DNA from: Liolophura sinensis
Taxonomy: Eukaryota; Mollusca; Polyplacophora; Chitonida; Chitonidae
NCBI RefSeq assembly: GCF_032854445.1
Contig: NC_088301.1
Span: 14,194,281 to 14,258,280, forward strand
Length of the DNA stretch: 64,000 nucleotides
Reading direction: 5' to 3'
Below, in pieces: positions 1 to 64,000 of this stretch. Below the pieces are notes generated by a model. The model was not told where the DNA came from, did no database searches, and worked only from the letters and a program-made list of their open reading frames with translations. Numbering within the stretch: position 1 is the stretch's first letter; each line of letters begins with the position of its first letter. The translations under genes and the position numbers were made by a program.

Positions 1-258
1 TGTGGTTCACATGTATGCATAGCCTGAGCTCAACACCTGGAGTACTTTTTAAGATGACACCCATAGCATTTTGTTTAACACTTCTTTCCATGTTATTGAA
101 TTGGGTGTGACATAAGCTATGTTTGCATTTTGTACAGGAGAGCTAAAATACATAAGTTTGTAAATTACCAAATCCAAAAGATTCCATTTCAAGAAACTTG
201 TCACAAGTTGAAGATCATATGAACTCACACTTAAACACAGACAAATCTTCTCACTCAC
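1..258. other. ASXL intron 4, left end of window
   Basis: Intron sequence following the ASXL exon 4 donor. Nothing coding or repetitive was recognised. Confidence 0.5.
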
Positions 259-394
259 CTTTTTCCTTCTTGCGTTCCCTCATGGGTTTCTCGCGGCCGG
301 TGGGATTGCCATCCAGAGCCTCTGCATCCTCCTCTGCTATGTCTGTCTGATCATCATCCATCTCAAGCAGAGAGGAGCCCTCAGGCCTGTCAGA
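259..394 (-). CDS. ASXL: ASXL exon 4 (acidic linker)
   Basis: 136 nt between acceptor cttgctcag and donor AAAAAG/gtgagt. It reads [20 protein letters not shown] and goes on to a charged tail ending RERKKEK. Phase 0 in fits exon 3. Sequence conservation is weak here, as in other ASXL linkers. Confidence 0.78.
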
Positions 395-3300
395 CTGAGC
401 AAGGGAGATTACCAACACATTAGGCACTAATCTCAGCAAATCTCATATGCTGCTCACGGCGAACCAGCTGGAACCATTTCTAGCTGGAATTATGGACTTA
501 AAACTTCCCACAGAAATGCAGACTACTGATAGGTGCATTAAGCTAAAGTTGAACCAGCTACTCATTTCTATACTATACAGATAAAGAACTTCAGAATTGA
601 ATCAAGGAAATACTATAACTGTGCAAGACCTGTCCATGGCAAAGTTACTTATTTTGCCAAATTCTGAGAGATGTAATGATCTCAGAAAAAGTTTCCACCT
701 TTGTTAAGAACTTAGGATGATATGCTACTGGAAAAATGCATTTTTCAGCAACACAAATACTGTTGTATGACATTTATTTGCATCTTAAATGCACTTTTGG
801 GGTGAGATTTTAGGTTGTTTATAACAGGAAAGAAAGAGTAAATCTGCATGGAAAACAGATATATAGCCGACTCTCAACACGGACACCTTTATTAAGCGAC
901 ATCTTTTCAAAACCGACAACATTCAGTGGTCCATTTTCTGCTCCATTTGATAATAATGTTAATAGCCTTCATTAACCGACTCTTGTCTATTCTGAACACC
1001 GACAGTGGTTTGTAGTACAAATATTCTCAGTGAGTGTTAATCTGTCTTGTCTAATCCAACACAGCGTGTAGTACAAAGTCTGAGTTTAGCTTCAACTTGC
1101 CTGCTCACCAGGTGATTGAAGGTCAGGGAATTCACATCTGCTTATGGTCTCTGCGGAGACAGAGCCTGACAATGAGTAGCTCAGTGACTCAATAAAAATG
1201 CCTCAAACACTAACTGGCGTAACAATTTCCCCTGCTATTGCCCTGACAACATCCGACCATGGCCAGTAGACCAGCGAAGCGTCACCGAGTGGAAATGAAC
1301 TTGAGTGATAAAGTTCAGCTTATCAAAGCTTACGAAACATTACGAAAGAAGGGTTATTCTAAAGTCTTAGCAAATTTATGAATGCTGAGGAATTTTTCTG
1401 CAGCAAAAGACCAGCGATTGTTGGATCAAATCCAAATCATAACCTCCATCACCGCAGAGATGATAGTCCACCAGCGCATAAAGAAGCAATCTACCCTGGA
1501 TCGATTATGCGCATGCACTAAAGTAAAGTTTAGATCAACTTCTTTCCATATTCGCTATACATCACTGTACTTTACCAAGTTTGATTAAACGTATGTACTA
1601 CACACATGTTGTTGTTGTTGTAGGCTACATGCCCATGTTTAATGCACCGACATTTTTATTCGGTCCCGAGTACAGTAGGTTAACAGAGAGTCTACTGTAC
1701 ATGGCCAATAATAATGATTTCAACAAATCAGATACAATAGGACTTCCGGCCACAGAAATGAATCTCTTCATGAACTTACCATGAGCCCATATACTCCTAG
1801 GCGACCTGCCACCTTGTAGAAAATGCTGTCCTTCCCTCGCGAGTACACGTGTAGACATGAGTTCAGGCTGGCTGAGGGTGCATTGCCACTACAACATAGA
1901 AACATGCAAGTAGATGCAAGGACAGGCGGCTGTCAAATGTCTGACCCTACCGAATCAATGCCTTTTTAACAACTCTTTACATAGTTTGATTGTCAGTGAT
2001 CACTGACGAGTGGGATATAGCTTATTGGTCAACCATACTCCAGTTCAATCCCAGCCTTGGGTAGAGTATTTGTGGATTTCCCTGGCTACTGATTTTTGTT
2101 TTGGGCAATGCATAACAGTCATCCACGCTTGTGTGGCTGCTTGCACATTACGTTGAAGGCTCCTTTTCTTCCACTCATATGGCAAGCAAGTCTGTACATC
2201 AAGCGTGTGAAAGTTTGACAGCAACATACAAAAGATTGGGGGTTTACCCTCATCTATTCTACCAATAATTTACTGATTTATTTGATTGGTGTTTTATACC
2301 GTACTATTACTATCAATCTTTAACTACTCTACTTTTACTACAAACTGTTCACTGCTGATGGTTACACTTGGTATATATGAAGTTTGCTATTTACATCCAC
2401 AACAGTCAATCAGTTTTCGAGCAGACAGGCGTGTCATTAGCACATCTAGATTTTTTTTCAGCAGCATGAAGATGTGGGAGTATGACAGTATTCAAAGGCC
2501 TGAGTAAATTTATCCATGAAACATGAAACTGTAAGCCTGTTATTCTCTGGACAGCTGAGCCATATGTAAATTCTATATTATTCGTGTGTAAATTTATTTA
2601 AATTCAACAATGGTTTGTACTTAGCAGCGGAAATCCTCAAATGGTTGGTTTGGTTTTGTTTGTTTTTTTTTCCTTTTCTTTTCACACTTACTTTAAACTT
2701 TCGTTTTACATTACTTACACAGCTGTACATTTTGTTGTACACAGTTCAGCAAGCTGCTACAATGATTGCTATCACACATTTCAGAGAAGATTTCATCTTC
2801 ATTTCTAACTGATACTATCAATTTCTGACAAACCTATATCAACCATGCATGGACGGATAAGAATACCTGCAGTGATTATATGTAATATGAGTATACCTGA
2901 GCAATGTATAATTACAAGTCAAGTAACAACTAGTGCACATGTGCTTGCTTCTATTAAATATGCCTTTACTACGTCAAAACCTTATTTTTTGTCTTCTTTA
3001 AACTGATCACTTGATCTTGCATTTCGGCTTTATCACAAGTATTAATAAAACCTGTATTTATTTTACTACTTTGATTCTTGTTTAACACCATACTCAGGAA
3101 TTTTTCACTTTTACAACGACAATCAGCTTCATGTGTGGAGTAAACCAGAGTGCTTAGAGTAAACCACCTACCTCTGGCAAGACAAGCGGTCCTCTACGAA
3201 AATTAATTAAACTCCTCCAATAACCTCACAAACTGTCACTGAAGGCTCCACACAATGCGCGAGCAGAGAAAATTACAAATTCCCGGTCAAAGACTGGATT

Positions 3301-6300
3301 CTAAACCTGCACCTTATTCGTCCTCGCTAACTGATGGGCTACAACACCTTTATGGACACATACATACTGAAACTCTGAGCGGCACAGTATATCCATTCAT
3401 AGATACATGTATACATTTGGTCTAGGATTGTGTTTAGATGAATCACACTTGACCAGAAACTCTAACCTTCCTTACCTGATTTCTTTGAGGTTGTCTGCTT
3501 GTATCACCTTCAGTATTTCCTTGTGACTCATAGGAGTCTGGGGGTAACGCTCCAAAACCTGCAAAATTATAGTTTTCATACATGATATCCTAAACATAGA
3601 CATTTACAGAACATGTTTATTCAAGAAGAAAGGTAAGTGATGTATAGAGAAGTATGACGACATCTGTGCTCCAAGATTCACAAAATTCAACGGTGACTGT
3701 GCCTTACCTCTTTATGAGAGAAGTCCATTCTAAACTGAAAAAAAAGTAAATTCTTCCCCCCATCTGATAAATGCATATTAAACCACCTGGCTAAAACACA
3801 TTTCACTTGAAAGCTGGATTCTCATGCTTTCTAAAAAGTACTTTATCATTTTAATGAGATTTCACCAAATCCCATGTAGAACAAAATGTCACTGCACAAA
3901 CAGCTGTTGTGAATCGAGGCTGACATCGAGAATTTTATCCAATCAAGCACGTTTCTATCAGACTGTGCTGCCTAATCTCTGAAGTGGCCTTCACCCATTC
4001 ACGCCATTCAGTGACAGATGGTAACACAGAACTACTGCATAAGACATCGTTTTGCGATTGCTTACAACAATTTAGCTATGTAGAGCTGAGAGACCATTTC
4101 ACATTCTGTTGTGGGACAGGTCTGTACCATTTATGGACCACCAGACATAAAATTAGTTTATTTACAAGCCGTGTAATATTGAACGACGGTGTCCGACAGA
4201 AGCATGCCGCCTCGGCTCAAAATGCATTCATCTCCCCAGTAGACCCTAGGCCTACTTATACACGCTGTTCAAATTATACAAATACATTTTTTGTCCTTCA
4301 TTTTACTATTTGTAAATAACAAATATCAGAGTCAGTCAAATTCATCAGGGATGCCGAAGGTTGATGGGAATGAGAAGACGGCATCTCACTGGACAATGCT
4401 TAAATTTAATTAAATCTTATGATATAAATTTTTTCTTTACTTTTATTAGAACTGAAGAAATTAAAATTTGCTCCTTTGTTTTTCTTGCATACAAGGGATG
4501 ATTTTTTTTCTGATTTTGTTTATAAAATACAGTAAAATTACTGACACGCCGTGTTCAAGCAGAGGCACTTTCTCAGATGTCTGCAATAACTAGGTCAGCA
4601 CTGCTCTCATCTTAGAAGCCACCACCACAAAATTTTGACTATAAATACGGAAAATACCTTCGACGTTAGAGAGCTAAAGTAACCTTTCTGTCCATAATGG
4701 AGACGCACTGAAGTTGTTAGGACGAACTTTCGCTATACTTTTACTGGTTTGAAAAAATCTAAAACAAATATTTAATGCCCGTTTAAGATACTTTGAATGA
4801 CAGTCTTTCAGTGGATATAAACATAAGTCTGGTGCTGTCTTTCACTTCAAGCCTATAGTTTTTATTTCTAGAACAAATGATCTAAACTGCATACATTACA
4901 TACTGATGACGTACTAAAATTCAAAGCTTTTTAGAAACATGAAATTGTATATGTAGCATGTGGCAGTTTGTGATAAACAATTTAAAAATTAATTTAGAAT
5001 CAACTAAGGCAGATTACAAACTTAGTTTTAGATTATAACTGGAATGCAGGTCAAATTATGAATAGACCACAAATGAATTATCTCCCATGGCCCCAGCAGC
5101 TAAGATGTAACACTGGATTTATTTTTGACGTGGAATTAGACTTGGTGGAGCCAGATCCAATGACCATGCAGTTTGTTGGTTATGTTAACAGTAACAAATA
5201 TTTTCTAGGCAAAAGAATGTAGAAAAAAACGATTCTTTATCAAAATTCTATCAATGCCAAAGTGTGGGGCATTATTACAGTTTATACTCAAAAATACGCA
5301 ATTGTTGGAATCATGACATACTGTGAAGAACTTGAATTTTCGCGGTCAATAATTTACCGCGAAAAATAATTCCAGCGAAAAAAATATCCAATTTTGAAGC
5401 ATATACTACAGGTAGTAGTAATAATGAAGTGAAATCTTTGTCAGGGTGACCGGAGTTGCGCTAAGAAAGCCTGATGGGCCAGCTAAATTTTTAAACAGTA
5501 GGGAAGAGAAGTTATGGTTTAAATGTATACAAACTCTGCAGCTAAGGGTTGGTGCGTATAGAACAAAGTGGGAGCTTATTCGCCTTTAGTTTGATCAATC
5601 TTTGCCATGCCGCTAAAGTGAAAGAAAAGTAGATACCAGTACGTGCTGGCTTCTAATGAATGTCGCTCCGATACACACTATCTCATTGGCTGTGTCTCTC
5701 CTGTGGTCCAATGAGTGAGCTTCTAACAGTTAAGTGTGTAAAACAATACAACGGCTGTTTGACAGCTACGGCAATGTTTGCGGTTTCTAACTTGCTACAG
5801 AGGACGATTAAAAGTGAACACAATGCAAAAGTTATGCTGTTACTTGATAAAGAATGAGTCACTGGCGCTGATAATGGTCAATTCATATGTTTTGCTTTGA
5901 ACTGCTCAAAAGGTGGCAGGTCACTTTGCCAGGTGTTTAAAAGTGCTCATCAATGATTCAAAAAGAAGTGACACCTGTTTGAGAACTGCTCACTGTGGGG
6001 GCTAAAGTAATCTTCTTATGTAGTGATAATCCATCCCCCATTGTTTTAATCTCTGATCCAGATCATGAGGATTAGCAACACCGCAGGAAACATAGGAGGA
6101 TTAAAGGCACCCATGATGATACCTGTTTGACGGGCTTGAATAATTTCGACCATATTATACCTTGGAAAATTTTAAGATTTTAAGATTTGTTTTACAGTAT
6201 TCTCTTAAATGTATACGCGAAAATTAATTCCCGCAAACTTTTTTTAGGAGAAAATCCACAAAAAAAAAAATTCCAGCGAATAATAAGTACTTTACAGTAA

Positions 6301-8347
6301 AAGCCAAGTTGATGACAATATACGGCTCACAAAGTAGCTTACATGTTGATTGGGTTTATAATCTAGTCACCATATTTGTACCAGTACATCGGGAAGTGTA
6401 TCAAAGAATGGGAGACTGGTAAAAGCAAATCAGCATATCAGTCGTAGTGCGAGTTCGCATAGGTTTGGGCAGGTTTATTTGCATGGGGACATATCATAAA
6501 CTACTTCTAAGAATAAAAAAAAAAAAAATTCCCACTGATTTATTGACACAAAATTCAATATAACCAGAAATGGAACTTGTTAAAATATGACAGACATGTT
6601 GACAATAACTTGTCAAAGCATTTTGAGAGTCTCACAAACTAATGGGGCAATAGTGATTAGCTTGAATATACATCTCCCACAATGGTACCTGTATGCTCAA
6701 TGGCGCCATTAGCAACTACCGGGCACTATAAAATCAATTCTTTAAAACATGTTAGTTTGCCTTGTCTCACACGGGCTTGCAAGACTGCTGAAATGCCTTT
6801 CCAATTTATTAAACAGCCATGACAGCTAATTCAAGACTGCAGACATCCGGGCATTTGCAGTTCTATTGGCGCTAACACACATTCTCACTTAGACACAGTG
6901 GTAAAAACATTATTAAATAACATGGAAGTTAACATATAACCCTGTTTCACGGCTTAAGTCCAGAAAGAGGTTGTGTTGATGTTCACAATTTGTATATCCT
7001 ATTCATGTTGTTCTCTTGTCTTACATACTGTAATTTCTGGTTATTGTCAGCTGTACTTTTCTGGATATCATCCAATGTCGTTCACTTCCCTATACACAAC
7101 CATGTTATCTTTCACCTCCTTGTCTGCTTACGAGTGAAGTGGCTGGATGTCCACGGTCTTGAATTAAGATACTAAGTTAAAACACCGATTTTTAATCCTC
7201 TTCAGAAATGGTATGGAGTGCTGAGTAAGTGCTTGGGGTTTAACGTCATACTCAACAATTTTTTAGCCATATGACGACGAGGGAATCCTTAGGGTGTATT
7301 TGATGTGCCTCCTTGTTGCAGGACAGATTTCTATCGCTCTTTTATCTAGTGCCGCTTCACTGAGACGACTTAAGGAAGGAAAGTAAGGCGCCCCGCTTGA
7401 GCCATTATGCTGATACGGGTCAACAAGTCATTGCACTATCCCCTGTCACATGGTACAGTGATGTCTTCATTGAAGAATCTGCTTTTGACAACAAATATCT
7501 CTCGGGTCACCGACAAATTCAGGCAGCCCTGGATGTAGCACCAATTTTACTTTCCCACCTCCCCCTCACTTCCTCCCTTCTCAACCTCACTCCACGAGAG
7601 AAATGCACAGAGGATCACAGTCAAAGTGTTGAACACAGTGTCTTTGAGACCCCATATTCTGACAAAACTAACATGGGGCAGATAGTGATAATAGGAAAAA
7701 CAGGAAATGAGATGGCCTGATTTTGCTGCTCAAAGTAAGGTATCACACTGTATGTCATTTTGGCTCAAGGATTTATGAATTGCTACCCCTAGTTTCAGGC
7801 CCGAGTGCTGATCAGCCCCACTTGGAAAGGCTATCAACAGAGAACATCAGTCCTTGGCAAATCTATCCATAAACAAACTTCCTGATTTATCCTAAGATGA
7901 CAAAATAAATACAAGCCAAGTCCCATCACATTAAGCCAAGCAACTGAGTTTAATTTCTTTGTTCATCGGCAATCAATAGTAGACATGTAGGCTCTGTATG
8001 ATGTACATGCAATTCTAACTGCCAGCTATAATTAACCAAATTTCATTGTTTTAAAACAAAACCGAGGCCACCAATTAAGATTTAAATACCCTGCAGCTAT
8101 GTGTTTTCATGTTATTTTTCATCACCCTGGAAATCTGGGAGTATGTGGGATGTTGCTTGGGAAGAACTGATGGTCCAAAAGGTCAAACATTTATCGGACG
8201 AACTGGTCAACTCGATCGACAGACGAAGGCAGTGCCCGCGATCAATCTGATTTATCCGTCTTGTTTACTCACTAGTTTTGCTGCTTCGGTCCATGTTCTT
8301 CCTTTTTTCTTCTTCACGTGTTTGTCTTTAGATACGTCCGTCTGCAT
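259..8347 (-). CDS. ASXL: ASXL (Additional sex combs-like), 5' part, 4 coding exons, partial
   Basis: Exons in transcript order: 8347-8273, 3558-3476, 1888-1780, 394-259. The start [19 protein letters not shown] resembles the lysine-rich beginning of human ASXL1, followed by [22 protein letters not shown] and [17 protein letters not shown], which together make the HARE-HTH winged-helix domain (about residues 18-89). Exon 4 is an acidic linker ([18 protein letters not shown]). Junction phases 0, 2, 0 join without a stop. ASXL proteins are nuclear chromatin cofactors that activate the BAP1 H2A deubiquitinase; the HARE-HTH is a putative DNA-binding module. The DEUBAD and PHD regions expected downstream are off the left edge. 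The exon-4 donor leaves phase 1, so the gene continues. It is divergent from CCDC178. Family assignment is firm; which vertebrate paralogue it best matches cannot be told, and one ancestral gene is likely. Confidence 0.9.
862..1698 (+). mobile_element. Tigger/pogo-like DNA transposon remnant, internally deleted
   Basis: Short inverted ends share GACTCTC (869-875) and its complement (1686-1692), with TA-rich flanks. At 1259-1381 an open stretch beginning [20 protein letters not shown] encodes a psq/CENP-B-type helix-turn-helix start as in Tigger transposases, ending at a stop after 40 codons. At about 1483-1506 KKQSTLDRL resembles the C-terminal KKQSTLDxFF tail of these enzymes. The catalytic DDE region is missing, so the copy is non-autonomous. 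It sits in ASXL intron 3. Exact ends are approximate. Confidence 0.62.
1780..1888 (-). CDS. ASXL: ASXL exon 3 (end of HARE-HTH)
   Basis: 109 nt, acceptor gttgtag, donor CATG/gtaagt. After completing a Ser codon it reads [18 protein letters not shown] then [18 protein letters not shown], matching the SGTSPLACLNAML..FYKLPGRI block of ASXL1. It lies about 80 bases from a Tigger-like element. Confidence 0.9.
1889..3475. other. ASXL intron 2
   Basis: AT-rich intron. It holds an antisense SINE of the trailer type with GTGTGGAGTAAACCAGAGTG-like text (about 3075-3345). No coding potential was recognised in the short open frames at 2045-2227, 2286-2507 and 2615-2812. Confidence 0.5.
3075..3345 (-). 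repeat. tRNA-derived SINE, family 4, degraded copy
   Basis: In + orientation it starts with the trailer (TTTAACACCATACTCAGGAA) and continues with the TGTGGAGTAAACCAGAGTGC motif shared with copies at 23395-23570, 51640-51787 and 57605-57850, all in introns. Confidence 0.5.
3476..3558 (-). CDS. ASXL: ASXL exon 2 (HARE-HTH core)
   Basis: 83 nt, acceptor attttgcag, donor AG/gtaagg, phase 0 in and 2 out. It encodes [20 protein letters not shown] and then ADNLKEI, closely matching the VLENY..PMTPKQIL..IEAEGLKE block of vertebrate ASXL. Confidence 0.92.
3708..3734 (-). CDS. ASXL: Candidate 27-nt in-frame ASXL microexon
   Basis: 27 bases flanked by a strong acceptor (T-run then CAG) and a GAG/gtaagg donor, in intron 1, 149 bases upstream of exon 2. 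It would insert FRMDFSHKE between phase-0 exons 1 and 2 without a frameshift. This is inferred from splice signals only; the usual ASXL protein has no such insert. Confidence 0.3.
5335..5400. repeat. Dispersed AT-rich element with inverted CGCGG/CCGCG
   Basis: TTTTCGCGGTCAATAATTTA followed by CCGCGAAAAATAATTCCAGC forms a short inverted repeat. A related text recurs at about 6215-6300 in the same intron (CGCGAAAATTAATTCCCGC, TTCCAGCGAATAA). Probably a MITE-like family. Confidence 0.4.
7215..7445 (-). repeat. SINE family 2 body, headless
   Basis: It shares GTGATGTGCCTCCTTGTTGC-like text, the CGCTCTTTTATCTAGTGC block and GATACGGGTCAACAAGTCAT with the fuller copy at 42268-42583. The tRNA-like head is absent here. 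Confidence 0.6.
8273..8347 (-). CDS. ASXL: ASXL exon 1 (coding part)
   Basis: 25 codons from ATG at 8347-8345 to AAACTA followed by gtgagt. It encodes a KKKK stretch and [10 protein letters not shown], the first turn of the HARE-HTH. The ATG is chosen because the following residues align with the known ASXL N-terminus. Confidence 0.88.
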
Positions 8348-10901
8348 CTTACATGCAACCGATGCATCAAGACGGAAATTACAGCTATTTCGTAGCTATA
8401 TTTGGGCTAAAAATTTACAATTTTACGTTCCAACGTAAGCCTTGCTCGGCGCCATTTTGGAAATGTACTGGCAGACTTCGGGAGCTGTCGGGAGTTTCCG
8501 TGCTTGACGACAATGTATTTCAAAATGGCGTCAAAATGGAGCCTGAGTACTTCAGAAGTGACCAGCCGCTTGTTTCCTTAATGAATGGCCAATTAGGAAT
8601 ATTTGATCACAATACACGAGTAGCGAAATCCTAGAAAATATCATCAACCTGACGAAGGCGTTAATAACGCTGCCGAGAAGGTGATGACACATACTTTATA
8701 ATTCACGGACTGCGTTGCCTGTTCCCAGCTGTCATGGACAAGAACAACAACAACGTGACTGGAGAGTGGAGCGGACGGAATGCTTCACATTGACAGTAAA
8801 GTCAGTATGGACGTCTAAATCCACAATGATTAAAATTTTTAGCGTATTGGTATAGTTTGAATATGATTACCTGGCTCTAGGCATCAGGTAGGTATTTACA
8901 GAAGGGGGAAAAATAGACTTTCAAGAACATTAGCTTAGGATGATTTAGTCCATCTAGATGAACTCATTGTGCCTTTTTAAAATTCTAACATTCATTGTCA
9001 CACTAAATCCATCAACACTTCTCAAACAAATGGCCGCACATCTGCGAACTCCAACTCAATAGAGTCGATCTCAATGAGGTCCGCGCTCACGGCACCCAAA
9101 TTTACCTACACTGAAAACACAAGTTCTGTTTTATGCCGTTGTGGATAGATTGAATTAAGAAGGTTGAAATTGTTCTTGCAGACGGCGATTTTAATTAAAA
9201 TAGTTTTCTAGAGGATCTCAATACCAGAACTCAGTTGCATTTCAAATCCAGAAGTAGGTCAGGTAACACTTCAAAATGGCTGTTGACAGCGAGGCACTTA
9301 GTACTGCCAAAGCTCTAGCAGTCGATGTGACCATCATGCAGCAAGTTAATTAATTTCATAGGTGAGGATAGTAAATTAAAAGGATATTATTGGAGATTCC
9401 ACCATAAGATTACATATAAATGAGCAGAGGAGGTGAGTTAGATTGCCATAAGTGAGAAGGAGATGGGAGTTTGAAACCCACACCATGTTTTTTGGGAGTG
9501 TTGATGGACTCAGTGTTAGGATGACTGTCAGAATTTTAAAAAAAGCACACTGAGTCAATCAAGATGGACTATTGATGACTATGCTTCGCTGGGGCTGGTA
9601 TAGTCATGGATTACTCCCTTTCAACAAGAAAGAATGTAAAATTTTGAAAAACAGTGGATTACTAACCTCCCCAACCTGTCCAGTTCCTCGATTTTTTACA
9701 GTGCTTAATGCCCGACAGCACCTTTTTAAGGTCTTAGGATTGACCCTAGATCTTCCACCCCCGAAGCAGATGCTCTACCGACTGAGCCATCGGGGCCCGT
9801 TTGTCTGACTGTGAAAGTGCTGAGTTGTTGACCACCCCAAAGTGAAATATCTATCCATATTTCAGCAAGTTCAACTTTTCAGCTCTCTTGAACTTTATAA
9901 AGATGGCTGCCCATCACATACACCATCAGAGTTCCTGGGACACGCATGGCCACCGTTTGCAATCGCAAGGCCCAGGAAGCAGCCGCCATTTTGGAAACTT
10001 GGAATTAGTTGACAGGTTGAGCTTGCTGAAATGTGGATGGATATTTACCTTTGGGATGAACGACAGCTCAGGGCTTCAACCATGAAGTGCCTAGAGATGC
10101 TAGGCATTGTAAAGGAGTAACTGGACAATCTGGGAAGGTTAGTAGCCGACTGTTCCAACAGTTTACAATGTTTCCTTAAGAGGTAAATGGGAGCAATCTG
10201 ACTACTTATATGCAAGCCCCATTGAAGCCAGGGCTAAAACAACATGTTAATATATCAAAGGTCACATATATAGGCTGCCCTCTCTGTGGTGTGTATGTAT
10301 GACCGATTGATATTGAATGCCATGCTAGCCTACGAAGTATGAGGTCGTACATATTTTCTTTCTGATTTGACTGTGGCCATATGCCAGGAGGGTTGGTCCA
10401 GTCTCCAAAGCTTAATCTTTGTTTTATGTCTTGTACATGTCATGCAAAATTCCAATGAAATAAATAAATAAAATAAAAAGACATTCAATTGCTCCATTAA
10501 CTACACTCAGTCTTATAGGTTTGCTAGATAGAAAATGATTTTTAAAAAAAATTCAACGAAAGTAATTTGGTACTATTAATCTTCTGTTGTTGTACATGAA
10601 ATAAATTCAGCCAATATGTGCCTTGAAATGAGAATTCTGTTAAAGTCGCAATTAGAGAAATTGTGCGAAAAATGAATTTTCTACCTTTACATTTAATACA
10701 ATGTAAAATTGCCTTGGGTTGACCTTTTGATTTGCATGGGTTTTTTTGTTCAGGGACAAAGTGTATAGCTACATGCATGAAATAGAACTTTTGTGAAGCA
10801 CTTGAGCTTATTATATAGTAATTGCCTAAAACCCTGTATTCTTACGTAGCAGAATTTTCAGTTTAATTACTATAATGTTTCAGGGTTTTATCTTTTACAG
10901 G
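8348..10901. promoter_or_regulatory. Shared upstream region of divergent ASXL and CCDC178
   Basis: It separates two head-to-head genes, so it should carry both promoters and 5' UTRs. AAAATGGC-type (YY1-like) motifs recur in both orientations at 8451-8458, 8522-8530, 9273-9280, 9985-9992 and 10966-10973, with a weaker one near 9901. A SINE family 2 head lies at about 9690-9799. An acceptor (cttttacag, ending 10901) begins the first coding exon of CCDC178, so a non-coding 5' exon is expected upstream; it was not located. No TATA box is assigned. Confidence 0.5.
9690..9799 (-). repeat. SINE family 2, tRNA-like head
   Basis: Read on the minus strand, GATGGCTCAGTCGGTAGAGC is a good pol III A-box region, followed by a degraded B-box. 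The same head ends the longer copy at 42268-42583. Confidence 0.6.
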
Positions 10902-10968
10902 GAAGGATACTCAAACAAATTTGGGTACCGTCTTGTGAATTTCACCAACCTAACAATCCAACAGCAAA

Positions 10969-11167
10969 ATGGCTGCCAGCAATAAAGTTGTGCGTATAGA
11001 AGATGTCGAATCTCGCCATATGCCTGAAAGGGTCAGGTTCAAGGAGGAAACTTTTGTCTTCTCTGAAGATGGAGGTAGAGCCAGTAAATTACATTGTAAC
11101 CTGAGCAGCAGTTCTATAGTAGCCTTGCCAAGCATCAGACCTCGCAGTGAATCTTTTGCAGATCCAG
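10969..11167 (+). CDS. CCDC178: CCDC178 coding exon 1
   Basis: Starts MAASNKVVRIEDVESRHMPE. The exon itself begins at 10902 after cttttacag; donor GATCCAG/gtaggt, phase 1. Confidence 0.8.
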
Positions 11168-14100
11168 GTAGGTAACACACCTAACCTTCCATGTACTTCA
11201 GGGAATATCTGTTGGCTGTCTCTATTTTCTCAACGATGACACAGGGCTTGAAGTTAACGCCTTCCCGATAGTCCGCCTGCCCTGAAAAGTTGAAACATAC
11301 TTGAGAAAGGCTCAAAGCCACTGACTAACTAACTGCTGTCCGGTTTCACTAAAACGTTTGTAAATGCATTTTGCAGTAAAAGACTGGTAAAATATGATCT
11401 AATGTTAAGAATATTATGTAATATTTACCAATCAAAAACGTTTGTTGTTGCTGTTAATCGAAGTTTTCATCTCGAGCTGAAATGAAATACATATACTAGA
11501 TAGGGGAGACTACTCTGAAAAGTTTTGTGTTGTTAAGCTTGTGGGTGAAAGGTTTTCAGTTGTTACCTGCAACACCACTGTAGGCAGAATAAATGCTACT
11601 TAAGGGCCAAGACTGGAAAGCCACATAAGAAATAAAACCACATAATAAATGATTAAAAAGCCATAAAGCCACATATAAAATAATTATGCTCAGTCCACAG
11701 AAGAAGAACTGCAGCGGAAAAGCATGTTAAAATATCAGTAATTACTATAAATAAATTACGTGTAGATATCTTAAATAATCAAGCTTTTTCACACCGCCAT
11801 TCATTTCAGTGAATTTCAAACCTGTGTACTTTTGGGGCAGGTGTTTGATATGTTTGGGCAGGTAACATCGTATCAATGCATTACTGGGACAGGTGTTGAT
11901 TAATGATCGAGTCCTGTAACATATCTTTGTGCTATAATTTTGCTTCTTTTAATTGGCTGTTATTTTTATCTCTGTGATAAATGTTAATTTTTAAGTACTG
12001 TGGTTTTATCACATATGTATCATTTTTTTTTTAATGAAGCATTTCTGCTGAAAAAAGACAAAATAAATAGCCAGTATGAAGAGGGGGAAAAAATTGATAT
12101 GATAGAATGTAACTAAATTGGATCTCACACAAAACGAGTTTCATCTTGCGAGCCAGAGAGAGTCTTTTGCTTGCATGTACGACCAGTGGACATAGATTGT
12201 TTGACCCTACCCAAAAGAGTAAAAACGACCGTTGGCTGCGGACTGAGACCAAGGGCAAGCGTTCTCACACCATACAAGTATATATTTCGCAATATGCTCC
12301 CAAAAGACTCGCTTTGGTTGAAACTGGCTATTTGTGAAACTCGCTTAAATCTTGTACACCTCTGAAATGGACCCTTGTTGCAATGTGATATCTAATGTTT
12401 TTTTATTTGCAGTTCATGAGGAAGAAGAAGTGGCTTCTAAACAGGAACAACTAACAGAAGATGTCTCACATGATGGAGATGTTCAGTTGGAGGAGCATGG
12501 TATGAACATTTTGTAGATCATCTGGTATTCAGTCCATTGAATCAGAAACTTAGTATTAACGAGTTCAGTGTTTAGTTCTTTCTAGAAGCTTCTATTAAAT
12601 TCTTTAGGGAAAGACTTAATTTAACCACCTTATCCAGACACAGATCAGCTTTTCCCAGGTGAACTTTAACAACTTTGGAAATAACAAGTCTTAACCATGC
12701 AATCACAGAAGGGAACACAATGGAATTTGCATGGGGCATGTCAGTGTTCCCATGTTAGCTGGTATCAGAAATATATCTTTTAAAGTAGGGGCGACCCAAG
12801 TCACATACATGTAACAGAGGCAGTCACCTGTGGTCACTAGTTGACATCTGTGAAACTGATTGGATTGGCCACTGGAAGCAGACAGCAAATAGAGACTGTT
12901 TCCCTTCAACATTGCTTTTTACAAATATTCTGTTTTTCAAAACTGCCCTATGTTAGGAGCATTTTTACCTCGTATTAGAATGAACACAAAAATTAATGTC
13001 ACTTAACTTTAATGATTTCTTTCGATAAATTAAGACTAAAAGAATGTCCATGTTTTGGTCATTGGGATAAAAAGTGCTGAGTATAATAAATCTTAAGGAC
13101 TGGTGTGTTGAAACAGTCATTATATTCTATTGAACAGGTCACAGGAAGATGAGGTTTATCCTATCATACTTTTAAAAATATCAGCTCAAAACAAACAAAA
13201 TTTTTTCGGTCTCATGTAATAGATTTGATACCACAGGATCACAATTTGGAAATCCTCAACAGGCCCCACTAGTAAGTATCGTAAGCTGGACATGAGGGAA
13301 GAACACATATATGACTCCATGTGCTAATTATCACAGTGGGCCATTGCTGGTTCAGACATTTTGTTCACTGCTACCTTCAAGCCCTTTGGCAGTGAGGTTA
13401 GTTTGGATGTGACTAAGTAAGGAGGTTTGTCACCTATCTGGCCAGGGTTGCTGGTTTACTCGAGCACTCTAGTATCCTCCAGGCACTCTGGTTTCCTCCA
13501 CCCATAAACCTGATTTCTGTTATATGAGTGAAAAATTGAGTACATCATTAAACTTAATCACATAAAGTAACGATAACGAAAGATAACAAATAACCCTGCC
13601 TTCTGTTTTCAGACACCCTTGGCCCTCTTCCTGCCAACTGGCCTCGGGTGCCAGCCTTGCAGCGTAGGAGGAGCTGTGAGTTGTCTAACATCATGTACCC
13701 ATGTGTGAACAAGGCCGTTTCTCACCTGGAACTGGTACAGAGCATCATAGAGGAGTGGTTCAGGAGAGGAGAGGAGGACAGTGCCAGTAGACAGTCCTCA
13801 CGCATGTCCTCCAGGCAAACTTCCTGCTCCGGAGGTAGTTAGGGCCAAGCAGACTTAGTAGCTCATTTCCTATTATCCTTTTTTTTTTCCAAGAGCATGG
13901 CGTTAAGAACTTGGTTGCTTGTTTCATATCATATGTTGCTTTTTTTCAGGAGGACACATTGGACGTCTTACTTTTGAAATGACGTGAAATTACCTCTAAA
14001 GTTTCACACAGGGCTTCCATTTTTGGTATTAAGGTTCATATTGGAATGGAGTACTTTATTTTTAAAATAGGTTGGATCAAGTCACATTTCTCGTTTCTAA

Positions 14101-17100
14101 AGCAACCAACTGAAAATAGCAAGTCATTACTTGTGTTCTGAGTTTTGCACATGCTATGGGACTGTGCATGTCTCACTCACTTCTTGTTCACACTTACATC
14201 TGTTGTCATGTTCTTTGGGATTTTTAATGTTGGCAGGGAGCCCTAGCCGTCAAACATTGAAGTTTGGAACGGATGAGTCCACTGTTGAGGAATTTGCCGC
14301 GAGTAGAAGAAAATCTCAAACATTAAGCGCAAGTTCACGATCATCAGGTGACTCTGATAGCAAAACCGATCTGTCAATTCTAGGCATTGGCGGAAAGGTG
14401 GAAAAAGGTATGTACTGTCCTTGTACAAAGGTTGTGATTGATTAAAAAAACAGCTGGGTGATTGTGTGTAAATGCAAAATAATAATAATAATGTGTGTAA
14501 TAGCAAAAGTCCATTACCTAGAAATATGCAACTTCCCTTCAGCTTGACTCCACTGCACAGTACACACGTTACGTCATCTGTAGAAGCTCGTGTTACCTGG
14601 TGGAGAAATATGCCAACCTCTTGGCTTGAAATTGTCAACTGAATCGTGGAAAATCTAATTGTAAACAGCTGCTAAAAGAACTGGCCACAGCTTGAAACTG
14701 AAACTCTGTAACCAAAAAACTAGGATTTTGCTGATTATTGCTGCTATGCAGCTAATAACCCATTACTATTGTTATATTTCCAAGCACCTATAAAACAAAA
14801 GTTTCTGTTGTCATAATTTGTTAAAGTGTGTCTCAACACAACCATGTTTGGAACCCATCATGCATCAGCCGTTAGCTTAGCAATAGAGAGAAAAAAAAAT
14901 ACATGGCTACGCAGATATGTCACATAATGTGTTAGAGATCAAAGAAAATTGTAAAGTGTCGCGCAGACAGCCTATAGGGAAGTTACATACTTCTAGGTAA
15001 TGGACTTCTGCTAACCATAATAGAAAATAGTCACTATGATAAAAGGGCAACATTTTTGACCCTGCTGAAAGCTTGTCACTGAACCAGGCCTTCTTTTAAC
15101 CATTGTTTTAAATATGAGGCTGTGTACATCTTGTTTTGGTGAGTATCTATTGAACATTCTTATGCTATTTTTTTTGTTAGAGATGAAACAACTTAATGAA
15201 ATGGAAACAATTTGCCATTTCTCTTCAGCAGATGAATCAGTGGAAGAGAAAAGTGCAGGAGATGTCATACATGAGGCAGAGGCTGATGTCCCTTATCTAG
15301 GGGCAGAAGACGTAATAGAAGAGGTCATGACCCTTCTGGCGCGGCTCGATAACGATCGTCAGCTCACCGAGGAGAAACTGAAAAACGAGAAGAGCAAAGT
15401 ACAAAACCTGGAGGACAGGATGGAGGCTCTAGGCATGAAGAGGCTAGTGGATTTACCTGAACTTGTGCAGCAGGGTGAGTAAGGTTACATGGGCCTTTTT
15501 ATGTACATGCAGTGGTACTGAACCAGGGATTTTCGTCAGTACCTCAGTTTGTTCCTCCATCTGTTATTTTGTCACAGAGCAGTGTTCTGGATTCTTTTTC
15601 AAGATGGCTGACCTTATTGAATTGAAACTTAGTACACGTTTAGGCAAAGGTTAAGTTTTGGGCAGTTCACTCCATATTCAACAAAATTATGGCCATTCCG
15701 TTTTTCTGTTGTGCCACACCAATTTAAATTAATTGTTGTTTTACAGACAAAAATCTTTTTCCATTGCTGGAAAAGGAGGGCATAAAAACTTGAAAAATTA
15801 TCCAATTCTGTGAGAAATTTGGATTGTATTGGAAAGGTTTGAAATACAGGAAGATCATAAAAATATCAAGATCAGACAAAATAAGACAGTGGATTTTCAG
15901 TTTTATTTGTTATTCTATTTTTGGATTTTTTTAGTGTTTTTTTTTCTTGCCAGTAAAGCACAGAATGAAATTAGTGTTACCTTATGAACTTGGTACTGTT
16001 ATGATGGCTCAAACCAGTAGGTTGACATGTATTGCTTTCACAAGACCTCCAGACGGCCTCTTATTATGTGCTCTACTTCTGTACAGTGTTGAGCGATATC
16101 TCTTGATTGCTGTACACAGAGCACGAGGCCTGCATCCTGGATGTGAATGAGCTACAGTGGCATGTGGCCTACAGTTCCCGCAGTGAAGACAGGATTAGGA
16201 ACAAAACCAACATTGCTGAGGTGCTGAATAAGAGGCTAAAGGAGGACATTGCTTTCGTTGACAAGCACATGTGAGTTTTTTTCTTTCAGTGGAATTTTAG
16301 TTTTACATATATTTAGAAAGTTGCATGTGTAGTTTCTTTTCCATTACATTAACTTGTAACTTGTCCCTGTATTATTCTGTATATGACATGTTTTCTAAAT
16401 TGATACTTTAAATATATTTTCTTTTTACCAGTCCTCTTGTGCAGGAAAAGCTGGAACTGGAATTATCGGCTATGGAAAAAATAAGATTAGCGCAGCTTGA
16501 GGTAAAGAAGGTCTCTTGTAATGCATAGGTATTTAATGTACAATCTAATTTAATGTATATGTACTTGTATGTGATTGTATATCTGTTATAGTGTGTGAAT
16601 GAATGGATCTTGCTGACATGTTACCCTGATCATGTGCGCTCTTTATAGTTCTGGGACTGATTCCTCAAAGCAATTTCTGACTTAAGTCAAAATTTGAAAC
16701 CTTCCTATAATGCTTAGTTTTTGGTACTGGAAGATGAGGTGTAAGCACTTTTGCCTTAAGATTACAATGAATTTACAAACAAAATTTTAACTTCTAGAGT
16801 GCAAAAATTTTCCTAAAATCATTTTTCAAAAAGATAGAGCTTTGCAGAATCGGCCTGAAATGCTCATACTAAATCATAAGAATATACGTGTAAATATATT
16901 TTTTTTCATGGTATTTTTTTAGCTGTTAGGTAATGTAACAGGAATGTACTGCATATATGTGGTTGTGTATCATTGGATTATAGTTAAACGAGGTACCTTT
17001 CTCGCACATTGGCGACTTGGGCCCAGGCTTAATTGACCCTAGTTTTCTTGATATATATTAGTAATACCTTTCCAGTATTACAAATGATCACCACTAAAGC

Positions 17101-20100
17101 AGGAATGAATTGCAGACTGCACACCTATTGAAAGATTACATTAGGAAGGAAAGGATCTGTATTGATGCATGTTTTTTTAAAATGTTAACTTCTTTGTATT
17201 TATAGACAAATAAAGAACTGGAACTGACACTGACACGACAAGCCAAAACAGAATCCAAATCAAGGGAGGCAAACCAGAAGGCTGAGTCAGAGAGGGCCTT
17301 GATCAGAAAAGAGCTAGGCGCTGTTAGAAACGAGTTAAGCGCCATCAGGTGGGTCCACTCATTTCATGTGGTATTGTGAACTCGGAGAATTTCATCTACT
17401 ATGAATTATCTGCCGTTTGCAGTTTTTGAGTTGTTTTGGCCTCATATCATTTTTATCACTTTCTCGTCGTTATCATTGTTTTCTGGTAGATTTGATGCTA
17501 ACGAATGCTAAAGAAATGCATGTGGCATGAAGTAAGCTACAAACTAATCTTTGGTTTCATGTGTACCTGATTATATTCCACCAATTGACTTGCATTGCTG
17601 GCAGTTGCTCTGTGCTGTCTAACGTTCATTAGGACTACTTGTCTTCTACAAGTATGGTGTACATACAGTGTATCTATACACATAGGAAAGTTTATCAGTA
17701 ACTTGCCAAAGGTCAGTGGTTTACCCCTAACTGAACAACTCATCATATAAGTGAATAGCTCTTGAGAATGGAAATTAAACAACAATCATTAAAATATTTC
17801 AGCAATGAACTGGCTGACGCTGAGAGAGCTTTTAACACATACACCCACCAGGCTAATGATATTACTCAACACCTGAAGCAAAACCAACAAGAGAAGTCAG
17901 TGCTTGAAGTCAGAAATGAAAATGCCAAATATGCAGAGGAGATGCAAGCTGCCAAGGTAAAACTGAGTGATCTTGTTTTTTATTTTTCTTGTGTTGATGA
18001 TGTTTAAAGTTTAAAATTTGTGGATTTGGCATATTGAATTTCTCAAAAAGTGCATTTGGAGAAAGGGTGCTTCACTTATTATGTAGTAAATATATACATG
18101 TAGCAATAGCTGTTTACGTCTGACCGCCTGTCTAGCTCAGATTTGTGCGGAGCATATCTCGGCAATTTTTAGGATTCTCGGACCCACACAAAGTGTGCAA
18201 AATGACATGAAGTTGTGCACTGTCAGGCTATTTTTTCACATTTTCATTGGAGCTGTCTGCACTTGTGCATATTTTCTGGTTAATTGATTACGAAATTTGT
18301 GCTGGACATATTTTGACTATTATATGGGTCATGCGTATAACTCTGGTATCATATGGCATATGTTTCTTACAGTTAAGGCCACTGATATGTCCCGAATGTT
18401 GTACCATACTCCCATAGAGCTGATATATGGGGGGGAAAAAAATAACAGCAAAAGCTGGCTCTCTGTCACTGTATTTTTTCCTAATGTTTGGTAAGCCAAA
18501 AAAGGCTGTAATATGATAACGGTAAAGTCTACACTTGAGTTTTTCAACAAAACTTTTTAAGTTGCCCAATAAGGTGGATGAATCAATCAGAATAAAGCAA
18601 AATGTGTCACTTCACAAACATCACAAATGCTAAACTTTGGTAATACAGTGATTGTTCTGCTTTTTGTTTTTTTTACATGACTGGTATTCAGTGCAATGAG
18701 TGTCATTGTAAAAAGTAAATGTGAATAATTTTTTGAGATTGAATTTATTGAAATTGTGTTTGTGTAGGTGAGGGAATTGGACACGTTGATCACAGAGGCG
18801 GAGTTTGAACACCGACGTCTGACAAATGAGAACCAGCAGCTCCAGCAAGACCTAGACTTACGGGTAGGTTCTTCAGAGGCCTATGATTTGTTACACAGTA
18901 ATACTCACTCACAGGATATGGAAATATATAGGATCAGTAACCATCTTGTTGGGCCAGGCGTCACAGATTTAGCCATATATCCCAAGAATGCTGATGAAGG
19001 GAGATAACCTAGTCAGCAGATGCATTTGACATGGGTGGCAGCATTCAGGAATATACAGGTCATACACATGACTTGATGTTCATTGAAGACTGCAGGATTT
19101 TGTTCGATGTTGGATACGGCATTCCAGCAACAGAGAGCTGGAATATCTCTATCAAATACGACCCTGTGCTTAAAGGAAATGGAATGAGGAGTTTTTTGGC
19201 CAAAAATTCTGTTTTTTTTTTAATCAATGAGCCAGATGTAAGATCTTTATGATTACAATTCATCCATGCACGATGCGACACAATCTGGATGACTACCTTA
19301 CCTTTCAAGTAATTTTCAGCTCCTCAGATATATACTGTAAACTATATTGGTACTTATTAATGCGCATGTTAGATGACATTATGAATAAGTAGATACATCA
19401 AGTGCAGAATGTGGGAAGCAACCTATGGATGGTTGTGGATTTCCCCCTGGCTCTGCCCCTTTTTCTCCCACCATAATGCTGGCCGCCATTGTATAAGTGA
19501 AACTTTCTTTAGTATGGCGTGAAACACCAGTCAAATACATAAAATGAGTAAACGTAGAATGCGGAAAACATTACATTTCACGAATCCTTTAATTTAATCA
19601 GAACATCCTGGAAAGTACTGGTTAGAGACATCAGGGAAATTAGGTGATTAGGGAAATGATAAGATTGGTGAGTTAAAGAGATTAAGAGGTGAGGGAAGAG
19701 TAGTGCTGCAGCCATGCTGGTGATGTGGGGAAGTGACACTAGAGATGTGCAATTGACATTAGACAAGTTCTGCTCATGTTCAGGAATTGTGTCTTGCAGA
19801 AAGCTGACAATGCCCGTCAGATTAGCGAAATGCACATCAAGAAGAAGAAGAAAGAAAAGAACTTGAGAAGAATGACAATCAAGAACAAGGAGGTAGATAT
19901 GGAAATCCAGGATGCTGAAGATAAAATAGCAAAGTGGTGAGTTGTTCTCAAACTTCTTACCAGTTCAAAATCTTCAGGTAATTTTGTTTTGAACCCCAGT
20001 TAGTTTAGCTTTTCAAATTATAAACTTTCGGATTTTACCGAGAACCTACATGGTGATCATTGAATGACTCTCATTGACAAGATGTACTATTTCAGTTTTA

Positions 20101-23100
20101 TATGTACATATATATCAGTTGCCTTGAAGACAGATATGCTTTTCTTTCAAAATATTTTACAATAGTGCTTAAATAGATTCTGAAAGAAAAAAATTAATTG
20201 TTTTTATCTCATTATATCCAGTAATTTGGTGCACATACTGTATTTCAACTTAAAGGATACATGAAAAAGTACTGTGAAACAAAGAGTATGATTTGAAGGA
20301 GCATGAAAAAAGACTCGATGCCAAAAAAGTACTGAAACAAATTCATTTTTGAGTCATATTTTATGGTTATTACCATCTCCCCTATTTCATGCACATTTTC
20401 TGTCCGTGGTCAGAAATATTCAGAAATAATGTCATTGATGAACTTACTGGGATGTGGAGCTTAGCGCCCCCAATTCGGGTTCTTCCCCCAACAAGGTTCT
20501 TCAGACAACTATCACTGTTGACGTCACCACAGCAAGCTACTTAATTCATGAACAGGGTTGTACTTTAAAGCCATTTTTATGCTCCAAGAGAAAGCCAGTA
20601 AACTTTTTGTAGTTTGTATGTTAGGCCACATCATACTATTTTTTAAGGAATAAAACACGCGTGTTTCATTTTTCATGTAAATTTTGTATTTTTAGAAGCA
20701 CTTACTGGCCTTTAAATAATACTTTTGATGTCAGTTCAAAAGTTTTTCTGTTCAGAAATTATTCAAGGTTCCCAAAAATTGATCACATAAGGTCCATGAA
20801 TCAGTCAGAATTAAGCAAAATGTGTCACTTGAAATATACTAAACCTTAGGTGAACTACAATAACACATAATTCATAGTGTATTGATGCAAATACAGCATA
20901 ATGTTCTTGTGTACAACAGCTATTGCTCCTGCAGCGAAATCAAAAATATTTTCAGTGAAAAACAAAGGAAGTCTGATGAGAGGAACATTGCGCGACTGAA
21001 GAAGGATATGGTCAGGACTGAGCAGCAGATGGAGGTCATTATTGAGGACCACCAGAGAGTTTTCACCATAAACACAGCCTTAAGGGAGCAGCTTGCCGGG
21101 GAGGAAGAGAAGGCTGTAAAACTGGAGGAAAGTCTCAAGGTAAGTGTGCTAAGTTAACACAGCCTTAAGGTAGCAGCTTGCCTGGGAGCTGTAAAACTGT
21201 AGGAAAGTCTCAAGGTAAGTGTGTTAAGTTAACACAGCTTTAAGGGAGCATCTTGCCGGGAAGGAAGATAAGGCTGTAAAACTGGAGGAAAGTCTCAAGG
21301 TAAGTGTGCTAAGTTAACACAGCCTTAAGGGAGCAGCTTGCCGGGGAGGAAGAGAAGGCTGTAAAACTGGAGGAAAGTCTCAAGGTAAGTGTGTTATGTT
21401 AACACAGGCTTAAGGGAGCATCTTGCCGGGAAGGAAGATAAGGCTGTAAAACTGGAGGAAAGTCTCAAGGTAAGTGTGCTAAGTTAACACAGCCTTAAGG
21501 GAGCAGCTTGCCGGGGAGGAAGAGAAGGCTGTAAAACTGGAGGAAAGTCTCAAGGTAAGTGTGTTATGTTAACACAGGCTTAAGGGAGCATCTTGCTGGG
21601 AAGGAAGATAAGGCTGTAAAACTGGAGGAAAGTCTCAAGGTAAGTGTGCTAAGTTAACACAGCCTCAAGGTAGTAGCTTGCCTGGGAGGAAGAAAAGGCT
21701 GTAAAACTGTAGGAACGTCATTGCCCGTAGTGAACAAATAATAGTACACAAAAGACAGCGTGGCTTGGGAAATCACTTGAGTGAAGGGGCCTCTATTTTT
21801 GCCTTGCATGTTGACTCAGACTGACCACTCAAAGCATACGCCACACCTTGACTGGCAAAAGTGTATACATGCACATCGCTGACCAGTTGACACCTGCCGA
21901 CTTTCTATATTGTCTACAGTTATATGGGTGAGAACCATCAACCGCCCACGGTGCGCTATTCAACTTGTCTGATCAGATTCACCTACAGCTCCTGACCCTG
22001 TTTTGTCAACTTTCCCTCAGAATCTGGTCAAAATGGTCAACGAATTAGGGTAGGTCAGCCACATACACAGCCAGACCCTAGTGTAAGGAAGACAAGACTG
22101 TCGATTTGAAGAGAAATCCCAAAGTATTTTAGGCACATTCTAAAGCAACAAACCTTGGCTTGATGTGGATGTCTCTCCATAAATGTTTGAAGATGTTTAG
22201 AAATGTTTAGAAGAAACATTAAATGTCATAAAAGTATCAGATGCAGTATTTGCTGGAAGTAACATCTACTTTCAGCAAACCATGGACACACTGAGGCGTC
22301 AGGTGAAGGATGAGGTACATACAAGAACTGTTCTCCAGGCTCGCATTTCCTCGGATACGTCAGATGTGAGCAAGTCCTCAGCAGAAACCCTTGAGAAGAA
22401 AGAGAAGGTAAATCATCCAGCAGTAGCAAATTTGCATTGGTAAAATGAAGTGCTGTTATTTATTTATTTATTTGATTGGTGTTTTACGCCGTACTCAAGA
22501 ATATTTCACTTATACGACGGCGGGCAGCATTATGGTGGGTGGAAACCGGGCACAGCCCAGGGGAAACCCACAACCATCCGCAGGTTGTTGGCAGACCTTT
22601 CCACTTACGGCCAGAGAGGAAGCCAGCATGAGCTGGACTTGAACTCATAGCGAAGTGCTGTTATTGACCATGGGTGTATTAACCCAATGGGCAATATATG
22701 ACTTTCTTAGTCTTAAAAACTAACGAGGAACATGGCCTGCCCAAAATGAAGGTGTTGTCTTTTGTTCTCCTCTGCAATATGTGGCTGTTTCTCTACAGTT
22801 GTGCTCTTAAAGCAGCGGAGTACTGTAATTCTTCAAGTTTTTCACATGTTTGCAAGGTGTTTATTCAAGCTTATTCTGAAGGCATTATTCTATGCAGACT
22901 GATAAAATTATATATTTGGCAAAGCCCTGAAACTGACAAATCCAACCAGTGTAGTTTTGTCTCCAAAACCTTATTATAAATGTGCTGAGGAATTAGGATA
23001 CTTCACTTGCACAAACAGAGAGTGTTGTACTTGTCTACATCTGGGGAAGCCCCCTTCATTCAGAAACGCCCAGAAGTACAAATCCTAAGACTTGGATGAT

Positions 23101-26100
23101 AGTAGAAATTGACTTTTAGACCTCCTTGCTTAAAAAAAAAACTCTTTTGGTACATGACTGCTTATTGGGTCCTGCGTGGAAATCTTCTAAAAGTCATTTG
23201 TCACATTGCCTGACAAAGTGACTTCCATTCCCTCATTTGCTATTCCCAAGTTATAGGTAGTAAATTTCACATTGTGATTTTCAATGTCACCTATATGTAA
23301 TGTTTGCGCATATATTTTCTGCTCTGAAGTTGCCGAGATTGAAATTTTTGTGATCCATGTTCTGTCCATGATCAGTAATTTTTCACCTACTTGAGGGCTG
23401 TCAGGTTTTATGGGTGGAGGAAACCAGAGTATTAAGAGTAAACCACAGTGTTAAGAGTAAACCACAACCCTTCTGCCTTAAATCCACAGCTGACATAGCA
23501 AGAGCAGAATTTGAACCAGTGACAATACAAGCCAATGCTTTCACCAACTGAGCCAAGGACCTTGCATCCTTTAGGGTGGAGCTTTTCGCTGCAGTCTTCT
23601 GAAATGAATCTGTGTACGCATATATATGCATTTGGTTTTATGTGATATTTAACAATTCATAGCTCGCCTGTACATAGTAGGCCTGCGAGTGTAGCTTATG
23701 TCATACCCTGAATTTTGGCGTCAGTATGCAATGACTGGGAAAACAATGTTAAACAAAATGTTAAGTGTAGTATCTTAAAAATTACTGCGGCAGTATGTTG
23801 GAAGGTTTCTCAGCAACCTGCGGATGGTTGTGGATTTCCCCTGGGCTCTGCCCGGTTTCCACCCACCATAATGCTGCCCGCCGTCGTATAAGTGAAATAT
23901 TCTTGAGTATGGCGTAAAACACCAATCAAATAAATAAATAAATAAATAAAAACGACTGCATATATTGAGCTCAGGTTTTGCACACATGTGGAGCTCAGTT
24001 ACAAGAACAGGATGTTCTGTTGTTTGTTCTATTGTTGATTCTCTGTGTGCCTATTAAATAGCATAAATTACAAAATTCATGTATTGTGTATTAGAATCAG
24101 TGCAAAAGTTAGGGATGGTATCTCAAGTACTGCATGTATTGAGCTGAAGTTATGCATATGTGAGGTGGATGTTCAATCGTTCAAGCTCTGTGTGCATAAT
24201 AATTACTGTAAATTACAAAATTCAAGACTGAGTGTATTGGAACCATTGTCATCCTGTGTGCATGCGTATTAATTACTTCAGTACTTTACATATTGAGCTG
24301 AAGTTTTGCATTCATGTGTCTCTTACAGTTGAGCTTTTTGGTAGCCTTTGCTATTAAATCTAAGTTCATTCAAATGATGAGGAGTCATTGTGTGTGTGCA
24401 CATACAGTGTTCTGTGTTTTGTGGCAGGGCCCGTTCATGCCGCCAAAGTGCTGCTGCCTGTGAAGTATCATGCGAAAGACACCAAACATGACACCCCCCA
24501 CCCAGTCACACTACACTGACACAGGACTCACCAGTCCCGTTTCCTTCCTCTAACTTTACAGCACTGAACACCAAGCAAGGCAGCCACAAGAACCATATTT
24601 ATGAAGTCATTAGTATGACCTGGCTTTGATTCCAGGTCTCTTGACTTTGAGGCATACATTCTATTCATATTCTATTCATATGGGAAATGAATATGTCTAG
24701 GCTTGTGCATTAGTGTGTTCTTTTAGCCAGTTTTTATACCTGAACAATGTCAGTTGTTACAATACGCCAAGATATAATCAGTGTAGCTTTGTGTTGTGAT
24801 ATAAAAATTTTTGATGTCTTTTTTCAGGTATCTGTGGTAGCCAATGATGTGACAGTAGCTGTATCACAGGTGGAAGACAAAGTCACACGACTTCGATCAG
24901 CCCAGGAGTCAAAGTTAAAGGTACCACTACATTCACATTTTGTTTTATTTTATATGAACCCTCATGGAAGTGAATACTGTGACAAATGAATTAATATTAA
25001 GTGATATCTTATTTCATGGACATTTTCTTGATTATGTGATTGTGTTTTTTGGTGAGTTTACATAAAGGAGCATTTTTGAAGTTCCACATGAATTATTGAA
25101 TGTTAGGATTTTCTTATTATATGCTTAAATTATTGTCATAGTATTTGGTCTCTTTTTTTGTGCTTTTGTAGAAAATAGAAGAATTAAAACGACAAATTGA
25201 AGAAACCGTAGAGAAGGAGAAAAATACTGAGAAAGAAATAGAAGAGCAGCTAAAGATATGTGAACCACACCATAGACATCTGAAGGTAACGTCATTGATC
25301 ATGGTGGCATGTAAAGGTGCATGGCTTTAATGCCTTGGTTAATTTTTCAGCAAAATCTTCCTAATCCTGACAGCTAGGCTATGACCTATAAGTGAGGAGC
25401 CCTCGAAAACAAAATCTTCAGCAGTTTCCGTAAAATTCTCTTGATGTGATGTGACAGTATTCCTTATGTAGCGATGAATCAGATAGATGTAACATTGAGT
25501 AAGGCAGTTATGCTGGAATGACGTCATGCGCATTTGAGAGTATGACATCATGTGTTAGTATACATCAGCAGTGGGTGATACCAAGTGTTGTTGCATGATG
25601 TCACAAGAGGAAACTTCTTGTTTCCATGTCATCCTCCGAAATTAACGCCAGCAGTTTTAATACAATGCAATTTTTGTACAGTTTAGGAAATCAATTCACA
25701 CTATCTTGATCCTCATCATTTAACCTTGTTTTTGGGACATAAAGATCTTCATACTGTAGTAGCTCTTTAACATATAAAGGTATATACAAAAAGCAGCTTT
25801 TTCAGCTTTCTTGTTATGGGGTAAAAATGTTGTCAAACTGCAGTTTTCCTAAGGTCAAAGTGATCTGTTCAAAAATTAAGTACCTGCAATGATGATGTCA
25901 ATTGTGATAACTGGTAAAACAATTCTGTGGGGAGAAGCACCCACATTGGGGCTCTGAGTTTGTTCCACTAAACTGATGAGATCATTGTTCACGTCATTTT
26001 TGTAAATTTTCGACCATTGACAGAAGACATGCATGAAATAGAGGGGTAATTTAGGGATGAAAAATATGCCTCAACAATGAACATTTGAAATAAAAAAAAT

Positions 26101-29100
26101 AAAGACAAAATTGGCATAACTTTGTTCATGTCCCTTCAAACCTTAATCTTTGTTTTAGAGTTCCTATTTTTGTATCCTTTTATTAGGATTTCTTGGGTAA
26201 GAGAGTGCTGGTGTATATGCACTAATCCATCATTCTATGTTGTGATTGGCAGGAGGATATGCTGGCTTCTGACAAGAAGCTGGATCACATGACCTGGAAA
26301 ACAGAGCTGATGACCAAAAACATGGAGGATATGGATGCCTCAAGTAGCATGATGGTCCGGGTTCTGGATAAGACAGAGAAATCAACACAGTTGCTCCAGT
26401 CAGTTGTTGAGGAGTTTTCAAAATAATTAAGCAGGAATTGTTTAAAAAGGAGAGGATAGAAGAAAAACATTTAAGGGAGAAAGGGAGATAAATCTGTTGA
26501 ATACACCCATTGAAAATTTCTCTCATTCAGAGTAAAACATAAATTAAATGATGTTCTGTAAAAGAAAAATATGGTAATTTTATGAAGCAAAATCAGGAAA
26601 CAGGAAAAGGAAAATGACCATGTATTAGTAAGTAAATGACCATGTATTAAAAGACAAAACAGTGTTCTTGTAATATGCTGTGTACAGAGAGCAGTTATTA
26701 TTTTTTTCTGAAAAAAAAAATATCACACTGAATCATTGCCGGTCCCCGATTTGGTTGACCTGTTTTATTTGTCCATTCTTTAATTAAACAGTGGTGAGTA
26801 TGAAGAACTGAAAATTCAACTGCAGACTGGAGAGAAGATGAGGGATGCTCTGAAGGAATCCATGAATGTTATAGAGGGTCAGTTGTTTTAGGGAGTGTGT
26901 ATATATTAACTATTCATGACTGTTGTTCAATAAAAGATAACAAATAATATGACCTTAGTGGAACCTCTTCCGAAAACTAAACAACCACAGCCATTTTTTT
27001 TCTGATGTGCTTGGCAGCTCCATACATTATGGTAATTTTTAATCTGGAATCCTTAAGAGAGCATGGTATGTGCTGTATTAGGAAAACTGCAAATGTGGTG
27101 TTGCATCGTGTACTTTTTACCACTGCTCATATGGTTAAAAGACAAAACAGTGTTCTTGTGATATCAGCAGAAACAGCTGCAGTATAGGGTTACAGAAATA
27201 ACTTCATCCTGATTGTTTAAAATTGATAACATGTCAGCACTTTCTATTTTCTCAATGTGCTCATTTTACTGTACTTTAGCTTATTGAGATATCAGTTATG
27301 CAACATCATAAAAATAAAAAGGTGTGCCCTTTAAACTTAATTGTATACTTTTGGTCTGGTGATGTCTTTACCTTTAAATGCATAGGTTGTTAAAGAAAAG
27401 ACTTATGCACTCTTTGCAGGGATTTCTGATTTTTAGCTTACTTCCTTTAACATGATGTCTAGTATACATGTAGCATTTTGAAGGTTATGGGTACGTGTAA
27501 CATCTCAATTCCCTATGTAGCAAAGTTTTGGCGTGAGTACTAAAACTCCATGTCAAGTTAATAATGAACAGGAAGAAGTATTTCATGTATATGTATGTCC
27601 TCTGTTTGCAGAGAGGATCTTCAACTTGGACAATCAGCAGAAAAAGTTTATTGCTGACCGTAAAAACTGCCTGGAGAACCTTGAGGTAGGCATCTTTGTC
27701 CATGCAGAGTTGATGGGGTTTTTTTTTCGCTTGCCCGACTTTTTATGTCGTCAGTTTTTACTGACCCTTGACCTACATTCTCAAATCAGACTTCATATTT
27801 GCTAATGACTGTAACACTGCTGAGAATGAATCTTGCACATGAATTCACAGTTGGGTCCCCCTTCCCAATTACCATATCCAACTGACCTTTGACCTGTTTC
27901 CTCAGGTTAAAGGTCATATGTGACTCTTGACTCGTCTCTAAAACTACTACACTTTAGGGTATCCTGTACTTCTGCTTTGGGGACTGTTTTATGAGGCGTC
28001 GCTTTTTTTCATTTGCTTTCATGAGATATACAGTGTTTGTCCTAAAATTTCCCCTCTAAAAAGATGCATTTTTAGCAGCAACTATAGGCATTAAAATATT
28101 CCTGTTGGTGGTGAAGATTAAATTTTTCCTGTAGGTTATCATCCTACCCTCAGACAAGCCCCAAAGTGCCTTTCTAGGTTCGATGAGACTCTCAGAATGA
28201 GGCGAATTAGTAACTTTTTCATGGACGAAATGTTAGATTAAACAGAGTAACTGCCTTTTGTTTTAATGATTTGTAACATGTTCCCTTCCTGATAATCCTG
28301 CTGTTGTATGCCTTGTGTTGTGTTAGGACCAAAAGCAACAGTGCCTCACACAGAACAAGAATTTGGCCTCCAAATACCGCCAGCTACAGAACAAGTTTGT
28401 GCTGGCAAAGAATGAGCTGCTGGATGAGTATGAAAACCGCATCAAGCTGGAAAACACCATCAAAGACCTCAAACAAGTAAGCTATACGGCTACAAAATTC
28501 ATTGATATTGTATTTTGAAGCAAAGACCCTAAAACCTCAATAAATTCAACCAGTAAAGTATAACTTTCGATGCCATTTCAAAACATAATTCATAAGATTT
28601 TGAAGACTAAAATGTATTGTTCAGGTAGGGACATGTTTAAACTTGATATAAATTATAAAATAACATGACCAGAGCAGACATGATGTGTAATACAAAACAT
28701 GCATGTGGTTAAATTTATTGATGAAGGGTAAGCACAGCTTACTCACCTCTCTGAAGAGAAGTTTGTATTTTGCGAGTTCACTCAACTGGGTATGAGTTAC
28801 TCTAGCATTGTTTTTTTTATTTAACATAATTCTTCTTACTTTTGGGACACTAGTAGTCGGACACTTTCAGATATCTTCCACATGAACCCCTATCTTACCA
28901 CACATGTTTGACAGGCGGGGTTTCCTTTTCATCTCAACTCATTCATCATCTGTCATGTCAACATCTGCTAAATCATCAGCTCTTCTGGCAGATCCCAGAT
29001 TTGTTTATCTTTGACTGAGTAGAGTATCCAGTTCTCACAGGTGGAAGGGAGGCTTTGGTGTTGAGTTAGCATTGAAAAGGATTACCCATTCTCCCATGTC

Positions 29101-29481
29101 ATACAGACAGCCTCCTGGGGTAAAGCCCGATAAAATGTCCAAAGAAAAAGTACACTGTCAAATATCTGCCTATGTGAAAAAATACATCACTATCTGATAT
29201 GCTTTCAGCTGCGAAGCCTTCAGTTACGCATGCATGCAGCATTAGTGGAGTACTTCAAGTTCCGTGGGCTGTATAATGAGGCTGAAGTGGAGAAACTGGA
29301 GACGGAGTCGAGTGAAAATGGGTTTAAGGTGATGGAGCTTCAGACCAACATGAACAAGGCCCTCAGCTCCATTACACGTTTCTTGCAAACTGAGCTGGGT
29401 GGGAAGACTAACCAGGCTCTGCTGCCCACTGTGACACCGCCAAGTAAGGGCATGACTCCCCCACAGGCTGCCAGATCTTAA
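10969..29481 (+). CDS. CCDC178: CCDC178, coiled-coil domain-containing protein 178, complete
   Basis: Twenty coding exons: 10969-11167, 12413-12499, 13613-13834, 14237-14407, 15229-15474, 16120-16270, 16432-16501, 17206-17348, 17803-17956, 18768-18863, 19800-19936, 20935-21139, 22276-22407, 24828-24920, 25172-25285, 26253-26398, 26792-26877, 27612-27685, 28327-28476, 29209-29481. They sum to 2949 nt (982 codons plus stop) with matching phases throughout; human CCDC178 is about 870 residues. Diagnostic blocks are RRRSCELSNIMYPCVNKAVS (exon 3), EHEACILDVNELQWH (exon 6) and LRSLQLRMHAALVEYFKF (exon 20), all recognisable in the human protein. The protein is an acidic, serine-rich N-terminus followed by long charged coiled coils, with no enzyme motif, signal peptide or membrane segment. 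Its molecular role is not established. ATG 10969 is chosen as the first in-frame start after the acceptor. Confidence 0.9.
12413..12499 (+). CDS. CCDC178: CCDC178 coding exon 2
   Basis: 87 nt, acceptor tttgcag, donor CATG/gtatga, phases 1 and 1. Very acidic (HEEEEVASKQEQLTEDV). Confidence 0.75.
13335..13560 (+). mobile_element. SINE family 4, degraded
   Basis: CTGGTTTCCTCCACCCATAA and GAGTGAAAAATTGAG in CCDC178 intron 2. Confidence 0.45.
13613..13834 (+). CDS. CCDC178: CCDC178 coding exon 3
   Basis: 222 nt, acceptor tgttttcag, phase 1 in and out. It carries LPANWPRVPALQRRRSCEL and YPCVNKAVSHLELVQSIIEE, the most conserved N-terminal block of the family, then a Ser-rich tail. Confidence 0.9.
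14237..14407 (+). CDS. CCDC178: CCDC178 coding exon 4
   Basis: 171 nt between ttggcag and AAAAAG/gtatgt, phase 1 in and out. Ser/Thr-rich (SRRKSQTLSASSRSSGDS), probably disordered. Confidence 0.8.
15229..15474 (+). CDS. CCDC178: CCDC178 coding exon 5
   Basis: 246 nt from acceptor tttctcttcag to CAGG/gtgagt. It reads ADESVEEKSAG then VIEEVMTLLARLDNDRQLTE, the first coiled coil. A second acceptor 48 bases upstream (start 15181) keeps the same frame, so an alternative longer form is possible. Confidence 0.82.
16120..16270 (+). CDS. CCDC178: CCDC178 coding exon 6
   Basis: 151 nt, acceptor gtacacag, donor CAT/gtgagt, phase 1 in and 2 out. EHEACILDVNELQWHVAYSS matches the EHEAYLSDVIELQWH block of the human protein. 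Confidence 0.92.
16432..16501 (+). CDS. CCDC178: CCDC178 coding exon 7
   Basis: 70 nt, acceptor tttaccag, donor GAG/gtaaag. Reads PLVQEKLELELSAMEKIRLA, coiled coil. Confidence 0.88.
17206..17348 (+). CDS. CCDC178: CCDC178 coding exon 8
   Basis: 143 nt, acceptor tatttatag, donor CAG/gtgggt, phase 0 in and 2 out. Charged helix (TNKELELTLTRQAKTESKSR). Confidence 0.88.
17690..17790 (+). mobile_element. SINE family 4 tail next to CCDC178 exon 9 acceptor
   Basis: AACTTGCCAAAGGTCAGTGG, then CTCTTGAGAATGG and AAACAACAATC, ending only about 12 bases before the acceptor AG at 17801-17802. Confidence 0.55.
17803..17956 (+). CDS. CCDC178: CCDC178 coding exon 9
   Basis: 154 nt, acceptor atatttcag, donor AAG/gtaaaa. 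Reads NELADAERAFNTYTHQANDI. The acceptor directly follows the tail of a SINE (about 17690-17790). Confidence 0.88.
18768..18863 (+). CDS. CCDC178: CCDC178 coding exon 10
   Basis: 96 nt, acceptor tgtgtag, donor CGG/gtaggt, phase 0. Reads VRELDTLITEAEFEHRRLTN. Confidence 0.87.
19411..19544 (+). mobile_element. SINE family 1, 5'-truncated
   Basis: Core TCCCACCATAATGCTGGCCG and tail GTGAAACACCAGTCAAATAC in CCDC178 intron 10. Confidence 0.72.
19800..19936 (+). CDS. CCDC178: CCDC178 coding exon 11
   Basis: 137 nt, acceptor gtcttgcag, donor GTG/gtgagt, phase 2 out. Lysine-rich segment (MHIKKKKKEKNLRRMTIKNK). Confidence 0.85.
20362..20640 (-). repeat. Dispersed repeat family C
   Basis: TCTCCCCTATTTCATGCACA and AAATAATGTCATTGATGAAC correspond in reverse to GCATGAAATAGAGGGGTAAT in 25740-26060; related text is at 34830-35140 and 58290-58565. 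Confidence 0.5.
20935..21139 (+). CDS. CCDC178: CCDC178 coding exon 12
   Basis: 205 nt, acceptor ctcctgcag, donor CAAG/gtaagt. Ends REQLAGEEEKAVKLEESLK. Its last ~67 nt are the source of the tandem donor array that follows. Confidence 0.9.
21140..21720 (+). repeat. Tandem array of exon-12 end plus splice donor (85-bp unit)
   Basis: Starts exactly at the real donor. Each unit repeats about 67 nt of exon 12 followed by 18-19 nt of intron start, so CAAG/gtaagtgtg recurs at 21215, 21300, 21385, 21470, 21555 and 21640. The first intronic unit is 75 bp, the others 85 bp, and units alternate in type (GAGCAGC..AGAGAAGG and GAGCATC..AGATAAGG), giving a 170-bp higher-order period. Read-through from the exon hits an in-frame TAA after six codons, so use of a downstream decoy donor would truncate the protein. 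Confidence 0.93.
22276..22407 (+). CDS. CCDC178: CCDC178 coding exon 13
   Basis: 132 nt, acceptor tactttcag, donor AAG/gtaaat, phase 0. Reads QTMDTLRRQVKDEVHTRTVL. Confidence 0.87.
22456..22649 (-). mobile_element. SINE family 1, truncated in head
   Basis: Antisense copy in CCDC178 intron 13: tail ATTTGATTGGTGTTTTACGC, core CAGCATTATGGTGGGTGGAA, ends within the B-box. Confidence 0.78.
22818..23000 (+). repeat. MITE-like family A copy, 3'-eroded
   Basis: TGTAATTCTTCAAGTTTTTC start and CAAGGTGTTTATTCAAGCTT interior in CCDC178 intron 13. Confidence 0.62.
23395..23570 (-). mobile_element. SINE family 4, partial
   Basis: GGTGGAGGAAACCAGAGTAT and a tRNA-like end around AATTTGAACCAGTGACAA, ACCAACTGAGCCAAGGAC on the right. 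Confidence 0.6.
23799..23950 (+). mobile_element. SINE family 1, 5'-truncated
   Basis: Sense copy in CCDC178 intron 13 with core CACCATAATGCTGCCCGCCG and a long AAATAAATAAAT tail. Confidence 0.75.
24430..24650 (-). mobile_element. SINE family 2, degraded
   Basis: CACTGAACACCAAGCAAGGC and TTGATTCCAGGTC parallel the 42268-42583 copy (TGCTGAACGCCAAGCAAGGA). Confidence 0.45.
24828..24920 (+). CDS. CCDC178: CCDC178 coding exon 14
   Basis: 93 nt, acceptor ttttttcag, donor AAAG/gtacca, phase 0. Reads VSVVANDVTVAVSQVEDKVT. Confidence 0.85.
25172..25285 (+). CDS. CCDC178: CCDC178 coding exon 15
   Basis: 114 nt, acceptor cttttgtag, donor AAG/gtaacg, phase 0. Reads KIEELKRQIEETVEKEKNTE. Confidence 0.87.
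25740..26060 (+). repeat. Dispersed repeat family C
   Basis: GTTTTCCTAAGGTCAAAGTG and GACATGCATGAAATAGAGGG, paralleled by GTTTTCCTAAGGCCTGAGCA and TGCATGAAATAGAGAGG in 58290-58565. In CCDC178 intron 15. Confidence 0.5.
26253..26398 (+). CDS. CCDC178: CCDC178 coding exon 16
   Basis: 146 nt, acceptor attggcag, weak donor CTCCA/gtcagt, phase 2 out. Without splicing here the frame ends in a stop a few codons later. The join gives QLLH-GEYEEL in frame with exon 17. Confidence 0.78.
26792..26877 (+). CDS. CCDC178: CCDC178 coding exon 17
   Basis: 86 nt, acceptor taaacag, donor GAGG/gtcagt (the same weak donor hexamer as exon 16), phase 1 out. Reads GEYEELKIQLQTGEKMRDAL. Confidence 0.8.
27612..27685 (+). 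CDS. CCDC178: CCDC178 coding exon 18
   Basis: 74 nt, acceptor gtttgcag, donor GAG/gtaggc. Reads ERIFNLDNQQKKFIADRKNC, similar to the ERIFEEDQRF region of the human protein. Confidence 0.88.
28327..28476 (+). CDS. CCDC178: CCDC178 coding exon 19
   Basis: 150 nt, acceptor tgtgttag, donor CAA/gtaagc, phase 0. Reads NLASKYRQLQNKFVLAKNEL, matching the NLRLAQEYQQLQ block of vertebrate CCDC178. Confidence 0.9.
29209..29481 (+). CDS. CCDC178: CCDC178 coding exon 20 (terminal)
   Basis: 273 nt including TAA at 29479-29481. LRSLQLRMHAALVEYFKFRG and SSITRFLQTELGG match the family C-terminus; a short Pro/Thr tail follows. Confidence 0.92.
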   Translation: MRSLQLRMHAALVEYFKFRGLYNEAEVEKLETESSENGFKVMELQTNMNKALSSITRFLQTELGGKTNQALLPTVTPPSKGMTPPQAARS

Positions 29482-30215
29482 GTGGCAGATTGAGGTTGAG
29501 GGCATGCCATGATGTATAGCACAATATAAGACAGGAACTTTCATCTATGGAAGGGGTTAACTTTCAGTTTACAAGTAGGTGCCAACTCAGTCAAAAGTCA
29601 TATCTGTAGTTCTAATTAAGTTTTTGTCGAAACAAAAAGAACAGATGTTGTATGTTAGCTACACCTGTAGATTTAGACAGGTTTTGAGAACTATAATTTT
29701 TGTATTCATGTAATCTTATTCTTTTTGTTAAATTCCAAATATGTGCATTCCTGATGCATGCCTTTGAAAACATAGCATTATTTAATTTCAGGCATTTCAA
29801 GTTTTTATGTCTCGGGAATGTTGATTACTGATTCATAACAAAAAAAAAAAAGAGAGACATTATTTATATGTTGTCAAACCTTTGACAAATTACTACTGGT
29901 ATTTTGACAACACTTTTCAAGCCAAACTTGTGCATATATATGAGGTCAAGTATAATGTACATATATTTTTGGTTATTTTCAAGAAGGATTTGAATATGTG
30001 AAGAGGTCATTATGAATACTTGTATTTTCAGCTTTGAATGTTGACACTGCTGTATACACTGTATTTTTTAAACAGTGTAAATTGTAATGATATGTTTCTT
30101 CATTTCAGTCTGATTTAAGTCAAATTAAAATTGAGAATTTTTTTTAAAACTTTGCATATTTGTATCCGTAGGAAACGTTATTAAATCTGTCCGTGTATTT
30201 CAGTATTTCATGAAA

Positions 30216-30291
30216 AATAAAACAGCTGTGATCTTTGACAGAGTGATCATGTCCCTAAAACCAGCTAGGTACTAACATGATCCTTAATAAA
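30216..30291 (+). terminator. Candidate polyadenylation signals of CCDC178
   Basis: AATAAA occurs at 30216-30221 and 30286-30291, about 740-810 nt after the stop. Which is used cannot be told. Confidence 0.45.
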
Positions 30292-30815
30292 TTTTGTGAA
30301 ATAACACCGTATTCTTTTTTTTCTTTCAACATTATTGAAATTTGATTTACCATTGAAATGATAGTGGGTTGATGACAGTTTTTGCAATGAGTACTGGAGG
30401 ATTATCTAACAGTAACTTTCATGATCCTGGTTACTATGCCATACAGGTATTTAAGAATATGTACATTAAGCGTATGCCGACAGACCCGATTAGAGGCTTC
30501 TGCTCTAAAGTTTTTGTTGGAATTTGTAGGTTTTTCTTTATCTGTTTATTATTTTTTTTTTCGGTATTAATTTTTTTAAACACCTGGCATTTTCATTAAA
30601 CAGAATTCAAAAAAAAAAATTTCCTACAGACATTCATGTACCCTGTTTTCCGGATAAGGTCAAGTTACGCCCAACAAAGAATTTTGTAGCCATAGTATGT
30701 ACGATAATTGCACACATAGGACAGTGGTACAGTAGTAGTGAGGTATAAAACATCATGCCACAAATGTACGATAAATATATGTTGTATGTCACTTTGTGAA
30801 ACTGGACCCTGGTAT

Positions 30816-30970
30816 TGATTTATTCATTTATTTGCTCGGTGTTTCACGCTGTACTCAAGAATATTTCACTTCGACGAGATGAGTCAGCATTATTGGGGTA
30901 GAAAAACGGGCAGAACCTGGGGAAACCGCCACGACCATCTGCAGGTTGCTGCAGACCCTCCCACCCATGG
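30816..30970 (-). mobile_element. SINE family 1, partial
   Basis: Tail and core (CTGTACTCAAGAATATTTCA) in the convergent spacer. Confidence 0.68.
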
Positions 30971-31525
30971 TCGTTCTGGTATTTAATACTTGTTCATGTA
31001 AATATTGAGGAAAGCAGAAGTCTCTTCATCCATGGTAACGTATTGCAGATTCGTGTTCTGATTGAACTGGGAGCACCTCACTTTTGACTTTCACCCACTG
31101 AACGACCTCACTGATAATGGAGACCAGCTTGTTGTTTCAGTCTGGTGCAGTAAGAAGACGAGCTCCAGGGCAGACATGCAAGATTCGGGTAGCAGGAGAA
31201 GGAGTTTATGCTAATACCTATGTTTCCTAAGCGGTGATTTTGTCAATCAACACCGCCTTGTTTTGCTGTTAATTTTAAGTCACAGACAGAAATTTGATTG
31301 GCAAGATAACTAATGACATTAGACTCAAAAAGCCATGTCTTTTATCTTGCAAGATTTTCTTTTGGTTATGTCGTGGACAGTTTCATGCGGCCAGTAGGCC
31401 CAACTGTCAGGCCGTAGGGTTGAAGTGCCAGACTGAACCAACCCTCATCCCATCTGGTAACAACTATCTGCCTTCACTGCAGTCAAGTTCCCAGTATAGC
31501 AGTTCTTCTTATAGACAGTGTAATG

Positions 31526-31610
31526 TATTTATCTGATTGGTGTTTTACACCAAACTCAAAAATATTTTACTTATACCACGGCAGCCAGTATTATGGTGGA
31601 AGGAAACCCA
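31526..31610 (-). mobile_element. SINE family 1, tail fragment
   Basis: CTGATTGGTGTTTTACACCA through TATTATGGTGGAAGGAAACC. Confidence 0.62.
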
Positions 31611-33386
31611 AGTATAACAATGCAGACGTTTCTCTACAAACAATTACTGATATAACAATGGAGCAAGGTTCAACCAGCGCCACGTCATGAAATTAAATTC
31701 CATTCCAACCCTAACACCCCACTCAGGTTTGCTGTATAACCTAAGATAAAAGGCCAGAAAATATTTCTTTCAAATTGGTGCTGAAAACTTGAGATCCTAC
31801 ACAAATCTCAAAACAGAGGTCAAAAGAAAAGTTTAGGTCATAAGCCTTACGAGGCCAATCTGAGGCCATCAAAGTGTGTTAAATACAATAAGCTAAAAGG
31901 GTAAATTCAATGTGAAAATAAAGGGAATTTATTTGTAACCTTGAAATCTGCACAGGCTGACATCAACAAAAGCATGGGAATTGTCGGTAAGTATGCTAAT
32001 ACGTACACTACAGAGTACTTGACAGGAAAATACCTGGAAACCTGGAAAACAATACAGTATTATGCACATGAAAAATGCATTAACCGATCTCTGGTCCTTT
32101 AGAGATAAAAGAATATGTGACTGTACCAACATTTAAGGCAACCTTTCTCATGGATTCTGTTAATTACAAAAGCATTATCTGATGATTCTGAACACGTGTT
32201 TTCATGTTCATTTTTGAAAGGTCAAGCCATTATATATATACAACAATCTTTTTCAGAAAAAAAAAAATAGGACGTCAGCGCAGTGGATTTGGTCGATATT
32301 TGGAAAAAAAAAAACAAAGATGGTTATTTAGCGACTTACTAAAAACTATGTACAGTCATACATTTACAGGTACAAAAATATTAGTATAAATCGTATTTTG
32401 AAGATCAATTCACAACTGAAGACCAGAATTTACACAATTCTTTGAAACTGCAACAAAAGGAAACATAAGCTATATTATAGCTGTTCATAACGTTGTAAAC
32501 AGACTGCTGAGTACTCAGCAACTACCTACCTAAAATGTCGAGCAAAATATTCACATCTGCAGCACCACATGAAATCAAAGTGACCATAGTTATACTATAT
32601 ACAAACACCATGTCGGAAGCTTTCAATATTAATACAGCAGTGGTGAAGTCACCCTATACATGTACTCAAATAAACGACTTTTGAACTCAACTGTGTTTTT
32701 CTCTGAAAAAAGAAATGATTTTAGTTATGCAAACATAGCTATCTCTAGGAAACAGGAGTCATAACGAAAATATACATCACGCAGCCATTCTGATCCAAAA
32801 GTTTCAGCAGTCAAACAAAAAAAAAAAAAAAAAAGCACAAAATATACATAAATGTTTTGAAAAGCATCTATATTAATGATGCACTGTGCAAAATACAAAG
32901 GTATAACAAAGTAGTGTAAATACAGTACTCAATGTTAAGTATTCCCTAAATCCAAAGCAACTGAAAATTCCACTTGTACTTATTGCCAACTTGCACGAAC
33001 AAGCCAGTAAGATATTTTAGCTACATGTATATGTAAATTAAAAACCAGGCGTAACGGTCACGGTAATCAAAGAAAGCCTTGGCTTGTATTAATAAACACA
33101 TTTAATTGTGAGCGAAGTGTGAACACCCATGGAGTGCAATCCTGTTTCTCCCCATGGGTTGATACTTTGAAATTCAGTATGTGTATGTTTCAACTTTTCA
33201 ATATCTTTTGGTTTGTAGTTACACATAAAAAAGACAAGCTATAAAAAAAAATTTGTCATTTGATTATATACATGACTTGCTTGGATTTACTTGGAATTAC
33301 TTACAAGAGTCTTTGTAATGAATTATCATCAAAGTTTCAGCTTGGATCTACTTTTGTTTTGAGTAACAGTTTGCAGATGCGGACAT

Positions 33387-33522
33387 TTATATGATGACAT
33401 AAGTGGCAGAAGTGGCCACTCCACAGTTGTTGTTTTTCTGTGACATGAGGACATAGCCGTCGTTGCCCCAGTATGTGGACCAGGAGTTCTTCACAAGCCA
33501 GTATGGCTCTCCGTTCATCACC
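33387..33522 (-). CDS. 26-29-p: Protease exon 10, 5' side lost in gap
   Basis: Readable from the gap edge: [20 protein letters not shown] then [15 protein letters not shown] and stop TAA at 33389-33387. The upstream part, expected to hold the LDHAVLAVGYG His motif, is within the N run. Confidence 0.9.
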
Positions 33523-36500
33523 NNNNNNNNNNNNNNNNNNNNNNNNNNNNNNNNNNNNNNNNNNNNNNNNNNNNNNNNNNNNNNNNNNNNNNNNNNNNNN
33601 NNNNNNNNNNNNNNNNNNNNNNNNNNNNNNNNNNNNNNNNNNNNNNNNNNNNNNNNNNNNNNNNNNNNNNNNNNNNNNNNNNNNNNNNNNNNNNNNNNNN
33701 NNNNNNNNNNNNNNNNNNNNNNATTTGTTTTCCTCAGCACATTATTGCCTAGTAGGAAGTGGGCATACATACCACATTTAGGCTCATAGTAGACCCCGTT
33801 GGAATAGAAGGACAGAGACTTGTGCGACGCATCTATTGCCACGGAAATAGGGCCCTGCTTGGCCACCGCCATTCGAAGGGCGTCCAAATCATAGGGTGTC
33901 ACATTCACGTAGCCAGAGATAGTTGCCACGATCTTTTCCTGCTTTGAGTGACACCTTCCATCCTGTAGAGGAGCACAAGATTTAAAAATGACATGCTGAA
34001 TACCTGTATGTACCTGATCAAGTCATAACCTGCTTCTGAGCTACCTACAAAATGCATTGTGGGCTTAGAAAATGGTGGGAAAAAATGACACTGTAATTAC
34101 GTTGCAGACCAAAAAATAAGTTTTCCATCCAGGAATCAAATTTCTGGGCAGTATTACTGATCTATTCGTGGCTCCATCAACAACTTTCTCCAATAATGTC
34201 ATCAAGTAAAGGCAATCACATTTGCATTACTTATATAATTAATTGTAAGCCCTGAAATTGGCCCATCTAACCAATGTAGGTTTGTTTCCAAAATCAGATT
34301 AAAAATGTGCACATATTGCACAGAAAGATTCTCTTTCGTATGCCAAAAAGGTTGAGGAATTAATGTAAGCCAAATCATAAATTTTGGCTCTACAAATTCA
34401 CCATCCACCCAAATTCATTCATTCAAATTGTATGGTAATAGGGAATTACACAACACTACCGTCAACCATTCCATCAGTGTGCTAGGTTTTAGATGTACAT
34501 GTATTTATACTATAATTGAACAAGACCTCTGGACAGGCTTCAGACCCATGAAAGAAAATGGTTTTAAAGGACTTTCAAGAACCATTTCCACATGTCAGGA
34601 AGTAAAACTTTCCTGTGGGCATGGATACTATTTCGGTAGCTTATTTCCATGTTTTTTTTTCAAACATACAGCAATAATGATATTCAAGAGACATATCAAA
34701 AAAGACCTCTTTTTTCAAGGACTATCAGATCTTGAATATATACTTTTAAACAAGTATCAAGGTTTGCAAGGATTTAGTTTTTGAGGTACACTGTGTTATG
34801 TGGGAATAACACCTCCATTTCATTCTTATTTTCTATCAATGGTCGGAAATTCCCCGAAATGCTGTCATCGATGAACTTACTGGCAATGCTGGACATCCCT
34901 ATCCAAACCCACAGTCACAAACCCACCCATTCAGACTCTTCCCTCCCCCCCCCCCCCACCCCCAGTAGTTTTGATAGCCACCACTGTTAATATCAAGACG
35001 ACAGTGTTGTTTTTACTGTACAGGTTTACTGTACAACCCATAAGAAAAACTGTTGCTTAAAGTTATTTTATGCCTCCAAAATGACAGCGGAGAAGCCTTT
35101 TTTGTACTTCTTTATGTCACATACTAAACAGGATATTAAGATATAATAACAAGGCATAAAAAAATAAGTTGGCAATATATAAAAAAAAGATTAATCTTCA
35201 ATCCATGTATGAGAGCCCATTACACAGGAGCCAAAATAAAAAGCTTAACCTTCCATCTGAGTATGTTCATTTACACACCTTACCTTAGACGAGGAAGTGT
35301 CTCCACGATACCTGCCTTGCTTCGTACAGGCGAGCTAAGAACTAAACTATTCATGCATCCTTACCTGGGCCAGATACTGCCCGTACTGCTCTTCGGATGT
35401 CAACCCTCCATTTTTCATGATCCACTGATAGGCTCTAAAGTCCTCTCCCCCATCACAGGCATTGTTTCCCTCCCCCCAGGAGCAATCCATCAATTCCTGT
35501 TGGGACAACCTCACCAACATTCCCGTCTGAAAAGACACAGCTGGAATTAATACCACCTCTTCAATTTCTCTGTTAATGTTATAGAGTATGTAGAAACAGA
35601 GGAAAAACAGACCACAGTAGAAATATCCAATCCTTTAGTAACCAGCTGATAAGCACGCTTCTGCACGTTGGTGAAGAATGAAAAAAATTTGACTTTAGTG
35701 AAGATCTGAAATTGTAGATCAACTATAGATGAAGATTAATCTCCAAAAATAAATTAAAAACAATTCGTAAATTGAGCTGAAAGTTGCTCTTTCATATGTG
35801 AAAAGTTTGATGAAGACTAACATATCAAACTAAAGCTAAAATGGCTACAGTAGATTCTGTTCCCTCACCTTGATGAAATACGCCCCTTCAATGGTACCAG
35901 TTGTCCCAAAACTCCAGCATGATCCACACACAGCCTGGTCCTTCACGGGGGTCACAGCACCTGACAGGTAAAACACAGACCATTAATTACATCACATACA
36001 TGTAGCATCACGCAGAGCACCTTTACAATGTCAAGGCTCTTGCTTCGCTGGAGGAAACCACTTGACTGCATCCAATGCCTTAACCAGTACAACCCAGTTA
36101 CAAGTTTGGTCTTAACTAGGTCCTCCAATGAAATCTATCTTCACATCATGCTGCGTTTAAAGGAATACAGAACTGATTCTGATTGGCTGTTGTGAGAGAT
36201 AGGCAAGCCAAGGCCATGCATGGCCTAAGTTTTAGGTGTGCTACATTTATTCAAGAGTGACCAAGGCTGCTGGGTTTAACCCAGGGAACCCTACCTCAAC
36301 TGTCACCCAATCAACATCCATTCTGTATCCCGTTAAAATCAGTGTTGCATGATCATGTGACATCAAGTCTGCCTTGAACGCATAAGAGGGACCCTCTGAT
36401 TGGTCACAACAGCCCCTTTGTTCTGACACTTCATTGGTGGAAATGTGTTACATGTAACTCAACTGAACTCAAACTTTATGGTAGTTAATGTGCACAAAGC

Positions 36501-39500
36501 GAATCAACCTTGGAATACAAATTCCCTACCTAAGGCCAGGATAGAACCTGCTCTTTGTGTGGCAATGGCTATGAGACGAGCACCTTACTACTGAATCATA
36601 CTCCCAATTTTGGGAAATAAAGACAACTTTATTTTGATAAAGTAAAGATAAAGCATCCTTTATTTCTCAAGGCTTCCAGCCCCATTTTAATACAAACACC
36701 AAATAACCTTACTTTGATCAGGCAACAACAATTTTATTTTGTATTTTATGGTATTATTTATTTATTTTATTTATTTGATTGGTGTATTACGCCTTAGTCA
36801 AGAATATTTTACTTATGCGACAGCATTATGGTGGGAGGAGACCAGGCTGAGCCCGGGGGAAACACACAACCAACCACACGTTGCTGGAAGGCCTTCCCAC
36901 GTATGGCCAGAGCGGAAGACAGCATGAGCTGGATTTGAACTCACAGCGACCGCATTGGTGAGAAGCTCCTGGGTCACAAAAGTATCCTACCTGTAAATTC
37001 ATTACACTGGTTATGATTTCTTACCATACAACCTCCAGTCTACCTGGCTCGGCCAGATCCTTAAGGCTGTACTGTGACTTGTTAAAGGGTAGTCCTCCGT
37101 GATCCCCGGGGGTGTAATAATAACCACGCATCATCTTCATCTCCATGTCAGTTTTATCAGCCAAGTGGTTGACAGCCAGGCTGTAGGTTAACCCCTGGCG
37201 GTTTTTGGAATGAATGTACCTGTAACATCAAACCGCTGTAAGATTTATTTATTTTTCTTTCTTGCATCAGACAAAATGCTACATTTTTCTTTGGACAAAA
37301 ATAGTCAGGTGTTCTGTAGCAGATATATGCCTGGGTTATCTTCCTTTATTACTATAATTCTACAACCTTTTCGCATGTTCTCAAGGTGTTCATTCCAGCA
37401 AATTCTGAGGGCATTATTCTGTTTAGACAGATAAAATTATACTTTTTGTGATGCCTTGAAATTGGCAAATCCAACCATTTTGTCTCCAAAATCAAATAAA
37501 CTTAAAAAGGTGTATAAATTGCGCTGAAAAATGTTCTTTCATATGCGAAAAGGTTGAGAAATTAAGGTAGGTTGTGAAAACATCAGTCCCATCCCTGAAG
37601 CAATTTGCCTACGTACATCAGTCTTCTGTGCTGAATTGAGGGTTACTCAATTCACTGAGTAACCATGTAACTAAATGAATATTATTCGACTTTAGTTTAA
37701 CTCTAGACTCAAGAATTTTCTAATCTTACGATGGTGGTCAAAATCACTTAAAACATTCTTGGATATCCAGATGACAATAAAAAAAAAAGATTTTATCTGC
37801 CCATAAAACTGACGACTTCAGTGGCCTAATGGTTAAAATGTCCTTACGATGCTAGATAAATGTGACTGAGTGAGTGTCATGACTGGTGTCTTCAGCAGTG
37901 GTAGTGGTAGCACTTTGGCAGCATGGACTCGTCCTGTCCCAAGAAGACACACCATATGTACACACCCAATGACACCTTGTTGTCAAAAAAAAATGTATGT
38001 ATTGATTTTCTATGATCTAAAGAAAAAAAAGCAGTCCCATACCTGAAAAAAGCAGTCCCATACCTAACAAAGGCAGTCCCATACCTGAAAAAAGTCCCAC
38101 ACATGAAAAAAGCAGTCCCCAAACCTGAAAAAAGCAGTCCCATACCTAACAAAGGCAGTCCCATACCTGAAAAAAGTCCCATACCTGAAAAAAGCAGTCC
38201 CAATCCTGAAAAAACAAGTCCCATACCTGAAAAACCAGATATCAAAAAGACAATGCACATACCTGACATTGTTCCTGAAGAGGGCTACACGTCTGGCGTG
38301 TTCCTTGTCATCGTAGACCTTCCCGTGGGTTTTTTTGAAGGTGTCAAACATCTGGTGGATGTGCCGGTCATCGTTGTGGATGTACTCCCTCATGGGGTTC
38401 ATGAGGATGGTTCTCTCTGACACCCCCGGGCCGGGGAATCCTCCACAGGTCAGGTCTGCAAGGCAACACAAGTTCCACATAGTTTGTCAGACTTTCAATA
38501 AAGGACTTATCCTCATTTCCTTTTTGAACAGGTAGTGATTCTATCACTAGCATCACACCAAATACTCCGCTTTTCATTGGGCAACGACTGTCACATGGGA
38601 TACAGATATATTCTCGAATGACCCGGGAGCCTCTCACCAATGCAGTTGCTCTGAGTTGGAGTCCAGCTCATGCTTGCTTCCACTCCGGCCATACGTGGGA
38701 ATGTCTGCCAGCAACCTGCGGATGGTCGTGGGTTTCCCCTGGAGTCTGCCCTATTTCCTCCCACCATAATGCTGGCAGCCATCGTATAAGTAAATATTCT
38801 TGAGTACAGCGTAAAACTAAACTAAACTAAACTAAACAGATGAGTAAGTTGACCTGACAGACAGATTTTAACATTTTCATCTTCTAACATAAAGTTCTGA
38901 TCTCAAAGAAAATGTTATTGTTGTAGCTTTTAGCAAGTTATAGCAAAAGTTTGTTCCAGAGTTGTTTTTTACCCTAATTCCTTTTCGTATTCGAAACAGT
39001 AAGTTTCAGTGTGAATTACCCTAATTCTTAAACCTTTTAAACTGTCTCTGCAACCAATATTTCGGAACATTCTGAGACAACTATGGGGTGTAGAGAAATG
39101 ATCTGCACAGTTTTACGAACCCTGCATCTTTACAGTTACACAAACGAATTGTTTCATCATCATTTTGATAAAAACTGCATTCATAAATTTCACTGATAAA
39201 AGTACTTTACATGACAAAAGGGTTAAAGGTTTATGGTATGCACCTTTCAGGACTTGTGTACAAAACTACAATGGTTGGGTAGGCCAATGAAAGGGCTTCA
39301 CAAAAAGTGTAATTTTATCAGTCTACACAGAATAACTCCCTCTGAATATGATCTTCAATAAAAACTAGCAAACATGCAAAAGGGTAGAAGAATTACAGCA
39401 ACCCAAAAGCTGTGTACACTAATTCTTCAACCTTTTCAACCACCACTTCAAACAATATTTCGGAACTTTCTGAGAGAACCATGGGGAGTAGGGAAATGAT

Positions 39501-42500
39501 ATGCACAGTTTTATGAAGCTTGCATCTTTAGTGACACAAACACATCATTTTTTATGTCGTTTTCATAAAAATGGTATACATAAATTCCAATGAAAAAAGT
39601 GCTTTAGAGGTCGAAAAGTTTGAAGATTTACAGTACACATTTTCCTCCTTACTTGTTGGTGTGTTAAACTGTGACTCTGAAATATTCTCAGTCTGGTAGT
39701 TGCTGTAGGTGATGTAGTACTTGTCGTAGTGAGACCCAAACAGCGAGTCATAACCCATCATTTCATAGCGAACAGGCTCTTGGGTCTTATTTTTCACCCA
39801 CATGGTGTATGTGTTCTTTTTCTTGCCCCGCATTTGAACCAGCTGCCAAACATCACATTGAACTCCTTCCACAGTTTCACCTGCAATTTGCTGTCAAAAG
39901 TTGAAATGTTTCTGTATCAGAACCATATGAAAACTAAATATGTTTTAAATATGTTTAAATAACATGAAATATTAGTGTTAAAAACAGAGTTCAATACCTA
40001 TCTTATTTATTTATTTACTTATTTATTTATTTGATGATGTTTTACACCATACTCAAGAATATTTCACTTTATATGGATGTGTTCCATAATATTTATTTAT
40101 TTGATTCGCGTTTTATGCTGTACTCCTGTAATATTTTACTTGTATGACTGCAGCCAGCATTGTGATGGGAGGAAACACTGCAGGGACCGGGGGGAAACCC
40201 ACGCTTATCTGCACGTTGCTGAGAGACCTTGATGAGTATCATAGATCAACTGTTCACAACCTTAATATTGATAGCCACAACTCTATCATAAAAACAATTT
40301 TACATTGGAGGACTGCTATGTATGTGACTGTTTAAAATGCAAATTCAAAAGAGCTTCATCACTTTCTGCTGTTAAGTCACAATATTTGAAAAATTATTTA
40401 AGTCAACCAGTAAATTTGAAAACGTAAATTATTTATATATAATTTCAGCTGATCTATATAGGTTGACTGTTTTCATGTACAAAAAATGGAATTGCATATA
40501 CATGTACTGACAGCAGATTGCACAATTTGACAGAAATAAACTCTTCCATTCATGCATCTTTTATCTAGCATGACTTTTAGAATTCCTTTGGACTGGTGCT
40601 TAATGCTGAAATCAAAAACATTTCACCTGTGCCATAGCAGTTAGTTGAACGGGTGGAGGAAACATGAGTGCCTTGAGTTTACTAAACCATCGTAACTGAC
40701 AAACTTTCAAAGTGTCACACATATATTTTCATAAACAGACTAAGTGCTAGGTCAAAGTGTATGCCAAGTTGGTGGATAGCCAGTGATCTCTAACAAACAT
40801 CTTGATACAACAGGGTTGACGTCATATTCAAGGATTTGTACACATTTTAAAGTGTCAAATTTCTAGGCTTTTACAGGCCCAAATTTCTGAGCTTTTACAG
40901 GCCCAAATTTCCAAGGTTTTGCAGGCCCAAATTTCTAAGCTTTTACAGGCCCATAATTCTTCTTTTCCTGGCTACCTTCAATAATATTCAACAATTATAC
41001 AACAATATAAATCTTCAGCCTTTTCACTAGCACATTTGCTCAGTAGAAGTTATGCATATGATAATTAGGAATATGCTAAAATGATGCTAAATATGATTTG
41101 TTTGTGTCATTAAATATGCATGCTTCATAAATCTGTGCAGATTATTTCTCTATACCCCAGCACTGTTCTCTCAAAAAGTTTCAAAATATTGGTTGAAGGG
41201 GTAGTTGAGTGAGTTTTTTTTCAGTCATATGACGACGAGAAGTGGTAGTTGAAAAGCTTGAAGAATTAGGGTACATGCTTAAAGCAATGCATAATGATAT
41301 TATCAGTGGAACTTTATTCACATATTCACATATACAGCAGTACACCTGCTAAAACAAATATCTCTGAAGACTCTCGACAAACTTTATACAGTAGTTCATA
41401 CTGGCCCTGTTGTCTGCTTGTAGATTACCCCTGGGTACATAATGCCACACTGATTCTCATTTTAAAGGCCTTACCAGGCTCAAGTACAAAAAACAACATG
41501 AAATGTTACACTGTCCAAGCCTGGGATTGAACCAACAACCAGTGTGCTCTTGTAACTATAAGACAAGTATTAGGACCACTCATCCACGTTACCTTGAACT
41601 CTGACAAATCTGGCAGGGCAGTCTGAACAGTGACCGCAGCATCTGCGGTGCCATTCACCTGGAAACACATGTTCTTGTTACGGACTTTATCAGTGGTCAT
41701 CGGGGCCAGTTTGTAGCTCACACCATATTGGCCTTTGTCTCCTCGCTGGATGGTCACCACCATGCCTAGATAAACATAAGTGAACTTCAGCATTAAACAG
41801 AAGGAAATAATAAAATTTGTTAGAAGACATGGCTTCAGCTTTGGGGTTTAAATACTGACCCCAAGTTTAGTATCACACAGCCATGCTCAAAAAACTCTTG
41901 TACAGACCTTACTTGATTTTTACTGGAGGAAAAATAATCAGAAGGCAACAGAAAAAAGAAGATTCTGTTGACAGCATTATAAAAAGGTAAAAGCATAAAA
42001 CCTATATATATAATCTATAAATTCTTGAAATGGAAATCAATTTCAGGATACAACAGAAAGCATACCTTTTGAAGGATAAAATGGCACCATATATAATATG
42101 CTATATAATTTGTTAATGATGCATATTAAGTTAAGAGTTTTCAAATGAGAGAATTTTTGCTTAACTGATGCTAGTCATGCATCCTGCTGGAAGAACTTGC
42201 GGCAACAAAACCATCTCAAATACTGGACAAATCTTCCAACACAAGCCAGCATAAGATGAGCTAGATTAAGTGGACTGATTAGTACACGGGAAAGGAGTCC
42301 TCAGGGTGCATGTGATGTGCCTCCTCGTTGCAGGACAGATTTCCACCGCTCTTTTATTTAGTGCTACTTCAGTGAGATGACATACTGGTGGCCACTCCAC
42401 CCGAGCCATTATACTGATACGGGTCAACCAGTCATCGCACTATCCCTTTAATGCTGAACGCCAAGCAAGGAAGCTATAACTTCCTCTTTTAAGGTCTTAG

Positions 42501-45500
42501 GTGTGCTCCCCCGCTTCCTGCTTTGACCCTGGATCTACTGTCCCCGAAGCAGACGCTCTACCAACTGTGCCATCAGGGCCGGTAAATCATAACAAGAGGT
42601 TAATAAAATCTTGATAAATGATTTTACCATCATAGTAATCAATCCGGCTACGGTTGTTCTTGCTGTCAAAGTAAGCCATAAATGGCTCCTCTATCTCGGC
42701 ATAAGGTAAGCTGAGTACACCCACAACTGTATATGTGGGAGAGAATGTTGGCACCCCATGGCTAAGGCCTGTAAACAACATCAAAATATATATATATATA
42801 TGTATAGGCATACATCACTGATTTAAAAAAAAAAAAATGATTTTAATTCTAAAAACACCAAACCAAGCCTAACAAAAGGGTGTCTGGCGTTTTGATTTAG
42901 AGAAAGTGGGAAGACCCATATTGATGTGTTACATATTATTGGGACAAGATGACTAGTAACCATGGTCACCGTAGTATGTTAAATACGGATCTGACCAATT
43001 CCTCCAAAGGGGTTTTTTCCACAACTGCCAGGCACCTACATGGTTATTTCTAGGCTTGCTATTGTTCACTATTGCTTAGTAGTTATTTAATGTAACAGGG
43101 TCAGTTCCACAAAGCGGCCTACAAAATTTTTTATCGTACATTTGTTGTATGATTTGTTGTATGTCACTAATACCACAGCACTGTCATATATGTGCAATTA
43201 CCATACGTGTATGACATCTTTGAGGAATTAGGGCCAAGGGCCAGACCACCTTCAACTTAAGACATGAGATTTAACTTGTTAGTCTCCCTCAAACCAGTAA
43301 TTGATCCATTCCACTTGAACTTTCAGGGTTCACGACTTGCACATTTCAAGGTCAGGTACCAAAACAATATTAAGTTTTGCCACATAAAATCACTAAGAAC
43401 AACCACTCATTCTTTCGCAAATAACACAACACCAATTCACAGACAGCAGATTATGTGTCAAATCTATTCCCAATAAAAGGGTAGTCATACTGTCAGTCAT
43501 AACATATTTGGTTCCTCTTTCTTTCCTTCCACCCCTGTCTTTAACATGTTTGAGTTACTGTTGAGATTTTTACATTTTGCAGAGAACACACAGCCCTCTG
43601 AAGGCAGACTATACAAAGCGCAACCTGTCTTAGATCACTTCAACAACACCATGAAGCAAATTTATTATCCCAGGAAAGAACTAAAGCATAGGCGAGTCCA
43701 AGGTGTTGTGGCGTGGCAGGTTGTTATTGTAGCAATATATAATGAACAATAGACACAAACATGGAATCCAGCTGTATAAAATATGTGAGTCAAATATTAT
43801 GTGAGTCTAGGGGCCTGGGTTTGAAAGCTAACATATATTGTGGAAAGGGTGTTGATGACAATGATGGCTTGGAACACTCAGCAATTATTGTGTTAGATCT
43901 GATGTCTGACTAGCCAGCTAAAGGCCATGTTATCTTTATAGATATTCATTACAACTCTGTGGGTCAAGTGAACTCAATGCTCTCCTTACCTATGAGGAAC
44001 ACTACGCTTCGACCGTAAAGAAAATCTAATGGAAGTGTAAGCAAAAAGTTGAAAAAGGGAAAGTACACATGAAGGCATTCGGATTCAGTAGTTGTGTGTA
44101 AATGGGACAAATGTGATGTTTTCACCATCAGTAACCTGCATCAAAATTGACATGGTAGGTTATGACAATGCGGGAATGTCTGTTATAGACAGATCTGACC
44201 AGATGCTAGTCATACTACAGTGCCCTACGTAAGATTCTCTGATGGTATAAAAAGATGGGGCTTGATATCACGGAAATATGTCTCATGAACAACAAAACAA
44301 CTGTACAACAAAAACCCTCGTAATAACCAAATGAAACTCTGGAAATTTATAGAATATGTTACAGTTTATCTCCTAGGTTACGCTATTGCAAAAGTTTGTC
44401 GTTCATCTCCCGTACCAGTACCTATGGACACATTCCACTTCCTTGGATTGTTTAACACCAAAAAGAAACTGACACTAACTAGGCCATGTCCTGTATGTGC
44501 AAAAGCAGGCCAGAGAAAATAAAGTCAGTATGTGTGTCATGTCTGTCCAGAAAAATAAGTGCTATACGTTGACAAATGCTTCAAAGCATACCACCTTACT
44601 GAATAACTGACAGTTGGTGTTCACCTGAATGATTTGTAAGCCTGGGTCACCCTCATAAATGCTGCATGAGGAAGTCCAATGAAAATGTTGAAACATACAT
44701 GTTGAAATATACATGATACAGTCCAAACAATTATTTTTATTTAGCACGTGTATTGTAAAATCTGCCATAAGTTTCCCGCTTGTTTTATCGCCATTGCCAG
44801 CCGATCACTGGTGCAAAATGTCTCCGTGTGTTTTAGTACAAGTTATATTATAGTATAGGATAACCAACACATGCTGGCACCAGTTATCTTGTAGCCAGCA
44901 GTCAATGTGTTAAAATCCAAATGGTTTTCATGAAAACAGGCTAGTGCACCCTGTACACTGTGTTTTTTCTTCATCAAGTCAGTGTAGCCCCTACTTCCTC
45001 TTTATGTTTTAAGGGTATCCTGATTGTGAGGCGGAATTTGTCAGAAAATGTACATATCTGTATCGGACTATATCTTTGCTTTATTTATTTATTTATTTGA
45101 TTGGTGTTTTACACCGTACTCAAGAATATTTCACTTATACGACAGCGACCAGCATTATAGTGGGTGGAAACCGGGCAGAGCCCGGGGGAAACCCATGACA
45201 ATCTACAAGTTGCTGGCAGACCTTCCCACGTACGACCGGAGAAGCAGCCAGCATGCGCACCAACCCATCAAAATAATCCCCATAACACATGAAGTGTCAA
45301 TAAACGAGTCAAATTAATCACTCAAAGTTAATGACCTATGTCAGTTACCTTTATTTAGCTGTTTAGTAATATAAAAAATGTGATATTCTCCAAAAGCAAC
45401 TGCATGGTGGGGTGGTGTGCGGTGCCCTACGTTACCACTTGAGGGTTGTTTTACATGACAGGTCATATGTATGTATAAGCTGGGACTAATATATATCTGT

Positions 45501-46140
45501 TATTTTATATTATATTAGCCCCAGATATGAGAAATACAAAGATGCATGGATGATATAGCCCATACCTATGTCTTTGAACATAATTCATCCTTACTACTAG
45601 GGGTTTATATATGTTGTACATATTCAATGTTAAATGATGCTTATCTGGATTATGTTCAGCATAAACCAACATATGGTCGGAAAAAATCTGCAGATATCTG
45701 ACATCAGGCGACTCTTAGTAGTAATGTCTGATATCGGCAAATTTGTCATCGAGAACAGCCTTTCATTGTCAAGATGGTTGGACAATAGAAGGTTTGTTTT
45801 GAAAGGCTGATTGTTGTGCTGTGTAAAATTGGGATTAAGAAGCAATCAATTACAGAAATGTACATTTTCTGATGAAAACCGCATCAGGACACCCTTAAAC
45901 CAGTTAACCAGCTCATACGAGAACTAAAACCGTAATTGGCGTGCAATGACTGTACCGGTCCATCGCTGATAGCCTATGCTATGCACCCGAATGAAAAACA
46001 AGGGATTTAATGTCCTGTTTGCTTTCTGAAGTATATTACTGAATTTTGTACTGAAGCTGAAACACACACAAAAACACAATTTTACCCAAAAGCAAGACCG
46101 AGAACAGCACGCCCAACAGCATCATCCTTCCCGTCGCCAT
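33387..46140 (-). CDS. 26-29-p: Secreted papain-family protease, 26/29-kDa protease (counting factor associated protein D-like)
   Basis: Ten exons in order: 46140-46086, 42768-42628, 41765-41593, 39890-39653, 38455-38263, 37219-37025, 35960-35869, 35526-35365, 33962-33773, then from the gap to 33387. The start [19 protein letters not shown] is a signal peptide. Exons 2-4 are the family's unusual N-terminal region ([20 protein letters not shown]), exons 5-6 hold the I29-type propeptide, and exons 7-10 the peptidase C1 domain: oxyanion Gln and catalytic Cys in [23 protein letters not shown], and the Asn motif [14 protein letters not shown]. The segment with the catalytic His falls in the N gap. 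Exon 6 contains an apparent one-base frameshift before VDWRLYG. Insect relatives are lysosomal/haemocyte proteases that cut into 26- and 29-kDa chains. The stop is at 33389-33387. Family call is firm; activity of this copy cannot be judged because of the gap. Confidence 0.88.
33523..33722. other. Assembly gap (200 N)
   Basis: Exactly 200 unknown bases, probably a fixed-size placeholder. It hides the acceptor of the last intron and the exon segment with the protease active-site His. Any frame read across it is meaningless. Confidence 0.98.
33773..33962 (-). CDS. 26-29-p: Protease exon 9
   Basis: 190 nt, acceptor ctctacag, donor TGTG/gtatgt, phase 1 out. Reads [20 protein letters not shown] and [10 protein letters not shown]. 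Confidence 0.92.
34225..34368 (+). repeat. MITE-like family A, 3' half
   Basis: CCCTGAAATTGGCCCATCTA and AAAAAGGTTGAGGAATTAAT in protease intron 8. Confidence 0.55.
34830..35140 (-). repeat. Dispersed repeat family C, diverged
   Basis: CTGTCATCGATGAACTTACT parallels TGTCATTGATGAACTTACTG of the 20362 copy. It includes a C-run near 34945-34960. Confidence 0.42.
35365..35526 (-). CDS. 26-29-p: Protease exon 8
   Basis: 162 nt, acceptor tcttttcag, donor CAG/gtaagg, phase 0. Reads [20 protein letters not shown] and [11 protein letters not shown]. Confidence 0.94.
35869..35960 (-). CDS. 26-29-p: Protease exon 7 (catalytic cysteine)
   Basis: 92 nt, acceptor acctgtcag, donor AAG/gtgagg. Reads [20 protein letters not shown], with the oxyanion-hole Gln and nucleophile Cys. 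Confidence 0.94.
36754..36980 (-). mobile_element. SINE family 1, nearly complete
   Basis: Tail, core and most of the head (GAACTCACAGCGACCGCATT) in protease intron 6. Confidence 0.75.
37025..37219 (-). CDS. 26-29-p: Protease exon 6, with apparent frameshift
   Basis: Acceptor gttacag at 37220; reads [20 protein letters not shown], then ends at TTGTATG/gtaaga. The upstream frame gives [10 protein letters not shown], but the expected mature-enzyme start VDWRLYG lies in the +1 frame from about 37043. 195 nt leaves phase 2 while exon 7 needs phase 1, confirming a one-base surplus (or two-base loss). An alternative donor at CCAG/gtagac (exon end 37044) would restore phase but delete the conserved DWR motif. 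Confidence 0.82.
37350..37578 (+). repeat. MITE-like family A, intact copy
   Basis: Begins ATAATTCTACAACCTTTTCG and ends CGAAAAGGTTGAGAAATTAA, i.e. roughly 20-bp inverted ends; inside are AAGGTGTTCATTCCAGCAAA and TTGGCAAATCCAACC. About 230 bp. Confidence 0.7.
37810..37985 (+). mobile_element. SINE family 3 copy
   Basis: Head AGTGGCCTAATGGTTAAAAT and body GTAGCACTTTGGCAGCATGG shared with 60987-61305. In protease intron 5, close to the 21-bp array. Confidence 0.6.
38021..38245 (-). repeat. 21-bp tandem array with fused acceptor/donor motif
   Basis: About ten units in protease intron 5. On the minus strand each has a T-run, then CAG or TAG, then GTATGGGAC; AG/GTATGG is exact in seven units. 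The period is a multiple of three, so the read-through frame from exon 5 stays open as FFRYGTA heptads until a TAG. The other strand reads PEKSSPIP-type repeats, which are an artefact of the same unit. Confidence 0.9.
38263..38455 (-). CDS. 26-29-p: Protease exon 5 (propeptide start)
   Basis: 193 nt, acceptor ccttgcag, donor GTCAG/gtatgt, phase 2 out. Reads [13 protein letters not shown] and the I29 helix [21 protein letters not shown] tandem array with AG/GTATGG units begins 18 bases into the following intron. Confidence 0.92.
38612..38836 (+). mobile_element. SINE family 1 with AAACT tail
   Basis: Head from ATTCTCGAATGACCCGGGAG, core CACCATAATGCTGGCAGCCA and an (AAACT)n tail instead of the usual AAAT. 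In protease intron 4. Confidence 0.75.
39012..39640. repeat. Cluster of MITE-like families B, A, B
   Basis: Two family B copies (39012-39235 and 39418-39640: CTAATTCTTCAACCTTTTCA, ACAATATTTCGGAACTTTCT, ending AAAGTTTGAAGATTTACA) flank a reversed family A copy (about 39243-39405), all in protease intron 4. Confidence 0.62.
39653..39890 (-). CDS. 26-29-p: Protease exon 4
   Basis: 238 nt from acceptor ttttgacag to donor AACAA/gtaagg. Reads [20 protein letters not shown] and [20 protein letters not shown]. An inner acceptor ten bases on would break the frame, so the outer one is used. Confidence 0.88.
40003..40236 (-). mobile_element. Two adjacent SINE family 1 fragments
   Basis: A tail fragment (40003-40075) followed by a second tail plus core (40086-40236), in protease intron 3. 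Confidence 0.65.
41015..41278 (-). repeat. MITE-like family B copy with SINE-like insertion
   Basis: TCAAAATATTGGTTGAAGGG matches family B in reverse; a short CAGTCATATGACGACGAG piece of SINE family 2 lies inside near its end. Confidence 0.5.
41593..41765 (-). CDS. 26-29-p: Protease exon 3
   Basis: 173 nt, acceptor ttatctag, donor AAG/gtaacg. Reads [20 protein letters not shown] and [12 protein letters not shown]. Confidence 0.9.
42268..42583 (-). mobile_element. SINE family 2, near-complete
   Basis: On the minus strand the head GATGGCACAGTTGGTAGAGC (A box) and GATCCAGGGTCAAAGC (B box) precede the body shared with 7215-7445. In protease intron 2. Confidence 0.72.
42628..42768 (-). CDS. 26-29-p: Protease exon 2
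   Basis: 141 nt, acceptor tttacag, donor GATG/gtaaaa. Reads [20 protein letters not shown] and [11 protein letters not shown], signature of the 26/29-kDa N-terminal region. Confidence 0.9.
42787..42801. repeat. (TA)n microsatellite
   Basis: Short TATATA run just upstream of the protease exon 2 acceptor on the minus strand. Confidence 0.7.
45079..45265 (-). mobile_element. SINE family 1, head-truncated
   Basis: TTTGATTGGTGTTTTACACC through ACCGGAGAAGCAGCCAGCAT in protease intron 1. Confidence 0.75.
46086..46140 (-). CDS. 26-29-p: Protease exon 1 (signal peptide)
   Basis: ATG at 46140-46138, hydrophobic core [12 protein letters not shown], donor TTTTGG/gtaaaa, phase 1. Confidence 0.82.
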
Positions 46141-48365
46141 CTTTGTGTCATGTGATTCACGGGATCGCAAGAGGGCGTTTCACCTTTGAAAACACGTGCA
46201 ATATTAAGTGTTATAACATGCACGTGCTTCACCGGCGTAATTCTATACAGGCCTATTTCAGTTCAAGATTCTTACTTGTTGAATATAAGTCAAGACAACT
46301 TGAGAAAAAAATGTAACTTATTTTGTGTTCTGTCCATTGTATAGATTGTTTCTTTTGAAAGTTACCTAAGCTTTTTTTTGATCCGTTGTTTTTTTTAAAT
46401 TTCATTGTACAACCTGCTTGAGCCTTCTGCTGTCTTTTGACATTAACTTGTATACATGTAGTCAAGCTATAAGGGGGTCAACTTGAACCTTGACGTGATA
46501 TGATCATGTAGGTATATATACATCCGTTATATATTGTCACGAGTCATGATTTTGTAAGCGAACACGCCATACATGCACTGCCTCTGATTAATCACTTATA
46601 ATATATGATTTAAAAATGCGCCAAAGAAAGTCAGTCTTTGAGAGTTTAGGTTTTTTCTTTGGTAAATATCCTACAAACACATACAACACAGTCACCGAAG
46701 TTGACTTTGCTTATACAAACTCCATAACGGAAATTTAGGCCCATTTTCGCGCCAAACCATATTTACGAATATGCGTCTAACAATTCTTTCCATTTGATTT
46801 TTGTTAAGATTAATTATTATTATTATGAAAACAGCATAGACATATGTCCCTTGTGAAAGTTAACTCGCGCTCTTGTGCTCCTCCATAACGTATTTTGTGC
46901 ACATCTAATGGAATTGTAATTTATCCGAAACTGTGGCATTTAACCCAGGAACAGTAACTCTGTGGGTTTGACAAGCCAAATGCAACTTAGGTGTTCCATC
47001 TTCGCAGGTGTGCGAGGTGGTAGCACGATTTCATGTAAGAATTTTGTGATCTGCGGAAATTTAGTTACAGGGTGTTGTAAAATAGTCAGAAAAAAAATAA
47101 TATTGCATTACCACTGCGTCAAACTGTTAATTTCGCAAGCTAGAAAAAAAATAATGAAAGCTAAGAACGTCTTTTGTTGGATCAGTCAATCACTTCTTTC
47201 CTTGGTTTTCTCAGATTTCAGAAGTTACGAATATTTTGACCCATACTGCCCAAAACTAGTTCAATACCGGTATTATTACATTGTTCGTGATTTTTTTTTA
47301 TCACATTTAACCCAGTAATTGTTACACAGTTTGTTTTGATACTGACAGTGATAGCATTTATTGTGACTCCTTTTGATTTGTACAATCTAGGACACCCAGT
47401 GAATGCTTGGGGTTTGTGTGACACTAATCTTGTTTTATTCATGGGTACAGTAATTCCAGGTTTTATGATTAGGGTTTCTAGTCATAAATGTATTTGGCTT
47501 GGATGCAGGCAGACCTGCAGTTGGGGTTAACCAAATTAAAGTGGAGGTAAATGTATATTTGCAGATGTTATTAGGCACATCTTAATTAGGCACAATGTTA
47601 AATGTAGTTCCTCCATGTTTTATATATTCATTCCGTTGACCAACAAGGTAAATGTCAGAATGTTAACTAAGGAGGGGATCATTTAGCTGGCTGAATTAAG
47701 GTACATGTAAGTTTAAAGTCAGAGATCTAGTTAAGTAAGTAATTCTACAACATTGAATATACTGCCTTCATATTTTATTCATGTAGTTCTGACATTCATT
47801 CGGTCCATAGTTAAATTAGGTGTGAGATCATTTAACTCCCTGAATTATTAATTAAGCTGCACTTTTAGTGTGATGTTGGAGTTTCCCACAAACAAATTGT
47901 CTTCGGATTGAATGGATTGATTATTTTGTGACAAACTGGATTGGTTTATTGATATCTGCGAATAAAAAATCATGGCGGTAATTTTTTGCTAGAATGCTAG
48001 CAAATGTGAAACTTGCTTTGTGCTTGTAGGGGATTCTGTCGTGTGTTTTTTTTTATATCATCCAGGTTAGGGTAAAATTCAAACAATCCTCAACTGCACC
48101 AGATATGTGTTTGGATTTTTGGGGATTTGAATTCAGCTTTAAAACATTATTTTCAAAAGGCAAGTTCAGAAACTAGTCAGTTCAGTTAAATATTGTTACT
48201 GAAGTGTACATATAAATATAAAGCCATTTTGTTGCCCCTAAAGATGGACCTATGGACAAGGTAGGAGGTTATTTTAACGATCTGTTTGTACTAGTCATAC
48301 ACATAAACCAAAGCTTGCATCTTATAATCAAAATTGTAAGAATATTTGTTTGCTTTGATTTCAGA
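46141..48365. promoter_or_regulatory. Upstream region between divergent protease and SSX2IP
   Basis: The protease starts leftward at 46140 and SSX2IP rightward at 48366. The promoters are expected here but no TATA box or other decisive element was found. A possible short coding exon for SSX2IP is at 48244-48260. The open frame at 46962-47318 has no recognisable product. Confidence 0.45.
48244..48260 (+). CDS. SSX2IP: Possible upstream mini start-exon of SSX2IP
   Basis: ATGGACCTATGGACAAG followed by gtagga. Joined to the 48365 acceptor it would give MDLWTR in frame with the main start. The family normally starts at the MxDW corresponding to 48366, so this may be only 5' UTR or chance. Confidence 0.2.
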
Positions 48366-48572
48366 ATGGCTGACTGGGGAGCTTGGAAAAACTCCAGCCC
48401 TGCGGGGAATGAGCTGCTCTCCCTGTACAGTAACTGTTCCCAACTTAGCCCCTCCCTCTACAACAACCTATGTGTGAATGGCAGCTTTACCCCATCTCCA
48501 TCCAAACTGGAGAGTAAAATGAGCTTCTGTGACAAAGACAATATTGACCAATGTGCCTCTATACTTAATCAA
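48366..48572 (+). CDS. SSX2IP: SSX2IP coding exon 1
   Basis: 207 nt; acceptor gatttcag ends at 48364, start [20 protein letters not shown], end [12 protein letters not shown] like the EDNIEQSISYLDQ block; donor CAA/gtgagt, phase 0. Confidence 0.9.
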
Positions 48573-51500
48573 GTGAGTGGTAGAATTTGAAATATGTAAG
48601 TACAAATTTAAGATAAAATCATCTAGAGATAAAAATGTTAAATCACTTTGGCAAACTGCGGCCAGTTCTGTATAGTCATACATTAGGAAGAATGAAAGCA
48701 GTAGAAAGAATGAATGATAATAGCTTCCAACCTATTCAGCCCTCTCAATTCACAAGTGTACTTCTGTCCCAAAAAAAAAGTGCTGAGGCAAAGCAATAAT
48801 TCTGCGGCAAAAGTAAATTTGCCTCGGCAATAATATTTAAGATAAATATAAACACAGCTGAGTACAGTTGAAAGTAGGCCTGCATTATGGCATCCATACT
48901 CTGATATTATTTTGAACTCAATGCGGTACAGTTGTGACTCCTTTTATTTACTTTTCCACAAATATACGCACTGCAATTTCGGCAGCCTGCTGGTCTCGAA
49001 TATCATTCCCCCACCTTAAAATGAAACCTATCTGTCATAAAGGTCATGCTGACTAGGCCCCTCTCCCTGACATCAGATGGCGCTAATCGCTTCAGAACGG
49101 TCGCCATTGTGGGTTGGTTTCATTTAATATTACATTCAATGCAATCCATCTCTCATCCATCAACAGTCTTTTTCTTTACCGTTGCGTCTCAAAATTCTAA
49201 CTCGCTCCAAATTACGTCTTTTCTTGTCTCGGCTTATCTCTCTACTGAGCATTACTCTGTTTTTAAACTATCACTGGCAAACCCTGCCCATGCTGTGGAA
49301 GTGCCAGTAGGCATTTGGGCCTAAATATTGATAAATTTAGATGCCTAAAACCACCTTTTATACTTGAATTACTCTAATTCCTTGACCTTTTCACATATAA
49401 AAGAGCTTTCAGTCAGCACAATTTTAATGTGATTTTGGAGACAAAACTACATTGGTTGGATTGGAAAATTTCGTGGTTTCACAAAAACTGTTATTTTATC
49501 AGTCTGTACAGAATAGTGCCTTCAGAATGTATCTGAATAAACACCTGGTAAACCTGCAGAAAGGTTGAAGAATTACAGTACTGTAAGTCAAATTTTATTC
49601 AACAACACACAAGAGTTTATGTTCTCCCAGGAATGACATACTCAGCACTTTTTATCCCTTGTGGCTAAGCTATCATAATTAAGCATTCCCCTCGGCAATT
49701 GCCGGTTGCTAAGTGAATTGAGTTGGCTATCTGTTCAACGCAATTTCAGCCATCTCCTAGGAAACAAAAGGTGAAATGTAAGGAATGCATGAATAAATTT
49801 TTTGATGTCACATGAGCGTCTATGTGATGACAAGAACATTGAGCCATTAACTGTTTTGTATGTGTGATATTTTTGCTGCCATCTTTTACTTTGCTATGAT
49901 ATTGTAATTGTCTTTTTTATTACATCATATTTTGTGTACTGTGTGCATGGCAGTTCATATGAAATCCTATCATTCAAACTTCGATTCATTTGGGCATGAT
50001 ATACCTAAGTCAGGTATAATTGATGTTTATATCAGCTGACAGGTGTTAATCTGACTAAAGGTAGAGTGGAGATTGTTTACTGTCCTGCTTGATGTGAGTC
50101 ATGTTCAGACCTGTTGTACATAAGATGTTGCGTCACCGTTAGAGTCTAATTATAGCTGATCTAGCACAGGTGAAACAGGTGCCTTAGTCATAGATGCAGT
50201 AGTAGGTAGTATTGTCAGGGTTGCAGAAGTGCAGGTACCTGTAGTAGGTGATAGGTAAGGTATTTTTATTGAACAGTGGCATGTACTGTACACGAAGGTA
50301 ACCAAATTCTTTAAACTTTTCACCTGCCTCTGCAACCAACATTTTGAAACATTCTGTGATAACTATTGGTTGTAGAGAACTAATTTGCTCAGCTTCATGA
50401 AGGTTGCATCTGTAGTCACACAAATAAATTTTCTTTCCATTGTTTTCACAATTATTGCATGCATAAATTCCACTGAAAATATGTGCTATAGAGGTTGAAA
50501 AGGTAGAAGATTGACATGTAATATTGTTTAGTGGTGCACATAGTTTTAAAACCAGGTTTTGTACATATACTGTAATTGTTCAACGTTTTCGTACATGTGT
50601 GTTTGCAAGGTGTTTATTCAAGCATATTCTGAAGGCATTATTCTGTGGAGACTGATGAAATTATAGTTTTTGTGAAGCCCTGATATTTGCCTATCCTACC
50701 AATGTACATAGTTTTGTCCCCAAAACCAAATAAGAAATGTGCATAAATTGCACTTAAAGTTGCTCTGTCAGAGGTTGAGGAATTTGTGTTTTTAAATATA
50801 TAATAGTTACCCTGTCTTAATAGGTTTGAGTTTTTATATGGTGTTCATTTCATAAAGTATCATTCTGTATGTTATTACTGTAACTTACATGCTGTGAAGG
50901 ATTTATGAAATGTGACTGGAGAATAACAGTGATATTAAGGCTTCCCTTTAGTGCCTGGTTTTAGCCTACATCATTGGTCTATCTCATTTAACAGTGATAT
51001 TAAGGCTTCCCTTTAGTGCCTGTTTTTAGCCTACATCATTGGTCTATCTCATTTAACAGTGATATTAAGGCTCCCCTTTAGTGCCTGTTTTTAGCCTACA
51101 TCATTGGTCTATCTCATTTAACAGTGATATTAAGGCTTCCCTTTAGTGCCTGTTTTTAGCCTACATCATTGGTCTATCTCATTTAACTTTCTCATTTGAC
51201 TTTCTGACTGACTTTAAATCTCAATAAGAAGACTGAAAACTACTTTGTTCTGTCACGTGTTAGCATTTACCATAAACTAAATAAAGATTTCCTGTGGTTT
51301 CCTGGATCACTATGCTCCACTACATGTATTCGCCGAAAAGAAACAAAAACTTCATTATCAGGCCTGCAAAAAGATTCGATGTTCTCCATACCCACTGTTC
51401 CATACAAAAAAAGGCTATTTATGGTCATTTGATTGTGTTCCGTCCTCTTGTTATTACAGGAGCTGATGATGCTGGGCTTACAGTCTGTCTATGGTGCGGA

Positions 51501-54500
51501 GTCTGATGCTGTGGATCTGTGCTGTCTGATCAACTGTTGTCATGATCTCATTACACAACATCACAAAGCTATGCATGAGAAAGAGGAGCTGGAGAACAGG
51601 TGGGCTGTAACTATAGGGCTGATTCAAATGGTTTAAATGCTGCAACTAAGAGGCCAGAGAGGCTGCATGTTTGAATCCGGCTATTACTGTTTTGGCTGAG
51701 AGGTGTGTCAAGAGGTGTGTGAGGTATCTAGCAAAGATTAGTGGTTTACTCCACGGGCTCCAGTTTCTTCTACATGCAAGCTTGATCGTGCCAGTTCTCT
51801 AGGTACCCCGTCTACCGTCTGTCCTCTGTACAGCATTAGCGATACTCATCCCTGAAACAAAAACCACAATCTTACACTGCGCCATTGCTGCTATCTTCAT
51901 TCCCTTATTTATTTAAAAGTCATAAAAGTCATTAATCCTTGACCACGACTTTGAACATCAATTAATCCATGAGTATGTTGTATTGTATGACCAGCAGAGG
52001 CTAATGAGTAACAGTTGAACAAATTGTTTCCTTCTGTGACGTTTCACTTTTTTGTGTGCTAAGGTGTTTTATGAGCACACATATGCCAATGAAAGTGACG
52101 TAATAAAGGAAAGAAGAATAGATTTCATAGCTTGGACTGATTTGTTACAGGCAAGAAGAAAATCTCCTTTTCAGTATTTACTCTTACATATGTGTTTAGA
52201 TTGGTTCTGTTTTAGTTTGTCTCAGCTACCACAAATTTCTGTTGTACAGAATTCTTTGTATTTTGAAGAAGATGCTGTGATGTTATTGTTCTTGTTGTTA
52301 ACCAGGTACCACCGTTTGCTGTCAGATTTGGACCAATCACAGACCCTGCAGGCACGCCTAAAGGCAGATTTAGACCAGAGTCAGCGGCAGTGTGCGCAGT
52401 GTCAGGAGAAGGAACGACAACAGAGTGCTAAAAACAGAACACTAACAGCCAAACTCAAGTCCGAAAAGGAGGAGGTAGGATTATTTTGTCACGTCAGTCA
52501 CTCACTGCAGAGTTAGCTGTGTAACTTGTCTCCCTAGAAAGTTTAGAAACTCATTGTGTTGTGATTTTGGAAACAGTTTGATTAAAAGAGTTTAAAGTGA
52601 ACATAAAGCCTGCCACTATACATACAGAGAAAAAATGATGTAGGACACAGTTATCACAGAAGAGTTTGTAAAAAATTCTATAAAGGTTTGAAAGCCAAGA
52701 AGATGAAGTTCGTCAGTGGGGATATGGCACTGACAGACAATTTACTCTCAGTCGCCATGTTGTAGAAGCCCTTAAGAATGTGGCCAATCACTAGCGCTGA
52801 AACCGTCAGGTGATAATTGGCTGTCACGTCAAAGAACTTATTAGCTATCGAATGTCTGTGTGGTTTCTTATAGTGGATAGACAGGTAGTGATGCAATAAA
52901 TTGGATTTTGCTGTTAGTTTAATTGTTAATCTGATGCATTTTGAACCACACATATATGAGCAGGGAACTCAGAATGGCTTCATGTCACAGTGTGTACATG
53001 TTGGGCAGGAGACTACAGTAACTTGTCGGGGTCAGCTGCCAATAAAACCCCCTCGGGATAGTCATTGCTTGAAGAAAAGTATTGACATTATTTTTCCTTA
53101 GCAAAGTCAGCTTTACGACAAAAATATCTTCTCAAAATATGAATGGAGGGGTCATTATAAATCAGAAGGTCCTGCTATGTTCGGTAAATTCCCTGGGGTC
53201 TGTACAACCAGCGAGGCCAAGTGCTTACACCAGTACAGGACAAGGACAAGGACAAGCAGGACCGCTAAAACATGATGCTTGTGTCCACAAACATTGCCCT
53301 GCCCAAGCCCCAAACTAAAAACATTGGCTCCTTGAACAGAGCTGATACTCTTTGGTTGTGTATCAGATGTTTTTGTTTGTATTGTCTCATTGTCACATTG
53401 TTTAATATCGATGGTATGTGAAAGCTCCTAGGTTTTGTGACATCACTCTACATGGCTGTAACATGTCAAAATGGTGTCACCAAATGACTGGCTAGATACT
53501 GATGATTGTTTGCTATTTTTATGTTGTTGAGAAGTGCTGTAGACTTTTTAAAATATTTTTGGAACATTTCTGCAATACTACTTCATTAATTAATTCAGCT
53601 TAAGTGGCTGACTTTATGTTCACTTTAATGAACAATGCCACATGTTCATTCCTGCCAGCAAATCTCAACCAGCCTTTCTTAAGACTTCATAAATCAAGAT
53701 TAATTTTATTTTTTACTCGGGCATATCTTTTTTTTTTTAATTGGAAGTTTCAGATTGCGCCTCCCCACCTCCAGTAGTCATGAAGTGTGCTTCTCTTTGT
53801 TTTCAAATGTTTATATCCATTATATGATTTATCCGATCATCAATTAATCAATTATTTGATTTCCTGTTGTTTAGTGATGATTTGGTAAATGAGTTGGGGC
53901 TTGAACATTTGTCGTTTCACTAGGTGAAAAGGTTAAAGTCTGTGATGACAAGTCGAGATTTACAATACAAACATGATTTGAAGAAGAAAGAAAGAGAGGC
54001 AAACAAATTGAAAGAAAGGCTACATCAAGTGCTAATGGACAAGAAGCATGAACGTCAGATAGGTAAGCACTACACCAGGTGCTAATGGACAAGAATCATG
54101 AGCATTGGAGAGGTAAGGGCTACACCAGGTGCTTATGGACAAGAATCATGAGCATTAGAAAGGTAAGGACTACACCAGGTGCTAATGGACAAGAATCATG
54201 AGCATTAGAGAGGTAAGGGCTACACCAGGTGCTAATGGACAAGAATCATGAGCATTGGAGAGGTAAGGGCTACACCAGGTGCTTATGGACAAGAATCATG
54301 AGCATTAGAGAGGTAAGGACTACACCAGGTGCTAATGGACAAGAATCATGAGCATCAGAGAGTTGAAGGCTACAGCAGGTGCTAATGGACAAGAATCATG
54401 AGCACTGGAGAGGTAAGGACTACACCAGGTGCTAATGGACAAGAATCATGAGCATTAGAGAGGTAAGGACTACACGAGGTGCTAATGGACAAGAATCATG

Positions 54501-57500
54501 AGCATTGGAGAGGTAAGGGCTACACCAGGTGCTTATGGACAAGAATAATGAGCATTAGAGAGGTAAGGACTACACCAGGTGCTAATGGACAAGAATCATG
54601 AGCATTAGAGAGGTAAGGACTACACCAGGTGCTAATGGACAAGAATCATGAGCATTAGAGAGGTAAGGACTACACCAGGTGCTAATGGACAAGAATCATG
54701 AGCATTAGAGAGGTAAGGGCTACAGCAGGTGCTAATGGACAAGAATCATGAGCATTAGAGAGGTAAGAGCTACACCAGGTGCTAATGGACAAGAATCATG
54801 AGCATTAGAGAGGTAAGGACTACACCAGGTGCTAATGGACAAGAATCATGAGCACTGGAGAGGTAAGGACTACACGAGGTGCTAATGGACAAGAATCATG
54901 AGCATTAGAGAGGTAAGGACTACACCAGGTGCTTATGGACAAGAATAATGAGCATTAGAGAGGTAAGGACTACACCAGGTGCTAATGGACTAGAATCATG
55001 AGCATTAGAGTTAAGGGCTACACCAGGTGCTTATGGACAAGAATAATGAGCATTAGAGAGGTAAGGACTACACCAGGTGCTAATGGACAAGAATCATGAG
55101 CATTGGAGAGGTAAGGACTACACCAGGTGCTAATGGACTAGAATCATGAGCATTAGAGTTAAGGGCTACACCAGGTTCTAATGGACAAGAATCATGAGCA
55201 TTAGAGAGGTAAGGCTACACCAGGTGGTGATTGACAAGACGCATGAGCATTAGAGAGGCACAGGCTACATGAGGTGCTGATGAAGAAGAATCATGGATGT
55301 TAGATAGGTAAGGTGCTACACCAGGTGCTAATGGACAAGAAGCACGAACGTCCGATAGGTAAAGGCTACACAAGGGGCTATTGAAGAAGAAAATTCAACA
55401 CTATATACATGTAGGTAAGGGTTTCGCTGGATGCTAATCATGAAGATATGGTGTGCATATATGTATGTCACGTGTTTTTTCCCCCACCCATAATGCTCTC
55501 TATCACTGAAAGCTTAAAAAATCTTGATTATGGTGTTAAATGGCTGTCAAATAAATAAATACGTCAGTATGACCTCAAGCACTCGGGTTTCCTCCACCTG
55601 TAGAAACTGAGCATATCAGAAGTCTTGAGAGTGGCGTTAAACAACAGTTAAATAAATAAGGGAATGAAGATAGCAGCAATGGCGCAGTGTAAGATTGTGT
55701 TTTTTGTTTCAGGGATGAGTATCGCTAATGCTGTACAGAGGACAGACGGTAGACGGAGTACCTGGAGAACTGGCACTAACAAGTAAGCCATACCTGACCC
55801 CTGTCATTATTAGCCTTCCTCTCCGGCCCCACATGCTAAGGACTACCAGGAACCTGCAGAAGGTTGTGGGTTTCACTCGGTTTCCTCCCACCATAATGCT
55901 GGCCGCCATCGTATAAGTGAAATATTCTTGAATACGGCATAATACACCAGTCAAATAAATAAATAAATCATTATTAGCCTGTACATTTCGGCTTTCACAA
56001 GGAGTTTGTGGATTCCCCAGCTTTATCTGTTCCTGGAACATTGGTGACTTCAAGCACTCATTTGATGCTTATGTCGCCATTTGCACCGTTGAAAATTTGC
56101 TGAAGACCTCTTGTTTCTCACCAGTTTGATGTGGATGTCTGTACATGTATGCCACATGTGGGAAATTTGTCAGTCACTTGCCCAAGGTCAGTGGTTTACC
56201 TGGACACTCCACCCATAAAACTGACCGTCGTGTAATCAAGTGAAAAATTCTTGAGTATGGCGTTTATAAACAACAATCAAATAAATAAATGAACCCATCC
56301 TGGGAGGACTAATACGGATGTGTTCTATAATATTTATGTATTTGTTTGTTTGGTTGATGTTTTATGCTGTACTCAAGGATATTTCACTTATACGATGGCT
56401 GGCTGCCATCGTATAACCCACGACAATCCTCAGGTTTGTGGCAAACCTTACCACATATGGTTGGAGAAGAAGCCAGCATGAGCTCAACTTTCATTCACAT
56501 GACCGCATTGGTGAGAGGCTCCTGTGTCTTTGCACCGCACTTGCATGCTAATGACCAATTCCATGATACCTTACCTTATGACAGACATACTTTGGTTAAT
56601 GTGTGAGTGATAATGTATTATCCTGTATTAGAGGTTGTTTAGCATTAATGTGTTTGCCTCTCGTCTAGTCGTGTGTACCTGAAAGAAAGGCTCTGATAAA
56701 ACAGAAATACAGATCTCTTCATACTCCTGAAAGAGCAAATGTTATGCCATAGTTATTTCAGAAGAGGGCTGAAGCAGTTTTTTTGTCTGATATGCATGTT
56801 AACTTTATAAATCAACTTTTCATCGAATCACTCTTACATCAGTTCATGTGATGTCTGCAGAGAGAGTTGCGTTTTCGGGCTCTAGAAATAACTTGTGTCT
56901 GATTGGTTAAAATTGACATGATGGCGCTTTTGATTTTCTCAGTGTACGCATTTTAGCTTATCTTGAAGTGTAATATATCTTGTAAGCTTTTTAATCTTTG
57001 TGTGGGATACTTCATTGATATATTTAGCCAAGTGTTTTCTTTTAATGTGTATATGCTAAATAATAGGATGAATTTTGGCATTTGCAGACAGGAAGAAGAG
57101 ATGTACCGCTCTGTGATATCAAACTATGAAGACAGGCAACAGATACTGATGCTAGAGAACGCCAAACTCCGAGACACTTTACAGAGCATGCAAACCGAGA
57201 TTGTGTCACTGTTGAATCAGCAGGACTCTCCTCTCAAGGCCTCTGTACAGTCGGTGAGGATACGTTATTATGTACAGTATCATCACCACTATGTTATTAT
57301 GTACAGTATCATGACCACTGTGTTATTATGTACAGTATAATTACCACTATGTTATTATGTACAGTATCATGACCACTGTGTTATTATGTACAGTATCATG
57401 ACCACTGTGTTATTATGTACAGTATCATGACCACTGTGTTATTATGTACAGTATCATGACCACTATGTTATTATGTACAGTATCATGACCACTGTGTTAT

Positions 57501-60500
57501 TATGTACAGTATCATGACCACTGTGTTATTATGTACAGTATCATCACCACTATGTTATTATGTACAGTATCATCACCACCACTATTAACATCTACATAAG
57601 ACAGGCTCCTTGCTGGCTGTGCTGGTTAAAGCACTGTTACTGTCAGGCTTGTGACCAGTGATGTTGACTGTTTCAATCCAGTTACGTGTGTTTGGCTGCA
57701 GCTGTAAGTCAGGAGGTTTGGCAGGGGTCTGGCATTGGTTGGTCGTTCACTTTAGACACTCTGGTTTACTCCACCAGTAGACCTAACTGATGTGGTGTAA
57801 GGGGAAAACTCTTGAGTATGGCATGAAGCGCGGGCAGATATTTGTCTGCCATGGGGAGATTCGGTAATGAACTTAATGAACAGATAGTAATGTAATTGTT
57901 CTTCAATACTCTTCAGAATTGTGTTTGTTTGAGGTGAAAAAGCTGGTGAAATAGATTAATTTGTCATATTACTAATGAACTGTTCTGTTTCCTATATAAC
58001 AATAGTTGCTACATATATACAACACTACGTGTGCCTATAAGTTTGTACCTCTTCTGATGATCTGTGGCCATAGCTGAATTTTAACATCACTTGGCTATTT
58101 AGATTGTTTCCTCACACATTCCTACCAATTTTTCCTTTGTTGTTCACCGTCATGAGGTAAATTTTATACATACAAGTACTGTAAAGCATAAAGGATTAGT
58201 CCAATAAGTTTATTTAAGATTCACTTCGTTTATAATAGATACATGGAACGTTTAGTTATTGATTTTTTTTTTTCACCGACACTTAATTATGTGTCTTAAC
58301 ATTTAAAAGTACAAAACGGCTTCTTAGGTTTCTTCTTGGGGTGTAAAAATGTGTGTAAAGCACAGTTTTCCTAAGGCCTGAGCAATGAAACATTATTTAG
58401 CCTGCAGTGGCCACACCATCAAACTGTCAAAACCGCTGTGAGGTGAAGAGCTGTGAATGGAGGTCGCAAGAGTGTTCCTGTTCCTAGACAATTTATTGAT
58501 AGTATCATTTGTGAGAATTTCCAGCTATTGACAGCAAAAATTGCATGAAATAGAGAGGTTATTAAAGAATTTTTTCTCGTCTTATGAAGTAAGGGGAGAT
58601 ATTGTGTGAGGGGGGATCAGACAGATACTGTTGGTGTCGGTGTCCAGTTTAGTTGGAGTTTTGGCCAATCATAGGGTTGCCATCGCCACCCATAGTACAC
58701 AGATAGCCAATCACTGGTAGTGATTTGCATATCAAAGACCAAGGAAATCTTTACCTCATAGCTCAACATTTTGTTCAGCTATTCACAAGGTTGCAGTTGC
58801 CTCACACGGTACATGGATTGCCAAATGCAGTTTGTGATTTGTATATGAAAGACCTCTGTGGTAAAGTTGTGCACAAACTCCCCACAGTATCTTGTACCAG
58901 CACAGTGATTTACAACTCCATAACTCCATGAAGTCACTGCTCTGCAATCCTTACAACTGTATAATAATTTTGGTATTTCTTGTTGATTCAGTGGCAAGAT
59001 CTTATAATTAATTTATATAATTAGAAGATCTATATAATCTGTGTATGACAGTGTCAATTATTATTATTATTTTTTCTTTTTGATTTAGAGGTTAATATTT
59101 GAATGTATCACATGACTTAAACATCATACAGTTTGACAAACTGCTCCCGTTTTCATTTCTGTTAAAACCATAATCCTTAAAATGTTGTAGAATCCCTTTT
59201 CATGTGTCCTTTAAGTATAGTAAGTCAGAGTTATCTCCCTTGTAGGAGTCCCCTGAAGTTTCACTCTCCTGCAGTGATGATGATGTCAGTGTTGGGGCCT
59301 CAGAGTGCTCTGTGCTGTCTACTGATAAGCTATCTGAAGGTATAACTGGACAACTATTCCACATGTGATTTGATTAACATGATTTTAATTAAATGCCTCG
59401 TCAAGTTCATGTCTCAAATCTGTTGCATTCACAAAATATTCCTCTCCTTTTATTTTATTTATTTATATGATTGGTGTTTTACGCCATATTCCAGAATATT
59501 TCACTTATACGAGGGTGGCCAACATTATGGTGGAAGGAAACTGGGAAGAGCCCGGGGGAAACCCATGACCATCCACAAGTTGCGGTGAGACCTTCCCACG
59601 TACGGCCTCTCCTTTTAAGTTGTGTCTCCAGTGAACAAATGGACTGATAATGACTAGAAGTGTAATAATTGTATTTTTCTTCTCGGAGATATTGTGTGTA
59701 AGGTCTTGCTTATGAAACTCTTGTTGTTCTGTTGTATTTTTAGGCTTGTATCAAATGCCTTACGACATGGTCCAAAAAGATATAGAGAAAAATTTCCATG
59801 ATACTTGCCGTATGTTGAAAGAAGTTGTCAAACATTCCAAGAAAAAAAAACTATCAGGTAATTTTCATTAAACAGTTAAGTTACAATTGCATGATGGTTT
59901 ATGCAGCTATGTTTTGCATACATGTATGAATATGCAAATTAGAGATACGAGTCTTTATAAGGTTTATGAGGCTGTCTTCATGAGACTACACACTGGAAAC
60001 ATGACAATCTCAGTGTATGGAAGTCATTGCTCTCTTTCTCATGGAGAGTGAACGTGGTTTCACGAAACTTGTTTTGCTGAAGCCATATTACAATATGAGG
60101 TAATGTTTGACTTCATGATTTCTGAGAAACGCTCCATGTGGGACTTTTTTGAAATTAGAAAGTGTCTTGAACGAGCCCCGTGGTATTTCTCAAGATCTGG
60201 AAATTACTCATCCCAATTTCTGAGCTTTTGCTTTCTGCAGGGCATTCATGACCAGGTCAGGATGATAGTCATTTATGTTATCTGCAGGTGGCAACAGTGA
60301 ATGTTAATACCCTAATTCTTCTAATTTTTTAGACGTGTATTAGTAGTGTTGAAAGCAGAATATCACATTTCTTTTCCAGCTTTTGGGAAAAGTGAAGACA
60401 CGAATATGTTGTTCATTAGATGGTCTAGCCATGTGAGAAAAAAGAAACTAAGTGCTCCTGCTACAATTACATGTCCATGTATACTGGCTAAAAAGAGCAC

Positions 60501-63022
60501 ACCAGGGTGTCCCAAAAATTTGAAGAAATATTGTAGTTTGGTTATTTTTTAATACATACTGTAAAGCTTTCTATTTCTTATGATGTCTGTCCGTCTCTAT
60601 CTTTGGTTGCAATTTTTACACCAGAAGCTTAGTGAAGTGTAACCTGTCTTCTGCTTTCATTTTGATTTTTGAAAATTGATTTCAAATAATTGACAATTTC
60701 AATGAAGTCTTATTGTCATTGATTTTCTAGTGAATTGCCTATTTTTTATGAGATTATTTTTAGTAAATATCTACAAATACCTATTCTTGATCTGTTATTG
60801 TAGTGCCTGTGAAAAAGAGCAAGAACACATCTAATGGAGAAATAAAAATGTCGTCAACGCCTGTGTCCAATGGGATAACCTCTAGAGAGAATGTGGAGGA
60901 GTTAGTGGATAAATTGACAAAATACAAGTGGCTGGTGAAGGAACAAGAGGAATTTATACAAGTGAGTTACATCACACAGCTGAAAGACCACTCCGTTGGC
61001 TTAATTGTTAGAACACCTTCATTGAAGTCAGGAGACCTGGGATCAGTTGCCGGTCACGTCATACTAAAGACTTGAAATGGTACTTGTTGCTGCCTCATTT
61101 GGCTCTCAGTAGTGAGAATGTTGAGTAAGGAATCAGGATTGGTTTGCCTTGTGTCAGTATCATGTGACTGGTGGGGGTGTCATGTCGTATTTCAGTAGTG
61201 GCAGCACTTTGGCAGCATGGACTCAAGACACCCCTGCCACAAGGCGACACAGTATATCTGCACACACCTAATGACGTCAAACCCCAAGCATTCATTCATT
61301 CATTCTTTCACACAGTTGAGAGTCTGATAAGTGAGAAGTTTCTATAAGGTGAAAGATCATTATAAGTTTGTACAAGTAAGTCATCACCCAGGGGAGGAGG
61401 TGAAAGATCAGAATAAGTTTGTTGCATCACATGGACGAGAGAGTGAAAGATCAGGAGGTTATTACAAATGAGTCACTTCACACAGGTGAGGAAGTGAAGG
61501 ATCAGGATAAGTTTGTATAGGTGTGGAGGTGAAAGATCTTTATAAGTTTGTATAGGTGAGTCATCATACAGGTGAGGAGGTGAAAGGATAAGTTTGTATA
61601 CGCGATCATCACACAGTTGAGAAGGTGAAAGATCGAGATAAGTTTGATCAGGTGAGTTACATCACACATATGAAACACAGGTTAGAAGGTGAAAGATAAG
61701 GACATTTATTTATTTGATTGGTGTTTTACACCGTACTCAAGAATATTTCACTTTTACGATGGCAGTCAGCATTATGGTGGGTTGTAACTGGGCAGAACCC
61801 GCGGGAAACTCACAACCATCTGCAGCTTGCTGACAGACCTTCCCACTTACGGCCGGAGAGGGAGCCAGCATGAGCTGGACTCGAACTCACAGCGACCGCA
61901 TTGGTGAGAGACTTCTGGGTCATTTAACTGCGCTAGCGCACTAACCAACTAAGCTAACCACGGAGGCCCCTTATAACCTTGTAAGAACAGTGTAGAAGTA
62001 CTGCCGTAGAAATATGGCAAACCTTCAGGAATCCTCTGTTGTTTTCAGCAATCATTACACAGTCAGTCTCAGTCTGTGGAGAACTCGTTTCTGCATGACT
62101 CCCAGCTGTTACATGACAAGGAGAGTCTGGCTGAGGAACGACGACGCTTGTATCAGGCTAAGGCCAGGTTTGAGGATGAGCGCAAACAGCTGACTGAAGC
62201 TGCCATACGGCTCAGCAGACAGGTACAGTCGCTTTACCCTGTTCTCTGTTCCATAGATACGTTAGTTCTCTAACGTTTTATATGTGAAAGAGCGATTTAT
62301 GCAACCATAAGATTTGATTTTGGAGACAAAACTCCATTGGCTGGCTTAGTCAGTTTAATGGCTTTGCAGAAGTGTAATTTTGTCGGTCTGCTCAGAATAA
62401 TGCTCACAGTGTATGCTTGAACAGACGTTGTGTAAACATGTAAAAAGGTTATAGAATTGCAGCACAGTGACTGCAGAGTGGGAAAATGCCAGTGAAATAT
62501 TTCTAACTAATGGAAGGGTTCCAGTGACAGATTAAAATCTTTATAATGTAAATATTGGGGCATGAAAAGTAAATAGAGAAAGCATGGAGTGGGTTAATTG
62601 TTCAGGTTGGACACGATTACTCATGGTATTGAAACTTCATTCATGCACCTTGCAGTGGACATTGTAATTTACACCTTGTCCTGTTGGAAACAGTCTATTA
62701 ATAGCGGTATCCCTGCATGTACTTTCATGTGAGGAGAAAAGGTGCAGTACCTTTAGAGATAATTGTATTTTTGGGTGATAATGTGATGGTAAAGTAATTT
62801 AGCAAAGATTTTTCGAAACATTTTCACTGTAGTTGATTTCAAGATATATGAATTTATTGAAAATAGTGTTGAAGAAGCACAATGGATTGCCCCTCTGCTA
62901 TTCTGTTTTATTTTAGAGAAAAGATTTAGAAGATGAGAAGGCTCGTGTATTACAGCAGCAGTTTCTCCAGTTTTCTCCCTTTGTTTCTGACAGCGATCGA
63001 TCCACCGTGCTCAAATCAAAAG
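48366..63022 (+). CDS. SSX2IP: SSX2IP / ADIP, afadin- and alpha-actinin-binding protein, 11 exons, 3' end outside window
   Basis: Exons: 48366-48572, 51460-51599, 52306-52474, 53924-54062, 55713-55782, 57088-57253, 59246-59339, 59744-59857, 60804-60961, 62049-62222, 62917-63022 (1537 nt, 512 codons so far; human SSX2IP is about 614 residues). The start MADWGAW parallels human MGDWMT. Strong matches are [20 protein letters not shown] (exon 4), [15 protein letters not shown] (exon 5), [20 protein letters not shown] (exon 6) and [20 protein letters not shown] (exons 10-11). Mostly coiled coil with a Ser/Asp linker in exon 7. The vertebrate protein links nectin/afadin to alpha-actinin at adherens junctions and works in centrosome maturation and ciliogenesis. 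All phases agree. Three introns carry donor-derived arrays and one holds an inverted exon-5 copy. Confidence 0.92.
49370..49582 (-). repeat. MITE-like family A copy
   Basis: CTAATTCCTTGACCTTTTCA at one end and GAAAGGTTGAAGAATTACAG at the other, interior reverse of 37350-37578. Confidence 0.68.
50295..50515 (+). repeat. MITE-like family B copy
   Basis: AATTCTTTAAACTTTTCACC, CAACCAACATTTTGAAACAT and GTTGAAAAGGTAGAAGATTG, next to a family A copy at 50571. Confidence 0.62.
50571..50792 (+). repeat. MITE-like family A copy
   Basis: TGTAATTGTTCAACGTTTTC start, AAGGTGTTTATTCAAGCATA interior, GAGGTTGAGGAATTTG end. Confidence 0.68.
50925..51186 (+). repeat. Four-copy 65-bp tandem repeat
   Basis: Exactly spaced starts of AACAGTGATATTAAGGCTTC at 50925, 50990, 51055 and 51120, almost identical. 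In SSX2IP intron 1, about 270 bases before exon 2. Unlike the other arrays it does not resemble an exon end. Confidence 0.95.
51460..51599 (+). CDS. SSX2IP: SSX2IP coding exon 2
   Basis: 140 nt, acceptor ttattacag, donor CAG/gtgggc. Reads [20 protein letters not shown] then CCLINCC, matching ELTTFGFPSLYEE. Confidence 0.9.
51640..51787 (+). mobile_element. SINE family 4, cut short by inverted duplication
   Basis: Head region with GTTTGAATCCGGCTATTACT, body ATTAGTGGTTTACTCCACGG; the expected trailer is replaced at 51788 by the inverted exon-5 copy. Confidence 0.6.
51788..51916 (-). repeat. Inverted copy of SSX2IP exon 5 and its acceptor (129 bp)
   Basis: Reverse complement of 55648-55776 with only three mismatches by eye. 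It covers a SINE tail, the 3' splice site and most of exon 5, and lies antisense in intron 2. Confidence 0.92.
52306..52474 (+). CDS. SSX2IP: SSX2IP coding exon 3
   Basis: 169 nt, acceptor gttaaccag, donor GAG/gtagga. Reads [20 protein letters not shown] and [20 protein letters not shown]. Confidence 0.92.
53924..54062 (+). CDS. SSX2IP: SSX2IP coding exon 4
   Basis: 139 nt, acceptor tttcactag, donor GATAG/gtaagc, phase 1 out. [20 protein letters not shown] is the best-conserved stretch. Its last 43 nt seed the array that follows. Confidence 0.93.
54063..55400 (+). repeat. 50-bp tandem array of exon-4 end plus splice donor
   Basis: About 25 units. Each is a variant of the last 43 nt of exon 4 plus GTAAGGA, so GAGAG/gtaagg recurs every 50 bases. 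Most units share CATGAGCATTAGAG; the penultimate full unit (about 55317-55365) is closer to the exon (AAGCACGAACGTCCGATAG). Units include TAATGG in the read-through frame, giving a stop if intron sequence is kept. Confidence 0.95.
55648..55776 (+). repeat. Source arm of the 129-bp inverted duplication
   Basis: Contains SINE tail TTAAATAAATAAGGG, the acceptor tttgtttcag and 64 of 70 nt of exon 5. Its partner is 51788-51916, 3.7 kb away, flanking exons 3 and 4. Confidence 0.92.
55713..55782 (+). CDS. SSX2IP: SSX2IP coding exon 5
   Basis: 70 nt, acceptor tttgtttcag, donor ACAA/gtaagc, phase 2 out. Reads [20 protein letters not shown], matching the RADGKRGSWRTGK block. Confidence 0.92.
55838..55970 (+). 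mobile_element. SINE family 1, 5'-truncated
   Basis: Core CCACCATAATGCTGGCCGCC and AAATAAATAAAT tail, 56 nt after exon 5 of SSX2IP. Confidence 0.75.
56040..56290 (+). mobile_element. SINE family 4 copy
   Basis: CAAGGTCAGTGGTTTACCTG, TTCTTGAGTATGGCGT and an AAATAAATAAAT tail in SSX2IP intron 5. Confidence 0.6.
56328..56535 (-). mobile_element. SINE family 1, internally rearranged
   Basis: Tail and head present (GACCGCATTGGTGAGAGGCT) but the core is shortened. Confidence 0.65.
57088..57253 (+). CDS. SSX2IP: SSX2IP coding exon 6
   Basis: 166 nt, acceptor atttgcag, donor TCG/gtgagg. Reads [20 protein letters not shown] and [14 protein letters not shown]. Confidence 0.92.
57254..57590 (+). repeat. 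29-bp tandem array beginning at exon-6 donor
   Basis: About 11 units of TTATTATGTACAGTATCATG plus nine bases, starting 11 nt after the donor. The exon end TCTGTACAGTCGGTGAGG aligns with TATGTACAGTATCATGAC, so the unit probably derives from the exon-intron junction. Confidence 0.9.
57605..57850 (+). mobile_element. SINE family 4, with tRNA-like head
   Basis: TGGCTGTGCTGGTTAAAGCA (A-box region), GTTTCAATCC (B-box), then the GGTTTACTCCACC body; directly after the 29-bp array. Confidence 0.62.
58290..58565 (+). repeat. Dispersed repeat family C
   Basis: Same order of landmarks as 25740-26060 (GGGGTGTAAAAATGTG, TTTTCCTAAGG, GCATGAAATAGAGAG). In SSX2IP intron 6. Confidence 0.5.
59246..59339 (+). 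CDS. SSX2IP: SSX2IP coding exon 7
   Basis: 94 nt, acceptor tcccttgtag, donor GAAG/gtataa, phase 1 out. Acidic/Ser-rich ([19 protein letters not shown]). Confidence 0.82.
59452..59612 (-). mobile_element. SINE family 1, head-truncated
   Basis: ATTGGTGTTTTACGCCATAT through CCTTCCCACGTACGGCC in SSX2IP intron 7. Confidence 0.72.
59744..59857 (+). CDS. SSX2IP: SSX2IP coding exon 8
   Basis: 114 nt, acceptor atttttag, donor ATCAG/gtaatt. Reads [20 protein letters not shown], matching the ETVREQLTNSIRKQWRILK region. Confidence 0.88.
60804..60961 (+). CDS. SSX2IP: SSX2IP coding exon 9
   Basis: 158 nt, acceptor ttattgtag, donor ACAA/gtgagt, phase 0 out. Reads [20 protein letters not shown]. Confidence 0.88.
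60987..61305 (+). mobile_element. tRNA-derived SINE, family 3, inserted in donor array
   Basis: Head CCGTTGGCTTAATTGTTAG (A-box-like) and GGGATCAGTTGCC (B-box-like), body with GTAGTGGCAGCACTTTGGCA-type text, and a CATTCATTCATTC tail. The flanks CACACAGCTGAAAG and CACACAGTTGAGAG are near-duplicates. The body is shared with 37810-37985. Confidence 0.65.
61306..61700 (+). repeat. Irregular ~51-bp array of exon-9 end plus splice donor
   Basis: Units of the form GAGGTGAAAGATCAGGATAA then GTTTGTATAG/GTGAGTCATCACACAG. They align with exon 9 (GGTGAAGGAACAAGAGGAAT, TTATACAA/gtgagttacatcacacag). About seven diverged units; separated from the true donor by a SINE. Confidence 0.82.
61704..61970 (-). mobile_element. 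tRNA-derived SINE, family 1, full-length copy
   Basis: Read on the minus strand: a tRNA-like head with A box TAGCTTAGTTGG (61956-61945) and B box GAGTTCGAGTCC (61888-61877), a central block (CCACCATAATGCTGACTGCC) and a tail GTGTAAAACACCAATCAAAT-AAATAAAT. The core resembles the Meta-type SINE domain known from bivalves, by memory only. It is the best copy of about 16 in the window. Confidence 0.82.
62049..62222 (+). CDS. SSX2IP: SSX2IP coding exon 10
   Basis: 174 nt, acceptor gttttcag, donor CAG/gtacag, phase 0. Reads [20 protein letters not shown] and [15 protein letters not shown], a very strong ADIP match. Confidence 0.94.
62262..62466 (-). repeat. MITE-like family A copy
   Basis: GATTTTGGAGACAAAACTCC and the AAAAAGGTTATAGAATTGCA end, in SSX2IP intron 10. 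Confidence 0.6.
62917..63022 (+). CDS. SSX2IP: SSX2IP coding exon 11
   Basis: 106 nt, acceptor attttag, donor AAAAG/gtgctg, phase 1 out. Reads [20 protein letters not shown], matching ERKAFEEERASWLKQQFLN. Later exons are off the window. Confidence 0.9.
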
Positions 63023-63120
63023 GTGCTGTAACCTCTTGTATTCTTTGAATTTCATTAAATTGATTATTGAGCAAAACCAGGATGTTCGGAACAGATGTTT
63101 AATCTTTAGTTGCTTATTAT

Positions 63121-63377
63121 TATTTATTTATTTATTTGATGGGTGTATTTCTCCGTACTCAAGAATATTTCACTCATACGACCGCCGCCTGCATTATGGT
63201 GAGAGGTAACCGGCTGCGGAAACCCACAACCATCTGCAGGTTGCGACAGACCATCCCACATAGAGGAAGCCAGCATAAGCTGGACTTGAACTCACAGCGA
63301 CTGCCTTGGTGGGAGGCTCCTAGGTTATTGCGCCGTGCTGGCTTGCTAACCCTCTCGGCCGCACCACACAGGCCCCT
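63121..63377 (-). mobile_element. SINE family 1, near full-length
   Basis: Same layout as the 61704 copy, with a diverged head ending GGCCCC-like at 63370-63377. Confidence 0.75.
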
Positions 63378-63764
63378 GTGATTATTTGGCTCATTACTTT
63401 ATTTTGAAAACTGCCTCTGCCATTACTGTCAATAAACCTAACTGTCATCTTGTAAGTGGGAACTTGTTGAGTGCAGCACTAAACATCAGTCTGTCAATCA
63501 GTATAATGGGTAATGTTGAGAGGGATTGTGTGTACAAAGGTTTCAGGCAACCATGTTTGTCTCAGATCCAGAGAAATGTTCACTAGTTTTCTCCTGTAAC
63601 TGAAAAATGAATCTTTGGTTATCTTTGGTTACTGGGTGATAAAAACACGGGATCTTGTCATGTATCAACAAAATTCTTGTTTTGGAAAAAGTCAGAACTT
63701 TGGTCTACCCTTTAATGCATGCAATTCTATACATGTATATGTACGTTAAATGAGATAAAATTTC

Positions 63765-64000
63765 ATGTGGGGGCGAGGGGGTTAGCACGCCTGCACAATG
63801 ACCCAGGAGCCTGCACCAATACAGTCGCTGTGAGTTCAAGTCAAGCTCAGGTTGGCTTCCTCTGCAGCCGTACAGGGGAAGGTCTGTCAAGAACCTGTGG
63901 ATGGTCATGGATTTCCTCCCACCACAATGCTGGCTGCCGGCGTATAAGTGAAATGTTGTTGAGTACGTCATAAAACAGCAATGAAATAAAAAAATGAATA
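63765..64000 (+). mobile_element. SINE family 1, running to window end
   Basis: Head with GGGGGTTAGCACGCCTGCAC, B-box GAGTTCAAGTC, core CCACCACAATGCTGGCTGCC and tail to the last base. Confidence 0.75.

Follow-up and report, generated by a model that had tools for sequence, protein, structure and literature searches.

Tandem arrays across exon-intron boundaries in many genes of a chiton resemble the mirage minisatellites of amphioxus

The mirages of amphioxus are tandem duplications that cross exon-intron boundaries, at the 5' and the 3' end alike, in genes that are nevertheless spliced regularly. They were described in Adh3 and in the globin genes BflGb6 and BflGb9 (PMC3087553), and have also been reported in PGBD5 and troponin C (PMC3902484). 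The repeats are minisatellite-like, AG/GT signals are present in many copies though not in all, and the BflGb6 cluster is homogenised in its interior and not at its ends. Two further systems touch on the same ground: the Rogers model of intron gain (cited in PMC3087553), in which a single boundary-spanning tandem duplication supplies the splice signals, and the introner-like elements (PMC4457414), which affect introns of many unrelated genes as dispersed related copies.

Here we examine tandem arrays beside splice sites in the chiton Liolophura sinensis, in a 64-kb window (the whole stretch of DNA analysed, 14194281-14258280 of contig C7) and at loci elsewhere in the genome. Gene models came from a purpose-written exon-chaining gene finder that uses splice-site frequencies and codon scores trained on window exons, and that was retrained on 57 exons for the genome-wide loci. 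The window holds a coiled-coil gene on the + strand (12.4-29.4 kb), named CCDC178 in the preliminary description of this DNA, a cathepsin-like gene on the - strand (Pfam I29, 2.9e-15; Peptidase_C1, 3.7e-25) and an SSX2IP-like gene on the + strand (Pfam ADIP, 1.4e-27 for the joined exons). Copies of a short interspersed element at 61706-61903 (with TTTACACCGTACTCAAGAATATTTCAC) and 23775-24050 were mistaken for coding sequence by the gene finder and in the lists of open reading frames. Seven merged arrays at score >=80, called with TRF, cover 4.8% of the window; two arrays absent from the preliminary description, at 40856-40958 and 50924-51187, are distant from modelled donors. That description had placed five arrays at or near donors; the donors as modelled here are at 21140, 38262 (minus strand), 54063, 57254 and 60962. 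All five are real by TRF, and those with 85- and 50-bp units do span their donors; the other three start elsewhere than at the donor. The features are as follows.

20935..21139, + strand: CCDC178-like host exon (gene finder score 57; coiled-coil coding)
21071..21719, + strand: 85-bp donor-spanning array, reaching 69 nt into the exon; donor 21140
38263..38455, - strand: cathepsin-like host exon of the I29/C1 peptidase gene (gene finder, Pfam)
38025..38234, - strand: 21-bp array, many copies with TTTTCAGGTATG, 28 nt downstream of donor 38262
53924..54062, + strand: SSX2IP/ADIP-like host exon of the 50-bp array (gene finder; Pfam ADIP)
54016..55391, + strand: 50-bp donor-spanning array of about 27 copies, reaching 43-47 nt into the exon; donor 54063
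57088..57253, + strand: SSX2IP-like exon adjoining the 29-bp array (gene finder)
57264..57579, + strand: 29-bp array, starting 10 nt after donor 57254
60804..60961, + strand: SSX2IP-like exon with an end similar to the 51-bp unit (gene finder)
61306..61700 by eye (61484-61631 by TRF), + strand: degenerate array of 51-bp units that derive from exon end and donor

Each repeat unit was compared with the junctions of 33 chosen exons (30 with a gene-finder score >=17, three with 10-14), and the rank of the host junction was recorded together with the scores of 300 or 500 shuffled units as a null. The host junction came first of 33 for the 85-bp unit (152, next 24) and for the 50-bp unit (72, next 20), scores that none of 500 shuffles equalled in either case. 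For the 51-bp array it ranked first under lenient scoring (32, next 19; 0 of 300 shuffles equal that, maximum 22) and was missed under stricter scoring (rank 5 of 33; 155 of 500 shuffles); set against the exon side alone, the host tied for first (18 and 18). Thus the 85- and 50-bp units, and by lenient scoring only also the 51-bp unit, copy the end of the host exon together with its donor, which bears out the claim that three of the five units combine the end of an exon with the first intron bases. The 51-bp array, said to lie within about 20 nt of its donor, in fact begins about 345 nt downstream of exon end 60961 and donor 60962, inside the intron, and the stretch that matches the junction best is close to its distal end. 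Within the 50-bp array, the penultimate of the 27 intronic units comes closest to the exon in sequence, at 0.86, the other 26 scoring 0.71-0.80, which fits a minisatellite that is homogenised, though less so at its ends.

The two remaining units had been said to resemble their junctions; the 29-bp unit does not do so beyond chance, and the 21-bp unit is at best a candidate. The 29-bp unit ranked its host second of 33, a score reached by 22 of 500 shuffles, with the whole array at rank 5, and the 21-bp unit ranked its host first (5 of 500 shuffles; whole array at rank 6) on a common stretch of TCAGGTATG only. Both arrays are merely near donors, without spanning a junction. The 21-bp consensus (38025-38234, minus) contains TTTTTTCAGGTATG, in which an acceptor runs straight into a donor without an intervening exon, much as in a recursive splice site; of about 10 units, not every one has the full motif.

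Two-unit probes from two of the five window arrays were run against 609 Mb, in a search that skips common words, so that the counts are lower bounds: at least 5 matches to the 85-bp array and at least 14 to the 50-bp array, all at their own loci. A transposon or dispersed satellite origin is thereby ruled out for these two units, and the earlier statement that the arrays are not one transposon holds for the units probed.

To set the arrays against their genomic background, we took 20 seeded random 10-kb pieces (L001-L020) from the first 14 Mb of each of contigs C1-C10 and counted merged arrays at score >=80 and period >=8. There were 58, with a median period of 31, and they made up 20.2% of the 200 kb. 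The published repeat table for Liolophura japonica leaves 14% unclassified and assigns 0.08% to 'other (simple repeat, microsatellite, RNA)' (PMC11068029); minisatellites may make up much of that unclassified fraction. Among the 58 arrays, one verified case spans a donor, a 61-bp unit reaching 44 nt into an SMP-30/regucalcin-like exon (L013, 4484-4627; Pfam SGL), and one spans an acceptor, a 63-bp unit at a beta-mannosidase exon (L001), so the process inferred earlier as biased to exon-intron junctions finds no backing in the sample. Two two-copy duplications, both with edge scores of 19-21 and judged by eye, lie at or near acceptors: a candidate acceptor-spanning one in L018, and one at 3289-3371 of L013, 8 nt ahead of its acceptor.

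Array edges in the window and the random pieces, read on both strands and compared with 642 random positions, agree with this. Predicted exons ending at an array's 5' edge numbered 4/130 at score >25 (three of them in the window) against 10/642 in the control, and 5/130 against 22/642 at score >18; in the random pieces alone the figure was 1/116 at either threshold. Exons beginning at an array's 3' edge numbered 0/130 against 13/642 at score >25, and 4/130, one of them spurious, against 22/642 at score >18. Strong exons therefore adjoin array edges about as frequently as they do random positions. The 5' edges of the window by themselves gave 4/14 at score >18 against the same 22/642 (p ~0.001), in a window that was chosen for its donor cluster and with the cathepsin case scored on a donor inside its array. 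Conversely, among about 45 exons outside arrays (from 47 found, some of them artefacts), 2 to 4 of about 90 junctions were touched or neighboured by an array, against 18 expected at 20% coverage (rough p values of 5e-7 for two junctions and 2e-5 for four); the junction count is a lower bound, since it left out any exon that lies entirely within an array, and exons adjoining arrays may escape the gene finder. As far as this goes, arrays shun junctions rather than being drawn there.

Loci with arrays of splice motifs were then sought by motif. For donors, triples of CAGGTAAGT at a period of 34-64 on contigs C1-C3, counted by eye among the matches listed, gave at least 16 loci (two with a common unit) against at least 6 for the reversed motif (p=0.05). 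Two kilobases upstream were taken for 15 of the 16, and 6 of these 15 have a clear coding-exon donor at the array start. The exons belong to RPC1 (L025; PDB, E 5.9e-9), a GH31 glucosidase (L026; Pfam, 3.5e-13), an MH2 (SMAD) gene (L034; Pfam, 5.3e-11), genes that we take to be DERA (L027) and of Sec7 type (L028), and a sixth whose exon has its reading frame as sole support (L033). Two further arrays probably span donors, L029 and L023, the latter with a GC donor and a match to polycystins in the PDB at E 0.04 only; at the edge read of the other seven (L021, L022, L024, L030, L031, L032, L035) no coding exon was recognisable. Ten exon queries to Pfam yielded five matches (ADIP, C1/I29, SGL, GH31, MH2) and none for L023, L025, L027, L028 and L033, while the PDB search gave nothing for L027 and L048 and a chance match for L028. 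Loci L031 and L032, 67 kb apart on C2, share a 40-bp unit and are alike in their flanks, from which it follows that the array itself was duplicated.

For acceptors, triples of TTTTKCAGR, with loci counted by eye among 100 of 200 places, gave at least 26 loci among the matches listed. One match, repeated three times on C7 near 11782343, 11811969 and 11841601 at a spacing of about 29.6 kb, is probably a tandem segmental duplication. The 3' edge was examined at 20 loci, setting aside the window's own array, one three-copy locus and four on C8-C9, and 4 of these 20 arrays clearly span an acceptor, at exons of YjeF_N (L041; Pfam, 9.1e-12), RPN1_C (L052; Pfam, 9.5e-22), raptor (L036; PDB) and cyclin H (L042; PDB, 7.7e-8), the last counted as clear given its PDB match. 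L047 is a probable fifth, by reading frame alone. Three of the 20 apparently span donors on the opposite strand: L044, at an exon of CWC22 (PDB, 1.2e-15), and, by reading frame only, L046, whose exon is presumably rotatin, and L048. By eye, no coding exon could be made out beside the remaining 12, at the edge read; some arrays of this kind may adjoin non-coding exons. A further ten Pfam queries matched YjeF_N, RPN1_C and an MRP-L47 exon of L010 that bears no relation to any array, gave PDC10_C at chance level, and found nothing for L042, L044, L046, L047, L048 and the short raptor exon. The preliminary description had stated that no array starts at an acceptor; acceptor-spanning arrays at the YjeF_N, RPN1, raptor, cyclin H and beta-mannosidase exons contradict this for the genome at large, and with verified exons among them a strict donor polarity is ruled out.

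Whether donors are nonetheless favoured is a quantitative matter. Clear cases stand at 6/15 for donors and 4/20 for acceptors (Fisher p=0.27; 3/20 and p=0.13 without L042), and at 8/15 and 5/20 with the probable ones included (p=0.16), for motifs that were only roughly matched, from splice-site frequencies, and with flanks of differing length. Clear donor cases are about threefold denser per Mb, a soft figure, given at least 16 loci of the donor motif over about 148 Mb and at least 26 of the acceptor motif over about 410 Mb, all counted by eye among the matches listed. The higher locus count per Mb of the donor motif, the donor cluster of the window and the arrays of either motif with no coding exon recognised at their edge all weigh against an explanation by selective filtering. 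By raw matches the order is reversed, the acceptor motif being more enriched over its reversed control (TTTTKCAGR, 200 against 27) than the donor motifs (AGGTRAG, 8545 against 3534; CAGGTAAGT, 316 against 171). We rejected such match counts as proof of enrichment because long arrays dominate them, and counted loci instead. The triples thus establish the existence of splice-motif arrays at both donors and acceptors, but they do not establish a bias; a donor excess may exist but is unproven.

Two genes illustrate how the arrays are arranged. The cyclin H exon has a 56-bp acceptor-spanning array before it and a 101-bp donor-spanning array after it; in the raptor gene an acceptor array is followed by its exon, by the next exon and by a 61-bp donor array that had not been selected for, and the exon pair, read from the exon-proximal sites, aligns without gaps to residues 279-330 of raptor in the PDB. 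Of 17 arrays at donors only three (21, 39 and 54 bp) had a period divisible by 3, so the copies are not kept for coding, and in most donor arrays the reading frame would shift if splicing took place at any copy past the exon-proximal site. At least one spare donor scored as high as the exon's own in 14 of the 17, seven of which had been picked for consensus donors (8 of the other 10 have such a spare); the 17 include the window's 29- and 21-bp arrays, both without an equal spare donor, and L027, whose offset spacing kept the script from detecting any.

We consider it likely that the arrays of the window and of the wider genome are mirage-type minisatellites, the outcome of ordinary minisatellite birth filtered by selection. 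This genome forms short tandem duplications very frequently and expands them, as the 20% array cover of the random pieces shows. A chance duplication across a splice junction would leave one complete exon-proximal site and an intact mRNA, and would be tolerated because splicing at that site remains possible; to judge from the reading frames, the site used would be the first donor of a donor array and the last acceptor of an acceptor array. The other copies, sitting within the intron, could multiply and become uniform through slippage or unequal exchange, and duplications within coding exons would mostly be purged. The apparent anchoring at donors would then be the residue of a genome-wide process after selection, perhaps with a moderate real donor excess, and no special affinity for donors would be required. 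A mutational process that starts duplication preferentially at 5' splice sites, through R-loops or through transcription- or U1-linked breakage, would account for the three donor-derived window arrays (the sole acceptor-edge match there is a spurious exon inside the 51-bp array), for the higher share and density of clear donor cases, and for the acceptor-motif arrays that look donor-spanning on the other strand. The difference between donors and acceptors is not significant, however, and comes from imperfectly matched motifs and flanks; the random pieces have one donor array against one acceptor array and the two-copy acceptor candidate of L018, and their array 5' edges carry strong exons no more often than control positions do. 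On balance we regard such a process as possible but unlikely. It is a little more doubtful still that chiton 5' splice sites are hot spots of minisatellite birth, with introns growing from their donors and a spliceosome that reliably picks the first of up to dozens of equal or stronger donors.

That the arrays mark the birthplaces of introns, created by tandem duplication of AGGT segments as in the published Rogers-type gain model, would suit the MH2 paralogue L056, which is 87% identical over the exon and has no intron where the SMAD gene of L034 has its donor and array. One paralogue cannot distinguish gain from loss, though, and among the introns examined none is demonstrably young. A donor array, moreover, supplies only donors and hence lengthens an intron whose acceptor must come from elsewhere, acceptor arrays being likewise one-sided; we judge this origin very improbable. 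Scarcely credible is a dispersed mobile or satellite element that carries splice signals and inserts at junctions in the manner of introners: many genes are affected and two of the 15 donor-motif loci have a common unit, but the units differ in sequence and length from gene to gene, and the two probed occur at single loci.

Minisatellite birth followed by selection, the reading we prefer, places the chiton arrays beside the mirages of amphioxus. Both consist of minisatellite-like repeats across 5' and 3' exon-intron boundaries; the chiton arrays have units that span the boundary (those of 85, 50 and 51 bp in the window, and others at verified exons elsewhere), they occur at both kinds of boundary in the genome, and the two units probed are of own-locus origin. 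Those two units show no related copies dispersed over many introns such as mark introner-like elements, and the many copies per chiton intron differ from the one duplication of the Rogers model. The recurrence and polarity of the arrays had been put forward as undescribed; mirages, as presented in PMC3087553, are the same phenomenon, at both boundaries. Unlike them, the chiton arrays occur in a mollusc rather than a cephalochordate, affect many unrelated genes, reach about 27 copies and, at cyclin H, lie on both sides of one exon. In open-access full text the mirages found were all from amphioxus, with no report from molluscs, which is weak evidence of absence; what is new here is the molluscan host, the number of genes affected and the presence of arrays at both boundaries of a single exon.

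That so many molluscan genes have mirages suggests an origin wherever minisatellites abound, and an ability of introns already in place to lengthen by duplicating their own edges. Annotation may pick up false mini-exons from such arrays, and our gene finder did call spurious exons inside them. With spare donors as strong as the exon's own in most of the donor arrays, these genes allow the choice of donor to be tested directly in living tissue, and if 5' splice sites were indeed hot spots of minisatellite birth, the chiton genome would amount to a natural experiment on a large scale, in which the spliceosome has to choose among sites that are identical.
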